Below are positions 1 through 64,000 of a DNA stretch of 64,000 nucleotides, piece by piece. A program made the translations under genes and the position numbers. The notes under the pieces are model-generated. The model did not search any database. It had not been told where the DNA came from and worked only from the letters and a program-made list of their open reading frames with translations. The stretch covers positions 372,001 through 436,000 of the forward strand of contig NZ_MZNT01000004.1 in assembly GCF_002042965.1 (NCBI RefSeq), in the 5' to 3' direction. Each line of letters starts with the position of its first letter. The first letter of the stretch is position 1. This stretch comes from Paenibacillus sp. 32352 (lineage in GTDB: Bacteria > Bacillota > Bacilli > Paenibacillales > NBRC-103111).

Positions 1-124
1 AGGAAACTCTCTCACTTTGCTCACGGCTATGCGTAACCAATTCGATATGTACGGCGCCCGATCGAGCGAGAGAGGCAGCAAACAGCATTCCAAGCGCTCC
101 CGCTCCTATGATTCTGACTTTCAT
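1..124 (-). CDS. panE: 2-dehydropantoate 2-reductase, N-terminal part (runs off the window)
   Basis: This is the start of ketopantoate reductase, the cytosolic NADPH-dependent enzyme that makes pantoate for pantothenate and CoA synthesis. Only about 41 codons are visible. The translation opens MKVRIIGAGALG, and GAGALG is the dinucleotide-binding loop in the position usual for the PanE/ApbA family. The ATG at 124 follows a purine-rich GGGGGAGAGAAG ribosome site. In Bacillus the panE (ylbQ) and rsfA (ylbO) genes are also close together, which supports both calls. Because only the nucleotide-binding start is visible, another ketopantoate-reductase-family protein cannot be excluded. Confidence 0.75.
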   Translation of the reverse strand, partial: MKVRIIGAGALGMLFAASLARSGAVHIELVTHSREQSERVS

Positions 125-168
125 TTCGCTTCTCTCCCCCAGGTAAACCTTTTCCTTCCATATTAGCA

Positions 169-203
169 AACAAAAGCCCTGCAAGCCAAATGCCTGCAGG
201 GCT
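169..203 (-). terminator. Rho-independent terminator of rsfA
   Basis: Nine-base arms AGCCCTGCA and TGCAGGGCT pair around an 11-base loop. On the minus strand they are followed by TTTTGTTT. It sits five bases past the rsfA stop codon. Confidence 0.8.
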
Positions 204-207
204 ATGC

Positions 208-861
208 TTATTCTATTCTTTCCAGATTACCGTTAGCATCCATTTTGAACCGCGGCTTGTTCTCGTCTTCCTCCTCTACGAGAAATGCCAGCTTACGGGC
301 ACGATCCATAATTTGTATGAGCGCTTTGTAGTCGTCATTAACGACCCGATAATCGGTCTCGACTTCGTTAACCTGCTTATTCAAAATATCATTCTCGCTC
401 CGCAGGCGGTCCAGCTCATCCTGTTTCTCGCTTAATTCTTTCTCGAGATGACGAATATGCCGCGACATTTCTTGATAAGTGCCTTTCCATTGACGCAAAA
501 AACGTATGACGGCATCGATAGAGATAGACTCTTCCACAAACGCATCGCTGGGCTTCACTTGCTCCGAATGAGCATGGTCCAATACAGCGGTGTTGTTGGA
601 TACAGCCGCGTAAGCCGAATGTTTTTTCTGCTGATTGCGCTTTTGCCGCTGCGACTTAGCTATCTGAATAGCAGCCTCGTATTTTTTCCTTACGAAACTA
701 TTCCAACGAAAGCCGCAGGCCGCTGCCGTTCTTCCTATTTTTTCGCCGACTTCCTCAAAAGCGGTTAGCTGTGTACTTCCTTCGCGGATATGACGCAGTG
801 TCACCTCCGCCAATATCAAATCATCTTCATCGCTCCAAGCATCTTGTCTTATAGCTGTCAT
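208..861 (-). CDS. rsfA: RsfA-family prespore transcription regulator
   Basis: This 217-residue protein belongs to the RsfA/YlbO family, Myb-like DNA-binding regulators of forespore genes in Bacillus. Residues about 5-65 form the SANT/Myb-like helix-turn-helix, with conserved tryptophans in QDAWSDEDD and FRWNSFVRK. A basic linker follows, and residues about 115-190 form a long coiled coil, probably for dimerisation. The ATG at 861 follows AGGAGG at 11 bases. A sigma-F/G-like promoter is visible upstream at 988-1017, which fits the known forespore expression of the B. subtilis gene. Next to panE, as in the ylb region of Bacillus. Confidence 0.85.
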   Translation of the reverse strand: MTAIRQDAWSDEDDLILAEVTLRHIREGSTQLTAFEEVGEKIGRTAAACGFRWNSFVRKKYEAAIQIAKSQRQKRNQQKKHSAYAAVSNNTAVLDHAHSEQVKPSDAFVEESISIDAVIRFLRQWKGTYQEMSRHIRHLEKELSEKQDELDRLRSENDILNKQVNEVETDYRVVNDDYKALIQIMDRARKLAFLVEEEDENKPRFKMDANGNLERIE

Positions 862-987
862 ACAAAAGCAGTCCTCCTAACCCCTGGGTATCAATCATCC
901 ATGCATCTATCGAAAGTAAGACGTGGAATGTTGCGTTACTTCATCTCTATGCCCATAGTAGAGTTCATAGAATCTTTTTCTACTATT

Positions 988-1017
988 TTGTATTGCCATT
1001 TTTTAAGGGACTCATAC
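988..1017 (-). promoter_or_regulatory. Possible sigma-F/sigma-G promoter of rsfA
   Basis: Read on the minus strand, GTATG (positions 1017-1013) lies 15 bases before GGCAATACAA (997-988). The forespore sigma consensus is roughly GwATA, 15 bases, GGnrAnAnTw, so most key positions match. The predicted leader is about 120 bases. This rests on motif match and gene identity only. Confidence 0.45.
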
Positions 1018-1092
1018 ATGTTTTTGTGCGGATTAGGGTAACCTAGGCATGCAAGCGATAAAATTGTTTTTAATTTCGTCACCGATTGGACG

Positions 1093-1121
1093 TTTACAGG
1101 CATTGACGCAGCAGTTATAAT
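1093..1121 (+). promoter_or_regulatory. Sigma-A promoter of the DUF2626 gene
   Basis: TTTACA at 1093-1098 is separated by exactly 17 bases from a perfect TATAAT at 1116-1121. It lies about 80 bases before the start codon at 1200. The rest of the 338-base gap between rsfA and this gene (862-1199) shows the possible rsfA promoter and no further ORF or RNA that I can support. Confidence 0.75.
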
Positions 1122-1199
1122 GTCTAATAGTAAAGTGCCGAAGTGAGAAAATATGCTAAAATGGCAGAACTTTCTACATAACTCTAAGGGGGAAGCAGA

Positions 1200-1430
1200 A
1201 TGGATCGCATGTTTCGCGTTCTTGGATTCTGGACGCTGGTCATTGGTTTGATGGCGTTAGCCGGTGATATGATTCCGATGGCGTTGCTCTTTTTTGCTCA
1301 AACGGCAATCTTCGTACTGCTAGGGTATTTGAAACTATCCGAACGTACCTACATATTGCTTTTTTGGGGGTACATGATTCTTTCATTTACCGGCTTTACG
1401 TATTGGTCATTTTTCAAAATGTCCATCTAG
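1200..1430 (+). CDS. Small membrane protein, DUF2626 family (YqgY-like)
   Basis: A 76-residue, strongly hydrophobic protein with three likely membrane helices. The opening MDRMFRVLGFW and the central LGYLKLSERTYI resemble the DUF2626 family of small Bacillales membrane proteins, which includes B. subtilis YqgY. The function is unknown. The ATG follows AAGGGGGAAGCAGA. It is a single-gene unit with a clear sigma-A promoter upstream and a hairpin terminator downstream that it shares with the convergent methyltransferase gene. Confidence 0.75.
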   Translation: MDRMFRVLGFWTLVIGLMALAGDMIPMALLFFAQTAIFVLLGYLKLSERTYILLFWGYMILSFTGFTYWSFFKMSI

Positions 1431-1440
1431 TCAGGGAAAA

Positions 1441-1475
1441 AAAGGTGAGCTGCCTTATGGCAGCTCACCTTTTTT
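1441..1475. terminator. Bidirectional terminator overlapping the methyltransferase stop codon
   Basis: The 14-base arms AAAGGTGAGCTGCC and GGCAGCTCACCTTT surround a TTAT loop and are flanked by A and T runs on both sides. The loop and one arm hold the last codons and the stop of the minus-strand gene ending at 1455, so that coding end doubles as half of the terminator. Confidence 0.85.
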
Positions 1476-2573
1476 TTGAATCAGCACCTTGAACAGTTCG
1501 CTCATCTGATCGCTTAGCAGCAGCTGCCGGATTGCCCGGTTCCTTCGAGCCACAGGACTGAACGGGTCCGTTGAGACATGATCCTGCAGCAAATCAAGAA
1601 TTCCGTTCTCCACCAGAAATTGCTTCTGCGTCATGTAGCTTTGTACCCGGAGCCCGACGGTCTCTCCCGCCTCCGCCAAAGCCGTAAAATCCACGTGTGA
1701 CGTCATATCCTGCTCGCCGGGATTGGCATAGGGATCGTCGGAGGCTCTATGACTTCTGTAGCACATGAAGGTGCCATTCATTCTATGAGGGGCAAGCAGC
1801 TCCCTTGTCTCATCTCCATAATCCACCGTAATCACTTGTCCGCTCCCTAGCGAACTGCCGATGCTCCGCATCCACGAGGCCGCGCCGCTATTGATTTCCC
1901 ATCGCTGGCCTTCCAGAAAGCTGAGCTGCTGGCGTTCAATAACTCGCAGTAACGCCGGGTCCTCGAGTCTCATTAATCTCTCACGGAAAGCACTGGATGG
2001 TTCATCCCATTCCACATAAATTTCGTGCGGCTCTCCATTCCTGAACTCCATGCGGTGAACGGCAAACGCATCCGGCAGTTCATTAGACAAGACGATAGTA
2101 TCTGTCCATGGGCCGCCTTCGATCCATTCCGCTTCGCTTAACCAGCTGATCTGCCGTATATGTTCCTTACATTCCTCCGCTTGAAGCATACGGTGGTGCA
2201 GGCTTCTTTCTACGCAAATATATCGGACTCGGCGGTAAAGGTCCGGCGCTGTACGCTCCAGCTCGTCCAATAACAGCCTTGCAAGTCTTCCGGTACCTCC
2301 GCCCCATTCCACTATATTCAAGGGCCTCTCAGGGCCTAATTCTTTCGTTTGAGAGGCAATATAGCGCGCCAGTATCTCTCCCATCAAACCGCCAATGGAA
2401 GAGCTGGTATAAAAGTCTCCGTCACGTCCAATTTTGCTTTTCCCATTCATATAGTAACCGTATTCCGGATGATATAAGCACAGCTCCATATAGTCGTAAA
2501 AGCGGATAGCCCCTGCCGGACTTTGTCCGATCCGTTGTTTAATTACTTCGATAAGCGCCTGATTCCCTGCCAT
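1455..2573 (-). CDS. MidA/NDUFAF7-type SAM-dependent methyltransferase
   Basis: A 372-residue class I methyltransferase of the MidA (DUF185) family, whose mitochondrial member NDUFAF7 methylates an arginine in complex I. Bacterial targets are not established. The N-terminus carries the family-typical YHPEYGYY and GDFYTS motifs. WGGGTGRLA at about residues 90-98 is the SAM-binding loop. An upstream ATG at 2627 would give a longer product, but the ATG at 2573 has a good ribosome site (AGGGGGATCAAA), so I start there. The gene stands alone, divergent from the lipoprotein gene. Confidence 0.8.
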   Translation of the reverse strand: MAGNQALIEVIKQRIGQSPAGAIRFYDYMELCLYHPEYGYYMNGKSKIGRDGDFYTSSSIGGLMGEILARYIASQTKELGPERPLNIVEWGGGTGRLARLLLDELERTAPDLYRRVRYICVERSLHHRMLQAEECKEHIRQISWLSEAEWIEGGPWTDTIVLSNELPDAFAVHRMEFRNGEPHEIYVEWDEPSSAFRERLMRLEDPALLRVIERQQLSFLEGQRWEINSGAASWMRSIGSSLGSGQVITVDYGDETRELLAPHRMNGTFMCYRSHRASDDPYANPGEQDMTSHVDFTALAEAGETVGLRVQSYMTQKQFLVENGILDLLQDHVSTDPFSPVARRNRAIRQLLLSDQMSELFKVLIQKKGELP

Positions 2574-2642
2574 TTTGATCCCCCTGTCATGCCGCCATGT
2601 GCCATGTTCACAGCATAGTAAAAACATACATCTTAATCACTA

Positions 2643-2671
2643 AAGACAAAATGAACCATAGTCGATATAAT
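2643..2671 (+). promoter_or_regulatory. Sigma-A-like promoter of the lipoprotein gene
   Basis: AAGACA at 2643-2648, a 17-base spacer, then TATAAT at 2666-2671. It lies about 48 bases before the TTG start at 2719. Confidence 0.5.
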
Positions 2672-2718
2672 GAAGGTTGTTTCTGTTTCTTGAATTCAAG
2701 TTGGAAGGAGCCACCCTT

Positions 2719-3684
2719 TTGCAAGCCTACCGCAAGCATTTCATCTCTGTTACTTTACTCTTACTGTTGTCCACAATGATCATCCTCGCAGGCTGTACGG
2801 ATCATAAGCAGCTGAAGCAGGATTTATTGCAAGCTGTTGCCAAGCAGCAAGACATTGCCAGCTATCAGTTCGAAGGGGCTATCGAGCTGCATGCCGATTC
2901 TTCGCTGCTAGGACAAGCCAACCCGCTGACCGTATCTTTATTCTCCTTAATGAAGGAGAGCAAGATTGATTACAAAGGGGTTACTGCGCTTGAGCCGGCC
3001 CGTATGGAAACGAATCTTACGATAACGCCCGCCGGAGGCTCACCGATCAGCGTTCCTGTTCTCATTAAAGATAGCAAATTGTTTTTCCAGATGCCACCAT
3101 TAAATAAGGCCGACGAATATATGATGCTTCCTATTCAGAACAAGCAAGCTTCTGACGCTGGTAAGGATCCTTTGAAAAACACCGGGCAATTGACGGCGAG
3201 CCTCACCCAGCAGCTGTATAAGGACGTAGATCCCGAATGGCTGCAGGCTCCCAAAGACTCTGGCACTTTGCCGGACGGAACACCTGCCAAACGCATTACG
3301 CTGGATATTAACAAGAAGAATGAGCAGGCTGTCACAGAATACATGAGCAAATCGGTCATTCCCGGCCTGCTCGAAATTGTTAAAACCAACGGCTTGGCAT
3401 CCGAGGCTTCCATGAAGGCCTGGTCTGCAAGCCTTAGCCAGCTGAAAATCAAAGCCCCCAGCACGATTACCCTGTCTATGGACCAAAACGGATTTATCCG
3501 GGAGCAGCAGTGGAATTTGACCTTTACCGCGGGGAACAGCACTAATGAAAACCATGTAACATGGACTTATTCGATATCTGATATCAATACCAATCCTGCG
3601 TTTACTATGGAAACACCGGCTAAGGTCAAATCATTGGAGGACCTGCTCCGCTTGGTGAAGCCTGCGAATACCGCTAAACCTTAA
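2719..3684 (+). CDS. Secreted lipoprotein of unknown function
   Basis: A 321-residue lipoprotein. I choose the TTG at 2719 because GGAAGGAG lies eight bases before it. The ATG at 2677 has no such site and would add residues ahead of the signal peptide. The signal sequence has a basic start (QAYRKHF), a leucine-rich core and a lipobox LAGC with the lipidated Cys at residue 26. The mature part resembles the beta-rich, LolA/LppX-like lipoproteins of Bacillales in general layout (VSVPVLIKDSKLFFQMP, then alternating hydrophobic strands), but I do not recognise a named family. A terminator follows at 3704. Confidence 0.75.
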   Translation: MQAYRKHFISVTLLLLLSTMIILAGCTDHKQLKQDLLQAVAKQQDIASYQFEGAIELHADSSLLGQANPLTVSLFSLMKESKIDYKGVTALEPARMETNLTITPAGGSPISVPVLIKDSKLFFQMPPLNKADEYMMLPIQNKQASDAGKDPLKNTGQLTASLTQQLYKDVDPEWLQAPKDSGTLPDGTPAKRITLDINKKNEQAVTEYMSKSVIPGLLEIVKTNGLASEASMKAWSASLSQLKIKAPSTITLSMDQNGFIREQQWNLTFTAGNSTNENHVTWTYSISDINTNPAFTMETPAKVKSLEDLLRLVKPANTAKP

Positions 3685-3703
3685 ATTTTGCGATGCATTA
3701 TTC

Positions 3704-3733
3704 TACTTCTTCTTTCGGGAAGAAGTATTTTTT
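3704..3733 (+). terminator. Rho-independent terminator of the lipoprotein gene
   Basis: TACTTCTTC and GAAGAAGTA form a nine-base stem with a TTTCGG loop, followed by a run of seven T. Confidence 0.8.
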
Positions 3734-3793
3734 TATCCTTTTTCTCATAAAGTTGTGATAATCTAGTATGGATCTGATCCAGAAAGGAAGCCT

Positions 3794-4897
3794 ATGCCGA
3801 TGAGGCACTTTTCGCAAGCAGCCTGCATCCTGCTGTCCCTTTGTCTTTGCCTTTCCATTTATTCCTCGGCGGCTCTGGCGGCGCCCAATGAGGAAACCAA
3901 ACAGCTTTTGCAAAAAGGGCTGACCGTCTATGAAATCGATCAGGAATTGACCCGAATCGAGGAGCAGCAAAAAAAGCTTCAGCAGCAAATCGACAGCACG
4001 GGGCAGCAGCTCATCCAACAGCAAGCCCGTTCACAAGAGACCCGACAGCATGCCGGCAAAGTGCTCCGTGCTTATTATATGGGGGACCGCGACTCCTTAT
4101 GGATGCTTCTGTTTTCCGTCCAATCCTTCAAGGATGCCCTGTCGACCTTTGAATATTTGCAAATGATTATCATGAGTGATCACGAAACGCTTCAACGGTA
4201 TTTGAACAGCCAGAAGGAGCTGCAGAAGCTCACCGCCTCGCTGCTTGAATCCCAGACAGCCCTGGAGCAATCCAAGGCTCGTTATATCGCCCAAAGAGAG
4301 CAGCAGGTTCAGCTGCAAAAGCAGCTTGACGAAGGATTGGCCAAGCAGGCTTCTTCTACCGCGGTCATACAGGAAATTACCAAGCTCACCGTACAATGGC
4401 AGGACAAGGGCGTTCCTTTGTTCAAAACCTATTTCCGTGCGCTGGCGCAAGCGATGAATCAGCTTCCCGAAATCATCAATGATACGAATGGCGGCAAAAG
4501 CAATCATCTTATCATGAACGGCTTTCAATATACGTTTCAAATTACAGATGAAGAGCTTAATGCCTTCCTCCGCTCCAAAAATCCTTTATTTCAAAATTTA
4601 CATTTCCTGTTTGCCGATTCAAAAGTAATAGCCAAGGGGAAACAAGAGGATATGGAGGTTATGATCAAGGGATCGTATGAGCTGGCGGCCAAAGAAACGC
4701 TGAAGGGCAAATATATCCGATTTCATTTAGAGCAGCTGCAATTCAACGGCTTCGACCTGCCCCAGTCGACCATCGAATCTATGGTTCAGGACTTTGATTT
4801 TGGCATTTATCCGCAAGCCATCGCTTCTTTCCTGCAAGTGACCGATGTTCGGCTGGAGGAAGGAAAGCTCAGCATTATGCTGAAGCTTGCTCTGTAA
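3794..4897 (+). CDS. Exported coiled-coil protein with PcsB-like N-terminus
   Basis: A 367-residue exported protein. A signal peptide with likely cleavage after ALA (about residue 29) precedes long coiled coils at about 35-100 and 130-190, rich in Gln, Glu and Lys. The segment VLRAYYMGDRDSLWMLLFS resembles the coiled-coil domain of PcsB/CwlO-type cell-wall proteins. No NlpC/P60 or CHAP hydrolase domain follows. Instead the last 150 residues start with ITDEELNAFL and look beta-rich, somewhat like lipid-binding DUF2993/LmeA domains. The ATG follows GAAAGGAAG. It is followed at 34 bases by the next gene, so the two are probably cotranscribed. The function is not known; a role at the envelope is an inference. 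Confidence 0.65.
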   Translation: MPMRHFSQAACILLSLCLCLSIYSSAALAAPNEETKQLLQKGLTVYEIDQELTRIEEQQKKLQQQIDSTGQQLIQQQARSQETRQHAGKVLRAYYMGDRDSLWMLLFSVQSFKDALSTFEYLQMIIMSDHETLQRYLNSQKELQKLTASLLESQTALEQSKARYIAQREQQVQLQKQLDEGLAKQASSTAVIQEITKLTVQWQDKGVPLFKTYFRALAQAMNQLPEIINDTNGGKSNHLIMNGFQYTFQITDEELNAFLRSKNPLFQNLHFLFADSKVIAKGKQEDMEVMIKGSYELAAKETLKGKYIRFHLEQLQFNGFDLPQSTIESMVQDFDFGIYPQAIASFLQVTDVRLEEGKLSIMLKLAL

Positions 4898-4931
4898 GGA
4901 AACAGGTCTGTCTAACCGAAAGGAGCTTCGA

Positions 4932-5435
4932 ATGAAACCGATACGGAAATATGGATTAAGCATGGAGCTGCCGGAAGGGAAGCTCCCGGGCTTTTACGCA
5001 CAAATCATTAAAGCATTGGCTGAAAAGTCGCCTCCGTTTGACCGTGACAAGGAGCTGCTTATTTTCTCCACACCCGGGGACAGGGAGCATGCTTACGGCA
5101 TTATGAAGCAGTACAAAATCCCCTTTGATGAGCTGGATCTGCTGCTTCTCCCCGAGCCTGCCTCCCCTGAGCCTGCATTTACCGACTACGGCTTTGTCAG
5201 CCGTTCGGGACATGCCTATGTCTATCAGGATAACGTCTGCCTCTTCACCCTTGAATCAGAGGACCCTTTGGCGGAGCCTGCTCCTGCCCGGCAGCAGATG
5301 GAGGAGCACTTGTTAGCCGTTTGCGAAGATGGCAAGAACACCCTCTTCATAACGGATTGCCAATCGGACGAGCTGATGAGCGGGATCGCGCGTGCGTACC
5401 GCTGCACTGTCAATTTCATTCAGCTGGATCCGTAA
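4932..5435 (+). CDS. Conserved hypothetical protein, 167 aa
   Basis: I do not recognise this family. The ATG at 4932 is chosen over an in-frame ATG at 4887 because AAAGGAG precedes it at good distance and the earlier start lies inside the upstream gene. The protein is soluble, with no signal peptide. It has a proline-rich stretch (LLPEPASPEPAF) in the middle and alternating hydrophobic segments such as LLIFSTPGD and NTLFITD that suggest an alpha/beta fold. It is probably cotranscribed with the coiled-coil gene just upstream. Confidence 0.6.
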   Translation: MKPIRKYGLSMELPEGKLPGFYAQIIKALAEKSPPFDRDKELLIFSTPGDREHAYGIMKQYKIPFDELDLLLLPEPASPEPAFTDYGFVSRSGHAYVYQDNVCLFTLESEDPLAEPAPARQQMEEHLLAVCEDGKNTLFITDCQSDELMSGIARAYRCTVNFIQLDP

Positions 5436-5469
5436 GCAAACGGGCCCCACAACATCTTCATTAACAATG

Positions 5470-5520
5470 AAAAAAGCGCAGAGTACGGCTTGTCATAAGA
5501 AGCCTTACACTGCGCTTTAT
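5470..5520. terminator. Bidirectional terminator between convergent genes
   Basis: The arms AAAGCGCAG..GTA..GGCTT and AAGCC..TAC..CTGCGCTTT pair over 19 positions with two mismatches around a 10-base loop, with A and T runs outside. It serves the gene ending at 5435 and the PhoH-type gene ending at 5532. Confidence 0.75.
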
Positions 5521-5531
5521 TGGGTTACAGG

Positions 5532-6863
5532 TTAAAGCAAATCTGCCGCAAGCTGAGCCAGGTGTGAGCGCTCACCGCGCTCCAGAGTGATATGTCCGCT
5601 GATCTGTTGGCCTTTAAACCGCTCTACGACGTACGTAAGCCCGTTGCTTGAGGCATCCAGGTACGGATGGTCTATTTGCTCGGGATCGCCCAGGAGAACG
5701 ATTTTACTGCCCTCTCCCACCCTCGACACGATGGTCTTGATCTCATGTTTGGATAAATTTTGCGCTTCATCTATGATGATAAATTGCCCCGGTATGGAGC
5801 GCCCGCGAATATAGGTCAAGGCTTCCACTTGAATACTGCCTAGTCCGGCCAATACTTTGTCGATATCACCCGGTTTTTTCGTATCGAATAAAAATTCCAG
5901 ATTGTCATAGATCGGCTGCATCCAGGGCCGCAGCTTCTCCTCCTTCTCCCCGGGGAGGTACCCGATATCCTTGCCCATAGGGACTACAGGTCTGGCAATC
6001 AGCAATTTCTTGTATTTCCTCTCGTCCTCCACTTTCAACAAGCCGGCCGCCAGCGTCAGCAGCGTTTTCCCCGTACCCGCTTTGCCCGTCAACGTGACGA
6101 TCGGGATTTCATCATTCAGCAGAAGCTCCAATGCCATTCTCTGCTGCGCATTGCGCGCGGCAATCCCCCAGATCGGATCGTTGCTCAGAAACAGCGGCTC
6201 CAGCTTCTTCCCATCCGAATTGACCTTAAGGAGCGCCGACTTGGAGGTTCCCATCTCGTCTCTCAAAATAACAAACTCATGCGGATGAAGCGGATACGCC
6301 AGATTTAAAGAGTTTACGCTTAAATACCGGTAGGTGTAAAACTCGTCGATGACCGACGGATGGGCATGAATAGTTAAATACCCCATGTACATATCCGGCA
6401 TATTCACAATCCGGTCCGACAAATAATCCTGCGCGGTTAAACCGAGGACATCCGCTTTGATCCGGACCAGCGTATCCTTGCTGACCATTATAACCGGCTT
6501 GGGGTCCTCCTTCTCCTGCTCTTCCAGATGATAGTTCAGAGCGACTGCCAAAATCCGGTTGTCATTGGTTCCTTCGGCGAATACTTCCTGCAGCTTGGCA
6601 AAGCTGCGATGATTTAATTCTACCTTCAGCTGACCGCCATTGGGGAGCTCAATCCCCTCATATAACCTGCCTTGGGACCGCAAGCTGTCCATCATCCGGG
6701 AGATTTGTCTTGCATTGCGCCCCAGCTCATCCGCATTGCGTTTCTTAGAATCGATCTCCTCCAAGACAATGGCGGGAATGACCACCTCGTTATCCTCAAA
6801 AGCAAAGATTGCGTTAGGATCCTGTAAAAGCACATTGGTATCCAATACAAAAATTTTACTCAT
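5532..6863 (-). CDS. ylaK: PIN-PhoH family ATPase (YlaK type)
   Basis: A 443-residue protein with an N-terminal PIN nuclease domain joined to a PhoH ATPase, the PhoH2 architecture known from mycobacteria as an RNA helicase/RNase. The PIN domain opens KIFVLDTNVLLQDP with catalytic Asp8 and an acidic patch VLEEIDS. Residues about 240-443 hold Walker A GKAGTGKT (260-267) and Walker B IIIDEAQN (Asp365-Glu366). The ATG at 6863 follows GGGAGGGGA. An earlier in-frame ATG at 6905 lacks a site. ylaJ and ylaL flank it as in B. subtilis. The ylaJ gene is divergent, separated by 102 bases. Confidence 0.85.
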   Translation of the reverse strand: MSKIFVLDTNVLLQDPNAIFAFEDNEVVIPAIVLEEIDSKKRNADELGRNARQISRMMDSLRSQGRLYEGIELPNGGQLKVELNHRSFAKLQEVFAEGTNDNRILAVALNYHLEEQEKEDPKPVIMVSKDTLVRIKADVLGLTAQDYLSDRIVNMPDMYMGYLTIHAHPSVIDEFYTYRYLSVNSLNLAYPLHPHEFVILRDEMGTSKSALLKVNSDGKKLEPLFLSNDPIWGIAARNAQQRMALELLLNDEIPIVTLTGKAGTGKTLLTLAAGLLKVEDERKYKKLLIARPVVPMGKDIGYLPGEKEEKLRPWMQPIYDNLEFLFDTKKPGDIDKVLAGLGSIQVEALTYIRGRSIPGQFIIIDEAQNLSKHEIKTIVSRVGEGSKIVLLGDPEQIDHPYLDASSNGLTYVVERFKGQQISGHITLERGERSHLAQLAADLL

Positions 6864-6965
6864 TTGAGTCCCCTCCCAGGCTGGTGTTTGGTTGCCGTTA
6901 TACATAGGAATCGACTAGTAAGGACAAACTAACCAAAGCAATTAAGGGATAGAAAGGAACGATCG

Positions 6966-7508
6966 ATGATGAGAGTGTTTGTCTACTGTGTTGTGTTGTT
7001 GTCAGTATTGGTAGGTTGTAACCAATCACCTAAGAATGGAGCTTCCCCGACTAATGATGTGAATCGACATGTACAAGTGAAGCAAACAGCACCTCAGAAA
7101 AAAGAAATCGTCGATTCCCGGGCCGTCTCCGAACGTTTGGAGCAAATCGCCACCAGCGTACCGCTGGTCGAAGGCGCCAAATGCGTCGTTTTTGGAAACA
7201 CGGCGGTCGTTGGGATCAATTTGCCTCCGGAAATGGACCGTTCCAAAGTGGGAACCATCAAGCTGTCGGTTGCGGAAGCCTTAAAGAAAGATCCTTACGG
7301 TGTAGATGCCATTGTAACAGCCGATATGGATCTGTCCGCAAGAATCGGGAAAATCAGAGATAGCGTTGTTAACGGCAAACCGATAAGCGGTTTTGCACAA
7401 GAAATGGCGGAGATTATCGGACGTATTATGCCGCAAGTTCCCCGAGAAGTAGAGCCGATTTCACCTCCTCAGAGTACAGAGCCTCAAATGCCGAATAAAC
7501 AGATGTAG
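6966..7508 (+). CDS. ylaJ: YhcN/YlaJ-family sporulation lipoprotein
   Basis: A 180-residue lipoprotein with a short signal peptide and lipobox VLVGC (Cys18 counting from the first Met). A low-complexity linker is followed by the conserved YhcN/YlaJ domain, seen in ALKKDPYGVDAIVTADMDL. Family members sit on the spore inner membrane or cortex, and YhcN helps spore outgrowth. The tail is proline- and glutamine-rich. Two adjacent ATGs follow AGAAAGGAACG, and either could be used. It lies divergent to the PIN-PhoH gene, as expected for ylaJ next to ylaK, and ends at a bidirectional terminator. Confidence 0.8.
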   Translation: MMRVFVYCVVLLSVLVGCNQSPKNGASPTNDVNRHVQVKQTAPQKKEIVDSRAVSERLEQIATSVPLVEGAKCVVFGNTAVVGINLPPEMDRSKVGTIKLSVAEALKKDPYGVDAIVTADMDLSARIGKIRDSVVNGKPISGFAQEMAEIIGRIMPQVPREVEPISPPQSTEPQMPNKQM

Positions 7509-7530
7509 GATGAAGAAAAATCATATGGGG

Positions 7531-7563
7531 AAAAAGCCTAGAATAACCATTCTAGGCTTTTTT
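7531..7563. terminator. Bidirectional terminator between ylaJ and ylaL
   Basis: AAAAAGCCTAGAAT and ATTCTAGGCTTTTTT form a near-perfect stem with a four-base loop. The right arm overlaps the last codons and stop of the ylaL-like gene. Confidence 0.85.
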
Positions 7564-8004
7564 CATAGCATCAAAAACTTGCGCATCCAGCTTCTCGGCT
7601 GCGCGCTTATCATAGGTTTTTTCAAATTCGGGCGCGACGGAAATCCGTGAGCCATAGAACATCGCGTCACGTACCGCGGTAATGTCGATATCGAAGCATG
7701 CCAGCTTGAAAGGCACACCCTCCAGCGTCTCGGTTACTTGACGCGCTTTGCCGTAAATGGCATGAACGGACCCTTCGCCAATGTAGGTTACATTGACCAA
7801 TTCATTTTGCCGCAGGTTCGTTACAATTCTCGAACGCTGATCGATAGCAAAGCGAATCGTTTCCGAATCTTTGGCATAAAGCCAGGAAACGGCATTCATG
7901 CTGGGAGAACCCGATTCGAAATCAATGGTACTTAGCAGGGCGAACGTATCTTTCTGCATAGCATCAATTAGCTGCTGCGGGAGAACATTGATCGTTTCCG
8001 CCAT
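7552..8004 (-). CDS. ylaL: Pyridoxamine 5'-phosphate oxidase-fold protein (YlaL-like)
   Basis: A 150-residue protein with the split-barrel flavin-binding fold of the pyridoxamine-phosphate-oxidase superfamily. FALLSTIDFESGSPSMNAVSW and RIVTNLRQNELVNVTYIG are the typical opening strands and helix. Many such proteins bind FMN, haem or F420, and the substrate here cannot be told. The ATG at 8004 follows GGAGGGGAAATC, and the ATG at 8025 has no site. Its place beside ylaJ and ylaK matches B. subtilis ylaL. Confidence 0.75.
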   Translation of the reverse strand: MAETINVLPQQLIDAMQKDTFALLSTIDFESGSPSMNAVSWLYAKDSETIRFAIDQRSRIVTNLRQNELVNVTYIGEGSVHAIYGKARQVTETLEGVPFKLACFDIDITAVRDAMFYGSRISVAPEFEKTYDKRAAEKLDAQVFDAMKKA

Positions 8005-8190
8005 GATTTCCCCTCCTGTGTCCATTGTTAAAATGATCTATATCTGACTTTATTATAACACAGGTACTGCTTGGCAACCACAGAATGCCGTAGCTGCTGC
8101 AAGGATGAACCGGTTATGTAGCTCTATGATAGGGGGACACTCCTTTCAAACGGTATTAATTTATTTTATCGAGTGTGTCCCTTTTATATG

Positions 8191-8463
8191 TCATTGATTG
8201 TACTTAGGATTGGAATTAATGTCATGGAGCAGCTGTTCGGCGTAATCCTTATCGAAGAAGAGCTTATTGGGAGCTCCGTTAACTTTGCAGACGATGTGAA
8301 TCCGTTCCTCGTCATCTTGGGTTTCAAGCTCCGAAACGGCGTGATCCTCCCGCAGTATTTCTTCAAAAAAAAGCCTCGTCTCCTCCGCTGCCTTATCGTC
8401 GGGCCTAGCTTCGGATACAATCTTCATTTGCAGCCAGTTAAATAACGCGTCCTCCAGTTTCAT
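8191..8463 (-). CDS. Small conserved hypothetical protein, 90 aa
   Basis: A soluble acidic protein I cannot assign. The sequence has a helical N-terminus (LEDALFNWLQMKIV), an acidic middle and a beta-like part, RIHIVCKVNG. I start at the ATG at 8463 because AGGAGG lies six bases before it. The ATG at 8469 directly abuts that site. The ribosome site is continuous with the first hairpin repeat upstream (8478), so the mRNA leader consists of that repeat array. The 186-base gap downstream (8005-8190) has no gene that I can support. Confidence 0.65.
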   Translation of the reverse strand: MKLEDALFNWLQMKIVSEARPDDKAAEETRLFFEEILREDHAVSELETQDDEERIHIVCKVNGAPNKLFFDKDYAEQLLHDINSNPKYNQ

Positions 8464-8477
8464 GGGCATCCTCCTAA

Positions 8478-8623
8478 GGGCTTTCCGTAGGAAAGCCTAC
8501 TTCGTAAGCGTATCCTGAGGGCTTTGCATTGCAAAACCTTCTTCGTAAGCGTATCCTAAGGGCTTTGCATTGCAAAGCCTTCTTCGTAAGCGTATCCTGA
8601 GGGCTTTGCATTGCAAACCTGAG
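8478..8623. repeat. Tandem 41-bp palindromic repeat array, copies 1-4
   Basis: Units begin at 8478, 8519, 8560 and 8601, exactly 41 bases apart, with the last cut short. Each has a palindrome followed by TTCGTAAGC, then a GTATCCT spacer. The palindrome is GGCTTTCC/GGAAAGCC in copy 1 and GGCTTTGCA/TGCAAAGCC in copy 3, so both arms changed together. Copy 2 has one unpaired change. On the minus strand, copy 1 ends three bases before the AGGAGG of the gene at 8191-8463. Confidence 0.9.
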
Positions 8624-8629
8624 TCTGTT

Positions 8630-8820
8630 GAGAAACCTATCCATTTGCAAAATGCTATGGTATCTCGGTGAAATATTCCCCTCCGGCCGCTGTTGTTCTC
8701 GGAAAATATGGATTGTATATGTTGTCAGCGGGTATTTTCCGAGAACAAAGGCGGACGCTATTGCTCCTCCGGGGAATACCTCACCTGCCACCTTCACATT
8801 TTGTATATGACGGGTTTCTC
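8630..8820. repeat. 191-bp imperfect inverted-repeat element
   Basis: The ends are GAGAAACC (8630-8637) and GGTTTCTC (8813-8820). Inside them, CAAAATG pairs with CATTTTG and TATTCCCC with GGGGAATA. The 14-base inner stem GTTCTCGGAAAATA (8695-8708) pairs with its complement at 8733-8746 around a 24-base loop. The layout is that of a small non-autonomous element or a long structured RNA. It separates copies 1-4 from copies 5-6 of the 41-bp repeat. No ORF in it looks real. Confidence 0.7.
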
Positions 8821-8830
8821 GGTGACCTAA

Positions 8831-8895
8831 GGGCTTTCCGTAGGAAAGCCTGCTTCGTAAGCATAATCTAGTGGCTTTCCGCAGGTATGCCCTGA
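8831..8895. repeat. 41-bp palindromic repeat, copies 5 and 6
   Basis: Copy 5 (8831-8871) has the same GGCTTTCC/GGAAAGCC palindrome as copy 1, then GCTTCGTAAGC. Copy 6 starts 41 bases later at 8872 and is decayed (GGCTTTCCGCAGGTATGCC). It abuts the stop codon of the gene at 8897-9334. Confidence 0.85.
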
Positions 8896-8896
8896 G

Positions 8897-9334
8897 CTAG
8901 ACAAGCAGCAGGATGGTGTAACCCTGCGCATTCCATTTCTTCATTCTATGCAGCCACTCCAGAATCGGTTCGTCCACACCCACGTGGTCAAGCAGCTCCT
9001 CAGCCTGGGATAGCATGACATCCAACTCAGCTCCTGCAGGGCGCTTATCGATATAAGCATGCGCACAGTGAGAAAGCTCCAGACGGTCGGGGGTAAACAA
9101 GACAGGATCTCCTGAATCCAGCCGGAACGGCAGCTCGTCTACTCCGCATCGGATCTCCGCTTCTTCACTAAGCAGCAGGTTGGACTTAAAAGGCACGAGC
9201 AGTCGCGGATGAACAGACTTCATCAGCTGAAGAAAACGCTCTCTGTTTTCTACAGGAGCCAGTTCAAAGCGTTCGGGTAACAGTAAGCAGGAAGCTCCAT
9301 CCATCTTCAACGGTGCCAGCCAATAGCTTTTCAC
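8897..9334 (-). CDS. Hypothetical protein, 145 aa
   Basis: I do not recognise this protein. It is soluble, with no signal or membrane segment. It starts MKSYWLAPLKMDGASCLLLPERFE when the first codon is read as Met, and ends in a short hydrophobic segment (GYTILLLV). The start is a GTG at 9334 preceded by GCGGGTGAACAT. Nearby ATGs are out of frame. It lies 17 bases downstream of the ylaH-like gene, so the two are likely cotranscribed. Its stop codon abuts the hairpin repeats. Confidence 0.55.
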   Translation of the reverse strand: MKSYWLAPLKMDGASCLLLPERFELAPVENRERFLQLMKSVHPRLLVPFKSNLLLSEEAEIRCGVDELPFRLDSGDPVLFTPDRLELSHCAHAYIDKRPAGAELDVMLSQAEELLDHVGVDEPILEWLHRMKKWNAQGYTILLLV

Positions 9335-9351
9335 ATGTTCACCCGCTTTCG

Positions 9352-9636
9352 TTACTGCTCTTCCGGCTGCTGTTTTTTAGTGCGTCCTTCAATGAAATAA
9401 CGAATTCTGACAAGAAACATCAAGCCTACAGCAACGGCTAGGCACAGCACGATAGGAAGCGCTCCTAGCTGGAACAATAGCAGCATACCGGCGCCGATAG
9501 CGAGCATCAGGTAGACGATCGCTTCTTTGAGAATGGGAAGTCTGCGTACCTTGAATACTTTGTTGTACACGTAGCTGATTAGTACCAGGATAATCAAGTA
9601 TGTAATAACGGGATGCTCACGAAACCATTCGGTCAT
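9352..9636 (-). CDS. ylaH: YlaH-like small membrane protein
   Basis: A 94-residue protein with three hydrophobic helices, ending in a charged tail (EGRTKKQQPEEQ). Its size, topology and position next to typA (ylaG in B. subtilis) fit the YlaH-like family, whose function is unknown. I start at the ATG at 9636, before TEWFREHPVITY, because GAAGGAGG lies upstream, though at a long 11-base distance. An in-frame ATG at 9672 would add 12 residues and has no ribosome site. Confidence 0.65.
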   Translation of the reverse strand: MTEWFREHPVITYLIILVLISYVYNKVFKVRRLPILKEAIVYLMLAIGAGMLLLFQLGALPIVLCLAVAVGLMFLVRIRYFIEGRTKKQQPEEQ

Positions 9637-9744
9637 TGATGATATAACCTCCTTCAGGTGAGATACGCCCATCTAGGACAGTGGTAAGACCAAAAACAGC
9701 AGCAATACCAGCAGGAATAAATAGATCCAGAAAACTTTATTTGG

Positions 9745-9777
9745 TAAAAAGAAAGCTCTGAATCATCAGAGCTTTCT
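9745..9777 (-). terminator. Rho-independent terminator of typA
   Basis: AGAAAGCTCTGA and TCAGAGCTTTCT form a 12-base stem with an ATCA loop, followed on the minus strand by TTTTT. It lies just past the typA stop. Confidence 0.85.
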
Positions 9778-9786
9778 CCCATAAAT

Positions 9787-11634
9787 TTAAGCGTTAGCTT
9801 CAGCCATCTTGCGGTGCTTCTCAGCACGCTCGCGTTCGCTCTTGTTCAATATTTTTTTGCGCAGACGGATCGACTTTGGAGTGATTTCGCAATACTCGTC
9901 GTCGTTCAAATATTCCAGCGCTTGTTCCAGCGAGTAGATACGAGGAGTTTTCATCTTCACCGTATCGTCCTTACCGGCGGAGCGGATATTCGTCAATTGC
10001 TTTTCTTTACAGATGTTAACAATAATGTCGGTATCACGATTATGTTCGCCGACGATCATGCCTTCGTACACCTCAGTGCCCGGTTCTAAGAACAGGATAC
10101 CGCGGTCTTCAACCGACAGCATACCATACAAGGTCGAAGTCCCTGTTTCGCTGGATACCAGCACGCCCTCATGGCGTCCGCCTACTCCGGAACCGTAATA
10201 AGGTCCGTAGCTGTCAAACGCATGGTTCATAATGCCGTAACCGCGAGTCAAGGTCAGGAAGTACGTACGGTATCCGATCAAGCCGCGGGCAGGAATCAGG
10301 AATTCCAGACGCACATTGCCGTTACCGTTATTGATCATGTTAACCATCTCGGCTTTGCGGGTCCCAAGGCTTTCCATTACCGCACCCATGCTTTCTTCAG
10401 GCACGTCAATAATCAGACGCTCCAACGGCTCCATTTTTTGCCCGTCAATGACCTTGATAATAACTTCCGGCTTGGATACCTGAAGCTCGAAGCCTTCACG
10501 GCGCATATTCTCGATCAAGATGCCAAGATGCAGCTCACCGCGGCCCGATACGATAAAAGCATCCGGGCTATCCGTTTCCTCAACGCGCAAGCTGACATCG
10601 GTCTCAAGCTCTTTGAAAAGACGCTCGCGCAGCTTTCTGGAGGTAACCCATTTTCCTTCGCGTCCTGCGAATGGACTGTTGTTTACAAGGAATGTCATTT
10701 GCAGGGTTGGCTCATCAATCTTCAATACAGGCAGCGCCTCTGGATGAGCGGGATCTGCAATGGTCTCTCCGATGTTGATGTCCTTAATCCCCGAGATAGC
10801 GACAATATCCCCCGCTCCCGCTTCTTCAATCTCGATCCGCTTAAGACCTTGGAAACCGAAGAGCTTCTCGATCCGCGACTGCTTCGTAACGCCGTCACGA
10901 TTAATAACCGCTACCGGTTGTCCTTGCTTTACAACACCACGGTTGACACGTCCGATTGCAATACGTCCCAAGTACTCGTTGTAGTCCATCAAGGTCACCA
11001 AAAATTGCAGCGGTTCTTCCACGTTCTCTGTAGGGGCCGGAATATGGCTGACGACAGTCTCATAAATAGCCTGCATATTGTCGTCTTGCTTGGATGGATC
11101 GGAATCCAGACTGGAGGTCCCCATCAAAGCCGATGCATAAACAACCGGGAAATCCAATTGATCGTCGTTAGCTCCTAGCTCGATGAACAGATCCAGCACT
11201 TCATCGACTACTTCAGCCGGACGTGCGTTAGGACGGTCAATTTTATTCACGATAACAATAGGTGTGAGGTTTTGTTCCAAAGCTTTGCGCAGTACGAATT
11301 TCGTTTGCGGCATGGTGCCTTCAAATGCATCGACCACCAGCAAAACTCCGTCAACCATCTTCATAATACGTTCCACTTCGCCGCCAAAGTCGGCATGCCC
11401 TGGAGTATCTACGATGTTAATAAGGTAGTCTTTATAATTGATCGCCGTATTCTTTGCCAAAATCGTAATACCGCGTTCTCTCTCCAAATCATTGGAGTCC
11501 ATCGCACGTTCTTGAACCGTCTCGTGTTCGCGGAACGTACCTGATTGTTGAAGCAATTTGTCTACCAAAGTCGTTTTACCATGATCGACGTGAGCAATAA
11601 TCGCAATGTTGCGTATTTTATCTCTTGAATGCAT
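9787..11634 (-). CDS. typA: Translational GTPase TypA/BipA
   Basis: This 615-residue ribosome-binding GTPase is of standard length for the family and helps ribosome assembly and stress or cold adaptation. G1 AHVDHGKT lies at 14-21, DTPGH at 76-80 and NKID at 130-133. EF-G-like domains II, III and V follow, and then the TypA-specific C-terminal domain, with [15 protein letters not shown] and the basic tail [17 protein letters not shown]. The ATG follows AGGTAAGGGAAAAC. It corresponds to B. subtilis ylaG and keeps its position beside ylaH. It ends at a terminator, and the upstream terC-like gene has its own, so typA has its own promoter. Confidence 0.95.
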
Positions 11635-11711
11635 GTTTTCCCTTACCTCTCCTAAATTTGACCCTGTTACCTTGCTCTATGTTTAGAGCAGCCGGGGCCC
11701 GTTCCACAAAA

Positions 11712-11740
11712 CAAGCGTCGGACATAAGCGCCGACGCTTG
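11712..11740 (-). terminator. Rho-independent terminator of the terC-like gene
   Basis: CAAGCGTCGG and CCGACGCTTG pair around a nine-base loop, followed on the minus strand by TTTTGT. It lies about 90 bases past the terC-like stop and 80 before typA. Confidence 0.75.
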
Positions 11741-11830
11741 ACATTTACGTTTATTATACGTGCAAATAGTAAAAAAGGCAAGGCAAAACGACAAGATTAA
11801 CATGCCATTTACATCCTTTTTACATTCATG

Positions 11831-12499
11831 TTAGGAATGGTGCGGCTTCGGTCTTCCCGACAGTTTTTTCAGGACGCCGGCACCGATAACGATAATTACG
11901 CCCGCAACCGGGATAATCCAGTGCGGAATGTTTGAAAGCAGCAAGTCGGAAACCGATTTGTCTTTCACAAACATCTCTCCGGCCGTATAACCGAGAATAC
12001 CGGCCCCAAGGAAGACAAGAATAGGAAACTTCGTCAGCAGATTCATAACCAATGTGCTGCCCCAAATAATAATGGGAACGCTCAACCCGATACCCAAAAT
12101 AATAACGGCGATGTCGTTATTGGCTTTTGCCGCAATAGCAAGCACATTATCCAGACTCATGACGAAATCGGCAACAATAATAGTCCAAACCGCTTTGCCA
12201 AGTGTGGAAGCTTCCTTCACATTTGCATGACCGTCATCATCAATGAGCAGCTTGATGGCGATCCAGATCAGCAGGAGCGAGCCAGCCGCCTGCAGATAAG
12301 GCACCTGCAATATGTAAACGGCTATAACGGTAAGAATAAGGCGTAAGCCTATTGCCCCGAAAGCCCCCCACCAGATCGCTTTTTTTCGTTGACTTAACGG
12401 CAGATTTTTACTGGCCAAAGCAATAACAACCGCGTTATCGCCGCTTAATACGATATTGATTAACATAATCTGCAAGAAAAGCAGGAACCATTCTAACAT
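11831..12499 (-). CDS. TerC-family membrane protein, YjbE type (likely Mn2+ export)
   Basis: A 222-residue membrane protein with about seven helices. The paired motifs SGDNAVVIAL near the start and SLDNVLAIA in the middle carry the acidic residues conserved in TerC proteins. In B. subtilis, TerC relatives (YkoY/MeeY, YceF/MeeF) export manganese, partly to load secreted enzymes, and this is the likely role here. The short YjbE-type form fits the length. The ATG follows GGAGGTTAGAAGCGC. I looked for a yybP-ykoY manganese riboswitch in the roughly 80-base leader and saw none. Confidence 0.85.
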   Translation of the reverse strand: MLEWFLLFLQIMLINIVLSGDNAVVIALASKNLPLSQRKKAIWWGAFGAIGLRLILTVIAVYILQVPYLQAAGSLLLIWIAIKLLIDDDGHANVKEASTLGKAVWTIIVADFVMSLDNVLAIAAKANNDIAVIILGIGLSVPIIIWGSTLVMNLLTKFPILVFLGAGILGYTAGEMFVKDKSVSDLLLSNIPHWIIPVAGVIIVIGAGVLKKLSGRPKPHHS

Positions 12500-12580
12500 G
12501 CGCTTCTAACCTCCAAATTCGCTATCCATATAGTCCATTCCACTTCATACGCTGCATTCGGCATCCCGTTTCGCAATCAT

Positions 12581-13783
12581 TTAGAAAAAGCTTGAGAATT
12601 TGGACTCCTGCCCTGCATGAATCCAGACGGTTTCCGTCATTTGCGCCGCGCGGTCAATTTCCTCCTCCAGCCATTCCATTTGCTTCTCGATGCTCATAAC
12701 TACCCGCAAATTCGGATTGGTGCTCGGCGACGGCGGAAGAAAGAGCGTACAGCAATCTTCATGAGGCTGGATCGAAATAGCAAACGTATCGATCGTCTCC
12801 GCAATGTCAATGATTTGCTGCTTCTCCATACAAATCAAAGGCTGAATAACTGGCAGGTCCACTGCTCTGCCGATAACGTTCATGCTGGCGAGTGTTTGGC
12901 TCGCCACTTGCCCGAGGCTTTCTCCCGTAACGATAGCCATGGCCTCATTGGCTTCGGCAAGCTTCTCCGTAATACGAAACATAGCCCGTCTTAATATAGT
13001 AATCAGAAGGTTTTGGTTATATGACTGATGAACCCGGGTTTGCAGATCGGTGAAGGGAACGAGATGAAGCTTGATATCGCCTCCATATTCCGATAGCTTG
13101 CCAACCAGATCCTTTACTTTTTGCTGGGACCGCTCGGAGGTATAAGGGTAGCTGTGAAAATGAACCGCTTCGATCCTCAAGCCCTGTCGCATCGCGAGGA
13201 ACCCGGCCACCGGGCTGTCTATGCCTCCCGAAAGCATGAGCATCGCCTTCCCATTCGTGCCGACCGGGAACCCTCCTGCCCCAGCTTCTACCTGGGAATA
13301 AATAAGCGCCCGCTCTTCGCGGAGCTCCACCTTCAGCTCCACTTCAGGACGATGGACATCGACCTTGAGACCAGGTATAGCGCGCAGCACAGCAGCGCTA
13401 ACCCGTTGATTCATTTCTTGAGAATCATACGGAAAGCTTTTATTCACACGTCTTACCGATACTTTAAAGCTGTCCGGCACCCGTCCGATCTTGAGCATAG
13501 CTTCTAACGCGACGGATTGAACGGCTTCAAGCTCCAGAGGAGCCGTAAAGACTGGACTGAACGAAGTCAGCCCCAGTATTGTTTTCAAGCGAAGGGCTAT
13601 CTCCTCATACGGCTCGCCATTTAGCGTAATGTATACTCTTCCAAAATCGCGCTGAAACGTTAAGCGATCATAGGGCCGCAGCTTTTTTCTAATTTGCTCG
13701 TAGACCGTTTTTTCAAAACGGTGCCTGTTTTTTCCTTTTAACACAAGTTCCCCGAGGCGGAGAACTATCAAATCCGGTGCCAT
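12581..13783 (-). CDS. thiI: tRNA 4-thiouridine synthase ThiI
   Basis: ThiI adenylates U8 of tRNA and transfers sulfur to form 4-thiouridine. In some bacteria it also supplies sulfur for the thiamin thiazole. The 400-residue protein has an N-terminal ferredoxin-like/THUMP part (about 60-165) and the PP-loop SGGIDS at 185-190. It ends without the rhodanese domain of E. coli ThiI, the normal Bacillus form. Such short ThiI proteins work with a dedicated cysteine desulfurase, and one lies two bases upstream. The ATG follows GGAGGTAGCT. Confidence 0.95.
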   Translation of the reverse strand: MAPDLIVLRLGELVLKGKNRHRFEKTVYEQIRKKLRPYDRLTFQRDFGRVYITLNGEPYEEIALRLKTILGLTSFSPVFTAPLELEAVQSVALEAMLKIGRVPDSFKVSVRRVNKSFPYDSQEMNQRVSAAVLRAIPGLKVDVHRPEVELKVELREERALIYSQVEAGAGGFPVGTNGKAMLMLSGGIDSPVAGFLAMRQGLRIEAVHFHSYPYTSERSQQKVKDLVGKLSEYGGDIKLHLVPFTDLQTRVHQSYNQNLLITILRRAMFRITEKLAEANEAMAIVTGESLGQVASQTLASMNVIGRAVDLPVIQPLICMEKQQIIDIAETIDTFAISIQPHEDCCTLFLPPSPSTNPNLRVVMSIEKQMEWLEEEIDRAAQMTETVWIHAGQESKFSSFF

Positions 13784-13785
13784 AG

Positions 13786-14952
13786 CTACCTCCGTCTGCT
13801 CTGAGTTGTCATTGTCGGTTTTAATTTTTCTACAACCTCACGCAATGCCCGGCCAAAAAATTCCGCATCCTCCATGCTCTGGTCCAGCGAGTAGCTAAGC
13901 CGGATTCCATGCGCCGCTCTTGCATCGTCATATCCCATAGCATGAAGCACCCGGCTGGGCAGTTCAGCTCCCGACGAGCATGCAGATCGGGTCGAAACAT
14001 AGATCTGATGCTGTTCTAAAGCATGAACTAGAACCTCCGACTTCATACCCGGAAAAGAAAAATGAACGATATGGGGCGCCATATCCTCTGCGCGCTCGGA
14101 TCCGCTCAGCTTAAGCTCCGGAATGGCTTGAATCGCCGAAACAAACCTTTCACGCAGTCTGGAGGTATGCTCGAAAAACGTTTCGCGGTGATCATAAGCG
14201 ATTCGCACGGCTTTAGCCATTCCGACTACGGCAGGAACATTCTCCGTTCCCGACCGGATACCCGCTTCCTGTCCGCCTCCCCAAAGCAAGGGTGTAAGCT
14301 CCAGTCCTTGCCGGCAATAGAGGAACCCTATACCCTTGGGGCCGCGAAGCTTATGTGCAGAGCAAGAAAACAGATCGATTCGCTGCTTGACCGGGTCTAT
14401 CGGCAGCTTGCCGACCGCTTGAACGGCGTCAACGTGAAAGACCGCTTTAGGATAGCTTCTTAAGAGCTCCCCTATTTCCGAAATCGGCTGTATTCGTCCC
14501 ATCTCGTTATTGACGGCCATAATGCTGACTAGAATCGTATCGTCCGTCAAAGCCTGCTCCAAATGATCCATACGGACACATCCGGTCTCATCAACGGGCA
14601 AATAGGTAACCCGGAAGCCTTGATGCTCCAGCTGCTGAAATGTCTCGTAGACGGATGCATGCTCGATGACGCTGGTTATTATATGGTTGCCGCGGTGCCT
14701 GAACTTGCTTACAGTCCCTTGAATAGCCAAATTGTTGCTTTCCGTTCCTCCGGAAGTAAAGCGGATTTCGTCAGGAAGCACATTCAAGCACTTGGCTATT
14801 ACAGCCCTGGATTGCCGGATCAGCTGCTCCGCCTCCATACCGATGCGATGCAGGGAAGAAGGGTTGCCGAAATGCTTCTTCATGATCTCAGCCATCGTAT
14901 CGACGACTTCGTCATAAGGAGGCGTCGTCGCCGCATAATCCAAATACAGCAT
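13786..14952 (-). CDS. Cysteine desulfurase (NifZ/IscS-like partner of ThiI)
   Basis: A PLP-dependent enzyme that converts cysteine to alanine and carries the sulfur as a persulfide. It has 388 residues. The PLP-binding Lys is K201 in SCSAHKLRGPKG and the active-site Cys is C325 in STRSACSSG. Also visible are the substrate-loop sequences GGTESNN and GGGQEAGIRSGTEN. It sits directly before thiI, with only two bases between the stop and the next ATG, so it is probably the dedicated sulfur donor for tRNA thiolation, as B. subtilis NifZ is for its ThiI. Confidence 0.93.
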   Translation of the reverse strand: MLYLDYAATTPPYDEVVDTMAEIMKKHFGNPSSLHRIGMEAEQLIRQSRAVIAKCLNVLPDEIRFTSGGTESNNLAIQGTVSKFRHRGNHIITSVIEHASVYETFQQLEHQGFRVTYLPVDETGCVRMDHLEQALTDDTILVSIMAVNNEMGRIQPISEIGELLRSYPKAVFHVDAVQAVGKLPIDPVKQRIDLFSCSAHKLRGPKGIGFLYCRQGLELTPLLWGGGQEAGIRSGTENVPAVVGMAKAVRIAYDHRETFFEHTSRLRERFVSAIQAIPELKLSGSERAEDMAPHIVHFSFPGMKSEVLVHALEQHQIYVSTRSACSSGAELPSRVLHAMGYDDARAAHGIRLSYSLDQSMEDAEFFGRALREVVEKLKPTMTTQSRRR

Positions 14953-14971
14953 GCCATATCCCTCCTTATCA

Positions 14972-15028
14972 TAAAAATAAGACCCAGCTTAAGCCCCTTC
15001 CAAGAACAGGGCGCTTGCAGTAGGTCTT
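14972..15028 (-). terminator. Rho-independent terminator of the lytic transglycosylase gene
   Basis: On the minus strand AAGACC pairs with GGTCTT and AAGCGCCC with GGGGCTT around a small loop, followed by ATTTTT. It separates this gene from the desulfurase gene. Confidence 0.7.
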
Positions 15029-15043
15029 GGTATATTGCCGCAG

Positions 15044-15745
15044 TTAAGCTTCATAATCACGCTGCAGTCGCAGCACCTTGCCTACATAAGCTTGGGTTTC
15101 GCTCGGCAATAAATGCATCTTGGACTTCAGCTCTTGATCGTTCGTAATTCCTAAACGGTCTATTCGTCCCGGACCCGCATTATAAGCAGCTAATGCAACA
15201 CCGCGGTTCCCATTGTACTTCTGGAGCAAACCGGCCAGATACTGGGTTCCGCCATTAATATTTTGGGCTGGATCAAACGGGTTCGTTACCCCTAATCCCC
15301 TGCTGGTGCCATCCATAAGCTGCATTAAGCCTTTGGCTCCAGCTCCGGACACCGCCCACGGATTAAAAGAGGATTCCGTATCAATGACCGCTTTGACCAA
15401 GCTGGATTGAACGCCGTGCTTACGGCTTGCGCTTTCTATTAAAGCTTCAAGATCTCCGGCTGATTTCACGCTGCCCGGCTTCTGTACGGAAGCATACGCC
15501 CCATAAGGCATAACAGGAACATAACTGTTCCGAAAAGGCTGCAACGAACCGGAAGAAGCGATCGTCCCAGCTGCCGCCAACGGTCTATCGGAGCTCGATG
15601 CCGATGAGGATAACAGACTGTTCAGGATTTCCGAGAAATTAGTATCGTCTTCCGTCGCAGTCTGCGCACTCGAAGATAACAAGCTTGATTTGCTTAAGAT
15701 CTGAAGCTGAAGCAATTCCTTAATCGTTCTAGGGTCAATGTTCAT
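15044..15745 (-). CDS. Lytic transglycosylase, SLT domain
   Basis: A 233-residue protein with a Ser/Ala-rich N-terminal 90 residues and a C-terminal SLT domain (about 100-233). VIDTESSFNPWAVS holds the catalytic Glu124, followed by GAKGLMQLM and AYNAGPGRI, the classic Slt motifs. It cleaves peptidoglycan glycan strands to 1,6-anhydro ends. No clear signal peptide is visible from the ATG at 15745 or from the ATG at 15808, so export is unexplained. B. subtilis YjbJ is similar in type. The ribosome site (AGGGAG, 12 bases away) is weak, which leaves the start uncertain. Confidence 0.8.
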   Translation of the reverse strand: MNIDPRTIKELLQLQILSKSSLLSSSAQTATEDDTNFSEILNSLLSSSASSSDRPLAAAGTIASSGSLQPFRNSYVPVMPYGAYASVQKPGSVKSAGDLEALIESASRKHGVQSSLVKAVIDTESSFNPWAVSGAGAKGLMQLMDGTSRGLGVTNPFDPAQNINGGTQYLAGLLQKYNGNRGVALAAYNAGPGRIDRLGITNDQELKSKMHLLPSETQAYVGKVLRLQRDYEA

Positions 15746-15873
15746 TTCTGTTATATGCTCCCTATTCCCAGTTTCACCCCCTATTGTACACTGTTTTGGA
15801 CTTGCCATCCAGTTCTTTTTGCACTAATTGTCAGAAACCTATGGTTACGTTGTTTCAAAGCTTAGGTAAACAT

Positions 15874-15906
15874 AAAAAAGCACAGGATATCCCATACCCC
15901 GTGCTT
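15874..15906 (-). terminator. Rho-independent terminator of the gene at 15945
   Basis: On the minus strand AAGCAC pairs with GTGCTT and GGTAT with ATATCC inside it, followed by TTTTTT. Confidence 0.75.
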
Positions 15907-15944
15907 GGTAATAAACCTGCCATGATGAAATGATAAAATACCCG

Positions 15945-16367
15945 TTAAGAATAAAGAGGCAGCAGCAAAAAATAACCGGCCAATGAAATAAGCCCAAGGA
16001 TGACGGACCAAACCCCTAATGCCCGTATCCCCCGCATGTACGACAGGCCCCCTATAACAATGGCGGCTGTGCCGAGCGTTACCGGAAACATAAACATCGA
16101 CAAGATAGCCGCAGCTAGCGCCGTATACCCTAACCAGCGGCTTTGGCCGCGGGCTTCGGCCCCCACATCCGTTGCCGACTCCATTTTCCGTTTGGATGAC
16201 TCCCTTGTATGAACAGGAGCCTGAACGGGAGGACCGAAAGTAGACGAAATTTCGGCAGCATACTCATCCGAATCTTTAAACGTGTAAGGCTTCGGCATCC
16301 GCTTCATGGAATCATGCCTGGACTTGGCCTGTGCCCTTGCTCGCCCCCGCTTCCTATGGTCAGTCAT
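15945..16367 (-). CDS. Hypothetical membrane protein, 140 aa
   Basis: Residues 1-75 are basic and polar (RKRGRARAQAKSRH), probably cytoplasmic. Residues about 80-140 form two or three membrane helices with small-residue spacing (LGTAAIVIGGLSYMRGIRALGVWSVILG), a layout seen in DUF4190-like proteins. The function is unknown. The ATG follows GGAGGGATAACCT. It is 36 bases downstream of the DUF1540 gene, so cotranscription is likely. Confidence 0.65.
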   Translation of the reverse strand: MTDHRKRGRARAQAKSRHDSMKRMPKPYTFKDSDEYAAEISSTFGPPVQAPVHTRESSKRKMESATDVGAEARGQSRWLGYTALAAAILSMFMFPVTLGTAAIVIGGLSYMRGIRALGVWSVILGLISLAGYFLLLPLYS

Positions 16368-16403
16368 AGGTTATCCCTCCGATCTGCCTGATCGTAGCTA
16401 AGA

Positions 16404-16610
16404 CTACTTCTTCTTCGGCTGAAACGTGTGGCAGCAGGTGCTGCGGACACTTCCCGCACGGTCTTGATGATCGTCGAAGTCTTGAGCGAATTCGGAGTCA
16501 TACTGGTCGTTGGCGTGTTTGTCGATCTCAATCATGATGGATTTGGCTGCGCACTGATTCCCTTCTGCCCAGAAATTACAGTTGGAAACACTGCATCTTA
16601 CGTCTGGCAT
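16404..16610 (-). CDS. DUF1540-domain small cysteine protein
   Basis: A 68-residue protein with the DUF1540 pattern near its start: VRCSVSNCNFWAEGNQCAA provides three closely spaced cysteines. A further CC pair lies near the C-terminus. The cysteine spacing suggests metal binding, but the function is unknown. I use the ATG at 16610, which follows GGGGGTGATATGG. An in-frame ATG at 16619 sits inside that site. The gene is common in spore-forming Firmicutes. Confidence 0.75.
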   Translation of the reverse strand: MPDVRCSVSNCNFWAEGNQCAAKSIMIEIDKHANDQYDSEFAQDFDDHQDRAGSVRSTCCHTFQPKKK

Positions 16611-16657
16611 CCATATCACCCCCTCCTCAATGTGCCCGAAGAAGGGGGGGCGCTATA

Positions 16658-17773
16658 CTATCTGTATAGCTGGGAATATAGCACAAGATACATCGCATGG
16701 GACCATAACAATGGAGTAGCCGGGGTCCCCCAACGTTCCACCCATTGCTTGTAAATATCTGTCGGAGCATGTGGAACCTGCTCCGGCAAGCGTCCCAATG
16801 CATCAGCTTGCCGCACAATCCATTCGAGTGCAGCCTCCGCATGCTCACGTCTGCCAGCCTTATATTCGATCCAGCCATACCAGGCTGTGAGCAGAATCCA
16901 CTCGCCGCCGCCATAATATTCATCCCCTGCATATCTTCGGACTCCGCTTTGATCGCTTTTTAAATCCGTCCTAAGTTTATCCAGGGTAACAGACATCATC
17001 GGATGATCTACCGAAAATACTTGAAATGGCTCACAAAGCCACATCAGACTCGCATCCACACCGGCATAACTGACGTCATATTGACCGTTGTCTGCCGGAC
17101 GAATGCTTTTTACAAAGCTGCCCGTTTGCCGGTCAACACAATGCTCTAACAAAAACTTGCGGATGGACCCGGTAACCTCATCGATGGAAGGGTCATTGAT
17201 ATAGGGTCTCATCGAGGTTAAACCGCCATATATGCAGGCAAGCGTAGAGGCATGAATTTGATCGTTGCGTTCCTCCCAGCAATCAAAATTCGGCTGCATC
17301 CAGAATGCGCTCAAATACCGTATAGTTAGTTCTACGCTGGTCCGGAACGATTCCGGTACCGAGGTCAGTCCCGATTGGTTCCAATGCCACGCAAGCCCCC
17401 ATAACCAGGCTCCGTAACCGTCCAATTGAAAATGCCCCCACTCCGAGTGTTCATCGTCACGGCCATCGAGGTGGTATCTTGTATGTAAAAATTCGTGCTG
17501 AGCAATAGGCTCGCCCCTTTGATGCTTTTGCAGCAAGGCTTCCACACGATCCTTAAGCCGCGTCAGCACTTGATTCACCCAATCATGAAACTTCGCAGAG
17601 CTTTCCCTGTCCCCGGCTATATCCATCGAATAAGCAATAAAACTGCCGTCCCTTAGCCAGCTGAACGTATAATGGGAAAATAAAGGACATGCTACGTAAC
17701 TCCCGCTAGGATGTTGGTTAAACCGGATGATCTGTTTGCTGATTGCAGCCAATTCATGCATAGTAACGGCCAC
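16658..17773 (-). CDS. GH15 glucoamylase-like glycoside hydrolase
   Basis: A 371-residue (alpha/alpha)6-barrel protein of glycoside hydrolase family 15 type. FSWLRDGSFIAYSMD near residue 40 is the typical substrate-binding loop. The general acid is probably within CWEERND (Glu167/168), and the general base may be Glu331 in GRLPEQV. GH15 members cleave alpha-glucosidic bonds in starch, dextrins or trehalose. With no signal peptide, an intracellular substrate such as trehalose or maltodextrin is an inference. It starts at a GTG at 17773, with AGAGGGGGTACG upstream. The product is shorter than many family members because the N-terminal beta domain is absent. Confidence 0.8.
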   Translation of the reverse strand: MAVTMHELAAISKQIIRFNQHPSGSYVACPLFSHYTFSWLRDGSFIAYSMDIAGDRESSAKFHDWVNQVLTRLKDRVEALLQKHQRGEPIAQHEFLHTRYHLDGRDDEHSEWGHFQLDGYGAWLWGLAWHWNQSGLTSVPESFRTSVELTIRYLSAFWMQPNFDCWEERNDQIHASTLACIYGGLTSMRPYINDPSIDEVTGSIRKFLLEHCVDRQTGSFVKSIRPADNGQYDVSYAGVDASLMWLCEPFQVFSVDHPMMSVTLDKLRTDLKSDQSGVRRYAGDEYYGGGEWILLTAWYGWIEYKAGRREHAEAALEWIVRQADALGRLPEQVPHAPTDIYKQWVERWGTPATPLLWSHAMYLVLYSQLYR

Positions 17774-17795
17774 AAGCGTACCCCCTCTCTAAACA

Positions 17796-17820
17796 AAAAG
17801 AGATGCATTAAGCATCTCTA
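17796..17820 (-). terminator. Rho-independent terminator of the ypuI-like gene
   Basis: AGAGATGC and GCATCTCT pair around a five-base loop, followed on the minus strand by TTTTTG. Confidence 0.8.
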
Positions 17821-17844
17821 GTAAGTATTTCCAAGTTGTTCTAT

Positions 17845-18345
17845 TTATACGCGTTCGCCCTGCATGCGCTTTTGCGTAATATAATCCGTTTCATAATAAG
17901 CCAAGTCTTCACGAAGCGTCTCAAAAATTTTGGACAGCTCGATAGTCAGGTCACGAACGGCCCGAACCGGCTTTTTGCGGAAGCGGATCGCATCTTGTCC
18001 CGTGTAAGCGTATCGTCCATCCTCAGAATAGCATTCATTTTTAGGATAGAAGAAATTATTGACGCAGCTGTGGTACACTTCATACAATACTTTCTCAGCA
18101 TACTCCACATTAAACGTAGGACGTCTCAAGCTTACGCCAAGCTTCTCATAAGCCACTTCGCAGAAAACAAGAAGATGGCGAGTGTCGGATAAGTACCCCT
18201 TATAAAATTCCTCCATTGTTGGATCCATTTCAGAATTCAGCTTTTGCAAGGAATGATCGTTCAAGAAAGTTTCCATTTTCGTGATGGCATCGCTTAGCTT
18301 GGATTTAGTCGTTTCACATAAATTTTTCACATTAAACATCGCCAT
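17845..18345 (-). CDS. YpuI-like protein (DUF3907)
   Basis: A 166-residue, mainly helical cytoplasmic protein. The motifs LYEVYHSCVNNFFYPKNE and GRYAYTGQDAIRF resemble the YpuI family of Bacillales, which has no established function. The ATG follows an AGGAGGTCTTGACTT-type leader. It has its own terminator, so it is a single-gene unit lying divergent to the protease gene. The family call is from memory of the conserved motifs. Confidence 0.65.
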   Translation of the reverse strand: MAMFNVKNLCETTKSKLSDAITKMETFLNDHSLQKLNSEMDPTMEEFYKGYLSDTRHLLVFCEVAYEKLGVSLRRPTFNVEYAEKVLYEVYHSCVNNFFYPKNECYSEDGRYAYTGQDAIRFRKKPVRAVRDLTIELSKIFETLREDLAYYETDYITQKRMQGERV

Positions 18346-18542
18346 AAGTCAAGACCTCCTGTATTTGAAACAAAACATGCTGATAAATAATCATAATATC
18401 TTCTCTTCATCCTACCACAAAATGTAGCTAAAAGTAATACGAAAAATAACTATTGGCAAAAAACGAGGAGATGATTTCCGGTTGTAATCTATTCTTCATA
18501 CGGAGACTCTAACGGTATCATCAAGGAAAAGGAGTCAGTCCG

Positions 18543-20456
18543 ATGTGGAAATACGCCTTGTCTTTTGCATTATTGCTTGCCTTTGGTGCGCTCCTGTTTC
18601 CCCGTAACGAAGGTGCACCCCGTATTGCAAATTTGTCTCCCGCTGAGGAGATCAAAGTGAAACAAGCTACCCTGTCGCAGGATATGAAGCTGACGGACGA
18701 TTTATGCCGTTCGCAATGCAGCCTGGAGCTTGGGCGTATCCTTAGCCAAGCCGAGCATCAATCCGCGGATAAGAAGCAAACCGGTCTTACAACCCTGCAG
18801 CAGGAACATCCTCATATGCTTAAGCTGTATTGGGCAACCAAGAACGAGCCTCTCGACCGCAGCTTGCAGGCAGGCCAAATGGATGATGCTCTTCGTTCAC
18901 TCGCCGAGCCGGAATTAAAGAAAGCGAAGGATCATACGGATCGGGGAGAAAGCTACCAATCCTCGCCTTTTCAGCATCAGGGCGAACCTTTTTTTGTTCT
19001 TGGCGTTCCTTCCAAAAGCTCCGATTCGGCCATGATTGGAGTCGTCAAGCAGACCATCTTGAAACAGGTGGAGAACCATCAGCTTAAAAACCTGCGAATT
19101 GTGACCTATCCGGCTGACAATAACTACAAGATTGAATCGGTGGATTCCAGGACATTGCAGGATGTTAAAGTGAACCATCCGGAAGAAAACGAAGGGACAA
19201 GCCATTATCATGTGAATCAGGTCGTCGTCCGATTCAAGCAGGAGCCCTCCAGCGCAGATTTAGCCAAGATCGAAGCGGATATAGGCACGACCCATTACCG
19301 TAAGGTTGGTTACACATATGTCTTCGAATCCCGTAAGTTGGAAGCCAAGCAATTGATGGACTACTTTCAAAAGTGGAATGTCGCTTATGCAGAGCCGCAT
19401 TTTTTATATTTAACCAATAGTGAAGCTGTTGACGCGGTTAAAGAGAACGGCTCCCAGGCTTCTGACAATACCAATTTCAAGCCTAACGACTCCTTATATC
19501 AGCGATATCAATGGAACCTGCCTCTTATCGATACGGAATCCGGCTGGGCTATATCCAAAGGATCTCAGGACGTCAAGGTGGCTATCGTGGATACCGGAGT
19601 GGATTTGAATCACCCGGATTTGAAAGACCAGTTGATCTCCGGATATAACGTAGTCAATAGCGATGCTCCCCCAGCAGACGACGTAGGCCACGGAACCCAT
19701 GTTGCCGGAGTCGTCGGCGCTATCGTCAACAACCATCTGGGAGTAGCCGGAATGAGCTGGTATAACCGCATTATGCCGGTCAAAGTATTGGACCAAAGCG
19801 GTGCGGGCAGCACGTACTCCGTCGCGCAGGGAATCATCTGGGCTACCGATCACGGAGCCAAAGTCATCAATATGAGCCTTGGCAATTACGCTCAAGCCAA
19901 TTTCCTGCATGACGCCATCAAGTATGCTTACGATCATGATGTTGTCCTGATTGCCGCGAGCGGCAATGATAACACAGCGACTCCCGGCTTCCCGGCGGCA
20001 TACCCAGAGGTATTTGCCGTAGCCGCTACAGACGCCAATAAAAATAAAGCATCCTTCTCCAACTACGGGGATTATATCGACGTTGCCGCGCCTGGCGTCA
20101 GCATCGCGAGCACCTATCCGCATAATCAATATGCTGCTTTATCCGGCACCTCCATGGCAAGTCCGCATGTCACTGCGCTGGCTGCCTTGATCCGATCTGT
20201 AAATCCGCAATTGAAAAACACAGAGGTTATGCAGATTATGCGGGATACCGCACAAGATATCGGACCTAAAGGAAAGGACCCTTACTACGGATACGGATTG
20301 ATTGATGTCGTTGCCGCTTTGAACAAAGCTCAAGGCAATAAAAATCCGCAAACCATGCAAAAACCGCAAAATCACACAGAAACCAAAACACCCGAAGCGG
20401 CTCCCGCCCGGTCCGATTGGGCACAGAGACTCCTGGAACGCCTCGGATGGAGATAA
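18543..20456 (+). CDS. Secreted subtilisin-like serine protease (S8)
   Basis: A 637-residue exported protease. A signal peptide spans about residues 1-24. It is followed by a unique region of about 190 residues and an I9-like propeptide (about 225-290, including HVNQVVVRFKQEPSS). The catalytic domain has Asp350 (VAIVDTGVD), His383 (GHGTHVAG), oxyanion-hole Asn475 (AASGND) and Ser537 (SGTSMASPH). The tail is proline- and lysine-rich. The extra N-terminal region makes it longer than secreted subtilisins. The ATG follows AAAGGAGTCAGTCCG. A terminator shared with rnpB lies downstream. Confidence 0.92.
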   Translation: MWKYALSFALLLAFGALLFPRNEGAPRIANLSPAEEIKVKQATLSQDMKLTDDLCRSQCSLELGRILSQAEHQSADKKQTGLTTLQQEHPHMLKLYWATKNEPLDRSLQAGQMDDALRSLAEPELKKAKDHTDRGESYQSSPFQHQGEPFFVLGVPSKSSDSAMIGVVKQTILKQVENHQLKNLRIVTYPADNNYKIESVDSRTLQDVKVNHPEENEGTSHYHVNQVVVRFKQEPSSADLAKIEADIGTTHYRKVGYTYVFESRKLEAKQLMDYFQKWNVAYAEPHFLYLTNSEAVDAVKENGSQASDNTNFKPNDSLYQRYQWNLPLIDTESGWAISKGSQDVKVAIVDTGVDLNHPDLKDQLISGYNVVNSDAPPADDVGHGTHVAGVVGAIVNNHLGVAGMSWYNRIMPVKVLDQSGAGSTYSVAQGIIWATDHGAKVINMSLGNYAQANFLHDAIKYAYDHDVVLIAASGNDNTATPGFPAAYPEVFAVAATDANKNKASFSNYGDYIDVAAPGVSIASTYPHNQYAALSGTSMASPHVTALAALIRSVNPQLKNTEVMQIMRDTAQDIGPKGKDPYYGYGLIDVVAALNKAQGNKNPQTMQKPQNHTETKTPEAAPARSDWAQRLLERLGWR

Positions 20457-20500
20457 TCTTCGCTAATTGTTTATTTCCAATAAATAAGTATCAACAGCAC

Positions 20501-20527
20501 AAAAACCGCCTGCAAGGGCGGTTTTTG
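20501..20527. terminator. Bidirectional terminator between the protease gene and rnpB
   Basis: AAAAACCGCC and GGCGGTTTTT pair around TGCAAG. The A and T runs on both sides let it serve the plus-strand protease and the minus-strand rnpB, whose 3' end is eight bases away. Confidence 0.9.
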
Positions 20528-20534
20528 TCGGTTC

Positions 20535-20945
20535 CAGGAAAGCTTGCCGTAAGCCGGGTTCTGTACTTCCAGTGGTCGTAACGGGTACCACCCTCCCACC
20601 GTTGAAGCGACAATCATCTATCTAGGCCAAACATTGCTGCTTGGCTCAAGCGACCAACCCGAACGCGTCCCGGGCAAGGACTATCTTCGAAAAGATGTGC
20701 GTTCCATTAGGTCTTGCTCCAAATGGGGTTTACCAGGACATATGTCACCATATCTCCTCGTGGTCTCTTACACCACGGTTCCACCCTTGCCTGTGCGAAG
20801 GGCAAGCCCTCCGCCATCGGCGGTCCATTTCTGTGGCACTAGCCTTCAGCTCGCGCTGACTGGACGTTATCCAGCATTCTGCCCTGCGGAGCCCGGACTT
20901 TCCTCTCGTGATTTCTCACCAGCGATTGTCTGTCAAGCTTTCCTG
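20535..20945 (-). ncRNA. rnpB: RNase P RNA (B-type)
   Basis: This is the catalytic RNA of RNase P, which trims tRNA 5' leaders together with the RnpA protein. On the minus strand the ends CAGGAAAGCTTG and CAAGCTTTCCTG form helix P1. Conserved blocks are GAGAGGAAAGTCCGGGCTCC near the 5' end, GGTAAACCCC and GAGCAAGACC in the middle, and ACAGAACCCGGCTTA near the 3' end. The length of about 411 bases fits the Bacillus class. A promoter lies just upstream and a terminator just downstream. Confidence 0.95.
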
Positions 20946-20958
20946 ATGTGCATTTGCT

Positions 20959-20987
20959 AGTATACTGCGATTTCGAATAAAAAACAA
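20959..20987 (-). promoter_or_regulatory. Sigma-A promoter of rnpB
   Basis: On the minus strand TTGTTT (20987-20982), a 17-base spacer, then TATACT (20964-20959). The expected start of transcription near 20952 fits the P1 end of the RNA. Confidence 0.7.
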
Positions 20988-21066
20988 CTGTCGTGTTGTT
21001 TCCATTTGAGCCAAATGACGTTATCACATGCAAAAAGCTGCATATTTGAAGCCCGTTAATGGTTAT

Positions 21067-22182
21067 TTAGACAAAACGGAACGGCTCCGTATGAATTTCC
21101 GATGCGAAGACACCGGTTTCCGATTTTTTATCCTGCAGCTTTTTACGCAGGTAATCGGCAACCCCCTGCTTCATTATCTTCTCTACATTATGACCCGGGT
21201 CTATAATAGCAAGCCCCGCGGCCAAGGCATCATGCGCCGTATGGTAGTCGATATCGCCGGTAATCAATACGTCGGCTCCCGCAAACAGAGCATGGCGCAC
21301 ATAGCGGCTGCCTGAGCCGCCCAGTACCGCGATTTTACGTACGGAACGGGCAGGATCACCTACAACACGTACCGCAGGAACATCATAGGCCTGCTTCACC
21401 TTCTCACACAGCTCCTGCAGCGTTACGGCATCGTCCAGCTTGCCGACACGGCCTAAACCGAAGGTCCGGCCTTTTAAATCCAATTGATACAAGTCATACG
21501 CCACTTCTTCGTAAGGATGTGATTTCAGCATAGCCTGGATCGCTTTGCGCTCGATGCTTTGCGGAATAATGGTTTCAAGTCGGACCTCCCGCACTTCTTC
21601 CAGCTTCCCTTGCTTGCCTATAAAGGGGTCGCTCCCCTCTTCCGGAACGAAGGTACCGGTCCCCTCGATATTGAAGCTGCAGTGGCTGTATTGTCCGATC
21701 CAGCCTGCACCGGCTTGGAACAGGGCCTGCCGCACTTTGTCCACGTGATCCTCCGGGATGAACACGACGAGCTTCTTCAGCTTGTCCGTATGGATATCCT
21801 CAAGCGGAGACAAACCCTGTAACCCTAACGCCTCTGCCATCAAATCGTTGACCCCGCCCTCCGCTACATCCAAATTCGTATGGGCGATATATACGGCAAT
21901 ATCGTTTTTGATCAGCTTCTCATACAGCTTTCCTGCAGGAGAATCCGTCTGGAGATGGGCCAAAGGTCTGAAAATAATCGCATGATGAGCAATAATCAAA
22001 TTGGCCTGCAGACGAATGGCCTCATCGACTACCTCGTCGATCACGTCCAAAGCCACCAGAACATTGGTGATCTCTTTGTTCAGAGTACCCAATTGCAAGC
22101 CTATCTTATCATCGGGTACGGCATAATGTTTGGGTGCAAGCTCCTCCATCAATTGGATGACGTTTTGTCCTTTTGCAAGCAT
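21067..22182 (-). CDS. yqfO: Nif3-like dinuclear metal-centre protein (YqfO)
   Basis: A 371-residue member of the Nif3/DUF34 family. AHHAIIF, HTNLDVAEGG and GDIDYHTAHDA supply the conserved metal-ligand histidines and acids. The central insert (about 130-235) is the PII-like domain found in the Bacillus YqfO form. The exact substrate is not settled; roles in GTP cyclohydrolase-related or metal chemistry have been proposed for the family. The ATG follows GGAGGTTATGGC. It overlaps the end of trmK by 34 bases, the same order as yqfN-yqfO in B. subtilis. Confidence 0.9.
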   Translation of the reverse strand: MLAKGQNVIQLMEELAPKHYAVPDDKIGLQLGTLNKEITNVLVALDVIDEVVDEAIRLQANLIIAHHAIIFRPLAHLQTDSPAGKLYEKLIKNDIAVYIAHTNLDVAEGGVNDLMAEALGLQGLSPLEDIHTDKLKKLVVFIPEDHVDKVRQALFQAGAGWIGQYSHCSFNIEGTGTFVPEEGSDPFIGKQGKLEEVREVRLETIIPQSIERKAIQAMLKSHPYEEVAYDLYQLDLKGRTFGLGRVGKLDDAVTLQELCEKVKQAYDVPAVRVVGDPARSVRKIAVLGGSGSRYVRHALFAGADVLITGDIDYHTAHDALAAGLAIIDPGHNVEKIMKQGVADYLRKKLQDKKSETGVFASEIHTEPFRFV

Positions 22183-22919
22183 GCCATAACCTCCTTGATT
22201 CGTTTCATTTCCAGCTCCAGGTCCTTTTCTTTGGACCGCGACTCCGCTGCTTCAGACAAAGCCAGCTGACGTCGTATCATCTCCAGCTTGCCTAATTCCT
22301 GCTCCCATTTCTGGAACCATACCACAGAAGGCTGCCGTATCAAATAAGGACCCATTTTTATTAGCTGCTCGCGGTCCATAGTAACGCCTCCATGGAGGGT
22401 GCGAGTCTGATACAGCTCCTCATTGCTAACCTCAGCTTGCCCGGACGGCTCGGCTACGAGAATTTCGTATATTTTGCCATCCTCCTCCAAAATAAGCTCA
22501 TCCGTTAGAACCCAGTGATGCTCCAGCAGCCAGCTGCGAACGTTGGCTTCCCCGACATTCGGCTGAAGAACGAGACGCTTTACACCGGCCAGTTTCTCTT
22601 TACCCGCCTCCAGAATACTCGCAATCAAGGCGCCTCCCATGCCGGCTATAGTTATTACCTCGACTTCGCCTGCTGAAATGACCGCCAATCCATCCCCGAG
22701 ACGTACGTCTACTATTTCTTCCAGTCGGGATTCACGAATTTGCTTGGAAGCTGCCTGGAAAGGACCCGGATTTACTTCTCCCGCAATCCCTTTCACAATG
22801 CGCCCTTGAAGCGCCAAAAAGCTGGGAAGCAGAGCGTGGTCGGAGCCAATATCGGCCAGACTGCTCCCGGCAGGTACCTGCTTCGCTATCCATTCCAGTC
22901 GTTTTGATAATTTTAACAT
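22149..22919 (-). CDS. trmK: tRNA (adenine-22-N1)-methyltransferase TrmK
   Basis: This enzyme (YqfN) methylates N1 of A22 in tRNA using SAM. The roughly 256-residue protein has the Rossmann SAM loop ADIGSDHALLP near residue 25, the DGL acidic motif, and IAGMGG, which is diagnostic for the family. A C-terminal coiled coil follows. I start at the ATG at 22919, one base after the stop of the upstream gene, which suggests translational coupling. A TTG at 22928 would add three residues. It overlaps yqfO at its 3' end. Confidence 0.9.
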   Translation of the reverse strand: MLKLSKRLEWIAKQVPAGSSLADIGSDHALLPSFLALQGRIVKGIAGEVNPGPFQAASKQIRESRLEEIVDVRLGDGLAVISAGEVEVITIAGMGGALIASILEAGKEKLAGVKRLVLQPNVGEANVRSWLLEHHWVLTDELILEEDGKIYEILVAEPSGQAEVSNEELYQTRTLHGGVTMDREQLIKMGPYLIRQPSVVWFQKWEQELGKLEMIRRQLALSEAAESRSKEKDLELEMKRIKEVMACLQKDKTSSN

Positions 22920-22920
22920 A

Positions 22921-23757
22921 TTATGCAACCCACTCAGTCCATTTTTTTCTAAATGTAAACAATACGCTTGCTTCTAGAAATATTTTGCATACCAGGGCCA
23001 ATTGTACCGCTTGAGGCCCATACTGTTCGGCATACAGCATACCATATAATTCGGGCATAAACCAAACGATACAGCTCAGCATAAGGAAGACTGTGCTTGT
23101 TTGCTTCGTTTTCTGATGCAGGAGCCATCCAAGCCAGCCAAACAGCAGACTGAGAGGCACCCAGCTTAGCTCCAGAGTTACCCAATTGATGGAATCCAGC
23201 TGATAATGCAGCAGCCAGCCATAGCAGAAAACAAGTGCGACCCAGCCGCTTAGTTGAAAAAGCAGGAAACGGGACAATAGACCCGTAAGCAGCCATATGA
23301 GACTGCACAGAACAACATAGCCTACGACAAGCACCGATTCATAAATATGATACAATCGGAACAAATACACGCCAATAAAGAGCAGGAAGAGCGAGGCCAT
23401 CCCGAACAAGATTTGCGCTCTAAGCGGCTCTTTGTCTTTCTGCAGGCTTCCTGTCGCGTAGCATAGAAAAAGGAAGGTTAAGGAAACCCCAATTTGCATT
23501 GGTAAATTAAAAGCGGTAAAATTAAGAGCAGTTAAAGAAATGACGGCGATGAAGCCGAAGAGAAGAACCCATATTTTCCAATTACTGTTTTTTATCGCGT
23601 TAGGCGTAATCCCCAGGAACGATGTTTTGCCAGAAGCTTGATTTGTTCCCTCCTCCAAATAGAGGTTTAATAAAAAATCACAATAATGTTCAGGCAGCAG
23701 CTTGCTTTTGCGCCATTGCTCGATTTCGCGAATAATTATTTTTCTTTTATCATCCAT
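22921..23757 (-). CDS. Hypothetical polytopic membrane protein
   Basis: A 278-residue protein with a short soluble N-terminus (residues about 1-55, including REIEQWRKSKLLPEHYCDFLL) and roughly eight membrane helices. The N-terminal motif recalls DUF2157-type membrane proteins, but I am not certain. Aromatic-rich helices dominate. The gene lies between rpoD and trmK, where B. subtilis has other genes, so it may be a lineage-specific addition to this operon. The stop is one base from the trmK ATG. Confidence 0.6.
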   Translation of the reverse strand: MDDKRKIIIREIEQWRKSKLLPEHYCDFLLNLYLEEGTNQASGKTSFLGITPNAIKNSNWKIWVLLFGFIAVISLTALNFTAFNLPMQIGVSLTFLFLCYATGSLQKDKEPLRAQILFGMASLFLLFIGVYLFRLYHIYESVLVVGYVVLCSLIWLLTGLLSRFLLFQLSGWVALVFCYGWLLHYQLDSINWVTLELSWVPLSLLFGWLGWLLHQKTKQTSTVFLMLSCIVWFMPELYGMLYAEQYGPQAVQLALVCKIFLEASVLFTFRKKWTEWVA

Positions 23758-23828
23758 ACTAATGCTTTCACCTCTTTAACGACCTATTTGCTAATTACTA
23801 CTTGTTCATTTATCGGTTGAGGTGAAAC

Positions 23829-23866
23829 AAAAAATTAGACCTAACTGCAGCAAGTGCAGAAAGGTC
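23829..23866 (-). terminator. Rho-independent terminator of the dnaG-rpoD operon
   Basis: On the minus strand GACCT pairs with AGGTC and CTGCA with TGCAG around CTTGC, followed by TAATTTTTT. It lies just past the rpoD stop. Confidence 0.75.
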
Positions 23867-23882
23867 GTAGGGTTCAAGCTGT

Positions 23883-24998
23883 TTATTCAAGAAAATCTTT
23901 CAATCGTTTGCTGCGGCTAGGATGTCTCAGCTTACGCAGCGCTTTCGCTTCGATTTGGCGAATCCGCTCACGGGTAACTCCGAACACCTTGCCGACTTCC
24001 TCCAGTGTACGTGTACGCCCGTCATCCAAGCCGAAACGAAGCCGGAGTACGTTTTCTTCACGTTCGGTTAACGTATCGAGCACGTCCTCGAGCTGTTCCT
24101 TCAATAATTCATAAGCAGCCGCATCTGCAGGAGCCAACGCTTCCTGATCCTCGATAAAATCACCCAGGTGAGAATCGTCTTCCTCTCCGATTGGCGTTTC
24201 CAGCGATACCGGCTCCTGAGCAATCTTCATAATTTCACGGACCTTATCGGTGCTGAGATCCATTTCCTTAGCGATTTCCTCAGGCATAGGCTCACGTCCA
24301 AGCTCTTGAAGAAGCTGCCGCGATACACGAATCAGCTTGTTAATCGTCTCAACCATATGCACCGGAAAACGGATCGTTCTTGCCTGGTCCGCAATCGCGC
24401 GGGTAATCGCTTGACGAATCCACCAGGTCGCATACGTACTGAACTTGAAGCCTTTGTCGTGGTCGAACTTCTCAACCGCTTTGATCAAGCCCATGTTACC
24501 TTCCTGGATAAGGTCGAGGAACAGCATCCCTCTTCCCACGTATCTCTTAGCAATGCTGACAACAAGACGCAGGTTGGCTTCGGCCAGACGGCGCTTGGCT
24601 TCCTCGTCTCCCAATTCGATACGCTTGGCAAGATCAATCTCATCCTCTGCCGACAGCAATGGAACTCTGCCGATCTCCTTCAAGTACATACGTACCGGAT
24701 CGTTAATTTTGATACCCGGTGGCAGCGACAGATCATCATCAAAGTGGAAATCGTCATGCTCCTGATCCTGTCCATGCTCATGATCCTCATCCGATTCGTT
24801 GCCTACATCGATCCCCAACTCTGACAGATGTTCAAAAAACTCATCGATTTGCTCCGGATCCTGGTCAAAGGGAGCCAGCTTCTCCATAATATCTTTGTAG
24901 GTTAAAGAGGAACGCTTCTTGCCCTGCTCAATCAGCTGTTCCTTAACTTGCTCTAACGTCAACTCAGTCTCTATCTCCGTATGTTGATCGTTCGCCAT
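23883..24998 (-). CDS. rpoD: Primary sigma factor RpoD (SigA)
   Basis: The housekeeping sigma-70 factor, 371 residues, close to the B. subtilis length. A short acidic His/Asp-rich stretch ([20 protein letters not shown], about residues 76-95) lies in the region 1.1 area. Then come region 1.2 ([15 protein letters not shown]), region 2.2 ([18 protein letters not shown]), region 2.3-2.4 ([17 protein letters not shown]), region 3 and the region 4.2 helix-turn-helix ([19 protein letters not shown]). It follows dnaG as in the classic macromolecular-synthesis operon. rpsU, part of this operon in E. coli, lies elsewhere in the window (40915). Confidence 0.97.
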
Positions 24999-25043
24999 AA
25001 TCCAACTCCCTCCTCCCTAGAGACATCTTGTAGCTTCTCACGC

Positions 25044-26876
25044 TTAAGATGATTTCAATTGCTTTTCTAGGGATATAATCTCAATACCTATTTGTGCAGC
25101 CCGTGTTATGTCCCCTGAACGTTCTGCGCGAATCATTTCTTCTCTTTTTCGCTTAATTAATTGCTGCTGCGGATATTTTTTTATTTCTCGGATGTAATCA
25201 TCAATGACTTGATTGTTGACCCCGTGAGAATTGCCCATCATTGCTATGGAACTGGCCAAGCTCTCCAGCTCCGCTTCTTGAAGCATGGCAATGAAGCTGC
25301 TCGCATTAGGCTCATACCCTTGTGCATAATAGGCGTACAAATAAGCAGCCAGCGCCGCGTGCGCATCTACGTTAAATTGGTCACCTAGCTCCCGTTCCAC
25401 GTAGTGCGTCACTTCCCGATCGTACATCATGATAGCCAAGAGCTGACGCTCCGCATTATGATAAGCAAGATATAATGAGGGATTTGGCTGACGCGGTGCT
25501 CCGTCATTCATAACATTATTCCACGGTTTATCTTTATTATCCCCGAACTTGTTGTTTTTTTCCGCTTGGAGTCGAATTTCATTCAAGGTTTGTAATGTAA
25601 ATTCGTAGGAATAATGGAATTCGGTTGACAGCTCCCTTACATAATGCTCTCGTTCGATTGGCGAAGGAATTTCAGCAATAATTTTCAAAGCTTGCTGAAC
25701 ATAACGCAGCTTTTCTCCATCCTCCTGCAGTTTGAAATTTTTGCGAAAATAAAGAAGTTTATATTTGATCGACGGTACGGCAGCTTCAATCACTTCCCGT
25801 ACAAATCGTTCAGAACCGTTGCTGGCAATGTATTCGTCTGGATCTTGACCGTTTGGAATGATGGCGACCTTGACGAGCAGACCCGCCTTCTCCAGAATCG
25901 GAATGCTCTTATAGGCTGCTGCCTGACCTGCGGAATCTCCGTCATATGCAACAATGACCTGATCCGCCTGCTTGCGGATGATATCCGCGTGCTCGCTGGT
26001 CAACGCGGTTCCCATCGTGGCGACACCGTTGACAACCCCGGCCTCCCAAGCCTTAATGACATCCATATAGCCCTCGAACAACACCAATTGCTGATGCTTT
26101 CGAATATTAGGCCTTGCCAGATGCATATTATAGAGGCTTCGGCTCTTGTGAAACAGCATGGATTCGGGACTGTTCAAATATTTGGGCTGTGCGTCACCCA
26201 TCGCTCTTCCCGCAAACGCAATGATGTTTCCCTTCCAGTCATGAATCGGAAATATGATTCGGTCGCGGAATTTATCGAAATATCCCTGATTTTCCTGCCT
26301 GGCTGAAATCAGTCCCCCTTTTTCCATTAAGGGCAGAGAGAACTGCCTCCGCTCCAAGAGCTGTGTCAGCGTATCCCATGGAGTGGGAGCGTAGCCGATT
26401 CCGAACGTTTCTATCTGTTTGTCGTTCAGACCCCGCGATCGTAGATATTGCATCGCCTGTTTGCCTTGCTCGGTATTTTTCAAAATATACTGATACAGCT
26501 TACCGGCAAGCTCATAGGCTTCAAGCAGCTTGGTTTTCTCAGGATTTTGCTCGCGACGCTGGTCCGCTATAGCATCGAGGCCGATATCCAGATTGGCTTC
26601 TTTGGCCAATTGGCTGACTGCCTCCGCAAAGGAATACCCCTCCATCGCCATCAAAAACTGAATGACACCGCCTCCGGCCCCACAGCCGAAGCAATGATAA
26701 ATTTGCTTTTCAGGTGTAACGGTAAACGACGGCGTCTTTTCCGAATGAAAGGGACAAAGTCCTTTCATATAGTGCCCTTGCTTGCTTAAATGCACATAAC
26801 GGCCAACGACATCCACAACATCATGATGCTTGAGGACTGTTTCGATGATTTCTTCCGGAATGCGTCCGTTACTCAT
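25044..26876 (-). CDS. dnaG: DNA primase DnaG
   Basis: Primase lays RNA primers at the replication fork. The 610-residue protein has the N-terminal zinc motif (LCPFHSEK and YHCFGCGAGGG), the RNA-polymerase core, and the TOPRIM motifs VLFEGYMDVI and VIVAYDGDSAG. The C-terminal part (about 440-610) is the helicase-interaction domain. I start at the ATG at 26876, with AAGGTGG upstream. A TTG five codons earlier is also open. It is followed by rpoD at 45 bases and preceded by the yqxD-like gene at 40 bases, the same order as in B. subtilis. Confidence 0.95.
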   Translation of the reverse strand: MSNGRIPEEIIETVLKHHDVVDVVGRYVHLSKQGHYMKGLCPFHSEKTPSFTVTPEKQIYHCFGCGAGGGVIQFLMAMEGYSFAEAVSQLAKEANLDIGLDAIADQRREQNPEKTKLLEAYELAGKLYQYILKNTEQGKQAMQYLRSRGLNDKQIETFGIGYAPTPWDTLTQLLERRQFSLPLMEKGGLISARQENQGYFDKFRDRIIFPIHDWKGNIIAFAGRAMGDAQPKYLNSPESMLFHKSRSLYNMHLARPNIRKHQQLVLFEGYMDVIKAWEAGVVNGVATMGTALTSEHADIIRKQADQVIVAYDGDSAGQAAAYKSIPILEKAGLLVKVAIIPNGQDPDEYIASNGSERFVREVIEAAVPSIKYKLLYFRKNFKLQEDGEKLRYVQQALKIIAEIPSPIEREHYVRELSTEFHYSYEFTLQTLNEIRLQAEKNNKFGDNKDKPWNNVMNDGAPRQPNPSLYLAYHNAERQLLAIMMYDREVTHYVERELGDQFNVDAHAALAAYLYAYYAQGYEPNASSFIAMLQEAELESLASSIAMMGNSHGVNNQVIDDYIREIKKYPQQQLIKRKREEMIRAERSGDITRAAQIGIEIISLEKQLKSS

Positions 26877-26916
26877 CCTATCCACCTTCAATCAAATTAA
26901 CACGTAATACTATTCG

Positions 26917-27378
26917 CTACAGGTTGCGAATCTCCTGCAAGTCCTGCAAAACTTTTGTCAAAGAATGTAGAAAAAAATGTCGATCCTCGTCGGTAAACGG
27001 TTTCGGCCCTTTGGAGTGCTTGCCTCCCCGGCGCTGCTTCGCCTGCTCATGCCTGCGATCCAATAAAAAATCAATCGTCCGGTCATTGTACTGCTGCCCG
27101 CGATTCGATAACGCTAGAGCTTTTTTACCCAAAGCTAAAGCAGCCAAACCAAAATCCTGAGTAATCAGAATGTCACCAGGCGAAATTCGGTTCGCTATAT
27201 ACAAATCAACGGATTGATCGGAACGATCGACTTGAACGATCTGCACTCCCTCCATGGGAGCCAGGCGATGATCGAATGAGGCGACCATCATAACTTCGAC
27301 ATTAAACTGCGAGGCGGCTTTGACGATTTCCGACTTAACCGGACATGCATCGGCATCCACAATAATTTTAAACGGCAT
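26917..27378 (-). CDS. yqxD: UPF0178 family protein (YqxD/YaiI)
   Basis: A 153-residue protein of the UPF0178 family, which has a PIN-like nuclease fold. IIVDADACPVK at the start and GDILITQDFGLAALAL in the middle carry the conserved acidic residues. The activity is not established. The ATG at 27378 follows GGTGGG. A TTG two codons earlier is also possible. It precedes dnaG and rpoD in the same orientation as in B. subtilis yqxD-dnaG-sigA. Confidence 0.88.
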   Translation of the reverse strand: MPFKIIVDADACPVKSEIVKAASQFNVEVMMVASFDHRLAPMEGVQIVQVDRSDQSVDLYIANRISPGDILITQDFGLAALALGKKALALSNRGQQYNDRTIDFLLDRRHEQAKQRRGGKHSKGPKPFTDEDRHFFLHSLTKVLQDLQEIRNL

Positions 27379-27472
27379 AGTCAAGTCCCACCGAATTCCT
27401 ACTGAAGTACCACCGTAATATTATATACGATGAATAAATAAAAAATCCTGCACGATTTCGCGAAAAAATGAC

Positions 27473-28285
27473 TTACCGTCCTTGAAACATATCGATGATC
27501 AGGCTCGCCGTTTCTTCCACCGCTTTATTGGAGACATCGATTACGGTACAATCGAGCTTCTTCATAATTTGGTTCGCATATTCGAGCTCCTTATGGATTC
27601 GTTCCACATTGGCGTAGGTCGCGTTCTGCGGAAGTCCAAGCATCTTCAACCGCTCCGTGCGAATCATATTGAGCTTCACAGGATCGATGCGGAGGCCGAC
27701 GATTTTTTTCTTGGAAATGGTAAACAGCTGCTCGGGAGGCTGAATTTCCGGCACAAGCGGAACGTTGGCCACCTTGAACTTTTTGTGCGCAAGATACATG
27801 GACAAAGGCGTCTTCGAGGTTCGGGATACCCCGACCAGTACGATATCCGCCTGCAGAACCCCATTGAAATCCCGGCCATCGTCATATTTTACGGCGAATT
27901 CGACGGCCTCTACCTTCTTGAAATAATCCTCATCCAACGGGTGAATCATGCCGGGCTGGTGCCGCGATTCCTGCTGAAGCTTTTTTTCCAAAGAACCAAT
28001 AATCGGCCCCAGCAAATCGATGTAAGGAAGCTGATAGCGGATTGCCTGCTCCACCAAATAATCGCGTAATTCAGGTATAACCAGAGTAAACACAATAATG
28101 CCGTCTCTTTGCTTCGCGGTCTGCACCAGCTTATCGATTCCTGCCCTGTTCTCCAAAAACGGTACGATGCGCATATCCACCTGCTGGGGATAAAACTGAA
28201 CCGTCGCCGCCCGGACTACCGCTTCACCCGTTTCTCCTGCTGAGTCTGAAGCTACATAGATAATAGGATTCGTTTGTTCCGCCAC
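27473..28285 (-). CDS. yqfL: Pyruvate phosphate dikinase / PEP synthase regulatory protein (YqfL)
   Basis: A bifunctional serine/threonine kinase and phosphorylase that switches PPDK or PEP synthase off and on. The 270-residue protein has the family start YVASDSAGETGEAVVRAA and the nucleotide loop GVSRTSKTP (about residue 155). YDDGRDFNGVLQADIVLVG precedes the loop. The ORF extends upstream to 28348, but the extension reads as a hydrophobic stretch with no homology to the family. I choose the GTG at 28285, which follows CAGGTG. In B. subtilis yqfL also lies upstream of yqxD-dnaG. Confidence 0.88.
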   Translation of the reverse strand: MAEQTNPIIYVASDSAGETGEAVVRAATVQFYPQQVDMRIVPFLENRAGIDKLVQTAKQRDGIIVFTLVIPELRDYLVEQAIRYQLPYIDLLGPIIGSLEKKLQQESRHQPGMIHPLDEDYFKKVEAVEFAVKYDDGRDFNGVLQADIVLVGVSRTSKTPLSMYLAHKKFKVANVPLVPEIQPPEQLFTISKKKIVGLRIDPVKLNMIRTERLKMLGLPQNATYANVERIHKELEYANQIMKKLDCTVIDVSNKAVEETASLIIDMFQGR

Positions 28286-28414
28286 TACTGCACCTGCTTT
28301 CTTAAGACAAGCTACTAATAATACGTATGTAAGGTATAAATGTTTCACGTTGCTGCAGTATCAACTTGCTGCATTCGGCTGCGAGGGAAATTCCAGCTAT
28401 TTCTCCCTTCTAAC

Positions 28415-28456
28415 AAAAAATTCCCGCCGCAAAGTCTAGGAAAGACTTGGCAGGAC
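28415..28456 (-). terminator. Rho-independent terminator of recO
   Basis: On the minus strand TCCTGCC pairs with GGCGGGA and AAGTCT with AGACTT, followed by ATTTTTT. Confidence 0.75.
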
Positions 28457-28516
28457 GAGAAGTCGCCTTTAATGTTAATATATTATATTATCAAACGTAA
28501 ATAAAAATGTCAAAGC

Positions 28517-29263
28517 TTAAACACCGTATTTCTCCATCTGTTCAAGAAAATTTCGGGATTTCAGATTGAGGCCGATATGAGTATCATAATAGGTCCTCAT
28601 CAGCTGCTTCAGCGCTTCTTTGGTTTGGGGCTTTACGTCGATTTCTCCCAAGCGCCGAATATCCATCTGGGCAAACAGCCGCATCAGTCTCCACGTGCCG
28701 GAAGTCATCAGCACGGCTTGCGGGTCCTTGCTTCTGCATCGCCCGCATAAGATCCCCCCTAAGCCTGCGCTGAACCGCATCTCTCCCTCCGTCGATCTGC
28801 AGGAAACACAGGCGTCCAGCTCGGGCATATAACCGGCCTGCATCCAAATTTTCATTTCATACATAAAGCCGATGATCTGCATATCTTTATCCACTTCCAG
28901 ACCCGCCAACGCAGCTTTCAGCTGTTCAAACAAAAAAGCGTTAGCTTCCTGATCGGCCATCATCCGATCGGTCAGCTCCGCCATGTAGGACGCATAAGCC
29001 GCTTTATGTAAGTCCTCCCGGATTCGATGATGGGAATCCAGGATTTCTGCATGATTCAAGGTTCCTAGCTGGCCGGACCTGAAGAATAAATAATCTCCGC
29101 TCGTAAAAAGCTGGGCGACGGAGGCATAGCGGCTTTTTACCTTTTTAGCTCCTCTAACAATGACAGCCACTTTACCCATTTCGCGTGAAAACAAAGTAAT
29201 GATTTTGTTGCCTTCCCCATAATCCATGCTTCGAATGACAATCCCTTGCACTCTGTACTGCAT
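28517..29263 (-). CDS. recO: DNA repair protein RecO
   Basis: RecO works with RecR and RecF to load RecA on SSB-coated DNA and to anneal strands. The 248-residue protein starts MQYRVQGIVIRSMDYGEGNK, the OB-fold opening. The cysteine motif CVSC..CGRC in the C-terminal half is the zinc finger of the Gram-positive form. The ATG at 29263 follows GGAAGGACGGACG. The ATG at 29281 has no ribosome site. It follows era and yqzL as in B. subtilis and ends at its own terminator. Confidence 0.93.
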   Translation of the reverse strand: MQYRVQGIVIRSMDYGEGNKIITLFSREMGKVAVIVRGAKKVKSRYASVAQLFTSGDYLFFRSGQLGTLNHAEILDSHHRIREDLHKAAYASYMAELTDRMMADQEANAFLFEQLKAALAGLEVDKDMQIIGFMYEMKIWMQAGYMPELDACVSCRSTEGEMRFSAGLGGILCGRCRSKDPQAVLMTSGTWRLMRLFAQMDIRRLGEIDVKPQTKEALKQLMRTYYDTHIGLNLKSRNFLEQMEKYGV

Positions 29264-29297
29264 CGTCCGTCCTTCCCCCAAAGCACCATGTAGACAG

Positions 29298-29441
29298 CTA
29301 CTGAATCTCGTCCGTTAATTCTGTAACATCTTCCTCCGGATTTTCTTCAGAAGCGCGCCTCTCACTGTCCATCTCTTTGTAAAGCAGATAAGCATCCACA
29401 TCACCGGTCATTGAAAAATACTTCCACGAAAAATCTCTCAT
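29298..29441 (-). CDS. yqzL: YqzL family protein, 47 aa
   Basis: A 47-residue ORF with the sequence start MRDFSWKYFSMTGDVDAYLL and an acidic tail. This matches the small YqzL family in length and in the motif F-S-x-TGDVDAYLLYKE. It lies between era and recO, exactly as yqzL does in B. subtilis. The function is unknown. The ribosome site (GAGGGG) is far from the ATG, about 12 bases. The stop at 29298 is 35 bases before the recO start. Confidence 0.85.
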   Translation of the reverse strand: MRDFSWKYFSMTGDVDAYLLYKEMDSERRASEENPEEDVTELTDEIQ

Positions 29442-29586
29442 GTGCGTATCAATCCCCTCTCCTAAGAGCTTTCCAAGGAACGCTTGACGTTGTAATCAAA
29501 GACATTAGATGGACTGTTCTTGCCTACAAGATTAGGATGATACGAAATGGCCGGAAGTATCCCAAGTAATAACTGGCATGAAGAGC

Positions 29587-30498
29587 TTATTCGTTGCGGA
29601 AGCCAAGATCGCGCAGAACGCGCTCCTGATTGCGCCAGTCCTTCTTCACCTTCACCCACAGCTCGAGAAAGGTTTTGGAGCCGAGCAGCGCTTCAATGTC
29701 CTGCCGCGCCTTTTGACCGACTTCCTTCAACAAAGCGCCCTTTTTCCCGATAATGATCCCCTTTTGCGAATCTCTCTCCACATAAATGACCGCCGAGATA
29801 TGTACGACGCCGTTCTCCTCCACCTTCATGTCCTCGATGGCCACGGCAATGGAGTGCGGCACTTCCTCCCGGGTCAAATGCAATATTTTCTCCCGGATCA
29901 GCTCCGCGCAGACAAACTGCTCCGGATGGTCCGTCACTTGATCGGCCGGATAATATTGAGGGCCTTCCGGCAAATATTTGACTATCTGCTCCAGCAGTGT
30001 ATTAACGTTATTGCCCTGCTTGGCCGATATCGGCACGATCTCGGCGAAAGGATACAGGTCCTTGTATTCCGTAATGACCGGCAGAAGCTCCTCCGGCTGC
30101 ACCTGATCGATTTTATTCATAACTAGAATGACAGGCGTTTTGATTCTTTTCAGGTTTTCGATAATAAAGCGGTCTCCTCCGCCGATTCCTTCCACTACAT
30201 CGATAAGGAAAAGAACGGCGTCGACTTCGCTAAGCGAGCTCTCCGCTATTTTCATCATATAATCGCCCAGCTTGGATTGCGGCTTGTGAATGCCGGGAGT
30301 ATCCAAGAATACAATTTGCGAATCATTGGTCGTGTACACACCATGAATTTTATTTCTGGTTGTTTGCGGCTTGTCAGACATGATGGCGATCTTCTGCCCT
30401 ATAACCTGGTTCATCAAGGTCGATTTTCCTACGTTAGGGCGGCCGATAATGGCTACAAAGCCGGATTTAAACGCTTTTTTGCTGGATGCTGATGTCAT
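29587..30498 (-). CDS. era: GTPase Era
   Basis: Era is an essential GTPase that binds 16S rRNA near its 3' end during 30S assembly. The 303-residue protein has G1 GRPNVGKS (19-26), [12 protein letters not shown] and SAKQG motifs, then a C-terminal KH domain with [15 protein letters not shown] start at the ATG at 30498. GGAGG lies 11 bases before it and within the end of cdd, whose stop is four bases upstream. The 145 bases between yqzL and the era stop (29442-29586) hold nothing I can assign. Confidence 0.95.
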
Positions 30499-30502
30499 TC
30501 GA

Positions 30503-30913
30503 TTAAGTTCCTCCATTAAGATCATTCATTGTAAATGCCCCGGGCAGCAGCTGGGCAACGGTCGTTTCTTGAATCTCTCCGCGCAGGTTAGCCATATAGA
30601 CTGGCATATCGGGAGGGCAAAGCTCGATGAGAACTTGACGGCATACGCCGCAAGGAGTAATAGGTCCAGGCGTATCTCCTATAACCGCTATGGCCTGGAA
30701 GGAACGCGGCGCCTCTCCATCGGCTATGGCGCGGAACAATGCAGTTCTTTCCGCACAGTTCGTCGGGCCGTAGGCCGCATTCTCCACATTGCAGCCCAGA
30801 TGCACCCGTCCCTGCTGATCCAGCAGTGCGCTGCCGACTTTGAAATGCGAATAGGGCACATAGGCTTTCTCCATAGCCTGCTTCGCCAAGGCTACCAAAG
30901 CTTGTTGATCCAT
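30503..30913 (-). CDS. cdd: Cytidine deaminase
   Basis: This pyrimidine-salvage enzyme deaminates cytidine and deoxycytidine to uridines. The 136-residue protein is the short tetrameric form. Zinc ligands are Cys53 in CAE (with Glu55 as proton shuttle), Cys88 and Cys91 in PCGVC. The substrate loop CNVENAAYG lies just before them. I start at the ATG at 30913, nine bases after GGGG. The ATG at 30922 abuts that site. It is coupled to era four bases downstream. Confidence 0.93.
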
Positions 30914-30943
30914 AGTTATCATCCCCGTCCGAGAAATGGAATG

Positions 30944-31645
30944 TTATATATTCATCAAATAGTAAGCAAGAGCAGACACAAACCCTCCGATAACAGCTCC
31001 CAGCAGCAGCGAAGCAAAGCCTCTGCCGCGCTTATCGTATAATACCATCATAACCACAATAGCCAGTAAATACGCCAGAAGCGCTATAAAAGTAACGTTG
31101 GTATAACAGGTAATAAAGGTTGCAATGGCGAAAGCGACCGCCGACAACAGACTAGGTTGGACCCAGCTCCCTCTGCGTGAAAATCTTGTTTCCACAACAA
31201 TAACCGTCAGCATGACCAGACAAAGCAAAATCCATATGGAGCCAGCCGATAATGCATGCCCCTCTACGTTCTTGGCTTCGCGGAACAACCGGTCGATCGG
31301 CTCGTAAAAAACGACCATGCCTACAATAGCGGCAAAAGCCGCAGACACCAGTACGGAGGCTGCGGCCACATCCTTGGCTATTTTGGCCAGCGGATGACGG
31401 TCCGGCATGGCAAGATCGACCGTTTTTTCTATTGCCGTATTAATAAGCTCCGTAACGATCATCAGCGTCACGGCCAACAGCAGAAACAAAATTTCCAGCT
31501 TATGCAGATGGAAGAACAAGGCCATCAGCAGCACGACGAAAGCGGCAAAAAAATGAAACTTCATATTACGCTGCGTAGATAAGGCATATTTCACTCCTTC
31601 ATACGCGAACCGAAAGCTTCTATGCCACTTCACCTTCGGTCTCAC
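30944..31645 (-). CDS. dgkA: Diacylglycerol/undecaprenol kinase (DgkA) with C-terminal membrane extension
   Basis: The first 125 residues are a normal DgkA: an amphipathic start, three helices and the signature [16 protein letters not shown] (Glu66, Asn69, Glu73) followed by [10 protein letters not shown]. In Gram-positive bacteria such enzymes phosphorylate undecaprenol for cell-wall lipid recycling. Residues about 130-233 add three or four more membrane helices that the roughly 123-residue B. subtilis DgkA lacks. No PAP2 phosphatase motif (KxxxxxxRP, PSGH) is visible in them. The GTG start overlaps the ybeY stop by four bases (GTGA), so the genes are coupled. Confidence 0.88.
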
Positions 31646-32196
31646 CGGACAAGACCCGCCTGCTGTAAAATGTGCTCCTGCTTTCCAAACATCACTTTCT
31701 CTTCTTCCTCGCTTTGATGGTCATAACCTATGAGGTGAAGGAAGCCATGGACGAATAAAAATCCAAGCTCCCGTTCTACGGAATGACCGTATTCCTCGCT
31801 TTGCGCGATGGCTCTTGGCACGGAAATGATGATGTCGCCAAGCGGTTCCTCGAATTCCTCTTCGTCGTCTTCTGCCGAATCGTTTTCTTCATCGAGCCGT
31901 TTGACGTCCTCAAGATCGCTCTCCGAGAAATCCTCTTCATCGAATATGATCTCGATCTCATCGTCGCCCATTTCCTGCATGGCGAAGGAAAGCACATCCG
32001 TCGGCTTGTCAAGATTGCGATACTCTTTATTCAAACGCTGAATTTCTGCATCATCGACGAAGGTTAAAGCTACCTCTCCGTCCGTCACATTCTCGGATTG
32101 GCCTGCAAGCACCAATAGCTCGCGAAGCTTCGCAATCAGCTCATCCGAGATAGCGAATTCCTCTTGCTCGTTGTTCCATTCCAATCGCAGACTCAT
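31642..32196 (-). CDS. ybeY: Endoribonuclease YbeY (16S rRNA maturation)
   Basis: A zinc RNase needed for 16S rRNA 3' processing and ribosome quality control. It has 184 residues, against about 155 in common homologues. The metal motif [11 protein letters not shown] gives His150, His154 and His160. The excess is an acidic insert at about 77-117, rich in Asp and Glu, between LSFAMQEMG and LGDIIIS. The ATG follows AAGGAGCTAGACGT, and the gene is four bases downstream of pgpH. It corresponds to B. subtilis yqfG. Confidence 0.93.
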
Positions 32197-32200
32197 ACGT

Positions 32201-34453
32201 CTAGCTCCTTTTCACCTGCTTAGCCTCTTCATTCTGATTCGTCCCCGGAAGATCGCTCGGGTATTCAATTCTCGAATGAAAGATGCCAAGCAGCGTTTCG
32301 TTCAAAGTTTTGGCTACTTGATCCAGCTCTTTTATCGTCAAATCGCATTCGTTAAATTGACCGTCGTCCAAACGGTTTTTAATGATTTTGCGGACCATGC
32401 TGTCAATTTGCTCCAGGGTCGGGTTGCGGAGCGACCGCACCGCCGCCTCCAGTGAATCCGCAATCCCTACGATAGCGGCTTCCTTGGATTGAGCTTTCGG
32501 TCCGGGATACCGGAAATCCTCTTCTTCCACCGGCTTAGGATCGTTACTCGCCTCTGCGAGCTTCTTGGCCTTGTGATAGAAATATTGCAGCAGCGTTGTT
32601 CCATGATGCTGTTCGGCAATGTCCCGAATCGGCTTGGGAATGTTGTACTCCTTCAACATCTCCACCCCGTCCCTGGCGTGGGCGACGATGATGGATTTAC
32701 TTAATGCCGGATCCATCTTGTCATGCGGATTTTCCATATGGTTCTGGTTCTCAATAAAGTAATTCGGGCGCTTGGTCTTGCCGATATCATGATAGTAAGC
32801 GCCGACTCTGCACAAGAGTCCGTCCGCTCCGATGGATACGGCAGCCGCTTCGGCCAGATTGCCGACCATAATGCTGTGATGGTAGGTCCCCGGCGTCTCC
32901 GTCAGCAGCTTGCGCAGCAGCGGATGATTCGGGTTCGACAGCTCCACCAGCTTAAGTGGTGACAAGATGCCGAATGCAGCCTCGAAGAACGGCAGCAGCC
33001 CGATGACGAATACGGCTGTGAGCAAGCCGCCGCCTACGACGAACGAAAGGGCGAACAGCATGCCCTTCTTTGTCTCATGATCGTCGATCAACAGAAGGGA
33101 GCCAATAAGCGCTATTCCAAGCAGCGAGACGATCATGCCCGCTTTCAGGACGGATGCCCTTTGGCTTGCCCGCTGGATAGAGAAGATCGCCGCGAACGAG
33201 GTAGCGAGCGTCAGTAACCCGTACCGGAAATCAAACGGCTGGAGATGGTCCGTGTTAAAGATCACACTCGCCATAACGCTGAATACAACGGTTGCAACAA
33301 ATGCCAGGTTCACATCCAGCAAAATCGTAATCAGCATAGCTCCCATAGCCGTAGGAGCAAGAAACCCGATGTACGGATAATCCAAATTTTGAACAAGGGA
33401 AAACAGCTTCATTCCCAAAATATTAATAAGAAAAATAAGAACAAGCATCAGCAGCTGGACATTATTATGACTTACGGCCAACGTACTCTGTTTGACGAAC
33501 ATAAAGATTACGAGACCGAACAGCACGACCAGCAGCAGCAGTCCTATTTTGGGCCAGTAGCTGGACTCGTCCTTCAGCATTTCTAGGCTGCTCAGCCGTT
33601 GATAGATTTCCTCGGTAATCACGGCGCCCTTTTTGACAAGGACCTCGTTTTTATTAATGAACACCGGTTTCACATTATCACGCGCATGGCCTTTGGCTTC
33701 ATCAGTTCCCTTTTGATCAAAAAACTTGTTTGGGGTAATGGAAGCCCGGACGAGCTCCAGCACCATCTCCCTCGATGTGCTTTTGGTCAGGGTTGACGTG
33801 TTCACCAGCTCGGCGACTTTCGCTCTTGCGGTCTGCGCGTCCATAATCTGATCGTTCATCAGCCTGGTTGCAATATCTTTGGCCACCGGCTCCATGGCCG
33901 TAAGATCTTCCTTGGACACGCGAGGCATCTTGTAATACGTCTCTTCGGGAATGCGATACTGCTGCTCGCGTATTATTTTGCGCATTTCCTGAAGCAGCAT
34001 CTCATTATACTGGCCGCTGTCCATATAGGTTTTGATCTGTTTTTCCACGTGATCGTCGATAAGATTCGGGATCACCGTTTTGAAAATATTGACTTTATCT
34101 CCGAGCGTAACTTCGGTATCGGCATTAATCTGCTGCAGCTTCTCGAATATCGCTTCCATCAGAATTTCGTTCTTCAGTCCGACGATGCGGTACACGGGCT
34201 GTACCTTTTGCGCCGCATCCTCCTTAGCCTGCTCGGTTGCAATAGCATTCTCAATGGCCCGGGGGGCCAGAATATCCTTTTCCGCCGTAGATCCTACTTG
34301 AATGTCGTACGTTTGCGGGATCAATTTCCCCATTAAAGCCATATAAAACATGACCGTTAGCACTAAAAACAGAAGAAAGCGCACAAGGGCGCTGTATTTC
34401 CAGCCGGCAAGCTTGTAATGGAACTTGCCCTGGATTGAAACCTGGTTCTTCAT
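32201..34453 (-). CDS. pgpH: PgpH-type cyclic-di-AMP phosphodiesterase (7TM-HD)
   Basis: A 750-residue membrane HD-domain hydrolase (YqfF). After one N-terminal helix (about 25-45) comes an extracytoplasmic domain (about 50-290). Seven helices follow (about 300-490), then a cytoplasmic HD domain with [23 protein letters not shown] and HHGT as metal ligands. Listeria PgpH with this layout degrades c-di-AMP to pApA, controlling turgor and beta-lactam tolerance. The start lacks a strong ribosome site; AAGGG lies about 13 bases before it. It sits between phoH and ybeY as in B. subtilis. Confidence 0.92.
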
Positions 34454-34506
34454 CTCGAAAGGTCATCCCTTTCACAGCTCTCCCACTATGGTTTTCATGA
34501 AACGAG

Positions 34507-35472
34507 CTATTTTTCTTTATCCTCTTGGTAAGCAACAATAATCCTCTGAACCAATGAGTGTCTGACGACATCCGCTTCGGCAAACTCGATAAATCCGATT
34601 TCCTCGATCTGTCTTAAAATGCGGTGCGCTTCCACCAAACCGGACGACTTCCCTCTTGGCAGGTCGATCTGGGTTACATCCCCTGTAATGACCATCTTCG
34701 AGCCAAACCCGAGACGGGTCAAAAACATCTTCATCTGCTCGGGAGTCGTATTCTGCGCTTCGTCCAAAATAATAAAGGAATCATCCAGCGTTCTGCCGCG
34801 CATATAGGCGAGCGGAGCGATTTCAATAAGCCCTCTTTCGAGCGACTTAATCACCTGCTCAGGGCCCAGCACGTCATTAAGAGCATCATACAATGGACGT
34901 AAGTAAGGGTCAACCTTTTCTTGCAGATCCCCCGGCAAAAAACCAAGGCTTTCGCCGGCTTCTACCGCAGGACGCGTTAGAACAATTCGTTTGACCTTGC
35001 CTTCCTTCAACGCCGAAACGGCCAGCACGACGGCAATATAGGTTTTTCCTGTACCCGCAGGTCCGATTCCGAAGACAATATCCTTTTGCTTAATGGTCGA
35101 TACATACTGCTTCTGCCCAATCGTTTTGACACGGATCGGTTTTCCTTTGTGCGTTGTAGCTATTTCTCCCTTGAACAGATCCAGCAGCTGGTCCGCTTTC
35201 ATCTGCTTGGACAGCTCCAGCGCATAATGAATATCCCGTTCGCTTAAGATGTAATTATTGCGAACTAGCTCAAGCAGCACTTCAAACAGCTGCTGCAGCG
35301 ATTCCGTTTCGGCTGCCGGCCCCTGGATAACGATTTCTTCCTCGCGCGATTGAATTCTGGCATCGGTTTGCTGCTCGATCAGATGCAGAAACTTGTCCTG
35401 CGGACCAAACAAAGCCAATCCCTCCGCCGTGTTTTTCAGTGATACTTTCACAATACGTGCATTGTCGATCAA
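34507..35472 (-). CDS. phoH: PhoH family ATPase (PhoH/YbeZ type)
   Basis: A 321-residue PhoH-like ATPase (PhoL/YbeZ) usually encoded next to ybeY and thought to work with it on RNA. The N-terminal 110 residues are a KH-like region. Walker A GPAGTGKT is at 137-144 and Walker B FIILDEAQN near 231. It is distinct from the PIN-PhoH protein at 5532-6863. The start is a TTG at 35472, with AAGGAGAAG upstream. It follows yqfD and precedes pgpH as in B. subtilis. Confidence 0.92.
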   Translation of the reverse strand: MIDNARIVKVSLKNTAEGLALFGPQDKFLHLIEQQTDARIQSREEEIVIQGPAAETESLQQLFEVLLELVRNNYILSERDIHYALELSKQMKADQLLDLFKGEIATTHKGKPIRVKTIGQKQYVSTIKQKDIVFGIGPAGTGKTYIAVVLAVSALKEGKVKRIVLTRPAVEAGESLGFLPGDLQEKVDPYLRPLYDALNDVLGPEQVIKSLERGLIEIAPLAYMRGRTLDDSFIILDEAQNTTPEQMKMFLTRLGFGSKMVITGDVTQIDLPRGKSSGLVEAHRILRQIEEIGFIEFAEADVVRHSLVQRIIVAYQEDKEK

Positions 35473-35500
35473 CAGGCCTCTTCTCCTTCAAGCGAACACG

Positions 35501-36682
35501 TTATGGAATAATAGGTTGCTCTTGAGTGATAGATTCTTCTACTTCCAAATGTACTTCCATATAAACTTTACCATTCTCCGTCTTTTCATGCAAAATTTTT
35601 TCATTGACGACCTTGGCATCCGGTCCGGCCGACGCCAAAATTTCCTTCTTTGCCTCTTCGATCCCCAGTGCCCTGGCAACCTGCGGATCCAATGATTTCT
35701 CCATCACATGGACCTGCATGACCTTCTCATTCAGCCAGCCGATCGGCAAATTGTACGTTCCGATTTGCAGCGTTTTTCTCTCCGGAATCGTTTCAAATTG
35801 CTCGAACCCCGTCTTTCCGTATCCTGTCAGCTGCAGCGCGCGATTGCCGAAGACCAGATAGGAACGCTCCTTGACCTCTCCGGTATATACTTTATACTGC
35901 TGAACCAAAGGAACCTCCACCTTGGGCGAATACCATACCAATCCCCTGACCTCCCCGGATGCCACCACAGTCTGGCGGTTGACCTCGTCCCCCAAAATAC
36001 CGGATATGAGGATGTCCCCTTTTTTCACATACGTATTCGTCTTGACCAGCGGCCTCCCTTTTTCCGCCAATATGTAAGTCACCATCCCGCTTTTGGATGC
36101 GACCAAATGTCTAGGATTAAGCAGCGGCTGCTTATCGGGCACCGTGGCCTCGACCACTTTGATAATAATATGTGTGCCATGGACCTCCACTCCGACCCAT
36201 GCGGTTCCTGGCAGCTTGCTTTGCATCGCTCTTGACATGACATCGGGGTTTTTCAGTCTGTATTTCCATTGCAGCTTGTAAATGCCTTGCTCCTTGGCTG
36301 CTTCAAGCACCTGCTGCGTACTGATCAGCTCATTGCCTTCCACCCGGACCTGCCAGATGACAGAGGACAGCATGTACAACCCGATGACGAAACCGATGAT
36401 GCCAATGGCAAATATTTTTCTTTTCTCTAGTTTGTCCAACAAAAAAGGAAGGCCATGCCTCGTGCGGACATGCACCCGGCAGCCTGTCTCCTTCAAGAGC
36501 GGACGAAGTCGGAAATAATCCTTCACAACGATAAACATCTCGGCATGTGTCTCGTCCACTATCCGGATGTCCCAAACCGACATCTTCTTTTCAGACAAAG
36601 CATTGATCAGCCTTTCAAGCTGTCCGCCCCTGATTTCAATCAGCACATAACCGCGCAGCGATAAGAGAAAAGATGATTTCAC
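35501..36682 (-). CDS. yqfD: Sporulation protein YqfD (SpoIV-type)
   Basis: A 393-residue membrane protein of the YqfD family, made in the mother cell during sporulation. The N-terminal about 85 residues are soluble, one membrane helix follows (FAIGIIGFVIGLYMLSSVIW), and the rest is outside, with FtsQ/POTRA-like features. The GTG start at 36682 follows AGAGGTGTCTGACA. It is 14 bases downstream of yqfC, and a possible sigma-E promoter precedes that gene. The exact role in sporulation is not known. Confidence 0.92.
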   Translation of the reverse strand: MKSSFLLSLRGYVLIEIRGGQLERLINALSEKKMSVWDIRIVDETHAEMFIVVKDYFRLRPLLKETGCRVHVRTRHGLPFLLDKLEKRKIFAIGIIGFVIGLYMLSSVIWQVRVEGNELISTQQVLEAAKEQGIYKLQWKYRLKNPDVMSRAMQSKLPGTAWVGVEVHGTHIIIKVVEATVPDKQPLLNPRHLVASKSGMVTYILAEKGRPLVKTNTYVKKGDILISGILGDEVNRQTVVASGEVRGLVWYSPKVEVPLVQQYKVYTGEVKERSYLVFGNRALQLTGYGKTGFEQFETIPERKTLQIGTYNLPIGWLNEKVMQVHVMEKSLDPQVARALGIEEAKKEILASAGPDAKVVNEKILHEKTENGKVYMEVHLEVEESITQEQPIIP

Positions 36683-36696
36683 TGTCAGACACCTCT

Positions 36697-36975
36697 TTAC
36701 GGGATAAATTTGACGTCTTCTATAACCCCTTCAATAAAGACTTCCTCGGTTAAAATAGCCCGGATCACCAGCTGCTTACCGCGAACCTCCAGGCTTCCTT
36801 TGTTCAGCGCCAATCGCATCAGCTCGTTGGAAAAATGCAAGACGCCCCGGTGATTTTCTATATAGAGCTGCATGTTGCCAATAAGAGTCATTCGGGGAAG
36901 ATCCAGAACAAGGTCCTGGGGAAGGTCCAGCAGCTTGGCGGTGATTTGGTTGAATTTACGAGTCAGACTGCGCAT
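36697..36975 (-). CDS. yqfC: Sporulation protein YqfC
   Basis: A 92-residue YabP/YqfC-family protein with the family features PRMTLIGNMQLYIENHRGV and a beta-rich remainder ending EGVIEDVKFIP. In B. subtilis yqfC and yqfD are transcribed together under sigma-E in the mother cell. The ATG follows GAGGGGGAATCGT. A sigma-E-like promoter lies at 37053-37081. Confidence 0.92.
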   Translation of the reverse strand: MRSLTRKFNQITAKLLDLPQDLVLDLPRMTLIGNMQLYIENHRGVLHFSNELMRLALNKGSLEVRGKQLVIRAILTEEVFIEGVIEDVKFIP

Positions 36976-37052
36976 ACGATTCCCCCTCAGAGTTGTGATC
37001 CTTTTGCATTGCGGCTCTATTTACCGCCCTTATATAAGCACAGGCTATTTAC

Positions 37053-37081
37053 ACCATATGCTGGAAATCAGCAGATTATGA
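37053..37081 (-). promoter_or_regulatory. Possible sigma-E promoter of yqfCD
   Basis: On the minus strand TCATAAT (37081-37075), exactly 14 bases, then CATATGGT (37060-37053). Compared with the sigma-E pattern KMATATT-14-CATACAMT, the first element matches six of seven positions and the second about five of eight. It rests on motif match and on the known sigma-E dependence of yqfCD. The rest of 36976-37165 shows only an 11-base direct repeat (ATATCCTTTCG at 37105 and 37135). Confidence 0.35.
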
Positions 37082-37165
37082 AGAGAGGCGGAACTTTTAA
37101 GGAGATATCCTTTCGCTTTCCTAGGATCGGCGGCATATCCTTTCGGAGCATAACAGCTGCCCATA

Positions 37166-37208
37166 CAAAAAAAGCACCGCTCCAACTTCGGGTTGGAAAA
37201 CGGTGCTT
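37166..37208 (-). terminator. Rho-independent terminator of the floA-side operon
   Basis: On the minus strand AAGCACCG pairs with CGGTGCTT and CCAAC with GTTGG inside it, followed by TTTTTTTG. It separates the gene at 37223 from yqfC. Confidence 0.8.
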
Positions 37209-37222
37209 CGGATCTTATTTTA

Positions 37223-37732
37223 TTACTTACGGAACGGCTTCTTGGCTCTGGGAGGGCCAAGAATTTCAGCCCAGATGATCCCTTGAGCCAACTGTTCTGC
37301 TGACGGCTGGCCCGGTGTTATAGGCTTTTCGGATGTAAAAGGCTGCCGGGAGGACCGGTTGGCGGATCCGGACGCTGTCTTCCTGCTATGTTCCAGAGGA
37401 GAGTTATTCCAGTAATCCGTCGTTTCCGGGCCTTCAGAGGCCGCAGGAGCCGGTTTCGGCTGTTCCTGGAGCTGTGGATTCACAGGTCTCCCAGATGGTT
37501 CAGAACGCGGTTTAACGTCTTTATTTTGTGTGACCGTTTGCTTTCTCGTTCTCCCCCATCCGGTGCCAGCGGCCCCTCCTCCGGCAAACGGAGGCATTCC
37601 TTGCTTCGGAGCGGCCGGTTTGTCGGGATCATTCTGCGTTTTGGACTTGAACATCTTGCCGATATTGCTCAAAACAATAAAAGCAATGACCACTAAAAAC
37701 CAGTTGTTGAGAATGAGCTGGATGAGCTTCAT
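37223..37732 (-). CDS. Hypothetical single-pass membrane protein in the yqfB position
   Basis: A 169-residue protein with one N-terminal membrane helix (IQLILNNWFLVVIAFIVLSNIG) and a long low-complexity tail rich in Pro, Gly, Ser and Lys (GGGAAGTGWGRTRKQ). The C-terminus, AEQLAQGIIWAEILGPPRAKK, is the only conserved-looking part. It lies between floA and yqfC, where B. subtilis has yqfB, but I see no sequence match to claim. The disordered tail suggests an anchor or scaffold role near FloA membrane domains, which is an inference from position alone. Confidence 0.6.
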   Translation of the reverse strand: MKLIQLILNNWFLVVIAFIVLSNIGKMFKSKTQNDPDKPAAPKQGMPPFAGGGAAGTGWGRTRKQTVTQNKDVKPRSEPSGRPVNPQLQEQPKPAPAASEGPETTDYWNNSPLEHSRKTASGSANRSSRQPFTSEKPITPGQPSAEQLAQGIIWAEILGPPRAKKPFRK

Positions 37733-37768
37733 GTAAGCACGCTCCTTTGGCGGTTCATACCGGAGGCG

Positions 37769-38758
37769 TTATTCCCGGTCATCTTGCTTGCCGCCGTCAT
37801 TCATTTTTCCCAAGGAGGAGCGCATTTGCGTATCGGCGTCGATATTCTTCAAATTCATATAATCCATTACGCCCATCTGTCCGCTGCGAAGCGCCTCCGC
37901 CATCGCCAGCGGCACTTGCGATTCGGATTCAACCACCTTGGCTTTCATTTCAACGACCTTAGCCTTCATCTCCTGCTCGTGAGCAACAGCCATTGCACGG
38001 CGCTCCTCCGCTTTCGCCTGGGCGATTCGCTTGTCTGCCTCCGCCTGTTCGGTTTGCAGATGGGCACCGATATTTTTACCGACGTCCACATCGGCAATAT
38101 CAATGGACAATATTTCAAAAGCCGTACCGGCATCAAGTCCCTTGCCCAGTACCGTTCTCGAAATCAGATCCGGATTCTCAAGCACGTCTTTATGGGAATT
38201 CGACGAACCTACGGTCGTTACAATTCCTTCGCCGACACGGGCGATGATCGTTTCCTCCCCGGCGCCCCCGACCAGGCGATCGATGTTCGCGCGCACGGTA
38301 ACTCTTGCAATAACTTTGACTTCAATCCCGTCCTTGGCTACGGCAGACACCGTAGGCGTTTCGATGACTCGAGGGTTAACGCTCATTTGAACCGCTTGAA
38401 GCACGTCACGGCCGGCCAAATCGATAGCTGCCGCGCGTTCGAACTCGAGGTGAATATTGGCACGATGGGCCGCAATTAATGCATTGACAACCCGGTCTAC
38501 GTTACCTCCAGCAAGGAAGTGGCTTTCCAGCTGATTGATCGTGACGTCAATTCCCGCCTTGGTCGCCTTGATCATTGGATTTACGATACGGCTTGGTATT
38601 ACGCGGCGAAGGCGCATAGCCACAAGGGTAATAATCCCGATGCGCACGCCGGATGCTAACGCGGAAATCCATAGCATGATCGGAAAAAAGCTTAAAAACA
38701 CGGACAGCGCTATAATAATTATCGCTGCTATTAACAATACGAAAACGATAGAGTTCAT
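37769..38758 (-). CDS. floA: Flotillin-like protein FloA (YqfA)
   Basis: A 329-residue bacterial flotillin that organises membrane microdomains. The N-terminal 50 residues hold the membrane segments, then the PHB domain (about 60-230) and an Ala/Glu-rich coiled coil (about 230-300, [20 protein letters not shown]). The ATG at 38758 follows GAGGAGGTTCAAAC. Directly upstream of that ribosome site lies a tandem hairpin-repeat array (38773-38890) that must form the leader if the mRNA starts before nfeD ends or in nfeD. NfeD proteins and flotillins are functional partners. Confidence 0.95.
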
Positions 38759-38772
38759 GTTTGAACCTCCTC

Positions 38773-38890
38773 AGAGTTTTTTGCGCCAGCAAAAAACTGG
38801 CTTCGTAAGCAGTTGCTTAGAGTTTTTTTGCGCCAGCAAAAAAACTGGCTTCGCAAGCTTTCGCTTTGTTTTTGCGCCAGCAACTGGCTT
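38773..38890. repeat. Tandem palindromic repeat array upstream of floA
   Basis: Three copies, the first two 46 bases apart. Copy 1 (38775-38798) has arms AGTTTTTTGC and GCAAAAAACT around GCCA. Copy 2 (38821-38846) has one extra T in the left arm and one extra A in the right, so pairing is kept. Copy 3 (38868-38890) is shorter and decayed. After copy 1 comes GGCTTCGTAAGC and after copy 2 GGCTTCGCAAGC, the same module that follows the 41-bp repeats at 8.5 kb. GCCAG and CTGGC offer an alternative pairing. Confidence 0.88.
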
Positions 38891-38907
38891 TGACACAGGG
38901 AACTTCG

Positions 38908-40302
38908 TTAGTGCAGGACTTCATTAACCTCCCGAACCACTACCCGGGATCCTTCTACTTGGACGATGACGATCTGCTTATTCAGCGGGATGAACTCCCC
39001 GGAAGTCACGACATCGACGCGTTCATCTCCGACATAAATCGTACCCGACGGACGAAGGGGCGTGATAGAAGTGCCGGTTTTGCCCAGCAGATCCGTACGT
39101 TCTACCGTCGGTGTATAGCCTTTCTCCTTGGTCAGTTCCTCCCGCAGGATAAAACGATTCCATACTCCCCTATGCTTAAAGATTCGGACGACAATCGCTA
39201 CAACAATAACGGCAAGAACAAAGGCTACGGATAAATGAAGCGCAGCCTGCTTGGTATTGTAGGCAGCCATGACGACGCCGCTGAATAGACAGGCGATGCC
39301 GAGTATCCCCAAAATCCCGAAGCTGGATACGAAGATCTCAATGATCAGGAGCACCACCCCGATGATGAAGAGAGCGATATCCTCCACCCCCGCAAATCCG
39401 ACAATATAATGTCCGAAGAAATAAAGACCAAATCCAAGAAGCCCAATAATTCCTGGCAATCCAAACCCGGGAACGAACAGCTCGATGGCTACGCCTGCAA
39501 TTCCGATAAACAGCAGCAAAATGGATATGCTAGGCTGCGTTAAAAAGCGCGAGAACGATTCCGCTGCAGTAGGCTCCAAATGCAGAACCGGATGGTCGGC
39601 AGCTCCGATAAACCGGATAACCTCATCCAAATTATTGCCTATGCTTTCCGCATACCCTACCTTCAGCGCTTCGTCAGCGGTCAACGAAACGAGCTGCCCC
39701 TTGGGTACCGTCCGGTTGATCGCTTTCATTTCAACTCCGGCATTTTTATCCACCATCGCTTCGGCAATCTGCGGATCACGCCCTCTTAGTTCCGCTGCGG
39801 AACGCATCTGGCTTGCCCAATGGGCGATCACTTTTACATTGCCGACCTCCGCTCCGGAAGCATCCACAACAGCCGCCGCACCCATCGTGCTGCCTGGCTC
39901 CATGACGATTTTGCTTGCATTTAAGGCAATGTAGCTGCCAGCAGATACAGCCCTTCCATGAACATAGGCTATTGTCGGCACCTTGCTGTTGCGAATCATC
40001 TCCCCAATATCCTCAGCGGAATCTACCCTGCCTCCCAGCGTATCAATATCGAGAATAATGAACATGGCCCGCGAGTCTTCAGCTTCTTTCATAGCCCGCT
40101 CAAGAAACTTTTGCAGACCGGTCTCAATCGTCTGATGTACCGGAATGACTGCGACCGGGGCAGACTTTGCAACCGATGACGAACCAGAAGCCGGATTGCT
40201 GTCAACGGCGAATGCAGTTCCCAATGGCAGCAGCAAGAGAAACGCCAAGAGCAGCAGCAAACAGGATCTTGCCAGCCATGATCCAGGCTTAGCGTTCAAC
40301 AT
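38908..40302 (-). CDS. nfeD: NfeD family membrane protease-like protein (YqeZ)
   Basis: A 464-residue long-form NfeD protein. A signal peptide (about 1-33) precedes a ClpP/SppA-like serine protease domain (VHGRAVSAGSYIAL and the following APGSTMG-type region are typical). Four or five membrane helices follow (about 245-380), and the C-terminal OB-fold domain (about 400-464, including LGKTGTSITPLRPSG) ends the protein. It pairs with FloA, encoded downstream. The ATG at 40302 follows GGAGGTCATTCAG, preferred over 40320. Confidence 0.92.
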   Translation of the reverse strand: MLNAKPGSWLARSCLLLLLAFLLLLPLGTAFAVDSNPASGSSSVAKSAPVAVIPVHQTIETGLQKFLERAMKEAEDSRAMFIILDIDTLGGRVDSAEDIGEMIRNSKVPTIAYVHGRAVSAGSYIALNASKIVMEPGSTMGAAAVVDASGAEVGNVKVIAHWASQMRSAAELRGRDPQIAEAMVDKNAGVEMKAINRTVPKGQLVSLTADEALKVGYAESIGNNLDEVIRFIGAADHPVLHLEPTAAESFSRFLTQPSISILLLFIGIAGVAIELFVPGFGLPGIIGLLGFGLYFFGHYIVGFAGVEDIALFIIGVVLLIIEIFVSSFGILGILGIACLFSGVVMAAYNTKQAALHLSVAFVLAVIVVAIVVRIFKHRGVWNRFILREELTKEKGYTPTVERTDLLGKTGTSITPLRPSGTIYVGDERVDVVTSGEFIPLNKQIVIVQVEGSRVVVREVNEVLH

Positions 40303-40419
40303 CTGAATGACCTCCTTCAACCATTTTCCAAATCACATACATTCCTTACGTAAAGCATAGCCGATTCGATTCAAACTTGCAAAATTTTCCTCACTTTTTC
40401 CAGCTGCAATTCCCAAAAA

Positions 40420-40450
40420 GAAAAAGACACCCCTGTAACAGGAGTGTCTC
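40420..40450 (-). terminator. Rho-independent terminator of rpsU-yqeY
   Basis: AGACAC and GTGTCT with inner CCTGT and ACAGG form the stem, followed on the minus strand by TTTTTCTTTTT. Confidence 0.8.
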
Positions 40451-40458
40451 TCGTCATA

Positions 40459-40902
40459 CTATGATAATAGTTGTTGAACGGCTTGATTGACAATCTTGCC
40501 ATCAGCCCGTCCTTTCACCTTAGGCATTAAAGCACCCATGACTTTTCCCATATCCGCTTTAGAAGAAGCACCCACTTCTTGGATGGTCTGCTGTACAATG
40601 GCTTTTACTTCTTCCTCAGATAACTGTTGCGGTAAGTACTCCATCAGAATTTCTATCTCTGCCTTAACGGTTTCGGCCAAATCATCACGACCGGCCTTTT
40701 CAAATTCTTGGAGGGAATCTTTGCGCTGTTTGATCTCGCGACTCAGAACATCAAGTACTTCCTGGTCATCTAAGGTTTTACGCTGATCTATCTCAATATT
40801 CTTGATAGCTGCACGAACCATACGGATTACGGTTAGTTTGAACTTGTCCTGGCTCTTCATCGCAAGCTTCATATCTTCGTTTAATCTATCGCTTAAGCTC
40901 AT
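40459..40902 (-). CDS. yqeY: GatB/YqeY domain protein
   Basis: A 147-residue YqeY protein. It is all-helical and related to the tail domain of GatB, the amidotransferase subunit that helps form Gln-t[24 protein letters not shown]-type and [13 protein letters not shown] segments are diagnostic. Its role is not firmly known, possibly in tRNA-linked metabolism. The ATG follows AGGAGGCTTAATCG. It lies 12 bases after rpsU, as in B. subtilis. Confidence 0.93.
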
Positions 40903-40914
40903 CGATTAAGCCTC

Positions 40915-41088
40915 CTAGAACTTTCTCTTACGAGCAGCCTCTGATTTCTTCTTGCGTTTCACACTTGGCTTCTCATAATGCTTGCGTTTTTTAACCTCCG
41001 CTAGTACGCCATCTTTTGCGATGGAGCGCTTAAAGCGGCGAAGTGCAGCATCTATAGTTTCATTTTTGCGAACTCGAGTTTCTGACAC
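40915..41088 (-). CDS. rpsU: 30S ribosomal protein S21
   Basis: A 57-residue small-subunit protein. I start at the GTG at 41088, giving (M)[20 protein letters not shown], the standard S21 opening, with GGAGGGAAAACTG before it. Longer ATG starts upstream would add non-homologous residues. It ends in the typical very basic tail [18 protein letters not shown]. It is the first gene of the rpsU-yqeY pair. Confidence 0.95.
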
Positions 41089-41194
41089 CAGTTTTCCCTC
41101 CCTCCGAACAGACCGTCCAAGACGAAAAAAGCGTTCATCAAATTTCATTATATGGTATACATAAACTAGGTGTCAACCTAAGGAATAAGATTCT

Positions 41195-41539
41195 TTACTT
41201 AGCGTTGAGCGGGCCTAATTTTTCACCTGCAAGCAGGTGATAATGAATATGAAAAACAACTTGTCCTCCGTCCTTGCCGCAGTTATTAATGAGACGATAA
41301 CCGCTATCCGCCACACCTTCCTGCTTGGCAATTTCTTGGGCGGCACGATGAATTTCTCCGATCAAACCCCAGTCGCCGGGTTCAACATCGTTCATGGTTG
41401 CGATGTGTTTCTTGGGTATAATCAAGATATGTACCGGAGCAGCAGGCTGAATATCGTGAAATGCCACGACATGCTCGTTTTCATACACCTTTTTGGAAGG
41501 AATCGTTCCCTCTACAATTTTACAAAAAATACATTCCAT
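41195..41539 (-). CDS. HIT-family nucleotide-binding hydrolase (HinT-like)
   Basis: A 114-residue histidine-triad protein. The zinc-type start CIFCKI is typical of this group, and FHIHYHLLAG gives the triad His97, His99 and His101, where one nucleophilic His forms a nucleotidyl intermediate. Related HinT enzymes hydrolyse adenosine phosphoramidates. The ATG follows GGGAGGACAACC. It is a separate small unit upstream of rpsU and has the family's usual length. Confidence 0.92.
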   Translation of the reverse strand: MECIFCKIVEGTIPSKKVYENEHVVAFHDIQPAAPVHILIIPKKHIATMNDVEPGDWGLIGEIHRAAQEIAKQEGVADSGYRLINNCGKDGGQVVFHIHYHLLAGEKLGPLNAK

Positions 41540-41612
41540 GACGGGTTGTCCTCCCAGCTACTTAAACTATGACCGTTTCATTTTTACCTATAATACTATA
41601 CCTAATTTTCAG

Positions 41613-41654
41613 CAAAAAAGAAACTCTGCATACAAAGAATTTGCAAAGTTTCTT
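41613..41654 (-). terminator. Rho-independent terminator of the efe operon
   Basis: On the minus strand AAGAAACT pairs with AGTTTCTT and TGCA with TGCA inside, followed by TTTTTTGC. It lies about 45 bases past the efeU stop. Confidence 0.7.
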
Positions 41655-41697
41655 GAAGATTTTGGACAGCAGCTCTTTAAAGCGGCTGTAAGACTCG

Positions 41698-43497
41698 TTA
41701 TGCCGGATTCGAACCCAGCGGATTGGGGTCCTCTCCCCTCTTGCGGCCGAGACGAACGGCCTGATACAGGATAAAGGCAAGAACCAGCATCTGCGGAGCT
41801 GCTGTCTCCCATGTCGGATATACCCCAAGCCAGCCCCAGGATGGAATAAAACCTGGCACATGCGAGGAGAGTTTCCCCGCCACTTGAAGAGAGTGAATGC
41901 TTTCCCCGAGAAATTTGATAACTAGATAATAAATCAAAAAGGTAGCTGCCAGTAAGAATGCACGGACCGGAAGCTTTATGCTGCCCTTTACAATGATATA
42001 GCCAAGAATAGCTAACAGCAGAATGGCCCCTGCAATGCCCGCAAGCAGCTGTACAGGTTGGATGGCCGGAGCCATGCCGATGTAAAAGATGGTCGTTTCG
42101 GCTCCCTCACGAAGTATCGATAGGCAGGATACAACGAATAAAGACCACAGATTGCCGGTCGCCAGCGCAACACCGACCTGCTTCTCAATGTAACGGTTCC
42201 ACGCATGGACCTGCGACTTTTTATGCAGCCAGACGCCGACCGTCAGCATTAACAGGACAGAAACGAGTCCGGTAATGCCCTCCAGCATTTCGCGTGTGCT
42301 GCCAGCTGCGACATTAGCGATCATGTAGTTTAGCAGAATTGCCAAGCCGCCGCTTAGCAGTAACCCTGCCGCCGCTCCGCACCAAATCCATTTTTGCTTG
42401 GCGGCATTGCCCGTTTTATGAAGAAAAGCTGCCAGGGCCGCAAGCACTAATAAAGCTTCGACGCCTTCACGAAGCAAAACGAGTCCGGCATCCCAGGCTG
42501 AATAACTGGTTTGCACGGCAAATGGCGAAAGCTCCTGCTGCATCGTTTGAATGATGGAGCCGGCTTCTGCTATCTGCGGCGGATTGGACAGCAGCCTGCT
42601 CAAAGCCTCCGTCATTTCATTCTCTACCTTAGTATACAGTTCAGGTGCTTTGGTTCGAACGGCGCCTTCAACAGACGGCCATAAAGTAATGAAGCTCTGC
42701 ATTTGTGCGGCCGCTTCCGTCGCATTACCCGAGCTGATGCCAGCTGCAGCCTTATTCAGGATCACCAATCCGTCCGCGACGCTCTGTTTGCCCGATGCCG
42801 GCGAAGATACGGATAAGGAACCGTTGACGTAGTCGTTGACAGTTTGAATTAAATCTTGAATGCCTGCCGCTGCAGCATCAGATCTTGGAGGATCTGCTTG
42901 CACGGCAACTCTGGCCATCGTTGTTTTTGTTTCGATCTGACCGTATATTTGGTCATTGTCCGCACGGATCGCATTTTCCGCTTTGGCCCATAGGCTGGTG
43001 AATTGCTTGAAGCTGCTTTGCGCTTTAGCCCAGTCATTATGGCCGATTTCAGTCAAGCATTGCTGAAGGATGGGCAGTAAGGTCTTCGCCGCTTTCTTGC
43101 CATCGCCTTTATCCGCCGTCTTTTCCAGATCGGCTACATAGCCCCCCGTCGCTTTAGCCAGCTTGGATACTGCAGGGTATACAGCATCCGGCTTGTTCGC
43201 CGCATCCTTTAGAGCTTGCTTCGCTTCTGTCAGTGCAGAAGCTACATTATCGTATAGAGCTGACTTGGGAGCCTGAAGCTGCTTCCACTGTTCTTCAAAA
43301 AGGTCCAATTCCTTGGCTGCTTCCCCCCATTGCCGATCTCCGGATTCCACCAGCGCTCCGCCTACAAGAGGCATCAGCTTCTCAAGAGCCGCGTCCGACT
43401 CAGCTGCCCATCCTTTCCCGGCAAACGGAACGAAAAGAAGGACGGCGATCATTAACCAACCGACCCACTTCTTCCTATTGACTTGTCTTTGCCTCAT
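41698..43497 (-). CDS. efeU: FTR1-family iron permease EfeU with N-terminal repeat domain
   Basis: A 599-residue iron permease. Residues about 1-32 are a signal peptide. Residues about 35-315 form an extracytoplasmic helical domain with three related modules, each with a W..F..W pattern (QWGEAAKELDLFEEQW; DWAKAQSSFKQFTSLW). The membrane part (about 335-585) has two REXXE iron-binding motifs, REGVE at 343-347 and REGAE at 463-467. Iron released by EfeB is thought to pass through it. It is the last gene of the efeO-efeB-efeU operon, 37 bases after efeB. Confidence 0.93.
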   Translation of the reverse strand: MRQRQVNRKKWVGWLMIAVLLFVPFAGKGWAAESDAALEKLMPLVGGALVESGDRQWGEAAKELDLFEEQWKQLQAPKSALYDNVASALTEAKQALKDAANKPDAVYPAVSKLAKATGGYVADLEKTADKGDGKKAAKTLLPILQQCLTEIGHNDWAKAQSSFKQFTSLWAKAENAIRADNDQIYGQIETKTTMARVAVQADPPRSDAAAAGIQDLIQTVNDYVNGSLSVSSPASGKQSVADGLVILNKAAAGISSGNATEAAAQMQSFITLWPSVEGAVRTKAPELYTKVENEMTEALSRLLSNPPQIAEAGSIIQTMQQELSPFAVQTSYSAWDAGLVLLREGVEALLVLAALAAFLHKTGNAAKQKWIWCGAAAGLLLSGGLAILLNYMIANVAAGSTREMLEGITGLVSVLLMLTVGVWLHKKSQVHAWNRYIEKQVGVALATGNLWSLFVVSCLSILREGAETTIFYIGMAPAIQPVQLLAGIAGAILLLAILGYIIVKGSIKLPVRAFLLAATFLIYYLVIKFLGESIHSLQVAGKLSSHVPGFIPSWGWLGVYPTWETAAPQMLVLAFILYQAVRLGRKRGEDPNPLGSNPA

Positions 43498-43534
43498 TAG
43501 TTCTCCGTCCTCTCAAGCGGTATTCCATTACTGT

Positions 43535-44836
43535 TCATAATAAACCTTCTCCAATATACCCTCCTTGACGGACGCCCGGAAAACAGGCGAACGAAGCGCT
43601 TCCCATATGAAAAATATACTCATTGAGTGCATCATTCTTGGCCAAACGCTGCTGAATCGGAATAAATTGTTTCCGCGGATCACGATTGAAGCAAATAAAA
43701 AAGAGCCCTGCATCCAATTGACCTGTCTGTTTGTCGATGCCGCTGGAGTAAGAATAGGAACGCCGTAATATTTTTTCTTTATTTTCGCCATGAGCTAGCC
43801 GTATGTGAGCATTTGCGGGAATTACAGGCTTTCCGTCCGCGTTTTTAGCATCCAGCTGCAGGGGATCAAATTCGTTGCTCTGGCCCAGAGGAGCCCCGCT
43901 GCTCCGATAACGTCCGAACGTAGCTTCTTGATCGCTAAGGGTAGAACGATCCCAAACCTCGATACGCATACGAATACGCCGCACCGCCATATAAGTGCCA
44001 TTTTGCATCCAAGATGGTCCATCGGACGATTGCACCCAGACCAGATCATTCATCAGCTTGCTATCCCGTACGTCCGGATTTCCCGTCCCGTCTTTAAAGC
44101 CTAGGAGATTTCTTGGGGTTTCTTGGATATTGGTCGCCGTCGCCGACCGCTGAAACCCTTCCTGCGTCCATCTCAGCACAGCCGTCCCGCGAGCTATACG
44201 GGCTAAATTGCGAATAGCGTGAAATGCCACCTGCATGTCATCCGCACAGACTTGAACGCCAATGTCACCGCCGCACCACTCTTCGCGTAATCGTTCGCCC
44301 GCAAATTTCGGGAAATCCACGAACGCTTCCGGACGTTTTGATGCCAATCCGAATCTTTCGTCGAACATCGAAGGCCCCACGCCAAAAGTAATCGTCAGCT
44401 GATTGGCATTCAGCCCAACCGCTTCCCCCGTATCTTCGGGAGGAAGACTCGGCTGGTCATTATGAGAGCCGACCATTCGTCCCTCTGCCATATTTGCCGA
44501 AGCCTCGGTCCAAGCCCGAAACAGCTTCGTTACTTCGGAGGCCTGTTTGGTTGTTAAATCGAAGGCGGCAAAGCAAAGGAAATTTTGTGCAGGAGTTAAG
44601 ATCCCCGCTTGGTATTGATCATAAAAAGGGATGGTGGACTGACTTCTGTCCGTAGCTGCGGAAGCTGATTTGGAAGCCTTCCCGGTTCCGGTTAGCAAGC
44701 CTCCGACACCAACGCCGACGGAACCGAGCAGCAGTCCGATTCCTCCCGCTCCCGCCATTTTAAGAATATCCCTCCGGCTTACCGTTGACTTACTGTCGGG
44801 TAAATGTTCCTGATCCTGCTTCGTCATGTCATCCAT
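43535..44836 (-). CDS. efeB: EfeB-type dye-decolourising haem peroxidase (Tat-exported)
   Basis: A 433-residue DyP peroxidase that acts in the cell-envelope side of the Efe ferrous/ferric iron system. The twin-arginine signal is SRRDILKMAG (Arg21-Arg22), followed by a glycine-rich hydrophobic core. The DyP motif GFKDGTGNP carries the distal Asp, and VRRIRMRIEVWD follows. The C-terminal half ends in FICFNRDPRKQF and HMGSASFACFPGV. The ATG at 44836 lies four bases after the efeO stop, with GGGAG upstream inside efeO. Confidence 0.93.
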   Translation of the reverse strand: MDDMTKQDQEHLPDSKSTVSRRDILKMAGAGGIGLLLGSVGVGVGGLLTGTGKASKSASAATDRSQSTIPFYDQYQAGILTPAQNFLCFAAFDLTTKQASEVTKLFRAWTEASANMAEGRMVGSHNDQPSLPPEDTGEAVGLNANQLTITFGVGPSMFDERFGLASKRPEAFVDFPKFAGERLREEWCGGDIGVQVCADDMQVAFHAIRNLARIARGTAVLRWTQEGFQRSATATNIQETPRNLLGFKDGTGNPDVRDSKLMNDLVWVQSSDGPSWMQNGTYMAVRRIRMRIEVWDRSTLSDQEATFGRYRSSGAPLGQSNEFDPLQLDAKNADGKPVIPANAHIRLAHGENKEKILRRSYSYSSGIDKQTGQLDAGLFFICFNRDPRKQFIPIQQRLAKNDALNEYIFHMGSASFACFPGVRQGGYIGEGLL

Positions 44837-44840
44837 CGGG

Positions 44841-45713
44841 CTACGCTCCCAACAATTTGCCCATATTGGAAAGCGGCTCAGCCAAGGCATCAATAGATTG
44901 GCTCAGCTTCTTAACTTCGTCGGGCTTAAGCTCGGTATACAATATATAACCGTTATCCTTTTTGTACGGGACAAGCAGAGATGTTAGCTCTTTAAACCGG
45001 TCATCGATGGTTTTAGCTAAGGCCGCATCTTTTTTCTGAAGCTCCGGCTTCAAGATTTCAAATATTTTACTAGCGCCTTCCACATTCGCTGCAAAGTCAT
45101 ACAAGTCCGTATGGGAATAACGTTCTTCCTCTCCGGTTACTTTGGTTGCCGATACCTCATTAAGCAGCTCTACTGCCCCGGTAACCAGCATATTGGCGTC
45201 GATTTCCACCGTTTCTACCTTTGCTCTTAACAGCTTGCTGTTTTTGAGCAGCTCGTCGGCGGCTTCCTCTTGACCTTTGGTCGTCTTGTCCTGCCACAGT
45301 GCTTTTTCAAGCTTGTGGAATCCTTTCCATTCCTTCGGGTCTACGTCATCCTCGCGGGCATCAATATCCGGGTCAAGATCACCCAACGCCTCGGCAATCG
45401 GCTCGATTCTCTCATAGTACATCCGTGCAGGTGCATACAGCGCCTGGCTTTTCGCCAAATCTCCGGCTTTCACCGCAGCGACAAAATCGCCGGTTTGCTT
45501 GACGAATAAATCGCACTGCTCGATCACAAATTTGCGGTACTGTTCCACCTCAGACTTCAACGCTGCACTGTCTGAAGCAGGAGCTGCTTGGTTAGACGTA
45601 TTGTTAGCTGCTGGCGCCGGGGAAGGCTGCACACTCGCTTTATTAGCTCCGCATCCGATAAATACTAAGGTAGAGGAGAGGAGAATTGCTGAAACAACAT
45701 TACGGGTCATCAT
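44841..45713 (-). CDS. efeO: EfeO/EfeM-type iron-uptake lipoprotein
   Basis: A 290-residue lipoprotein with the M75-peptidase-like fold of EfeO. The lipidated Cys is residue 21 in LVFIGCG. It has an Ala/Pro-rich linker and then the helical domain with GFHKLEKALW, whose HxxE is the proposed metal-binding motif. No cupredoxin domain is present, so it is the short EfeM form. I start at the paired ATGs at 45713/45710. AAGGAG lies a rather long 13 bases away. A Fur-box-like site lies upstream, so repression by iron is likely. Confidence 0.9.
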   Translation of the reverse strand: MMTRNVVSAILLSSTLVFIGCGANKASVQPSPAPAANNTSNQAAPASDSAALKSEVEQYRKFVIEQCDLFVKQTGDFVAAVKAGDLAKSQALYAPARMYYERIEPIAEALGDLDPDIDAREDDVDPKEWKGFHKLEKALWQDKTTKGQEEAADELLKNSKLLRAKVETVEIDANMLVTGAVELLNEVSATKVTGEEERYSHTDLYDFAANVEGASKIFEILKPELQKKDAALAKTIDDRFKELTSLLVPYKKDNGYILYTELKPDEVKKLSQSIDALAEPLSNMGKLLGA

Positions 45714-45758
45714 TATAATAGGACATCTCCTTATATCGTTTATGAAAAACAATAGATA

Positions 45759-45775
45759 TTGATAATCATTCTCAA
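45759..45775 (-). promoter_or_regulatory. Fur-box-like operator of the efe operon
   Basis: TTGATAATCATTCTCAA matches the Fur 7-1-7 pattern TGATAATnATTATCA with one mismatch. It lies about 50 bases upstream of the efeO start. An extended minus-strand -10 (TGTGATAAT) lies just upstream, with a TTGAAA about 15 bases before it, so the box would cover the transcription start region. Confidence 0.75.
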
Positions 45776-45889
45776 ATAAATTATCACAGTTCATCCTGTT
45801 TTTCAATTGTTTTTTGATGTACATAAAGACTCCCTTCCACAGCGCAAACTAAAAGTTCAAACCATTCATTTCATAGGCTTTTTCACTTA

Positions 45890-45918
45890 TAGACTCACAG
45901 TCTAATTTTAGGTATAAT
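45890..45918 (+). promoter_or_regulatory. Promoter with palindromic operator of the TetR-oxidoreductase gene
   Basis: TAGACT at 45890-45895, 17 bases, then a perfect TATAAT at 45913-45918. The palindrome TAGACTCACAGTCTA (45890-45904), with six-base arms around CAC, covers the -35 element. This is the usual shape of a TetR-family site. Autorepression by the adjacent regulator domain is an inference. Confidence 0.7.
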
Positions 45919-45949
45919 GAAGCCGAAAAGACTTGTGAGGTGGGTCGGA

Positions 45950-47905
45950 ATGAACCGGTTGATGCGATCGGCAACGAGAAAGAAGCGGGAATACATGATT
46001 GAGGTTGCCCTTCGATTGTTCATAGAGCATGGCTATGAGCAAGTTTCCGTAGATGACATCATCGCGGCTACGAACACGTCAAAAGGAACCTTTTATCATT
46101 ATTTTAAAGGGAAGGATGAGATTTTGCGGGAAATTTACCGCAAGCAAATCCATACAATCAGCGAATGGGCCGTAAAAAAACCGTCCCAAGTCCAATCCTT
46201 GGAAGGACATATAAACAGACTCTTTTTAGACTTGGCGTCGAATATTCAGGCTTATCCCAGGCTGGTACGCAGTTTAATCGCCTTGTCACTGCAAAATGAG
46301 TCGGTCAAAAACATTGAAGACGAACAATTTCAGCTGCTGTACGATCGGCTGCTTTATTGGCTTCCAGAGGCGAATAAAGTTAGGCTGCTCATTACCGCAT
46401 ACAGAGGAACGTTGTGGATGTGGTGCTCTCAAGAGGAAATGGACTTACCTGATTTAATGCGCAGCAACCTGGCGTGGGTTTGGTCAGGTCTACGTTTGGA
46501 ACAACAAGAATCATCCATCTCGGTAGAAACGAGGCAAGCAGGGCCGGAAGCGGCATGGCTTGCGCATAGCGCTAAGGAGGAAAAGAAGATGAGAATCGCA
46601 ATTATTGGAGGCGGATTGGCCGGCTTGACGGCAGCCGCTTATTTGTCGGAGCAGCCTGGAGTCGAAGGCGTCTTATTCGAGAGAAGTCCGCAGCTGGGCG
46701 GCCGCGCGTTCACGTACGAGAAAGCAGGCTTCACCTTAAATTATGGAGCCCATGCCATCTATGGTATCGATCGTCATGAAATTTCAACGATGGAGCGTGA
46801 GCTTGGTCTTTCCTTCAGCTCCAAGCAGGTGGACAAACGCAGAGTTATGTATGCGAAGCACGATCAATTAACGCCTGCTCCACTCGATTTCGTCAACCTG
46901 ATGCGGACCGAACTATTAAACACGATGCAAAAGGTGCGCTTCGTTGGGGAAATCACCGCGATTATTGCCCATATCCACAATGTTAAAAATTATGAAACGC
47001 TAGGCGACTATCTGGCTCATTCCGATGCCGACGAGGATGTCAAGGAGCTGTGGGAACATCTAGTGTGCTCCAACTTCTTTATTACTCCGGAGGAAGCCCG
47101 CAAGGTTCCAGGTGCGGTCATCAGCGAATATTACCATAACCTGTTCCTGTCCAGCCGTCCGGTAAACTATATATTGGGAAGCTGGGCCGTTATTACAAAT
47201 CAGCTGCGGCAAAAAATCGAAATTTCCGGCCGCTGGGAATTGGCGCTCCAGGAAGGCGTTGAGTCCATTCAATATGCGGATCGTAAATACCAGTTGAAAA
47301 CGAAAAACCGTGAAGAGAGCTTCGATCGCGTCATCTTCGCGATGCCTGTTCAGCAAACATGCAAGCTTCTCAAAGGCACACCTTGGGAACCGTTCCTGGC
47401 TCCTTACGAAAACAATACCGCAACCGAGGTTATGGTGTACGATATCGGCCTGAAACGCGTCGTAGCCAGTCCATTCTCCTACATTAGCGATATGGACAAT
47501 AAGCTGTTCATCAGCGACGTATCGGCAACGGACCATACGTTGGTTCCTGAAGGCGGTCAGCTGCTGCAAGGGATTGCCTACTTAAGCGACAGCTTCGCGG
47601 ACGAACAGGAGCGTAAAGATTATTTGGAAAAGAAAACGAAGCAAATGGAAGACCTGTTCGATCATTACTACCCAGGCTGGCGGGATGAAACCGCAGTGAA
47701 GCGTGTTTCCAAAAAAGCGATGGTAGCCAGCGTGAAAAACATCGTAACGAACGAGCTGCTGCCTACTCGTTTGGATCATGTACCGTTTTATTTCTGCGGA
47801 GATGGTTGTGTCGGAAAAGGCGAGCTGGCGGAGAGAGCATTTTCAAGTGCGCGGCTGGTTGCGAAATCGATTATTGAGGATTTAAAAGTGCCGGCTAAAG
47901 TATAG
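45950..47905 (+). CDS. TetR regulator fused in frame to an FAD-dependent oxidoreductase
   Basis: One open frame of 651 codons. Residues about 1-190 are a full TetR regulator, with the helix-turn-helix VSVDDIIAATNTSKGTFYHYF at about 32-52 and a helical ligand domain. Residues about 214-651 are an FAD amine-oxidase/phytoene-desaturase-like protein, with the nucleotide loop IIGGGLAGLTAAAYL near 218-232, then the LGGRAFTY motif and a C-terminal YFCGDGCVGKG flavin motif. Between them, AAGGAGG stands eight bases before Met214 (ATG at 46589), so a separate oxidoreductase may also be made. The ATG at 45950 is chosen because GAGGTGG precedes it. The ATG at 45917 lies inside the -10 box. Confidence 0.85.
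   Translation: MNRLMRSATRKKREYMIEVALRLFIEHGYEQVSVDDIIAATNTSKGTFYHYFKGKDEILREIYRKQIHTISEWAVKKPSQVQSLEGHINRLFLDLASNIQAYPRLVRSLIALSLQNESVKNIEDEQFQLLYDRLLYWLPEANKVRLLITAYRGTLWMWCSQEEMDLPDLMRSNLAWVWSGLRLEQQESSISVETRQAGPEAAWLAHSAKEEKKMRIAIIGGGLAGLTAAAYLSEQPGVEGVLFERSPQLGGRAFTYEKAGFTLNYGAHAIYGIDRHEISTMERELGLSFSSKQVDKRRVMYAKHDQLTPAPLDFVNLMRTELLNTMQKVRFVGEITAIIAHIHNVKNYETLGDYLAHSDADEDVKELWEHLVCSNFFITPEEARKVPGAVISEYYHNLFLSSRPVNYILGSWAVITNQLRQKIEISGRWELALQEGVESIQYADRKYQLKTKNREESFDRVIFAMPVQQTCKLLKGTPWEPFLAPYENNTATEVMVYDIGLKRVVASPFSYISDMDNKLFISDVSATDHTLVPEGGQLLQGIAYLSDSFADEQERKDYLEKKTKQMEDLFDHYYPGWRDETAVKRVSKKAMVASVKNIVTNELLPTRLDHVPFYFCGDGCVGKGELAERAFSSARLVAKSIIEDLKVPAKV
46574..46591 (+). promoter_or_regulatory. 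Internal ribosome site and ATG at the fusion junction
   Basis: AAGGAGG at 46574-46580 and ATG at 46589-46591, eight bases apart, in the same frame as the long ORF. The 438-residue product from this ATG would be a complete oxidoreductase starting MRIAIIGGGLAGL. Confidence 0.8.
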
Positions 47906-50018
47906 AGGATATCATTTGACCGATAAAAGAAAGCGCGGCTTGGACAATGAGCCCCGCAGTCCATAGCAGCTTGGAAAACCAACCCGATTCTTGAACGGAA
48001 TCGGGTTGTTGTGTTTCCTTAGGCTTTTGCTCTATGGAAGGATTATGAAAGGCGGTCTTAGCCCCGGAGGATTTAATTGTTACGGTTCGAGTTGCCCCAT
48101 CCCAGCTAAGCTGTCCTCCGAACGCCTCACCGATAAATCGTGCAGGCGCCATCGTGTAGCCGTTAACCAGCTGTGCTGCTGCTTCCAGCTGAACGGCCTG
48201 CCCGTTTTTCCAGGCTTGCCGATCCCCAATTTTCAGAGAGATTGTTATATCCCCTTTGCGTCCTGCCGCCGTCTGCGTCTTCTCATCCCAAGTCACGTCA
48301 GCACCCATCGCTTCGAAGATAGCCCTTAGCGGCACCAATGTATTACCGTCTCGGATTACAGGCGGCTGCTCGTACTGCTGCCGCTGCCCGTTCAATTCAA
48401 CGGTAACCTGGGAGGATAAGGCAAACGATTTGGATGCGACCTTCGTTCCGCTTCGATTGTATACCGTGAGCTGAAGATTCGATCCTTCAGCGACTTGCCC
48501 GGCACTCAGTTCGATCCCGAAAGGAGGGTTCGTCTGGGATTCAATGATCTCCCCGTTGATCGAATATTCGATTTTTCCGATATAAATATCGGGAATTTTG
48601 ACCCAAGGCGTGATTTTCGTTTTGACCGCGAAGGTGTTGTCAGAACCTCCCAGCTTCACATGGCCGATGCCGTCCGATGGCTTGGCTCCCTGCTCCACCT
48701 TGGATAAATAAAACGGGGAGGCGATCATCCGGCTGTACAAGCTTTTCATCTGCTCGTTGGCTCCGAGCAAATAGTTATTCTGCGATTCGCGGTTTTTCAG
48801 ATCCACATTAAAATAGGTGATGGACTTCAATCGCGGGTACTTAAGCGGCATGATCTCATATAACCGGTGCAAATTCAGCAGACCGTAATCCGTAAACGAT
48901 TCTTGCGGAATGTGGGCATAGTGGGAAACAGCCGTTTCACTGATCATGAGAGGCTTCCGGTCCGAATAAGTCTTATACAAGTAATCCAGCCTCTCGATCG
49001 GACTCGTCGCTTGCATATTCGCCTGCTTGGGGTCGCCGTTCTCATATGGTTCCGTATACATACTGACACCGACCCAATCCACATAATCATCCCCTGGATA
49101 ATAGGCATCCATCGAGTAGGCCGGAACATCACCGGGACTCCAAACCATGGCCACATTAGGGGCTTCTTCGGCCATCACATCATGGACAAGCCGGAACTTT
49201 TCTATATACTTTGCCGGATCGCCATGCCACACGACCCAATCTCCGTTCATCTCGCTGGCATAGCGAAGGAAAATAGGGGTACCGGACGCTTTGGCTGCGC
49301 GCGCCCATTGACGCAGGTAGGCGTCATCCTGGACCGAATCGAGCCCCTTGGACGGCTCCCAAGCGATCTGCAAGGCTGCTCCCGCTTCCTTGGCTCTTAC
49401 GGCATACTGCTGAGGGAAAGGATTCCCTACCTGTGCGTATGCCAAGTACAGGGCATGATTTTTCCCGTACAGGGATTTCGATTTGGTGAACTGATTTTGC
49501 ATCGCAGGGTCCTGCTCGGAGTACATGCCGATATACATGCCGTACTCCGGCTCGAATTTGGCCAGCTTGCCGTTCTTCGGAGCCCCCTGTTGCCGCAAAA
49601 GCTCCGTATCGTCCGTGGACATGTAAACGTCCAGAATTGTCCTTATCTGCTCGGCGCGTTGAAGGTCGACGGCTCCCCAATCCTTGCCGTATAAGAGCCA
49701 ATATTGATTTTCCAGCTCATAATAGCGAATGGCATTGTCATAATCGCGGATGCTGTCAAAATATTCGTCCAGCTTGCCGCTGAACAGCGCGGCACTCTGC
49801 CAATCCTCGATGGATGCATAGTGATCAACCAAAAACTCCCAATGGGGCACCGCTTCTTCCGGGCGGCCGGCGTTCACGGCGGCTTCAGCAGCCTTCCAGC
49901 GATCCCATATCGGGTCGGCATGCGCCGGGGATGCTCCCAGCCACAAGCCGCAAGCCATCGTTAACGCAAGCAAGCCTTTGATCCAACGGGTTATTACTTT
50001 AGGTGTAGCAGCAGCCAT
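47895..50018 (-). CDS. Secreted GH26-like glycosidase with copper-amine-oxidase-N stalk domain
   Basis: A 707-residue exported protein. It has a signal peptide to about residue 34 and a helical, TPR-like part (about 35-135). A GH26-type barrel (about 150-430) has the probable acid/base Glu256 in RYASEMNGDW and nucleophile Glu361 in LMISETAVSHY. A beta region follows (about 430-550), then a copper-amine-oxidase N-like stalk domain (about 555-655, PPVIRDGNTLVPLRAIFEAMG) and a hydrophobic C-terminal helix. GH26 members act on mannans or mixed-linkage glucans. The 3' end overlaps the convergent oxidoreductase gene by 11 bases. Confidence 0.82.
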   Translation of the reverse strand: MAAATPKVITRWIKGLLALTMACGLWLGASPAHADPIWDRWKAAEAAVNAGRPEEAVPHWEFLVDHYASIEDWQSAALFSGKLDEYFDSIRDYDNAIRYYELENQYWLLYGKDWGAVDLQRAEQIRTILDVYMSTDDTELLRQQGAPKNGKLAKFEPEYGMYIGMYSEQDPAMQNQFTKSKSLYGKNHALYLAYAQVGNPFPQQYAVRAKEAGAALQIAWEPSKGLDSVQDDAYLRQWARAAKASGTPIFLRYASEMNGDWVVWHGDPAKYIEKFRLVHDVMAEEAPNVAMVWSPGDVPAYSMDAYYPGDDYVDWVGVSMYTEPYENGDPKQANMQATSPIERLDYLYKTYSDRKPLMISETAVSHYAHIPQESFTDYGLLNLHRLYEIMPLKYPRLKSITYFNVDLKNRESQNNYLLGANEQMKSLYSRMIASPFYLSKVEQGAKPSDGIGHVKLGGSDNTFAVKTKITPWVKIPDIYIGKIEYSINGEIIESQTNPPFGIELSAGQVAEGSNLQLTVYNRSGTKVASKSFALSSQVTVELNGQRQQYEQPPVIRDGNTLVPLRAIFEAMGADVTWDEKTQTAAGRKGDITISLKIGDRQAWKNGQAVQLEAAAQLVNGYTMAPARFIGEAFGGQLSWDGATRTVTIKSSGAKTAFHNPSIEQKPKETQQPDSVQESGWFSKLLWTAGLIVQAALSFIGQMISSIL

Positions 50019-50104
50019 GTTCTTCTCCCCTCTCTCGCTGCCTGTAACCGGCTGCGAGTGGACCGTCGATTTTATCCATAATGAATCTATTTACGTATAA
50101 ATGC

Positions 50105-53100
50105 CTATAAGGTTTCTAAATAGACGCTGCTTCCTTTGCCTCCGGGCTCAGCAGGCTGTACGACCAGCCGGCGCGGTAGACGGGCACGAAGCTCGGGAAC
50201 GTGGCTGATGACCCCTACCGTCAGCTTATCGTAATGCAGCTTCTCCAGCGCAACAATGACCGTCTCCAGCAAATCCTGATCCAACGTGCCGAATCCTTCG
50301 TCGAGGAAGAAAAATTCCAGAGGATATTGCCCCTTCAGCTGGATTTGTGCAGATAAGGCCAGGGCTAACGATAACGATGTGAGGAAGGTTTCTCCGCCAG
50401 ATAACGTGGAAACCGGTCTCTTCACGCCTCCATTAGAGTCGTCCCGAATGATAAAGCCGCCGGAGGAATCGACTTCAATGGCATACTTTTGCCGTGTGAG
50501 CTGTCCCAGACGCTCGGATGCCGCACGGCTTACCTGCATCAGCTGCTCTTCAGCCAAAAATTCGACGAAGGCATTACCCCGCAGCACCGACTGCAGCTTG
50601 CTGAGCAGCGTCAGCTCGCTCTGCTTGACCAACCGCCTGGATTCCAGCTCGCTCCACCTTGCGTGCTTGGCTTGGATCGATTCCCAGTCCCGTTCTGCCT
50701 TTGCCTTAGCCTGAAGCGCTGCTTCATCGAGCCGCTTGCATTCGGCAAGCTCGGACTCCATCGCTGCCCACTGCTCCTCTGTAATGCTGCGTCCGGCCAG
50801 CAGCCCGGCCAATTGGGCTTCCTGAGTCCTGAGCTGATGCTCCAGCTTGCTGTAGGCTTCTACCTCCGCGCTCCAGGCTTGCTTGTTATCGTCGGAAATT
50901 AATGCGGAGATGACTTCCTCCGGTGAAGCAAAGCTATGCAGAGCGCCTTGACGCTTCCACTCCTCCTCCGCTTGCTCCGCCTGCTCCGCCGCGTTCTGGA
51001 CCGCCTTGCAGGCCGCTGCATAGGCTTGTGCGGCTTGCTGTCCGGCCAACTGGGACGACTCATGTTCCAGCTTCGTCCAATCATTGGCAAGCCTTAGTCC
51101 ATCCAGTTGCTTGGAAGCAGCCTCCATTTGGGATTGAATGTCCCCGCTGCCTGCCCATTCCGTCAGCTTAGCGGCTTTCTCCTCCACCTGCTGATGGACG
51201 CTTTTCCATTCCGTCTTCCATTGAACGCTCTGGCGGTCCAGCTCGTTCATTCGCTGCTGAATCCCGCTGATCGCAAGCAGCTTTTCGTCTATAAAGCCTA
51301 CGCTCTTGTCCAGCCGCTGGCGGATGTCCTCCGCCTGCTGCAGGCTCTTGCGTTGGCGCTCTGCAGCTGCTTCGACTTGCTCATAATCGATATCGGAAAA
51401 CTTGCGTTTCCATGAATCCGTCAATTCGCTGACGGTTTGCTGGAGCTTCTCCGTTTTTTGCCGGACCCCAGCCGCCAGTGTATGTAAGGTCTGCTGCTTG
51501 GAACGCAGCTCTCCGCTCATCCGATCCAGGCTTCCCCTGAGCTGCAGCAGCTCCTGAAGCCTCTTCTGCAGCAGCTGATATTGCTTGTTAGCCTCCGTCA
51601 GACCGTTCTCGGCCTGCTGAAAATCCTCCTTCAGCTGCTGCTCAGCCGCAGATCGATCGACCACCGTGCAGGACCGTTCCCGTTCGGATCGCAGTTCCCA
51701 TGCCTCGATGGCTGCAGCCGCTTCGGCCAACGTTTCATTCGCCTGCAGCTGCGGAAGCATGGACCTCCACTGCTGAACGACATGGTTCAAGCTCAAACTC
51801 AGCTGGCTTGCCGCCAGCTGCTGCTGCCTCGCTTGAAGCAGCAAGTGCTCAAGCCGGGCAATCGCGGCCTCGGTATCAGAGCCTGTCTCCGTTTCATGCT
51901 CGTGAAGCGAATTGGGAGCCGGATGATGCGTCGAACCGCATACCGGGCATGGATCTCCGGTCTCCAGCTTGGCGGCTAATGCAGCCGCCATGGCTTTCAG
52001 CTCGGCTTCGCGTCCCGCAGCCTTGAAATCGCCGATCCATCCCGGGATAGCCTCCGTAATCCCGGTCAGGCTATCCTCATGACCGCTTACTGCCGAGTAG
52101 ATCTCGGACATATCCTGAAGCCAGGCAGACAAGTCTTGTCCCCATTGGCTCTCTTTGCTTTGTAACTCAGCTTGCTCCTGTCCGATAGCTTGCAGCCCGG
52201 CCTCGTGGCGCTCGCGCTCCGCATGCTGCTCTTCAAGCTGCTGACGCCATTGCTCGATCGTCCGCTTCTCCTGCAGCGCCTCCTGCAGGCGCTCCCGGAT
52301 CCCGCTCGGCACCTCCACCAGCGCAAGCTCCGCCTTCAGGTCAGCTTGGCGCTTGACGGCCTTGTCGCGAAGCTCCTGCTCCCGCAGAAGCTGCTCGCGC
52401 GCTTCGGCAAGAGCGGCCTCCGTCTGCGCATCCTGCGCAGCGAGCCTGGCGAGCGCTTCGCGCTGCTGCTTCAGCTCTGCCGCGAGCGCCTGCGCCTGCT
52501 GCAGCTTGTCGAGCCGCAGCAGCAGCGGCGCCTCCTGCGCGGCGAGCGCCTCTCGCGCGGCGGCAAGCGCAGCCTGCGCTTGCTCCAGCGCGGCCTGCGC
52601 GCTCTGCAGCGCCGCTTCGGCGGCCGCAGCCGCGTCGCGCTCGCGGGCCAGCCGCGCCAGCGCCTGCTCGCGCTGCCGCGCGTACGGCTGCGCGAGCTCC
52701 GCTTGCGCGGCGCGGGCGAGCTGCGCCTGCAGCGCGAGCACGTGCGGCGCGCGGGCGGCGTGCTGCTCGCGCTGCACGCGCACGGCCGCGAGCTCCTGCT
52801 GCAGCTCGCGCACGCGGCGCTGCTCGGCTGCGCGCGCCTCGCAGGCGGCAAGCTGCTCGCGCAGCCGCTGTGCAGCCTGCGCTGCCGCTTCAAGCGCGGC
52901 CGCCGCGGCATCCAGCGCCGGCTGCGACGCATCGCCGAGCCCCTGCTGCTCGGCGGTGATCTCCTTGATCGCTATATCCGTTTCCTTATAGCGGGCGGCT
53001 GTCTTGGCGCTCAGCTGGTCGCCATACGGCTCCAGATGAAACAACCGCTGCAGCATTTGTCTCCGTTCGCTGCCCTTTAGTGCGAGAAACTCCGCAAATT

Positions 53101-53563
53101 TGCCTTGCGGAAGGACAACCGCTCTCGTGAAGTCCTGCATCGACAAGCCCAAAATATCCTGGACCTGCTGATTGACTTCTCCCGCTTTATCCGCCAGGAC
53201 GACCGTCTCCCCATCCTGATAGCGGATAAGCCGGCTTACGGTATTGTTAACGGAAACCTCCCCGCCTCTCTTGAATTGGCGGTCTACTCTGTAGCGCTGC
53301 GCCCCGGAAGCATGCCCCAGCTCGAACGTAAACGAGACGCTGAGAGCCTGCTCCGCATGGTTCATAATGCCCTGCGTCCCGTTCGCCGCCCTCTCCACCT
53401 TGCCAAACAACGCCAAGGTCATGGCATCGAGAATGGTCGATTTGCCGCTTCCCGTCGGTCCGAAAATCCCGAATACGCCCGCATCGCATAGCGCCGTAAA
53501 ATCAATCTCCTGTACCTCGCGGTAGCTCTGTAAGCCTGCCATTTGAAGGTATATCGGCCTCAA
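50105..53563 (-). CDS. sbcC: SMC-like nuclease ATPase SbcC
   Basis: A 1152-residue Rad50-like ATPase that works with SbcD on hairpins and blocked DNA ends. Walker A GPTGSGKS is at about 35-42. Long coiled coils meet at the zinc hook CPVCG (about residue 538), and the C-terminal ABC signature LSGGETFLTSLSLALALS and Walker B FFFLDEGFGTLD complete the site. The TTG start follows AGGAGG at about 10 bases. The coiled coil at roughly 52380-52940 is unusually GC-rich and rich in Ala, Gln, Glu and Arg. It is the last gene of addB-addA-sbcD-sbcC. Confidence 0.95.
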   Translation of the reverse strand: MRPIYLQMAGLQSYREVQEIDFTALCDAGVFGIFGPTGSGKSTILDAMTLALFGKVERAANGTQGIMNHAEQALSVSFTFELGHASGAQRYRVDRQFKRGGEVSVNNTVSRLIRYQDGETVVLADKAGEVNQQVQDILGLSMQDFTRAVVLPQGKFAEFLALKGSERRQMLQRLFHLEPYGDQLSAKTAARYKETDIAIKEITAEQQGLGDASQPALDAAAAALEAAAQAAQRLREQLAACEARAAEQRRVRELQQELAAVRVQREQHAARAPHVLALQAQLARAAQAELAQPYARQREQALARLARERDAAAAAEAALQSAQAALEQAQAALAAAREALAAQEAPLLLRLDKLQQAQALAAELKQQREALARLAAQDAQTEAALAEAREQLLREQELRDKAVKRQADLKAELALVEVPSGIRERLQEALQEKRTIEQWRQQLEEQHAERERHEAGLQAIGQEQAELQSKESQWGQDLSAWLQDMSEIYSAVSGHEDSLTGITEAIPGWIGDFKAAGREAELKAMAAALAAKLETGDPCPVCGSTHHPAPNSLHEHETETGSDTEAAIARLEHLLLQARQQQLAASQLSLSLNHVVQQWRSMLPQLQANETLAEAAAAIEAWELRSERERSCTVVDRSAAEQQLKEDFQQAENGLTEANKQYQLLQKRLQELLQLRGSLDRMSGELRSKQQTLHTLAAGVRQKTEKLQQTVSELTDSWKRKFSDIDYEQVEAAAERQRKSLQQAEDIRQRLDKSVGFIDEKLLAISGIQQRMNELDRQSVQWKTEWKSVHQQVEEKAAKLTEWAGSGDIQSQMEAASKQLDGLRLANDWTKLEHESSQLAGQQAAQAYAAACKAVQNAAEQAEQAEEEWKRQGALHSFASPEEVISALISDDNKQAWSAEVEAYSKLEHQLRTQEAQLAGLLAGRSITEEQWAAMESELAECKRLDEAALQAKAKAERDWESIQAKHARWSELESRRLVKQSELTLLSKLQSVLRGNAFVEFLAEEQLMQVSRAASERLGQLTRQKYAIEVDSSGGFIIRDDSNGGVKRPVSTLSGGETFLTSLSLALALSAQIQLKGQYPLEFFFLDEGFGTLDQDLLETVIVALEKLHYDKLTVGVISHVPELRARLPRRLVVQPAEPGGKGSSVYLETL

Positions 53564-53584
53564 AAATGTTAACCTCCTTTCGTC

Positions 53585-54748
53585 TTATCCCTGCGGAGCC
53601 TCCAACAGCTCCATAAACAGCTTCACCAGCTCAGCCTCCGGCTCGGCTCCGCCTGTTTGTCTCGCATAGTAACGGCGGAACAACTCATCCATCGGCATAC
53701 TGCGCATTGAAACAGAAGAAGCCGCTGCCGCTTCCATCTCCGGATAGATCGGGCGTATATTGACAATCCCTTCGTGAGCCTTGCGCAGCAAATGGATTTG
53801 CTCCATCGACATCGCCTCGGACATATGGATTTCCAGATCAATCCAGGCCCTCGCGTCCTTTCCTTCCTCCAGCCACGCATGCACCTGAGCCAAGCCGTCT
53901 TCCGCTCTCCAACGCGTTAGCGGTCGGCCGCAGGTCAAGAACAGCTCCTCCAGCTTTGGCGCTTCACCCGGCTTCACGTCCAGCACCGTGACCGATTTGG
54001 CCTGTCCCGCTTCCGAGAAGCTGTACGCCAAAGGCGATCCGCTGTACCGCATTAGCGATGGAGCTTTAATGGTCTGCGGTCTGTGCAGATGACCGAGTGC
54101 GACATACTGCGCACCGACAGCCAGCGCCGCCGTATCTACCGTATAGGCGCCTCCTACCTGGATGGGCCGTTCCGATTCGCTCTCCGCACCGCCAAGGACA
54201 TAAATATGGCTCATCAGCACATTGACCGTATCGTTCCTGTAATGCTTCGCCTGCTGTGCCGCAATATATTTGACCCGGTCCGAGTATGCTGCCCTCAGCA
54301 GCTCTTCCTCCACCTGTTCGGACAGCAGCTCCTTAAGACGCGATTCCGAAGGATAAGGCAATGAAAATAAGCAAGCCTGTTCTCCTGTTCTTGCAATATC
54401 AATACGCTCGATCCGGTCCTCAGGCAGCCCTGCGAGCCTAACTCCCAGCTTTTGCGCCAAGGGGGCCGCCGCAGCCAAACGGTCCGGATGATCGTGGTTG
54501 CCTGCAATAACGGCAACTGGCCTGTTGCCGTTGTCCGCCAGCCGGGCCAACGCGTCGTAAAACAACTGCTCCGCCGCAGCCGGCGGATTGACGGAATCAT
54601 ATACGTCGCCTGCGATCAGCACCAGGTCAATCGATTGATCCTTCACCAGCTGTGACAGCTCCTCTACGAAGGCTTCCTGCTCCTCCAACCGGCTCCTTCC
54701 TTCCAGCTGCCGTCCAAAATGCCAATCAGCCGTATGCAATATCCGCAT
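53585..54748 (-). CDS. sbcD: Nuclease SbcD (Mre11-like)
   Basis: A 387-residue Mn2+-dependent exo/endonuclease, partner of SbcC. Metal ligands are Asp8 and His10 in HTADWHFG, Asp48 in IAGDVYD, Asn84-His85 in AGNHDH, and His residues in MSHIYVLGG and LGHLHRPQ. The C-terminal 110 residues form the capping domain. The ATG follows GGGAGGGGCTTCG. It lies 68 bases after addA and 21 bases before sbcC. Confidence 0.95.
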   Translation of the reverse strand: MRILHTADWHFGRQLEGRSRLEEQEAFVEELSQLVKDQSIDLVLIAGDVYDSVNPPAAAEQLFYDALARLADNGNRPVAVIAGNHDHPDRLAAAAPLAQKLGVRLAGLPEDRIERIDIARTGEQACLFSLPYPSESRLKELLSEQVEEELLRAAYSDRVKYIAAQQAKHYRNDTVNVLMSHIYVLGGAESESERPIQVGGAYTVDTAALAVGAQYVALGHLHRPQTIKAPSLMRYSGSPLAYSFSEAGQAKSVTVLDVKPGEAPKLEELFLTCGRPLTRWRAEDGLAQVHAWLEEGKDARAWIDLEIHMSEAMSMEQIHLLRKAHEGIVNIRPIYPEMEAAAASSVSMRSMPMDELFRRYYARQTGGAEPEAELVKLFMELLEAPQG

Positions 54749-54816
54749 CGAAGCCCCTCCCTTCCGGCATGTATGCCTGACTGTATCCTAAACAAAGTCC
54801 AAACTCACATAAGGTT

Positions 54817-57800
54817 TTACAACTCCAAAATGTGAGCCCCGTCAAACAAAAAGATATATTTCCCGGTTACCGGCCTTCTCCATATCCTGGAGATCGCCTG
54901 GGCGTACAAGTCCAATTGAAGCCGATAGCGGTCACGAACCGCCTGCAGCGATTTTTCTCCCTGGCCCTTTAACCGGTCTGTTTTATAATCAAGAAGCACG
55001 AGCCCGTCCGCTTCCTCGAACACGCAATCAATAACCCCTTGCAGCAGAATCGTTTCTTCGGAGGAAGCCGCATCCGTTCCGCTATAGACTTCCCTTGCAG
55101 GCAGCCCGTAGCTGAACGGCACCTCCCTGTGCACAGCCTTCGATTGCAAAAGACGCTGTCCAAGGTCGCTACGGAAGAACGAGACGATAACTTCAGCGTC
55201 AACGACCTCTTTTTGAGCCTCCGTAAGCAGCTCCTTGTGAACCATCATCGCCAAAGTTTCCTTAACCACCTCTACCGACGGTGTGAAATGGATCGGCATA
55301 TGCTGCATAACCGAGTGGAATACCGTCCCTCTCTCGGCCGCATTCAGCTTCGACTGCTCCATGAACCGGGGACGACGCACAATCGCAGGCTGATACACGC
55401 TTTTTGGCCCTTGCTGACCCAGAACTTCGGATACTCCGGCAGGCGCTTCCTCAGATACGAGCTCCAGCAGCTTGTGATGCTCGGAAAGCCGTTTTAATTC
55501 CGTTACGGATGTTTTCGACAGCAGCGAGGAGGACTTGGCAAATTCATATGACCAGGACAGCCGTTCTTCGATATGGGATTCAAACAGGCACTCGGTCCCG
55601 TCCTCCCCGGTTACAGGCTCCAGCAGGAAAACAGCTTGCTTCCGTTCCTCCGACAGCTCAAAGCTTACAGCCGCCTCCTCCAAAGCCGTGAACATATCGG
55701 GTCTTACCCAATGGACCAGCCATTTGGACGGTTCCTCCTCCATGAAAGCGGGTAGGCGATATCCGGCTCCCGCCTGATCCCTGAGCTGTCTGCCATCAGG
55801 GTGACGCATTAAAGCGGGGCCGATCCAATCCAAATAGCATTTCGCCCGCGCTACCATATCGTCTGGCAATAATGGCTCGTCATGCTCCAATACATTAGCC
55901 CAGCTCTGAAGCAGCTTATCCGTTCCTTTTACGGTTGCCAGCAGATAAAGCTTCTCACGGGCTCTTGTCAACGCTACATACAAGACTCGCATTTCCTCTG
56001 CAAGCATTTCCATCCGCATTTTTCTGCGAATCGCCAGCCATGGCAGGGTTGGATAGCTGATTCTTGCTTCCAGATCCATCCATTTCGGTCCGAAGCCCAG
56101 GTCCTTATGCACCATAAACGTATCCGTCAGATCCCTTTGGTTAAACCGCTTGGCCATACCGGCTACAAATACAACGGGGAACTCCAAACCTTTACTTTTA
56201 TGTATGGACATGATCCGGACTACATCTTCCTGCTCACCCAGAGCGCGGGCTGTACCCAGATCACCGCCTCCGTCCCTCATCCGTTCGATAAAGCGCAAGA
56301 AACGAAATAAGCCTCTGAACGAAGTGGCTTCATACTGCCTGGCCCTGTCATATAACGCGCGCAAATTCGCCTGGCGCTGCTGCCCTCCCGGCAAGCCCCC
56401 GACAAAATCATAAAACCCGGTTTCCCTGTAGATATTCCAGATCAAATCAGAAAGTGAGCCTTCCTTTGCCTCCTCCCTCCAGGAGCGAAGCCGCTTTAAA
56501 AACCGCTGCACCTTGTCCCTGGCATCCGATTCGGCATCTGTCCCGGCAGGCAAGACTTCGAACGGTTCCCAACCACCAGAACGGCCGGCTGCAACTTCCT
56601 TCCACGCTGCATCATCGATCGTATTGTCTTCATTCTCCGATTCATACTCCTGGCAGACTGCGTCTTCACCGGACTCCATAAGCTCCGAGGGAGCCTTGCC
56701 ATAGGCTCTGACTGCATCGTAAAACGCCGAGTATTTGCCGGCTATCCTTATCTGGGCCAGCTGCTCCGTGGAGAGCTGGACGATCGGAGAGCGAAGCACT
56801 GCAGCCAGCGGGATGTCCTGATAAGGATTATCAACCAGCTTAAGCAGCGACAGCAGCACCTCTACCTCCGTTGCCGAGAAATATCCCGAATTTAATTCGG
56901 CATATGCCGGGATTCCCTGCTGCCGAAGCTCCTCAATGAGAACCGGAGACCACTGTTGGGTCGCCCTGAGCAAAATCACCATATCCCTATAGGTAATGTC
57001 TCGTTTGCCGCCGGTGGCTTTGTCATACACCTGAAAGGCTTGTTCTCCGTTCGTACCGAGCAGCTTATGAATTTGTGCGGCAATAGCACGCGCCTCCAGC
57101 TGGACGTTTTCAAGCTCCTTACCCTCCAGAGCCGGATCGGCGGCTTCCCCGCTTCCTGTGCTCTCGTCAGCCTCGTTCCCTTCCTGGGAAGGAGCATCTG
57201 CTGCTGTATTATTGTCTTCCGTCTCCGAACGGTCGATCAAAATCAATTCGGCGGCTTCCGGTCCATTGCTGGCCGTATCCCATTCCGGATAATAAGCAGC
57301 CCCGTACTTCAGCTCAGCTTTATCATCATAAGCAATTTCTCCGACGGTTTCGCCCATCAGCTGCTTGAAGATGTAATTGACTCCGTGAACGACAGACAGC
57401 CGGCTCCGGAAATTTTGCGCCAGATCGATGCGCTGCCCCGGCTCCGTGCCATCGTTCCGGTAGCTCTTGTATTTCTCGAGAAACAATCCGGGCTCCGCCA
57501 GGCGAAAGCGGTAAATGCTCTGCTTCACATCGCCTACCATAAAGCGATTCCCGGGGGCTGTTCTCGATATCAAGGCTACAATCGATTCCTGTACCCGGTT
57601 CGTATCCTGATATTCATCCAGCAGCACTTCAACGAAGTGCTCCTGATAGCTGAGTGCGACCTGTGAAGGCTTCAGCTCTTCGGACTCCCCATCATCCTCC
57701 GATAAGATTTGCAGGCAGTAATGCTCCAAATCACCGAAATCGACAAGCCCTTTGGCTTTTTTTTCCTGCTGGTACCTGCGCCCGAACTCCATGACCAGCT

Positions 57801-58845
57801 CTATGAGTGTTTGCATCAATGGAGCCATAATCCTGAGCTCCTCGTCATACTGCTCCGGAGTCCGCCCGAACAGCTCGGCCCCGATGCCCGACAATTGGTC
57901 CTTCGCTTTGTTTCTGAGCTCCTTGACCTGCTCTTGAAGCTCTTTATCGTACTGGTCCCCCTTGCAAGGCTTCAGCTTGCCGAATGAGGTTCCCTGGAAG
58001 GAATCATACAAATGCTCCCAAGAATAGGCCGCCACCTGCTGCAAATAAGCAACAGCCTCCAGATCCTCCTTCAAATTAAGCAAATAAGGAGCGGGCCCCC
58101 CGGGCTGTTCGGCAATGCGCACTGCTTCCTTCAATACAGATGCGATTCCTTCAAGCTCCAATCGGACGGAAGCAAGCAAGCTTGGCAGCCATGGGTTCGG
58201 TGTTCCTTCGGTTCTTTCGAACATCGAGGCCATCTCTTGAAGCCATTGCGACGGCTTGGGATGGCTTCGCGATTCATCATATAGACGCTGAACCAATCTG
58301 TAGAGGGCATCATCACTCTTGTCTCCGCTGAACCATTCGGCAAGCCTCCAAAAGTTACTGTCCTCGGAAGCCTCCTCGTATCGTTCCTCAAACAGCTCCT
58401 CGATCAGATCCTGCCTCATCAATTCGCTCTCCGTCTCGTTGGCGATTCGGAATCCGGGATCGAGCGCAATCTTTTGGTAATGAGTCTGAATGACCTCCAA
58501 ACAAAAGGAATGAAGCGTAGTGATGGAGGCTCTTCCGATCAGAGCCAGCTGTTTGCGGACATGATCCGATTCGGGATGACGTTCCAATGTTTTTTCCAGC
58601 GCCTCACTGATTCTATGCCTCATTTCGGCGGCCGCCGCATTCGTAAAGGTCGCAACAAGCAGCCTGTCCACATCCACCGGATCCTGCTCGTTGGAGATCC
58701 GCCGAATAATGCGTTCAACCAGAACAGCCGTTTTACCGGATCCGGCGGCGGCGGCCACCAGCATGTCATGACCGTGGATCGAAATCGCATCCCATTGGTC
58801 ATCCGTCCATGAAGCTCCTTCCGGCTTAGGTATCTTGTTGATCAT
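54817..58845 (-). CDS. addA: ATP-dependent helicase/nuclease subunit AddA
   Basis: The UvrD-like helicase subunit of AddAB, the Bacillus counterpart of RecBCD. It has 1342 residues, slightly longer than B. subtilis AddA (about 1232). Walker A AAAGSGKT is at 32-39, and LLDEYQDTN, YVALTRARE and other SF1 motifs follow. The C-terminal RecB-type nuclease motif is VLLDYKTDR near residue 1285. An acidic insert (about 540-590, including DNNTAADAPSQEGNEADEST) accounts for part of the extra length. It overlaps addB by 20 bases, with GGGAGGAATAACGA before its ATG. Confidence 0.95.
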   Translation of the reverse strand: MINKIPKPEGASWTDDQWDAISIHGHDMLVAAAAGSGKTAVLVERIIRRISNEQDPVDVDRLLVATFTNAAAAEMRHRISEALEKTLERHPESDHVRKQLALIGRASITTLHSFCLEVIQTHYQKIALDPGFRIANETESELMRQDLIEELFEERYEEASEDSNFWRLAEWFSGDKSDDALYRLVQRLYDESRSHPKPSQWLQEMASMFERTEGTPNPWLPSLLASVRLELEGIASVLKEAVRIAEQPGGPAPYLLNLKEDLEAVAYLQQVAAYSWEHLYDSFQGTSFGKLKPCKGDQYDKELQEQVKELRNKAKDQLSGIGAELFGRTPEQYDEELRIMAPLMQTLIELVMEFGRRYQQEKKAKGLVDFGDLEHYCLQILSEDDGESEELKPSQVALSYQEHFVEVLLDEYQDTNRVQESIVALISRTAPGNRFMVGDVKQSIYRFRLAEPGLFLEKYKSYRNDGTEPGQRIDLAQNFRSRLSVVHGVNYIFKQLMGETVGEIAYDDKAELKYGAAYYPEWDTASNGPEAAELILIDRSETEDNNTAADAPSQEGNEADESTGSGEAADPALEGKELENVQLEARAIAAQIHKLLGTNGEQAFQVYDKATGGKRDITYRDMVILLRATQQWSPVLIEELRQQGIPAYAELNSGYFSATEVEVLLSLLKLVDNPYQDIPLAAVLRSPIVQLSTEQLAQIRIAGKYSAFYDAVRAYGKAPSELMESGEDAVCQEYESENEDNTIDDAAWKEVAAGRSGGWEPFEVLPAGTDAESDARDKVQRFLKRLRSWREEAKEGSLSDLIWNIYRETGFYDFVGGLPGGQQRQANLRALYDRARQYEATSFRGLFRFLRFIERMRDGGGDLGTARALGEQEDVVRIMSIHKSKGLEFPVVFVAGMAKRFNQRDLTDTFMVHKDLGFGPKWMDLEARISYPTLPWLAIRRKMRMEMLAEEMRVLYVALTRAREKLYLLATVKGTDKLLQSWANVLEHDEPLLPDDMVARAKCYLDWIGPALMRHPDGRQLRDQAGAGYRLPAFMEEEPSKWLVHWVRPDMFTALEEAAVSFELSEERKQAVFLLEPVTGEDGTECLFESHIEERLSWSYEFAKSSSLLSKTSVTELKRLSEHHKLLELVSEEAPAGVSEVLGQQGPKSVYQPAIVRRPRFMEQSKLNAAERGTVFHSVMQHMPIHFTPSVEVVKETLAMMVHKELLTEAQKEVVDAEVIVSFFRSDLGQRLLQSKAVHREVPFSYGLPAREVYSGTDAASSEETILLQGVIDCVFEEADGLVLLDYKTDRLKGQGEKSLQAVRDRYRLQLDLYAQAISRIWRRPVTGKYIFLFDGAHILEL

Positions 58846-61800
58846 TCGTTATTCCTCCCGTCAGGTCAATCGTATCATCCGTCTGCAGCAGATCCGGCTC
58901 GGACGCATTCTCATCGGTGATCGCTATGAGTGAAGGGCTCTGCTTCTTCTGAGCCCTTGCCGGCCGGAACGGAATGACCTGCGGCGAAGCTTCCGCGGCT
59001 TCCATCCGCTCCTTCATCATATCCAGCGCACGATCTTTGCCCATCGGCGGCAGCACCCTGTGCTCATTGGCCTCAAACTGCGGATCGAACTGGCATACGG
59101 GTCTAAACGAGCAGAACGTGCAGGCGACCTCCGCCCCCATACGGTAAGGCTGAATCCCTACGTTCCCGCCTGTCATGGAAGAGCCTATGTCCTTGATCGT
59201 TTTACGGACATAATTGCGCATCAGAGTCCATTGAGCGTCGTCCGCTACCGAGGATGATTTGTAGAAGCTGCCGTCATTTTTGAGTGCGACGGGGATCAGC
59301 TGGGAATGGCCGCTGGAATCCGCCAGTGCAGCATCCATCAGCCGTGCCGTTTCGGCATCTGCGCGTATGAGCCCTCTCATCTTGAACTTTTTGCGGATCT
59401 CTTCCTCCGCTCTCTCCGCTGAAATCCGGTTCTGGGTCTGGAGAAGCGGGTTATGTACATGGAAATACAGCACTCCGGCAGGCTTGGCCTCCGTTCCGAG
59501 CCATTCTTTGGCATGAGTCATAATGACATCCAGGTAAGTAAGCATCTGCAGCGACAAGCCGTAATAAACCTCTGCCAGATGGAGCGCCGTTGCACTCGAT
59601 TTATAATCAATTACACGCAGCAGCGTACCCTGTTCCGTATCCGCCCGATCCACACGGTCAATACGTCCTCTCACATCCATTCGGATCCCGTTATCGAGCT
59701 GATATGTAAGCGGTGGAATGGCCTGGTCCGAGCCAAAACCGATTTCGAGTCCAATAGGCTGGAATTGTCCATATTTCGCATGCTCGCCGAGCATCCAGGC
59801 CGAACGCCCGATAATTTGCTTCAGCTTGCGTGCAATATAGTGATTGCGCTTGGAGCTGAACAGGATCTCGCTTTGCAGTCTTGGAGCCAGCAAATCGACC
59901 ACGCTGCCGGCTTTGACCATGCATTCTTCGGCTGTCAGACTTCCCCAGTCCCCGTCCCCGCCATCCTGAGCCACCTGCTCCGCAAACAAGCTGAGCGCCG
60001 CATGGAACAGCTGACCGATATCCGGGGCTTGAAGGCGATAGATCCGCCTCTCCTGCAGACGCAGACCGTGTGAGGCGAACTGAGAGAAGGGGCAGGCGAC
60101 GAACCGTTCCATTCTGGATACGCTGGTCAGCACATGCTCGCCGTACAATAAACGGCTCGTTGCAGGACTGAGAGGCAGCGCTTCATTCGTGTACTGGAGC
60201 GACTTCAGGGTCAAGCCCAGACGGGCTCCCCAGCCTGGCTGACGGACGAACCAATTATATACGGACCACCAAAGCTCCGGCATCGGCTCTCCTTTCATCC
60301 ACTGCTTCAGCTGGACGATAAGATAGGACAAGGCGTTGCCGGGACTCGCTATATAATCGAGCTGCTCATTTAAGCCCATGCCGGCCGTAGGCTCGCTCAT
60401 AAGCAATCGCTCCTTCACCCCTGGGAACATACGTTTCATATGCCGGATGATTTCGGAAGGAAGCAGCATCTTGCCTTCTTCATCGGCCAGCGGATAACTG
60501 AGCCATAAGCACTGGGAAGGCGTACAGAAGGAGCAATAAATAAGGAATTGCTCGTCCAGCAGCTTTCTGCGGCTGCCCTCCGCCATCGGTAAGCCGAGAT
60601 CGGTCAGCTTCTCCCTCTCGGGCTCGCTCAGCACGCTGTCTTCTTTCATTTTGGACGGGATGACGCCCTCATTGACGCCAAGCACAAAGACATGCTTCAC
60701 GTTCCCGGTCCGCGTCCGGTCCATGCTTCCGATCAAAACCTGATCGAGCGACGGCGGCACCAGCCCTAGCTTAATGCTTTCCATTCCCGTTTCGAGAAGA
60801 GCTGCAAACGTCTCGGTTGACGCCTCTTCCTCCCCAAGAAGCTCTACCAGCTGATCGAACATGTCGATGATCCGGTCCCATACTTGGGAGTGCTCACGGG
60901 CTTTTTCCGGCTTTCCGTCGCGAATGGCTCTTTGGCTCCAGCTCTCTAGCCTTTGCGGCACCTGAAGCTGAACCAGCAGCTCATAGAGCGCTTTTACCTT
61001 CTCCTGAACCGTCCGGCTGCGCTTCATTTGTTCCTGAAACGCATACAGCGGTTCGGCGACCCTGCTGCGGCAAACATTCATTTTATGTAAAAAGGCCGCT
61101 TCGGCTTCACTTGAAGTTGCCTCCGGCTGCTCAAGACTGGCGCGCAGCGAATAAGTCCACGGCTTGCCGTCGAACCACCGCGCTCCTTGAATCCCGAAGG
61201 CCAGCACATAATTCTCGAGCTGGTCCATCGCATGGCGATCCAGCTGGATCCCCGTATCGTCATTGCCGAGCGGCAAAAAGAAATCCGTTTTGACGCAGCG
61301 GAATACGGCATCATACTTCCAATAATGGAGAATAACCTCCAGCGACGAACGAATCAGCTCCACCAGCGGATGGTGCATAACCGTTCTCTTCTGATCGAAA
61401 AAATAAGGAATGCCGAAGTCGGCGAATGTAGAGGACAACAGGTCTCCGTAGACTTCCGCGTTCCTTACGGTTACGGTAATATCTCGGAAACGAGCCCCTT
61501 CCTCCCGGACCAGCTTAAGAATATCGCGCGCCGCCCCCTCAACCTCCGCTCTGCGGTTTACGGCAGCGGTCAGACGAATGCCTTCCGCAGCAGACTTAAA
61601 GGGACTGTTGTAGGGCTTCTTCACCCGATGCTCAAAAGCTTGCTCCATGTAAGCCAGCATAGGATTTTCCATAAAACGAACCGGCGGACTCGCATTCAGC
61701 AGGATGCTTTCCCGAACGGGAATCTGCAGCCTATCCATCCTCTCCAGCAGCTGGAGCATGGTTCTCGCCGTCGGATGAAACAAATCCAGATCATGAGGCT

Positions 61801-62530
61801 TCTCGCCAAGGCGGTACTCCCTATTAAGACAAAGTGTCATTGTCACTTCACTGCATACGGAAGCCAAGCTTTCAATGACTGCAAATTCCTGGGGAGTGAA
61901 GCCGTGGAAGCCGTCGATCCAGCATTCGGCATCGCGCACGTACTCGGATTGCGACAGCTGTGATGCGAGCAGCGTCAAATAATCTTCGCCATCCAGGTAG
62001 GTTCGTGACAGCTCCTGCTCGAACTCTCCGAATAGAAGCTGAAGATCGTGCAGCTTTTCCTTCATTGACAGTGTCTGATTTTGCATCGAAGGGCTCTCCA
62101 GGAATTGCGACAAGCCTTCCGACGTCACACAGTACCTTTTGAATTCCTTGAACAAGTCGTTTATTTTTTCTATGAAACCCATTTGATCCGCTGTAGTGGA
62201 GAACAGCTTCAAACGGTCTTTTTGCCTATGTATAATTTTATGAAGAAGCAGCTTTTTGCCTGTTTCGTCTATTGGCAGCCTTGCCGTCCCTCCCGCTTCC
62301 TGCATGACGCGCCATGCCAGCCTTCTAAAGCTGAGCACCTGGGCGCGAAGCGTGCCTCCAAGCTCGGGTGCAGAGACCAGCGCATATTCCGCCTGAAACG
62401 TTGCCTGCTCCGGAACCAGCAGAATGATCGGCCTCCCGCTCGGCGCTTCGATCAGCTTTTCTTTTATATTTCGCAAACAATAGTCGCTTTTTCCGCTTCC
62501 GGATCTCCCGAGAACAAAACGGATCGCCAT
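58826..62530 (-). CDS. addB: ATP-dependent helicase/nuclease subunit AddB
   Basis: The second AddAB subunit, 1234 residues. A Walker A GRSGSGKS lies at 8-15, and AddB recognises Chi in B. subtilis. The C-terminal nuclease has VIDYKSSATALHL near residue 975. An iron-sulfur cluster is expected from Cys near 813 (FVACPFSQF) and three cysteines near 1136-1147 (CTFCSFRPVC), the known AddB arrangement. The ATG follows GGGGGAAGCGAT. It is the first gene of the recombination operon. A LexA-box-like site lies 140 bases upstream. Confidence 0.96.
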   Translation of the reverse strand: MAIRFVLGRSGSGKSDYCLRNIKEKLIEAPSGRPIILLVPEQATFQAEYALVSAPELGGTLRAQVLSFRRLAWRVMQEAGGTARLPIDETGKKLLLHKIIHRQKDRLKLFSTTADQMGFIEKINDLFKEFKRYCVTSEGLSQFLESPSMQNQTLSMKEKLHDLQLLFGEFEQELSRTYLDGEDYLTLLASQLSQSEYVRDAECWIDGFHGFTPQEFAVIESLASVCSEVTMTLCLNREYRLGEKPHDLDLFHPTARTMLQLLERMDRLQIPVRESILLNASPPVRFMENPMLAYMEQAFEHRVKKPYNSPFKSAAEGIRLTAAVNRRAEVEGAARDILKLVREEGARFRDITVTVRNAEVYGDLLSSTFADFGIPYFFDQKRTVMHHPLVELIRSSLEVILHYWKYDAVFRCVKTDFFLPLGNDDTGIQLDRHAMDQLENYVLAFGIQGARWFDGKPWTYSLRASLEQPEATSSEAEAAFLHKMNVCRSRVAEPLYAFQEQMKRSRTVQEKVKALYELLVQLQVPQRLESWSQRAIRDGKPEKAREHSQVWDRIIDMFDQLVELLGEEEASTETFAALLETGMESIKLGLVPPSLDQVLIGSMDRTRTGNVKHVFVLGVNEGVIPSKMKEDSVLSEPEREKLTDLGLPMAEGSRRKLLDEQFLIYCSFCTPSQCLWLSYPLADEEGKMLLPSEIIRHMKRMFPGVKERLLMSEPTAGMGLNEQLDYIASPGNALSYLIVQLKQWMKGEPMPELWWSVYNWFVRQPGWGARLGLTLKSLQYTNEALPLSPATSRLLYGEHVLTSVSRMERFVACPFSQFASHGLRLQERRIYRLQAPDIGQLFHAALSLFAEQVAQDGGDGDWGSLTAEECMVKAGSVVDLLAPRLQSEILFSSKRNHYIARKLKQIIGRSAWMLGEHAKYGQFQPIGLEIGFGSDQAIPPLTYQLDNGIRMDVRGRIDRVDRADTEQGTLLRVIDYKSSATALHLAEVYYGLSLQMLTYLDVIMTHAKEWLGTEAKPAGVLYFHVHNPLLQTQNRISAERAEEEIRKKFKMRGLIRADAETARLMDAALADSSGHSQLIPVALKNDGSFYKSSSVADDAQWTLMRNYVRKTIKDIGSSMTGGNVGIQPYRMGAEVACTFCSFRPVCQFDPQFEANEHRVLPPMGKDRALDMMKERMEAAEASPQVIPFRPARAQKKQSPSLIAITDENASEPDLLQTDDTIDLTGGITNDQQDT

Positions 62531-62656
62531 ATCGCTTCCCCCTCAACGATGGTAAAACCTGTGCTTATCCAACCTCTGTAAATAACTCCCTAACTCTACT
62601 ATTCTACCAAAAAATAAAGAATCGTGGGAAAGGGATGTTTTGGATTAGTATATCAT

Positions 62657-62693
62657 ACCATGGGAACTTAGAACATTCGTTCTTATCCATGGT
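62657..62693 (-). promoter_or_regulatory. LexA/SOS-box-like site inside a larger palindrome, upstream of addB
   Basis: AGAACATTCGTTCT at 62670-62683 matches the Firmicute LexA core GAACRNRYGTTY when read on the minus strand. It sits within a wider inverted repeat ACCATGG (62657-62663) and CCATGGT (62687-62693). A possible -10, TATACT, lies at 62652-62647 on the minus strand, without a clear -35. The remaining bases of 62531-62856 hold an extended -10-like TGGTAGAAT and the terminator at 62794. No gene is visible. Confidence 0.6.
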
Positions 62694-62793
62694 GACTGAA
62701 AAAGATGCGCCCGGGAGTACACCCCATTCGCTTAAGCCTTTTGGTCGTAACCGGACCCTCCTTGCGATAGACGGCGCTTCATCGCCTATAATA

Positions 62794-62823
62794 CAAAAAA
62801 ACCGGGCGCAAACGCGTTCCGGT
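62794..62823 (-). terminator. Rho-independent terminator of the acetylesterase gene
   Basis: On the minus strand AACCGG pairs with CCGGTT and CGC with GCG inside, followed by TTTTTTTG. Confidence 0.75.
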
Positions 62824-62856
62824 TCCAGAGTTTAAACATTTCTATGATTCGGAGAA

Positions 62857-63960
62857 TCAGGTTCGTAAATACGTCATCAGCGGGGATACACCGGCTTCCC
62901 GGATACACTCCACAACGAGCCGGGCTATTTCAATTCCGCCGTATTCGCAAAAATGGGTATTGTCTTGAGCTCCCTCAGGCAGATTAGCCCATGTTCCGGG
63001 GTCGGCCCACATAAAAATTTCCTTGGTCGCTTCCTCACCCAGCCGCTCGAATAATTGCTTGCTCTTGGCCGCTAAATCCAAAAAGGGAACTCCCTCACGT
63101 ACGGCAAGCTGACGCATCGCCTCAATGTACTCGCCATGGGTGTTGCGGATACAGTGATTTTCCTCAAAGAAACGTCTGTGCATCGGCGCTACCAGTACGG
63201 GGAAGGCTCCCCGCTCGCGGGCTCCATCTATATATTCCTTTAAATATTGCTGGTATGTGGTAAAGGGCTTCGTCCCGCCCTCATTGTCCTTCTCGTCATT
63301 GTGCGCGAACTGGATCAGCAAATAATCGGAGGGCTTTATTTTATTCCAAATGTTATTCAGCCGGTTTTCCGTAATAAAGCTCTTGGAGCTTCTTCCGGAC
63401 CGCGCGTGATTGGATATGGCGATTTCCGGGCCCAGAAACTTGCCCAGCATTTGCCCCCAGCCGGCGTACGGATATTGTCCGGACGGCTGATCCGTGACTG
63501 TAGAATCTCCAGCCAGAAATAAGGTAGGCAGGTGAGGCGCGCTTTCGATTTCGATCGCTCTTACGCTTGGCGCCTCTCCCGAAACCGCAAGCTTCAGCTG
63601 ACCATCCTCTACTAGCACTGCAAACGTCAACCGTTCGATTTGACCGGATTCCGTTCTAACGTTATCAAGCATGAGTCTCCCTAATCCCGCCTTGACGGTC
63701 GTCGACGAAGGTGCCTCCTGGCTCCCCAGGGTTACGGATACCCTGTAGGCTCCATAGGGAACATCCACGAGCAGCGTTGGTACAGGCTTGGCAAAGTAGT
63801 CCCCTGTCCAGGAATCCCTCAGATCCTCGTTTTTAGACGGCTTGACCGCTCTTGCATACCCGTAGCCTTTAACTGCATCGTAAGCCGCCGATTCCTGAAG
63901 CGGAATCGAATCGGAGCTTGTCTCTTCCTCATGAAGCACAAATCGATAATGAACCTTCAA
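62857..63960 (-). CDS. SGNH/GDSL esterase, rhamnogalacturonan-acetylesterase-like (CE12)
   Basis: A 367-residue esterase. Residues about 1-140 are a beta-rich, carbohydrate-binding-like domain (LLVDVPYGAYRVSVTLG). Residues about 145-360 form the SGNH domain: catalytic Ser153 in FLAGDSTVTDQ, then NHARSGRSSKSF, Asn in QFAHND, and the Asp-His pair in DNTHF. This fits CE12 enzymes that deacetylate pectin-type rhamnogalacturonan. No signal peptide is visible, so it may act on imported oligosaccharides. The start is a TTG at 63960 with GGAGGGATGAAGAA before it. Confidence 0.85.
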   Translation of the reverse strand: MKVHYRFVLHEEETSSDSIPLQESAAYDAVKGYGYARAVKPSKNEDLRDSWTGDYFAKPVPTLLVDVPYGAYRVSVTLGSQEAPSSTTVKAGLGRLMLDNVRTESGQIERLTFAVLVEDGQLKLAVSGEAPSVRAIEIESAPHLPTLFLAGDSTVTDQPSGQYPYAGWGQMLGKFLGPEIAISNHARSGRSSKSFITENRLNNIWNKIKPSDYLLIQFAHNDEKDNEGGTKPFTTYQQYLKEYIDGARERGAFPVLVAPMHRRFFEENHCIRNTHGEYIEAMRQLAVREGVPFLDLAAKSKQLFERLGEEATKEIFMWADPGTWANLPEGAQDNTHFCEYGGIEIARLVVECIREAGVSPLMTYLRT

Positions 63961-64000
63961 TTCTTCATCCCTCCTGCAGCTATTACCATAATAGTAAGCT

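Follow-up and report, generated by a model that had tools for sequence, protein, structure and literature searches.

A dispersed tag-and-hairpin module at the 5' edge of ribosome sites in Paenibacillus

Small dispersed repeats in bacteria are commonly regarded as loosely placed intergenic debris, and MITEs, BOX, RUP and bcr are small interspersed repeats that are possibly non-autonomous mobile elements. REP elements are described as dispersed palindromes whose GTAG or CGTC tag stands unpaired at one end of the element, with subfamily-specific stems and frequent GT pairs; the main text of that paper contains 0 occurrences of Paenibacillus and 0 of Firmicutes (PMC3733652). The TAACTGA repeats of marine Beggiatoaceae are reported to lie in tandem just 5' of the start codons of mixed genes, to be found in distant hosts and to have no evident mechanism of spread (PMC4679880). 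The repeat is a heptamer that lies near the start codon and overlaps the place where a ribosome site would be expected; an SD is mostly lacking (PMC4679880). In Bacillus subtilis, single hairpins at cggR-gapA and glnRA stabilize the cleaved downstream mRNA; the work treats individual sites and reports a weak RNase Y consensus (PMC11780869).

Here we describe a Paenibacillus repeat family whose copies keep, to within ~1 nt, a set position next to the ribosome sites of dozens of genes that are unrelated and in part essential. The window, meaning the whole 64,000-nt stretch of DNA analyzed, comes from Paenibacillus sp. 32352 (GCF_002042965.1, NZ_MZNT01000004.1, 372,001-436,000, forward strand).

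Module architecture and genome census

The window holds one array 5' of a gene starting at 8463 and another 5' of floA, with the following features.

8191..8463, minus strand: downstream gene of ~90 aa, start at 8463
8470..8475, minus strand: SD AGGAGG of the gene starting at 8463, 3 nt past the last stem (sequence)
8479..8509, minus strand: SD-proximal unit, tag 8500-8509, hairpin GGCTTTCC-TAC-GGAAAGCC (sequence and covariance match)
8520..8550, minus strand: second unit, tag 8541-8550 (sequence and covariance match)
8561..8591, minus strand: third unit, tag 8582-8591, period 41 (sequence and covariance match)
8592..8617, minus strand: half-unit remnant, hairpin and linker without tag (sequence)
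8832..8862, minus strand: lone upstream unit, tag 8853-8862 (sequence and covariance match)
37769..38758, minus strand: floA, flotillin-like protein (database profile search)
38766..38771, minus strand: SD AGGAGG of floA, 3 nt past the last stem (sequence)
38775..38810, minus strand: SD-proximal floA unit, tag 38801-38810, hairpin AGTTTTTTGC-TGGC-GCAAAAAACT (sequence and covariance match)
38821..38858, minus strand: second floA unit, variant tag GCTTGCGAAG at 38849-38858 (sequence)
38868..38887, minus strand: third-unit remnant hairpin 5' of floA, no tag (sequence)
38908-40320, minus strand: NfeD protein, neighbor upstream of floA (database profile search)

The first SD-proximal unit corresponds to a covariance-model match at contig positions 380479-380509, and a composite palindromic repeat lies between the lone unit and the array 5' of the gene at 8463. 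NCBIfam and Pfam searches with the product of this gene gave no match at E 0.001.

The tag GCTTACGAAG occurred in the window in five exact copies (8500, 8541, 8582, 8853 and 38801), all on the minus strand. Allowing one mismatch or fewer gave 14 matches against 3.9 expected, a count reached by 0 of 100 shuffles. The initial annotation had read both arrays, in the mRNA sense, as tag, hairpin and CTnAGGA. The sequence bore this out at both loci: the array 5' of the gene at 8463 terminated in hairpin-CTT-AGGAGG (SD 8475-8470) and that of floA in hairpin-CTG-AGGAGG (SD 38771-38766, ATG 38758). Its statement that the two hairpins are unrelated in sequence did not hold, as both share the stem R-G-Y-T-T-T ... 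A-A-A-R-C-Y and differ by pairing-preserving changes.

The module runs from the 10-nt tag through 1-3 nt to a stem of ~7-9 bp with an oriented loop, usually followed by CTnA and then the SD of the gene. Stem letters vary while pairing is retained. The loop is mostly T-N-C and was found in one orientation (TTC 69 vs GAA 1; TAC 55 vs GTA 0), on which loop inversion, as a sign of template switching, was rejected. Tandem arrays have a period of ~38-41, and their stems are mostly locus-specific and similar inside one array, although some arrays mix two types (divIB). Reading the tag as a mini-ORF (ATG CTT ACG AAG TAA) was considered but dropped because the bases 5' of the tag vary.

A covariance model containing tag and hairpin only, with the SD excluded, identified 141 units at 70 sites in this genome among the matches listed. 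The units were taken from 159 reported matches as the listed rows with E <=0.092, after removal of one partial match on the opposite strand; rows that were weaker or not listed did not enter the count. When sites were classified by eye, again among the matches listed, arrays led into an SD in the mRNA sense at 49 of the 70, and the SD lay 2-3 nt past the stem at 47 of the 70. Four sites adjoined the 5' end of 5S rRNA, 15 were parts of longer composite repeats away from SDs (one copy having two modules that face each other at its ends) and two resembled chance matches. The copies adjoining 5S rRNA, those in composite repeats and the placement at rpmJ across genera described below extend beyond the picture given by the initial annotation.

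The upstream gene was co-directional at 41 of the 47 SD-adjacent sites, a raw count from a crude ORF caller with no genome-wide baseline. Of 237 strong-SD units, 210 had a spacing of exactly 3 nt; some loci of this set had been retrieved with a search pattern in which that spacing was fixed. A genome search for the tag and AGGA with 8-35 bases between them returned 45 rows, some overlapping, compared to 7 for a reversed control pattern. The tag thus exceeded chance, and its copies were placed non-randomly, the majority being sense-oriented and directly 5' of start codons. The genome units support the earlier proposal that the family is modular and dispersed, its tag being constant, its hairpin exchangeable and its end in contact with the ribosome site. 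Genes 3' of the modules were functionally mixed, with no coherent regulon among those read (names reflect a reading of translations, that of floA alone a database search), and a regulon was rejected on this basis.

Orthologous gaps and stem change

The covariance model matched 269 of 392 genomes of the order. For 20 of the 47 SD-adjacent sites, the genes were compared with their orthologues in 5 of 12 genus relatives, with 100 orthologous gaps kept of 108 rows after exclusion of eight judged to be paralogues. By the model, 61 of the 100 gaps were filled and 39 were empty, and the SD lay 2-3 nt past the stem in 59 of the 61 filled gaps (51/52 and 8/9). At fur, a unit was present in 6 of 6 genus genomes compared. 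The ruvB gap was empty in one genome (G002), where the stop codon adjoins the SD, and held two units in another (G007). The rpmJ gap contained a module in 17 of 28 genomes and 13 of 22 genera, a distribution suggestive of a role, beyond insertion, for some copies. When 40 SD starts of the window were examined as for rpmJ, such a hairpin was present at floA only. In a genome of another genus (G092), a unit lay one base from 5S rRNA. Filled and empty alleles, with no closely related pair among them, displayed no obvious duplication by eye, and SD-linked units were single hairpins. From presence and absence between species, we infer that insertion has probably occurred.

The initial annotation had suggested an element that inserts at, or carries, translation signals. 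The data favor modules that sit at the SD; carriage of the SD was rejected on the gene-specific spacer in empty alleles. SD-to-start spacers were 55% identical between filled and empty alleles and 32% identical between genes, while filled-empty identity in the 12 nt 5' of the SD was at background only. As SD and spacer resemble those of element-free orthologues, the element does not bring the SD, which, judged from these sequences, is the property of the gene and not of the module. The element did not increase predicted SD accessibility (0.42 in 80 filled vs 0.45 in 38 empty alleles, p 0.36); the value was higher with it in 6 of 17 genes, and a smaller gap set likewise showed no predicted gain. 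The idea that the hairpin holds the SD open was rejected accordingly.

Across 82 SD-proximal units from 20 genes, interspecies identity was 81% in the arms, 92% in the tag and 59% in same-length loops, with 44% in the 30 nt 5' of the tag. Differing stem-pair comparisons in these units were mostly changes from one Watson-Crick pair to another (188 of 205), a compensatory share that is inflated because the stem finders require pairing. In an 83-gap subset this share was 105/110, the arms were slightly more conserved than in the 100-gap set and the results otherwise held. Stem mismatches affected 14 of 1298 pairs in SD-proximal units and 35 of 1283 in internal units (p 0.002), a count that excludes loci L001-L030 and L137-L216 because they were fetched with patterns demanding AGGA or the outer stem. 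Within 56 arrays, the corresponding values were 2/446 for SD-proximal units and 16/440 at rank 2. In the training set, the covariation score and the number of cells with changes on both sides exceeded shuffles (0 of 500 reached the values); pairs changed on both sides did not (73 of 500). Selection at the RNA level is expected to tolerate G-U. G-U was not favored over A-C in the stems (5:4 SD-proximal, 9:12 internal), so the wobble test does not separate DNA from RNA selection.

Explanations for the placement

Our preferred reading, held tentatively, is a portable intercistronic hairpin module 5' of the next SD that caps or insulates the downstream cistron in the transcript. Such a module would act at the transcript level. 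The single-stranded tag may offer a binding site or a point of entry for an endonuclease of the RNase Y type. The hairpin would leave a protected 5' end on the downstream cistron, whose stability or translation would thereby be uncoupled from the upstream gene. Local duplication in tandem would account for the arrays, and some route of transfer for new sites. As would be expected of a stabilizing or processing element, the hairpin directly precedes the downstream cistron in a co-directional gap (47/70 sites; 41/47 same strand). The fixed SD distance, pairing-preserving stem change, cleaner SD-proximal stems, retention at fur and rpmJ and units adjoining 5S rRNA support this reading, while the unraised SD accessibility, absence of a G-U preference, mixed genes and 39/100 empty gaps count against it. 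On the unlikely side, we place the broader proposal of a genome-wide, previously undescribed class of portable RNA end-modules. These would be recognized by shape and tag, set at the 5' edge of SDs and 5S rRNA, tandem-amplified and kept perfect by concerted arm change, and throughout Paenibacillus and its relatives would define the 5' ends of the cistrons that follow.

The main rival of the intercistronic module is a selfish mobile hairpin, which we consider possible if somewhat doubtful. Here, some enzyme would put the single-stranded hairpin of a non-autonomous DNA element 5' of an SD-like sequence (3' of CCTCC on the opposite strand), and the insertion would be tolerated because the SD is left intact. 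Presence and absence at orthologous gaps, with tight spacing in empty alleles such as ruvB, fit this account, as do the gene's own spacer, the unrelated target genes, the lack of a G-U excess and the 15 composite-repeat sites away from SDs with their one copy of facing modules. However, the Y1 transposase (PF01797, E 1e-6) was not found in the window's own genome or in 9 of 12 genus relatives; most stems are specific to their locus and similar within an array instead of coming from one shared pool; units persist before rpmJ in 13 genera and before fur in the genus genomes compared; and placement beside 5S rRNA misfits an SD target. The PF01797 profile search at E 1e-6 gave no match in G000, G002, G003 and G006-G012 (10 of 13 genus genomes) and matched 33 of 104 family genomes. 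A RAYT or IS200 mobilizer as the current agent is unsupported by this search.

We think it distinctly unlikely that the tag-hairpin controls translation by gating the adjacent SD, whether through temperature-dependent melting or through binding of a protein or small RNA. The hairpin excludes the SD and leaves its predicted accessibility unchanged, the genes read form no coherent regulon, related species differ in occupancy and 5S rRNA has no SD, even if the constant SD distance, the strongly conserved 10-nt tag and the loop orientation would suit such control. Chance similarity or intrinsic terminators, which would draw on hairpins being frequent in intergenic DNA, are extremely improbable and were rejected on counts (window tags above shuffles, 45 rows vs 7, 141 units at 70 sites among the matches listed with an SD-blind model) and on the sequence 3' of the stem, as SD-linked stems continue into CTnAGGAGG and not the T run of an intrinsic terminator.

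The family turns over between species, yet it is seen at a single ribosomal-protein gap in 13 of the 22 genera examined. Two questions thereby become testable: what lets a repeat spread with such precision, and whether expression within operons is set cistron by cistron through a standard module. Gene starts and 5' leaders in Paenibacillus also carry a repeat able to mislead motif finders.

Comparison with known systems

Rfam 15 gave no match at the window arrays up to E 5. At four further loci (L009, L020, L074 and L347), only rRNA genes exceeded the gathering score, with no match at the arrays. The initial annotation knew of no named family of this description, and our Rfam, Y1-transposase and literature searches agreed, returning none in the openly licensed papers searched, among the matches listed; the family may be described elsewhere. 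No terminal inverted repeat with target duplication, as in MITEs, was recognized by eye among the SD-linked units compared, and these units, unlike MITEs, BOX, RUP and bcr as generally described, keep a set distance from the SD.

Like REP elements, the Paenibacillus module is a short dispersed palindrome with one unpaired tag and varying stems (PMC3733652). It differs in having GCTTACGAAG as its tag, with CTnAG on the opposite side, in place of GTAG/CGTC, and in the rarity of GT pairs in its stems. Also unlike REP, the modules are sense-oriented directly 5' of SDs in one-orientation tandem arrays, and unlike REP/RAYT systems they occur without a Y1 transposase match in 10 of 13 genus genomes.

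With the TAACTGA repeats, the modules share tandem arrangement 5' of functionally mixed genes; in contrast to that heptamer, the Paenibacillus unit is ~40 nt, structured and followed by a strong SD (PMC4679880). As at cggR-gapA and glnRA of B. subtilis, the Paenibacillus hairpin lies in an intercistronic gap 5' of the downstream gene (PMC11780869). Unlike those individual sites, the Paenibacillus modules carry the same tag and layout in front of dozens of genes, in tandem arrays that abut the SD.

Tag-hairpin arrays and their genomic setting

The tag and both hairpin-to-Shine-Dalgarno (SD) spacings described in the initial annotation were borne out in the window sequence. The hairpins of the two arrays, which it had called unrelated, proved to be variants of one stem scheme. 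All five exact tags in the window lie on the minus strand, and allowing one mismatch gave 14 matches versus 3.9 expected. The arrays are:

Before the gene starting at 8463, minus strand: three units, period 41, ending CTT-AGGAGG
Before floA (ATG 38758), minus strand: two units and a remnant, ending CTG-AGGAGG

Since an NfeD protein is encoded as the upstream neighbour of floA on the same strand, this array probably sits between two genes of one operon. A palindromic composite repeat at 8659-8825 (25-nt arms at 8684-8708 and 8733-8757, with TTCTCGGAAAATA) separates the three-unit array from a lone upstream unit. The window also carries a class A bacterial RNase P RNA (20535-20941, minus strand; Rfam score 275).

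A covariance model (18 sequences, 31 columns) was built from tag and hairpin alone, leaving out the SD to avoid circularity. In the own genome (7.93 Mb) it reported 159 matches, 141 of which were used and grouped into 70 sites. Flanks were read at all 70, and site classes (SD, 5S, composite, chance) were assigned by eye. The SD starts 2-3 nt past the last stem position at 47 sites; one further site has this ending one unit on, in a unit under the score cut, and another has the ribosome site AAAGGGG after CTTAG. SD-linked sites total 49 of 70, all 49 in the mRNA sense. Thirteen sites lie within a longer composite repeat, comprising a CCGGCC-like flank, tag and hairpin and, in most, a second, longer palindrome; two of these are opposed at the ends of one copy. 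At composite sites, palindromes similar to that at 8659-8825 stand next to a tag-hairpin unit. Another composite repeat holds two sites, and two weak sites look like chance. Loci L063 (C3:109246) and L064 (C3:74233) are near-identical copies of a second composite dispersed repeat, in which a tag-hairpin unit is followed by GGTCGCTCATCTT and more small hairpins.

The remaining four sites adjoin 5S rRNA. At locus L074 the element runs to base 355 and is followed by 5S rRNA, which Rfam places at 356; the junction is identical at L068, L072 and L092. In G092, a genome of another genus, the unit ends one base short of 5S. Genus g35 (L370, L371, L374) has a GCTTCCGAAG-hairpin unit in the 16S-23S spacer, ~57 nt past the 16S end.

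Stem conservation and array growth

Of the cells in the 18 training units, 98.6% were paired. Cells changed on both sides numbered 19 versus 6.0 in shuffles; this count and the covariation score each exceeded 500 of 500 shuffles. The number of pairs with a both-side change was not above shuffles (73 of 500 reached the training-set value). Across 82 SD-proximal units (those nearest the SD) from 20 genes, 882 pair comparisons were identical and 188 had changed with pairing kept, a share that is an upper limit since the finder needs a stem. One side alone had changed in 7 comparisons (4 giving G-U), and in 10 both sides had changed and did not pair. Loops kept a single orientation, and G-U was not favoured over A-C in stems (5:4 and 9:12).

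Mismatched pairs occurred at 14/1298 in SD-proximal units versus 35/1283 in units behind them. By order in the array they numbered 2/446, 16/440 and 9/221 for ranks 1, 2 and 3, and another comparison was alike. The greater perfection of the SD-proximal unit is consistent both with selection at the SD and with growth in which the newest unit comes last. Stem sequences were mostly alike within one array and different between arrays, which makes local duplication the probable mode of array growth; some arrays mix two stem types.

Distribution, turnover and ownership of the SD

The model matched all 13 genus genomes at E 0.001, 12 of them with 46-154 matches (up to 150 candidates scored per genome). 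At E 1e-5 it matched 89 of 104 genomes and 14 of 22 genera in the family; in the order, 269 of 392 genomes and 25 of 49 genera were matched. A scan of named genomes returned at least 112 stretches, and titles among the 80 listed were Paenibacillus or metagenome bins of Paenibacillaceae or Bacilli; its pattern, which included the SD, is strict, so the scan does not delimit the range outside the listed taxa. In genomes G274 and G221 (L384, L385), tandem units have periods of 65 and 67; tag and outer stem are kept, but a long insert widens the loop. TTTTAGGAGG and a start codon still close the array at L385. Other dispersed repeats (AGAGGTTGTTCAAAAAGTCCGC...) bear a tag-like hairpin in G127 and G131 (L376, L377, L378).

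Copy number shifts rapidly between genomes. FloA was detected in 10 of 13 genus genomes; the array precedes floA in four (own, G007, G010 and G002) and was not seen by eye in the upstream gaps of the other six. At flgG, model matches number seven in the own genome, three in G010, one in G002 and none in G006, with half a remnant in G007. At ruvB, the stop codon is followed directly by the SD in G002, and two units lie between them in G007. Over 20 genes and five relatives, model matches filled 61 of 100 orthologous gaps (52/83 and 9/17). The SD lay 2-3 nt past the last matched stem in 59 of these; the exceptions, both in G011, were accC (SD 21 nt on) and E2 (SD-adjacent unit visible, under the score cut).

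Over all 100 gaps, the SD-to-start spacer was 55% identical (445/804) between filled and empty orthologues, against 32% between different genes. Identity in the 12 nt 5' of the SD was 33% between filled and empty orthologues, equal to the 33% background, and 60% among filled sites of different genes. The initial 83-gap subset gave 56, 32, 32, 32 and 60% for the same comparisons. By these identities, the SD and spacer belong to the gene and the element starts at the SD edge. Looser SD anchoring gave the same picture, but identity 5' of the SD falls in empty-empty pairs too, so this fall alone is no proof of insertion.

Some genes retain the element. At fur, a unit was present in all six genus genomes compared, and in G012. 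The rpmJ gap has a perfect stem (at least 7 bp, 1-5 nt from the SD) and recognisable tag (at most 3 mismatches) in 17 of 28 genomes and 13 of 22 genera, with stem sequences that differ among the 17. No qualifying hairpin was found in this gap in 11 genomes, among them G017, where the SD is overlapped by the stop codon of the upstream gene. Under the same criteria, floA alone among 40 SD starts of the window has such a hairpin; the gene at 8463 falls under the length cut of this comparison. Units also precede rpmJ in six genomes of g35, which belongs to another family of the order.

Possible role and relation to known repeats

Four features point to a role in the transcript: the position of the element, its occurrence in gaps between co-directional genes, a loop that is strand-specific, and persistence at some genes. 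Counter to this reading are the mixed gene set, the 39 empty gaps among 100, the absence of any excess of G-U pairs and an unchanged predicted SD accessibility. In Bacillus subtilis, single hairpins serve as 5' stabilisers of downstream mRNA after RNase Y cleavage (PMC11780869), and a clostridial operon has its processing and stability directed by intergenic stem-loops (PMC10311766). By analogy, the element may be a 5' stabiliser or processing module of the Bacillus subtilis type. Such a module would account for a constant single-stranded tag joined to a hairpin whose sequence is irrelevant, for the intact SD and for use before 5S rRNA. The chief alternative, a selfish hairpin that targets SDs, accounts for the turnover and the composite copies but has no candidate enzyme: searches for Y1 transposases found none in the own genome or in 9 of 12 genus relatives. 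A transcript role and selfish spread are compatible, since the element could have spread first and acquired a use later.

Rfam gave no match at the arrays, and the literature searched yielded no description of this tag-hairpin family. Paenibacillus does not appear in PMC2267715, which surveyed stem-loop families across 40 bacterial genomes in 2008. The nearest printed relatives, tagged REPs (PMC3733652) and TAACTGA repeats (PMC4679880), differ from the element in tag, structure and position. We rate the element as belonging among small dispersed structured repeats, a known class, with a real chance that its anchoring to the SD and 5S sets it apart as a separate kind.
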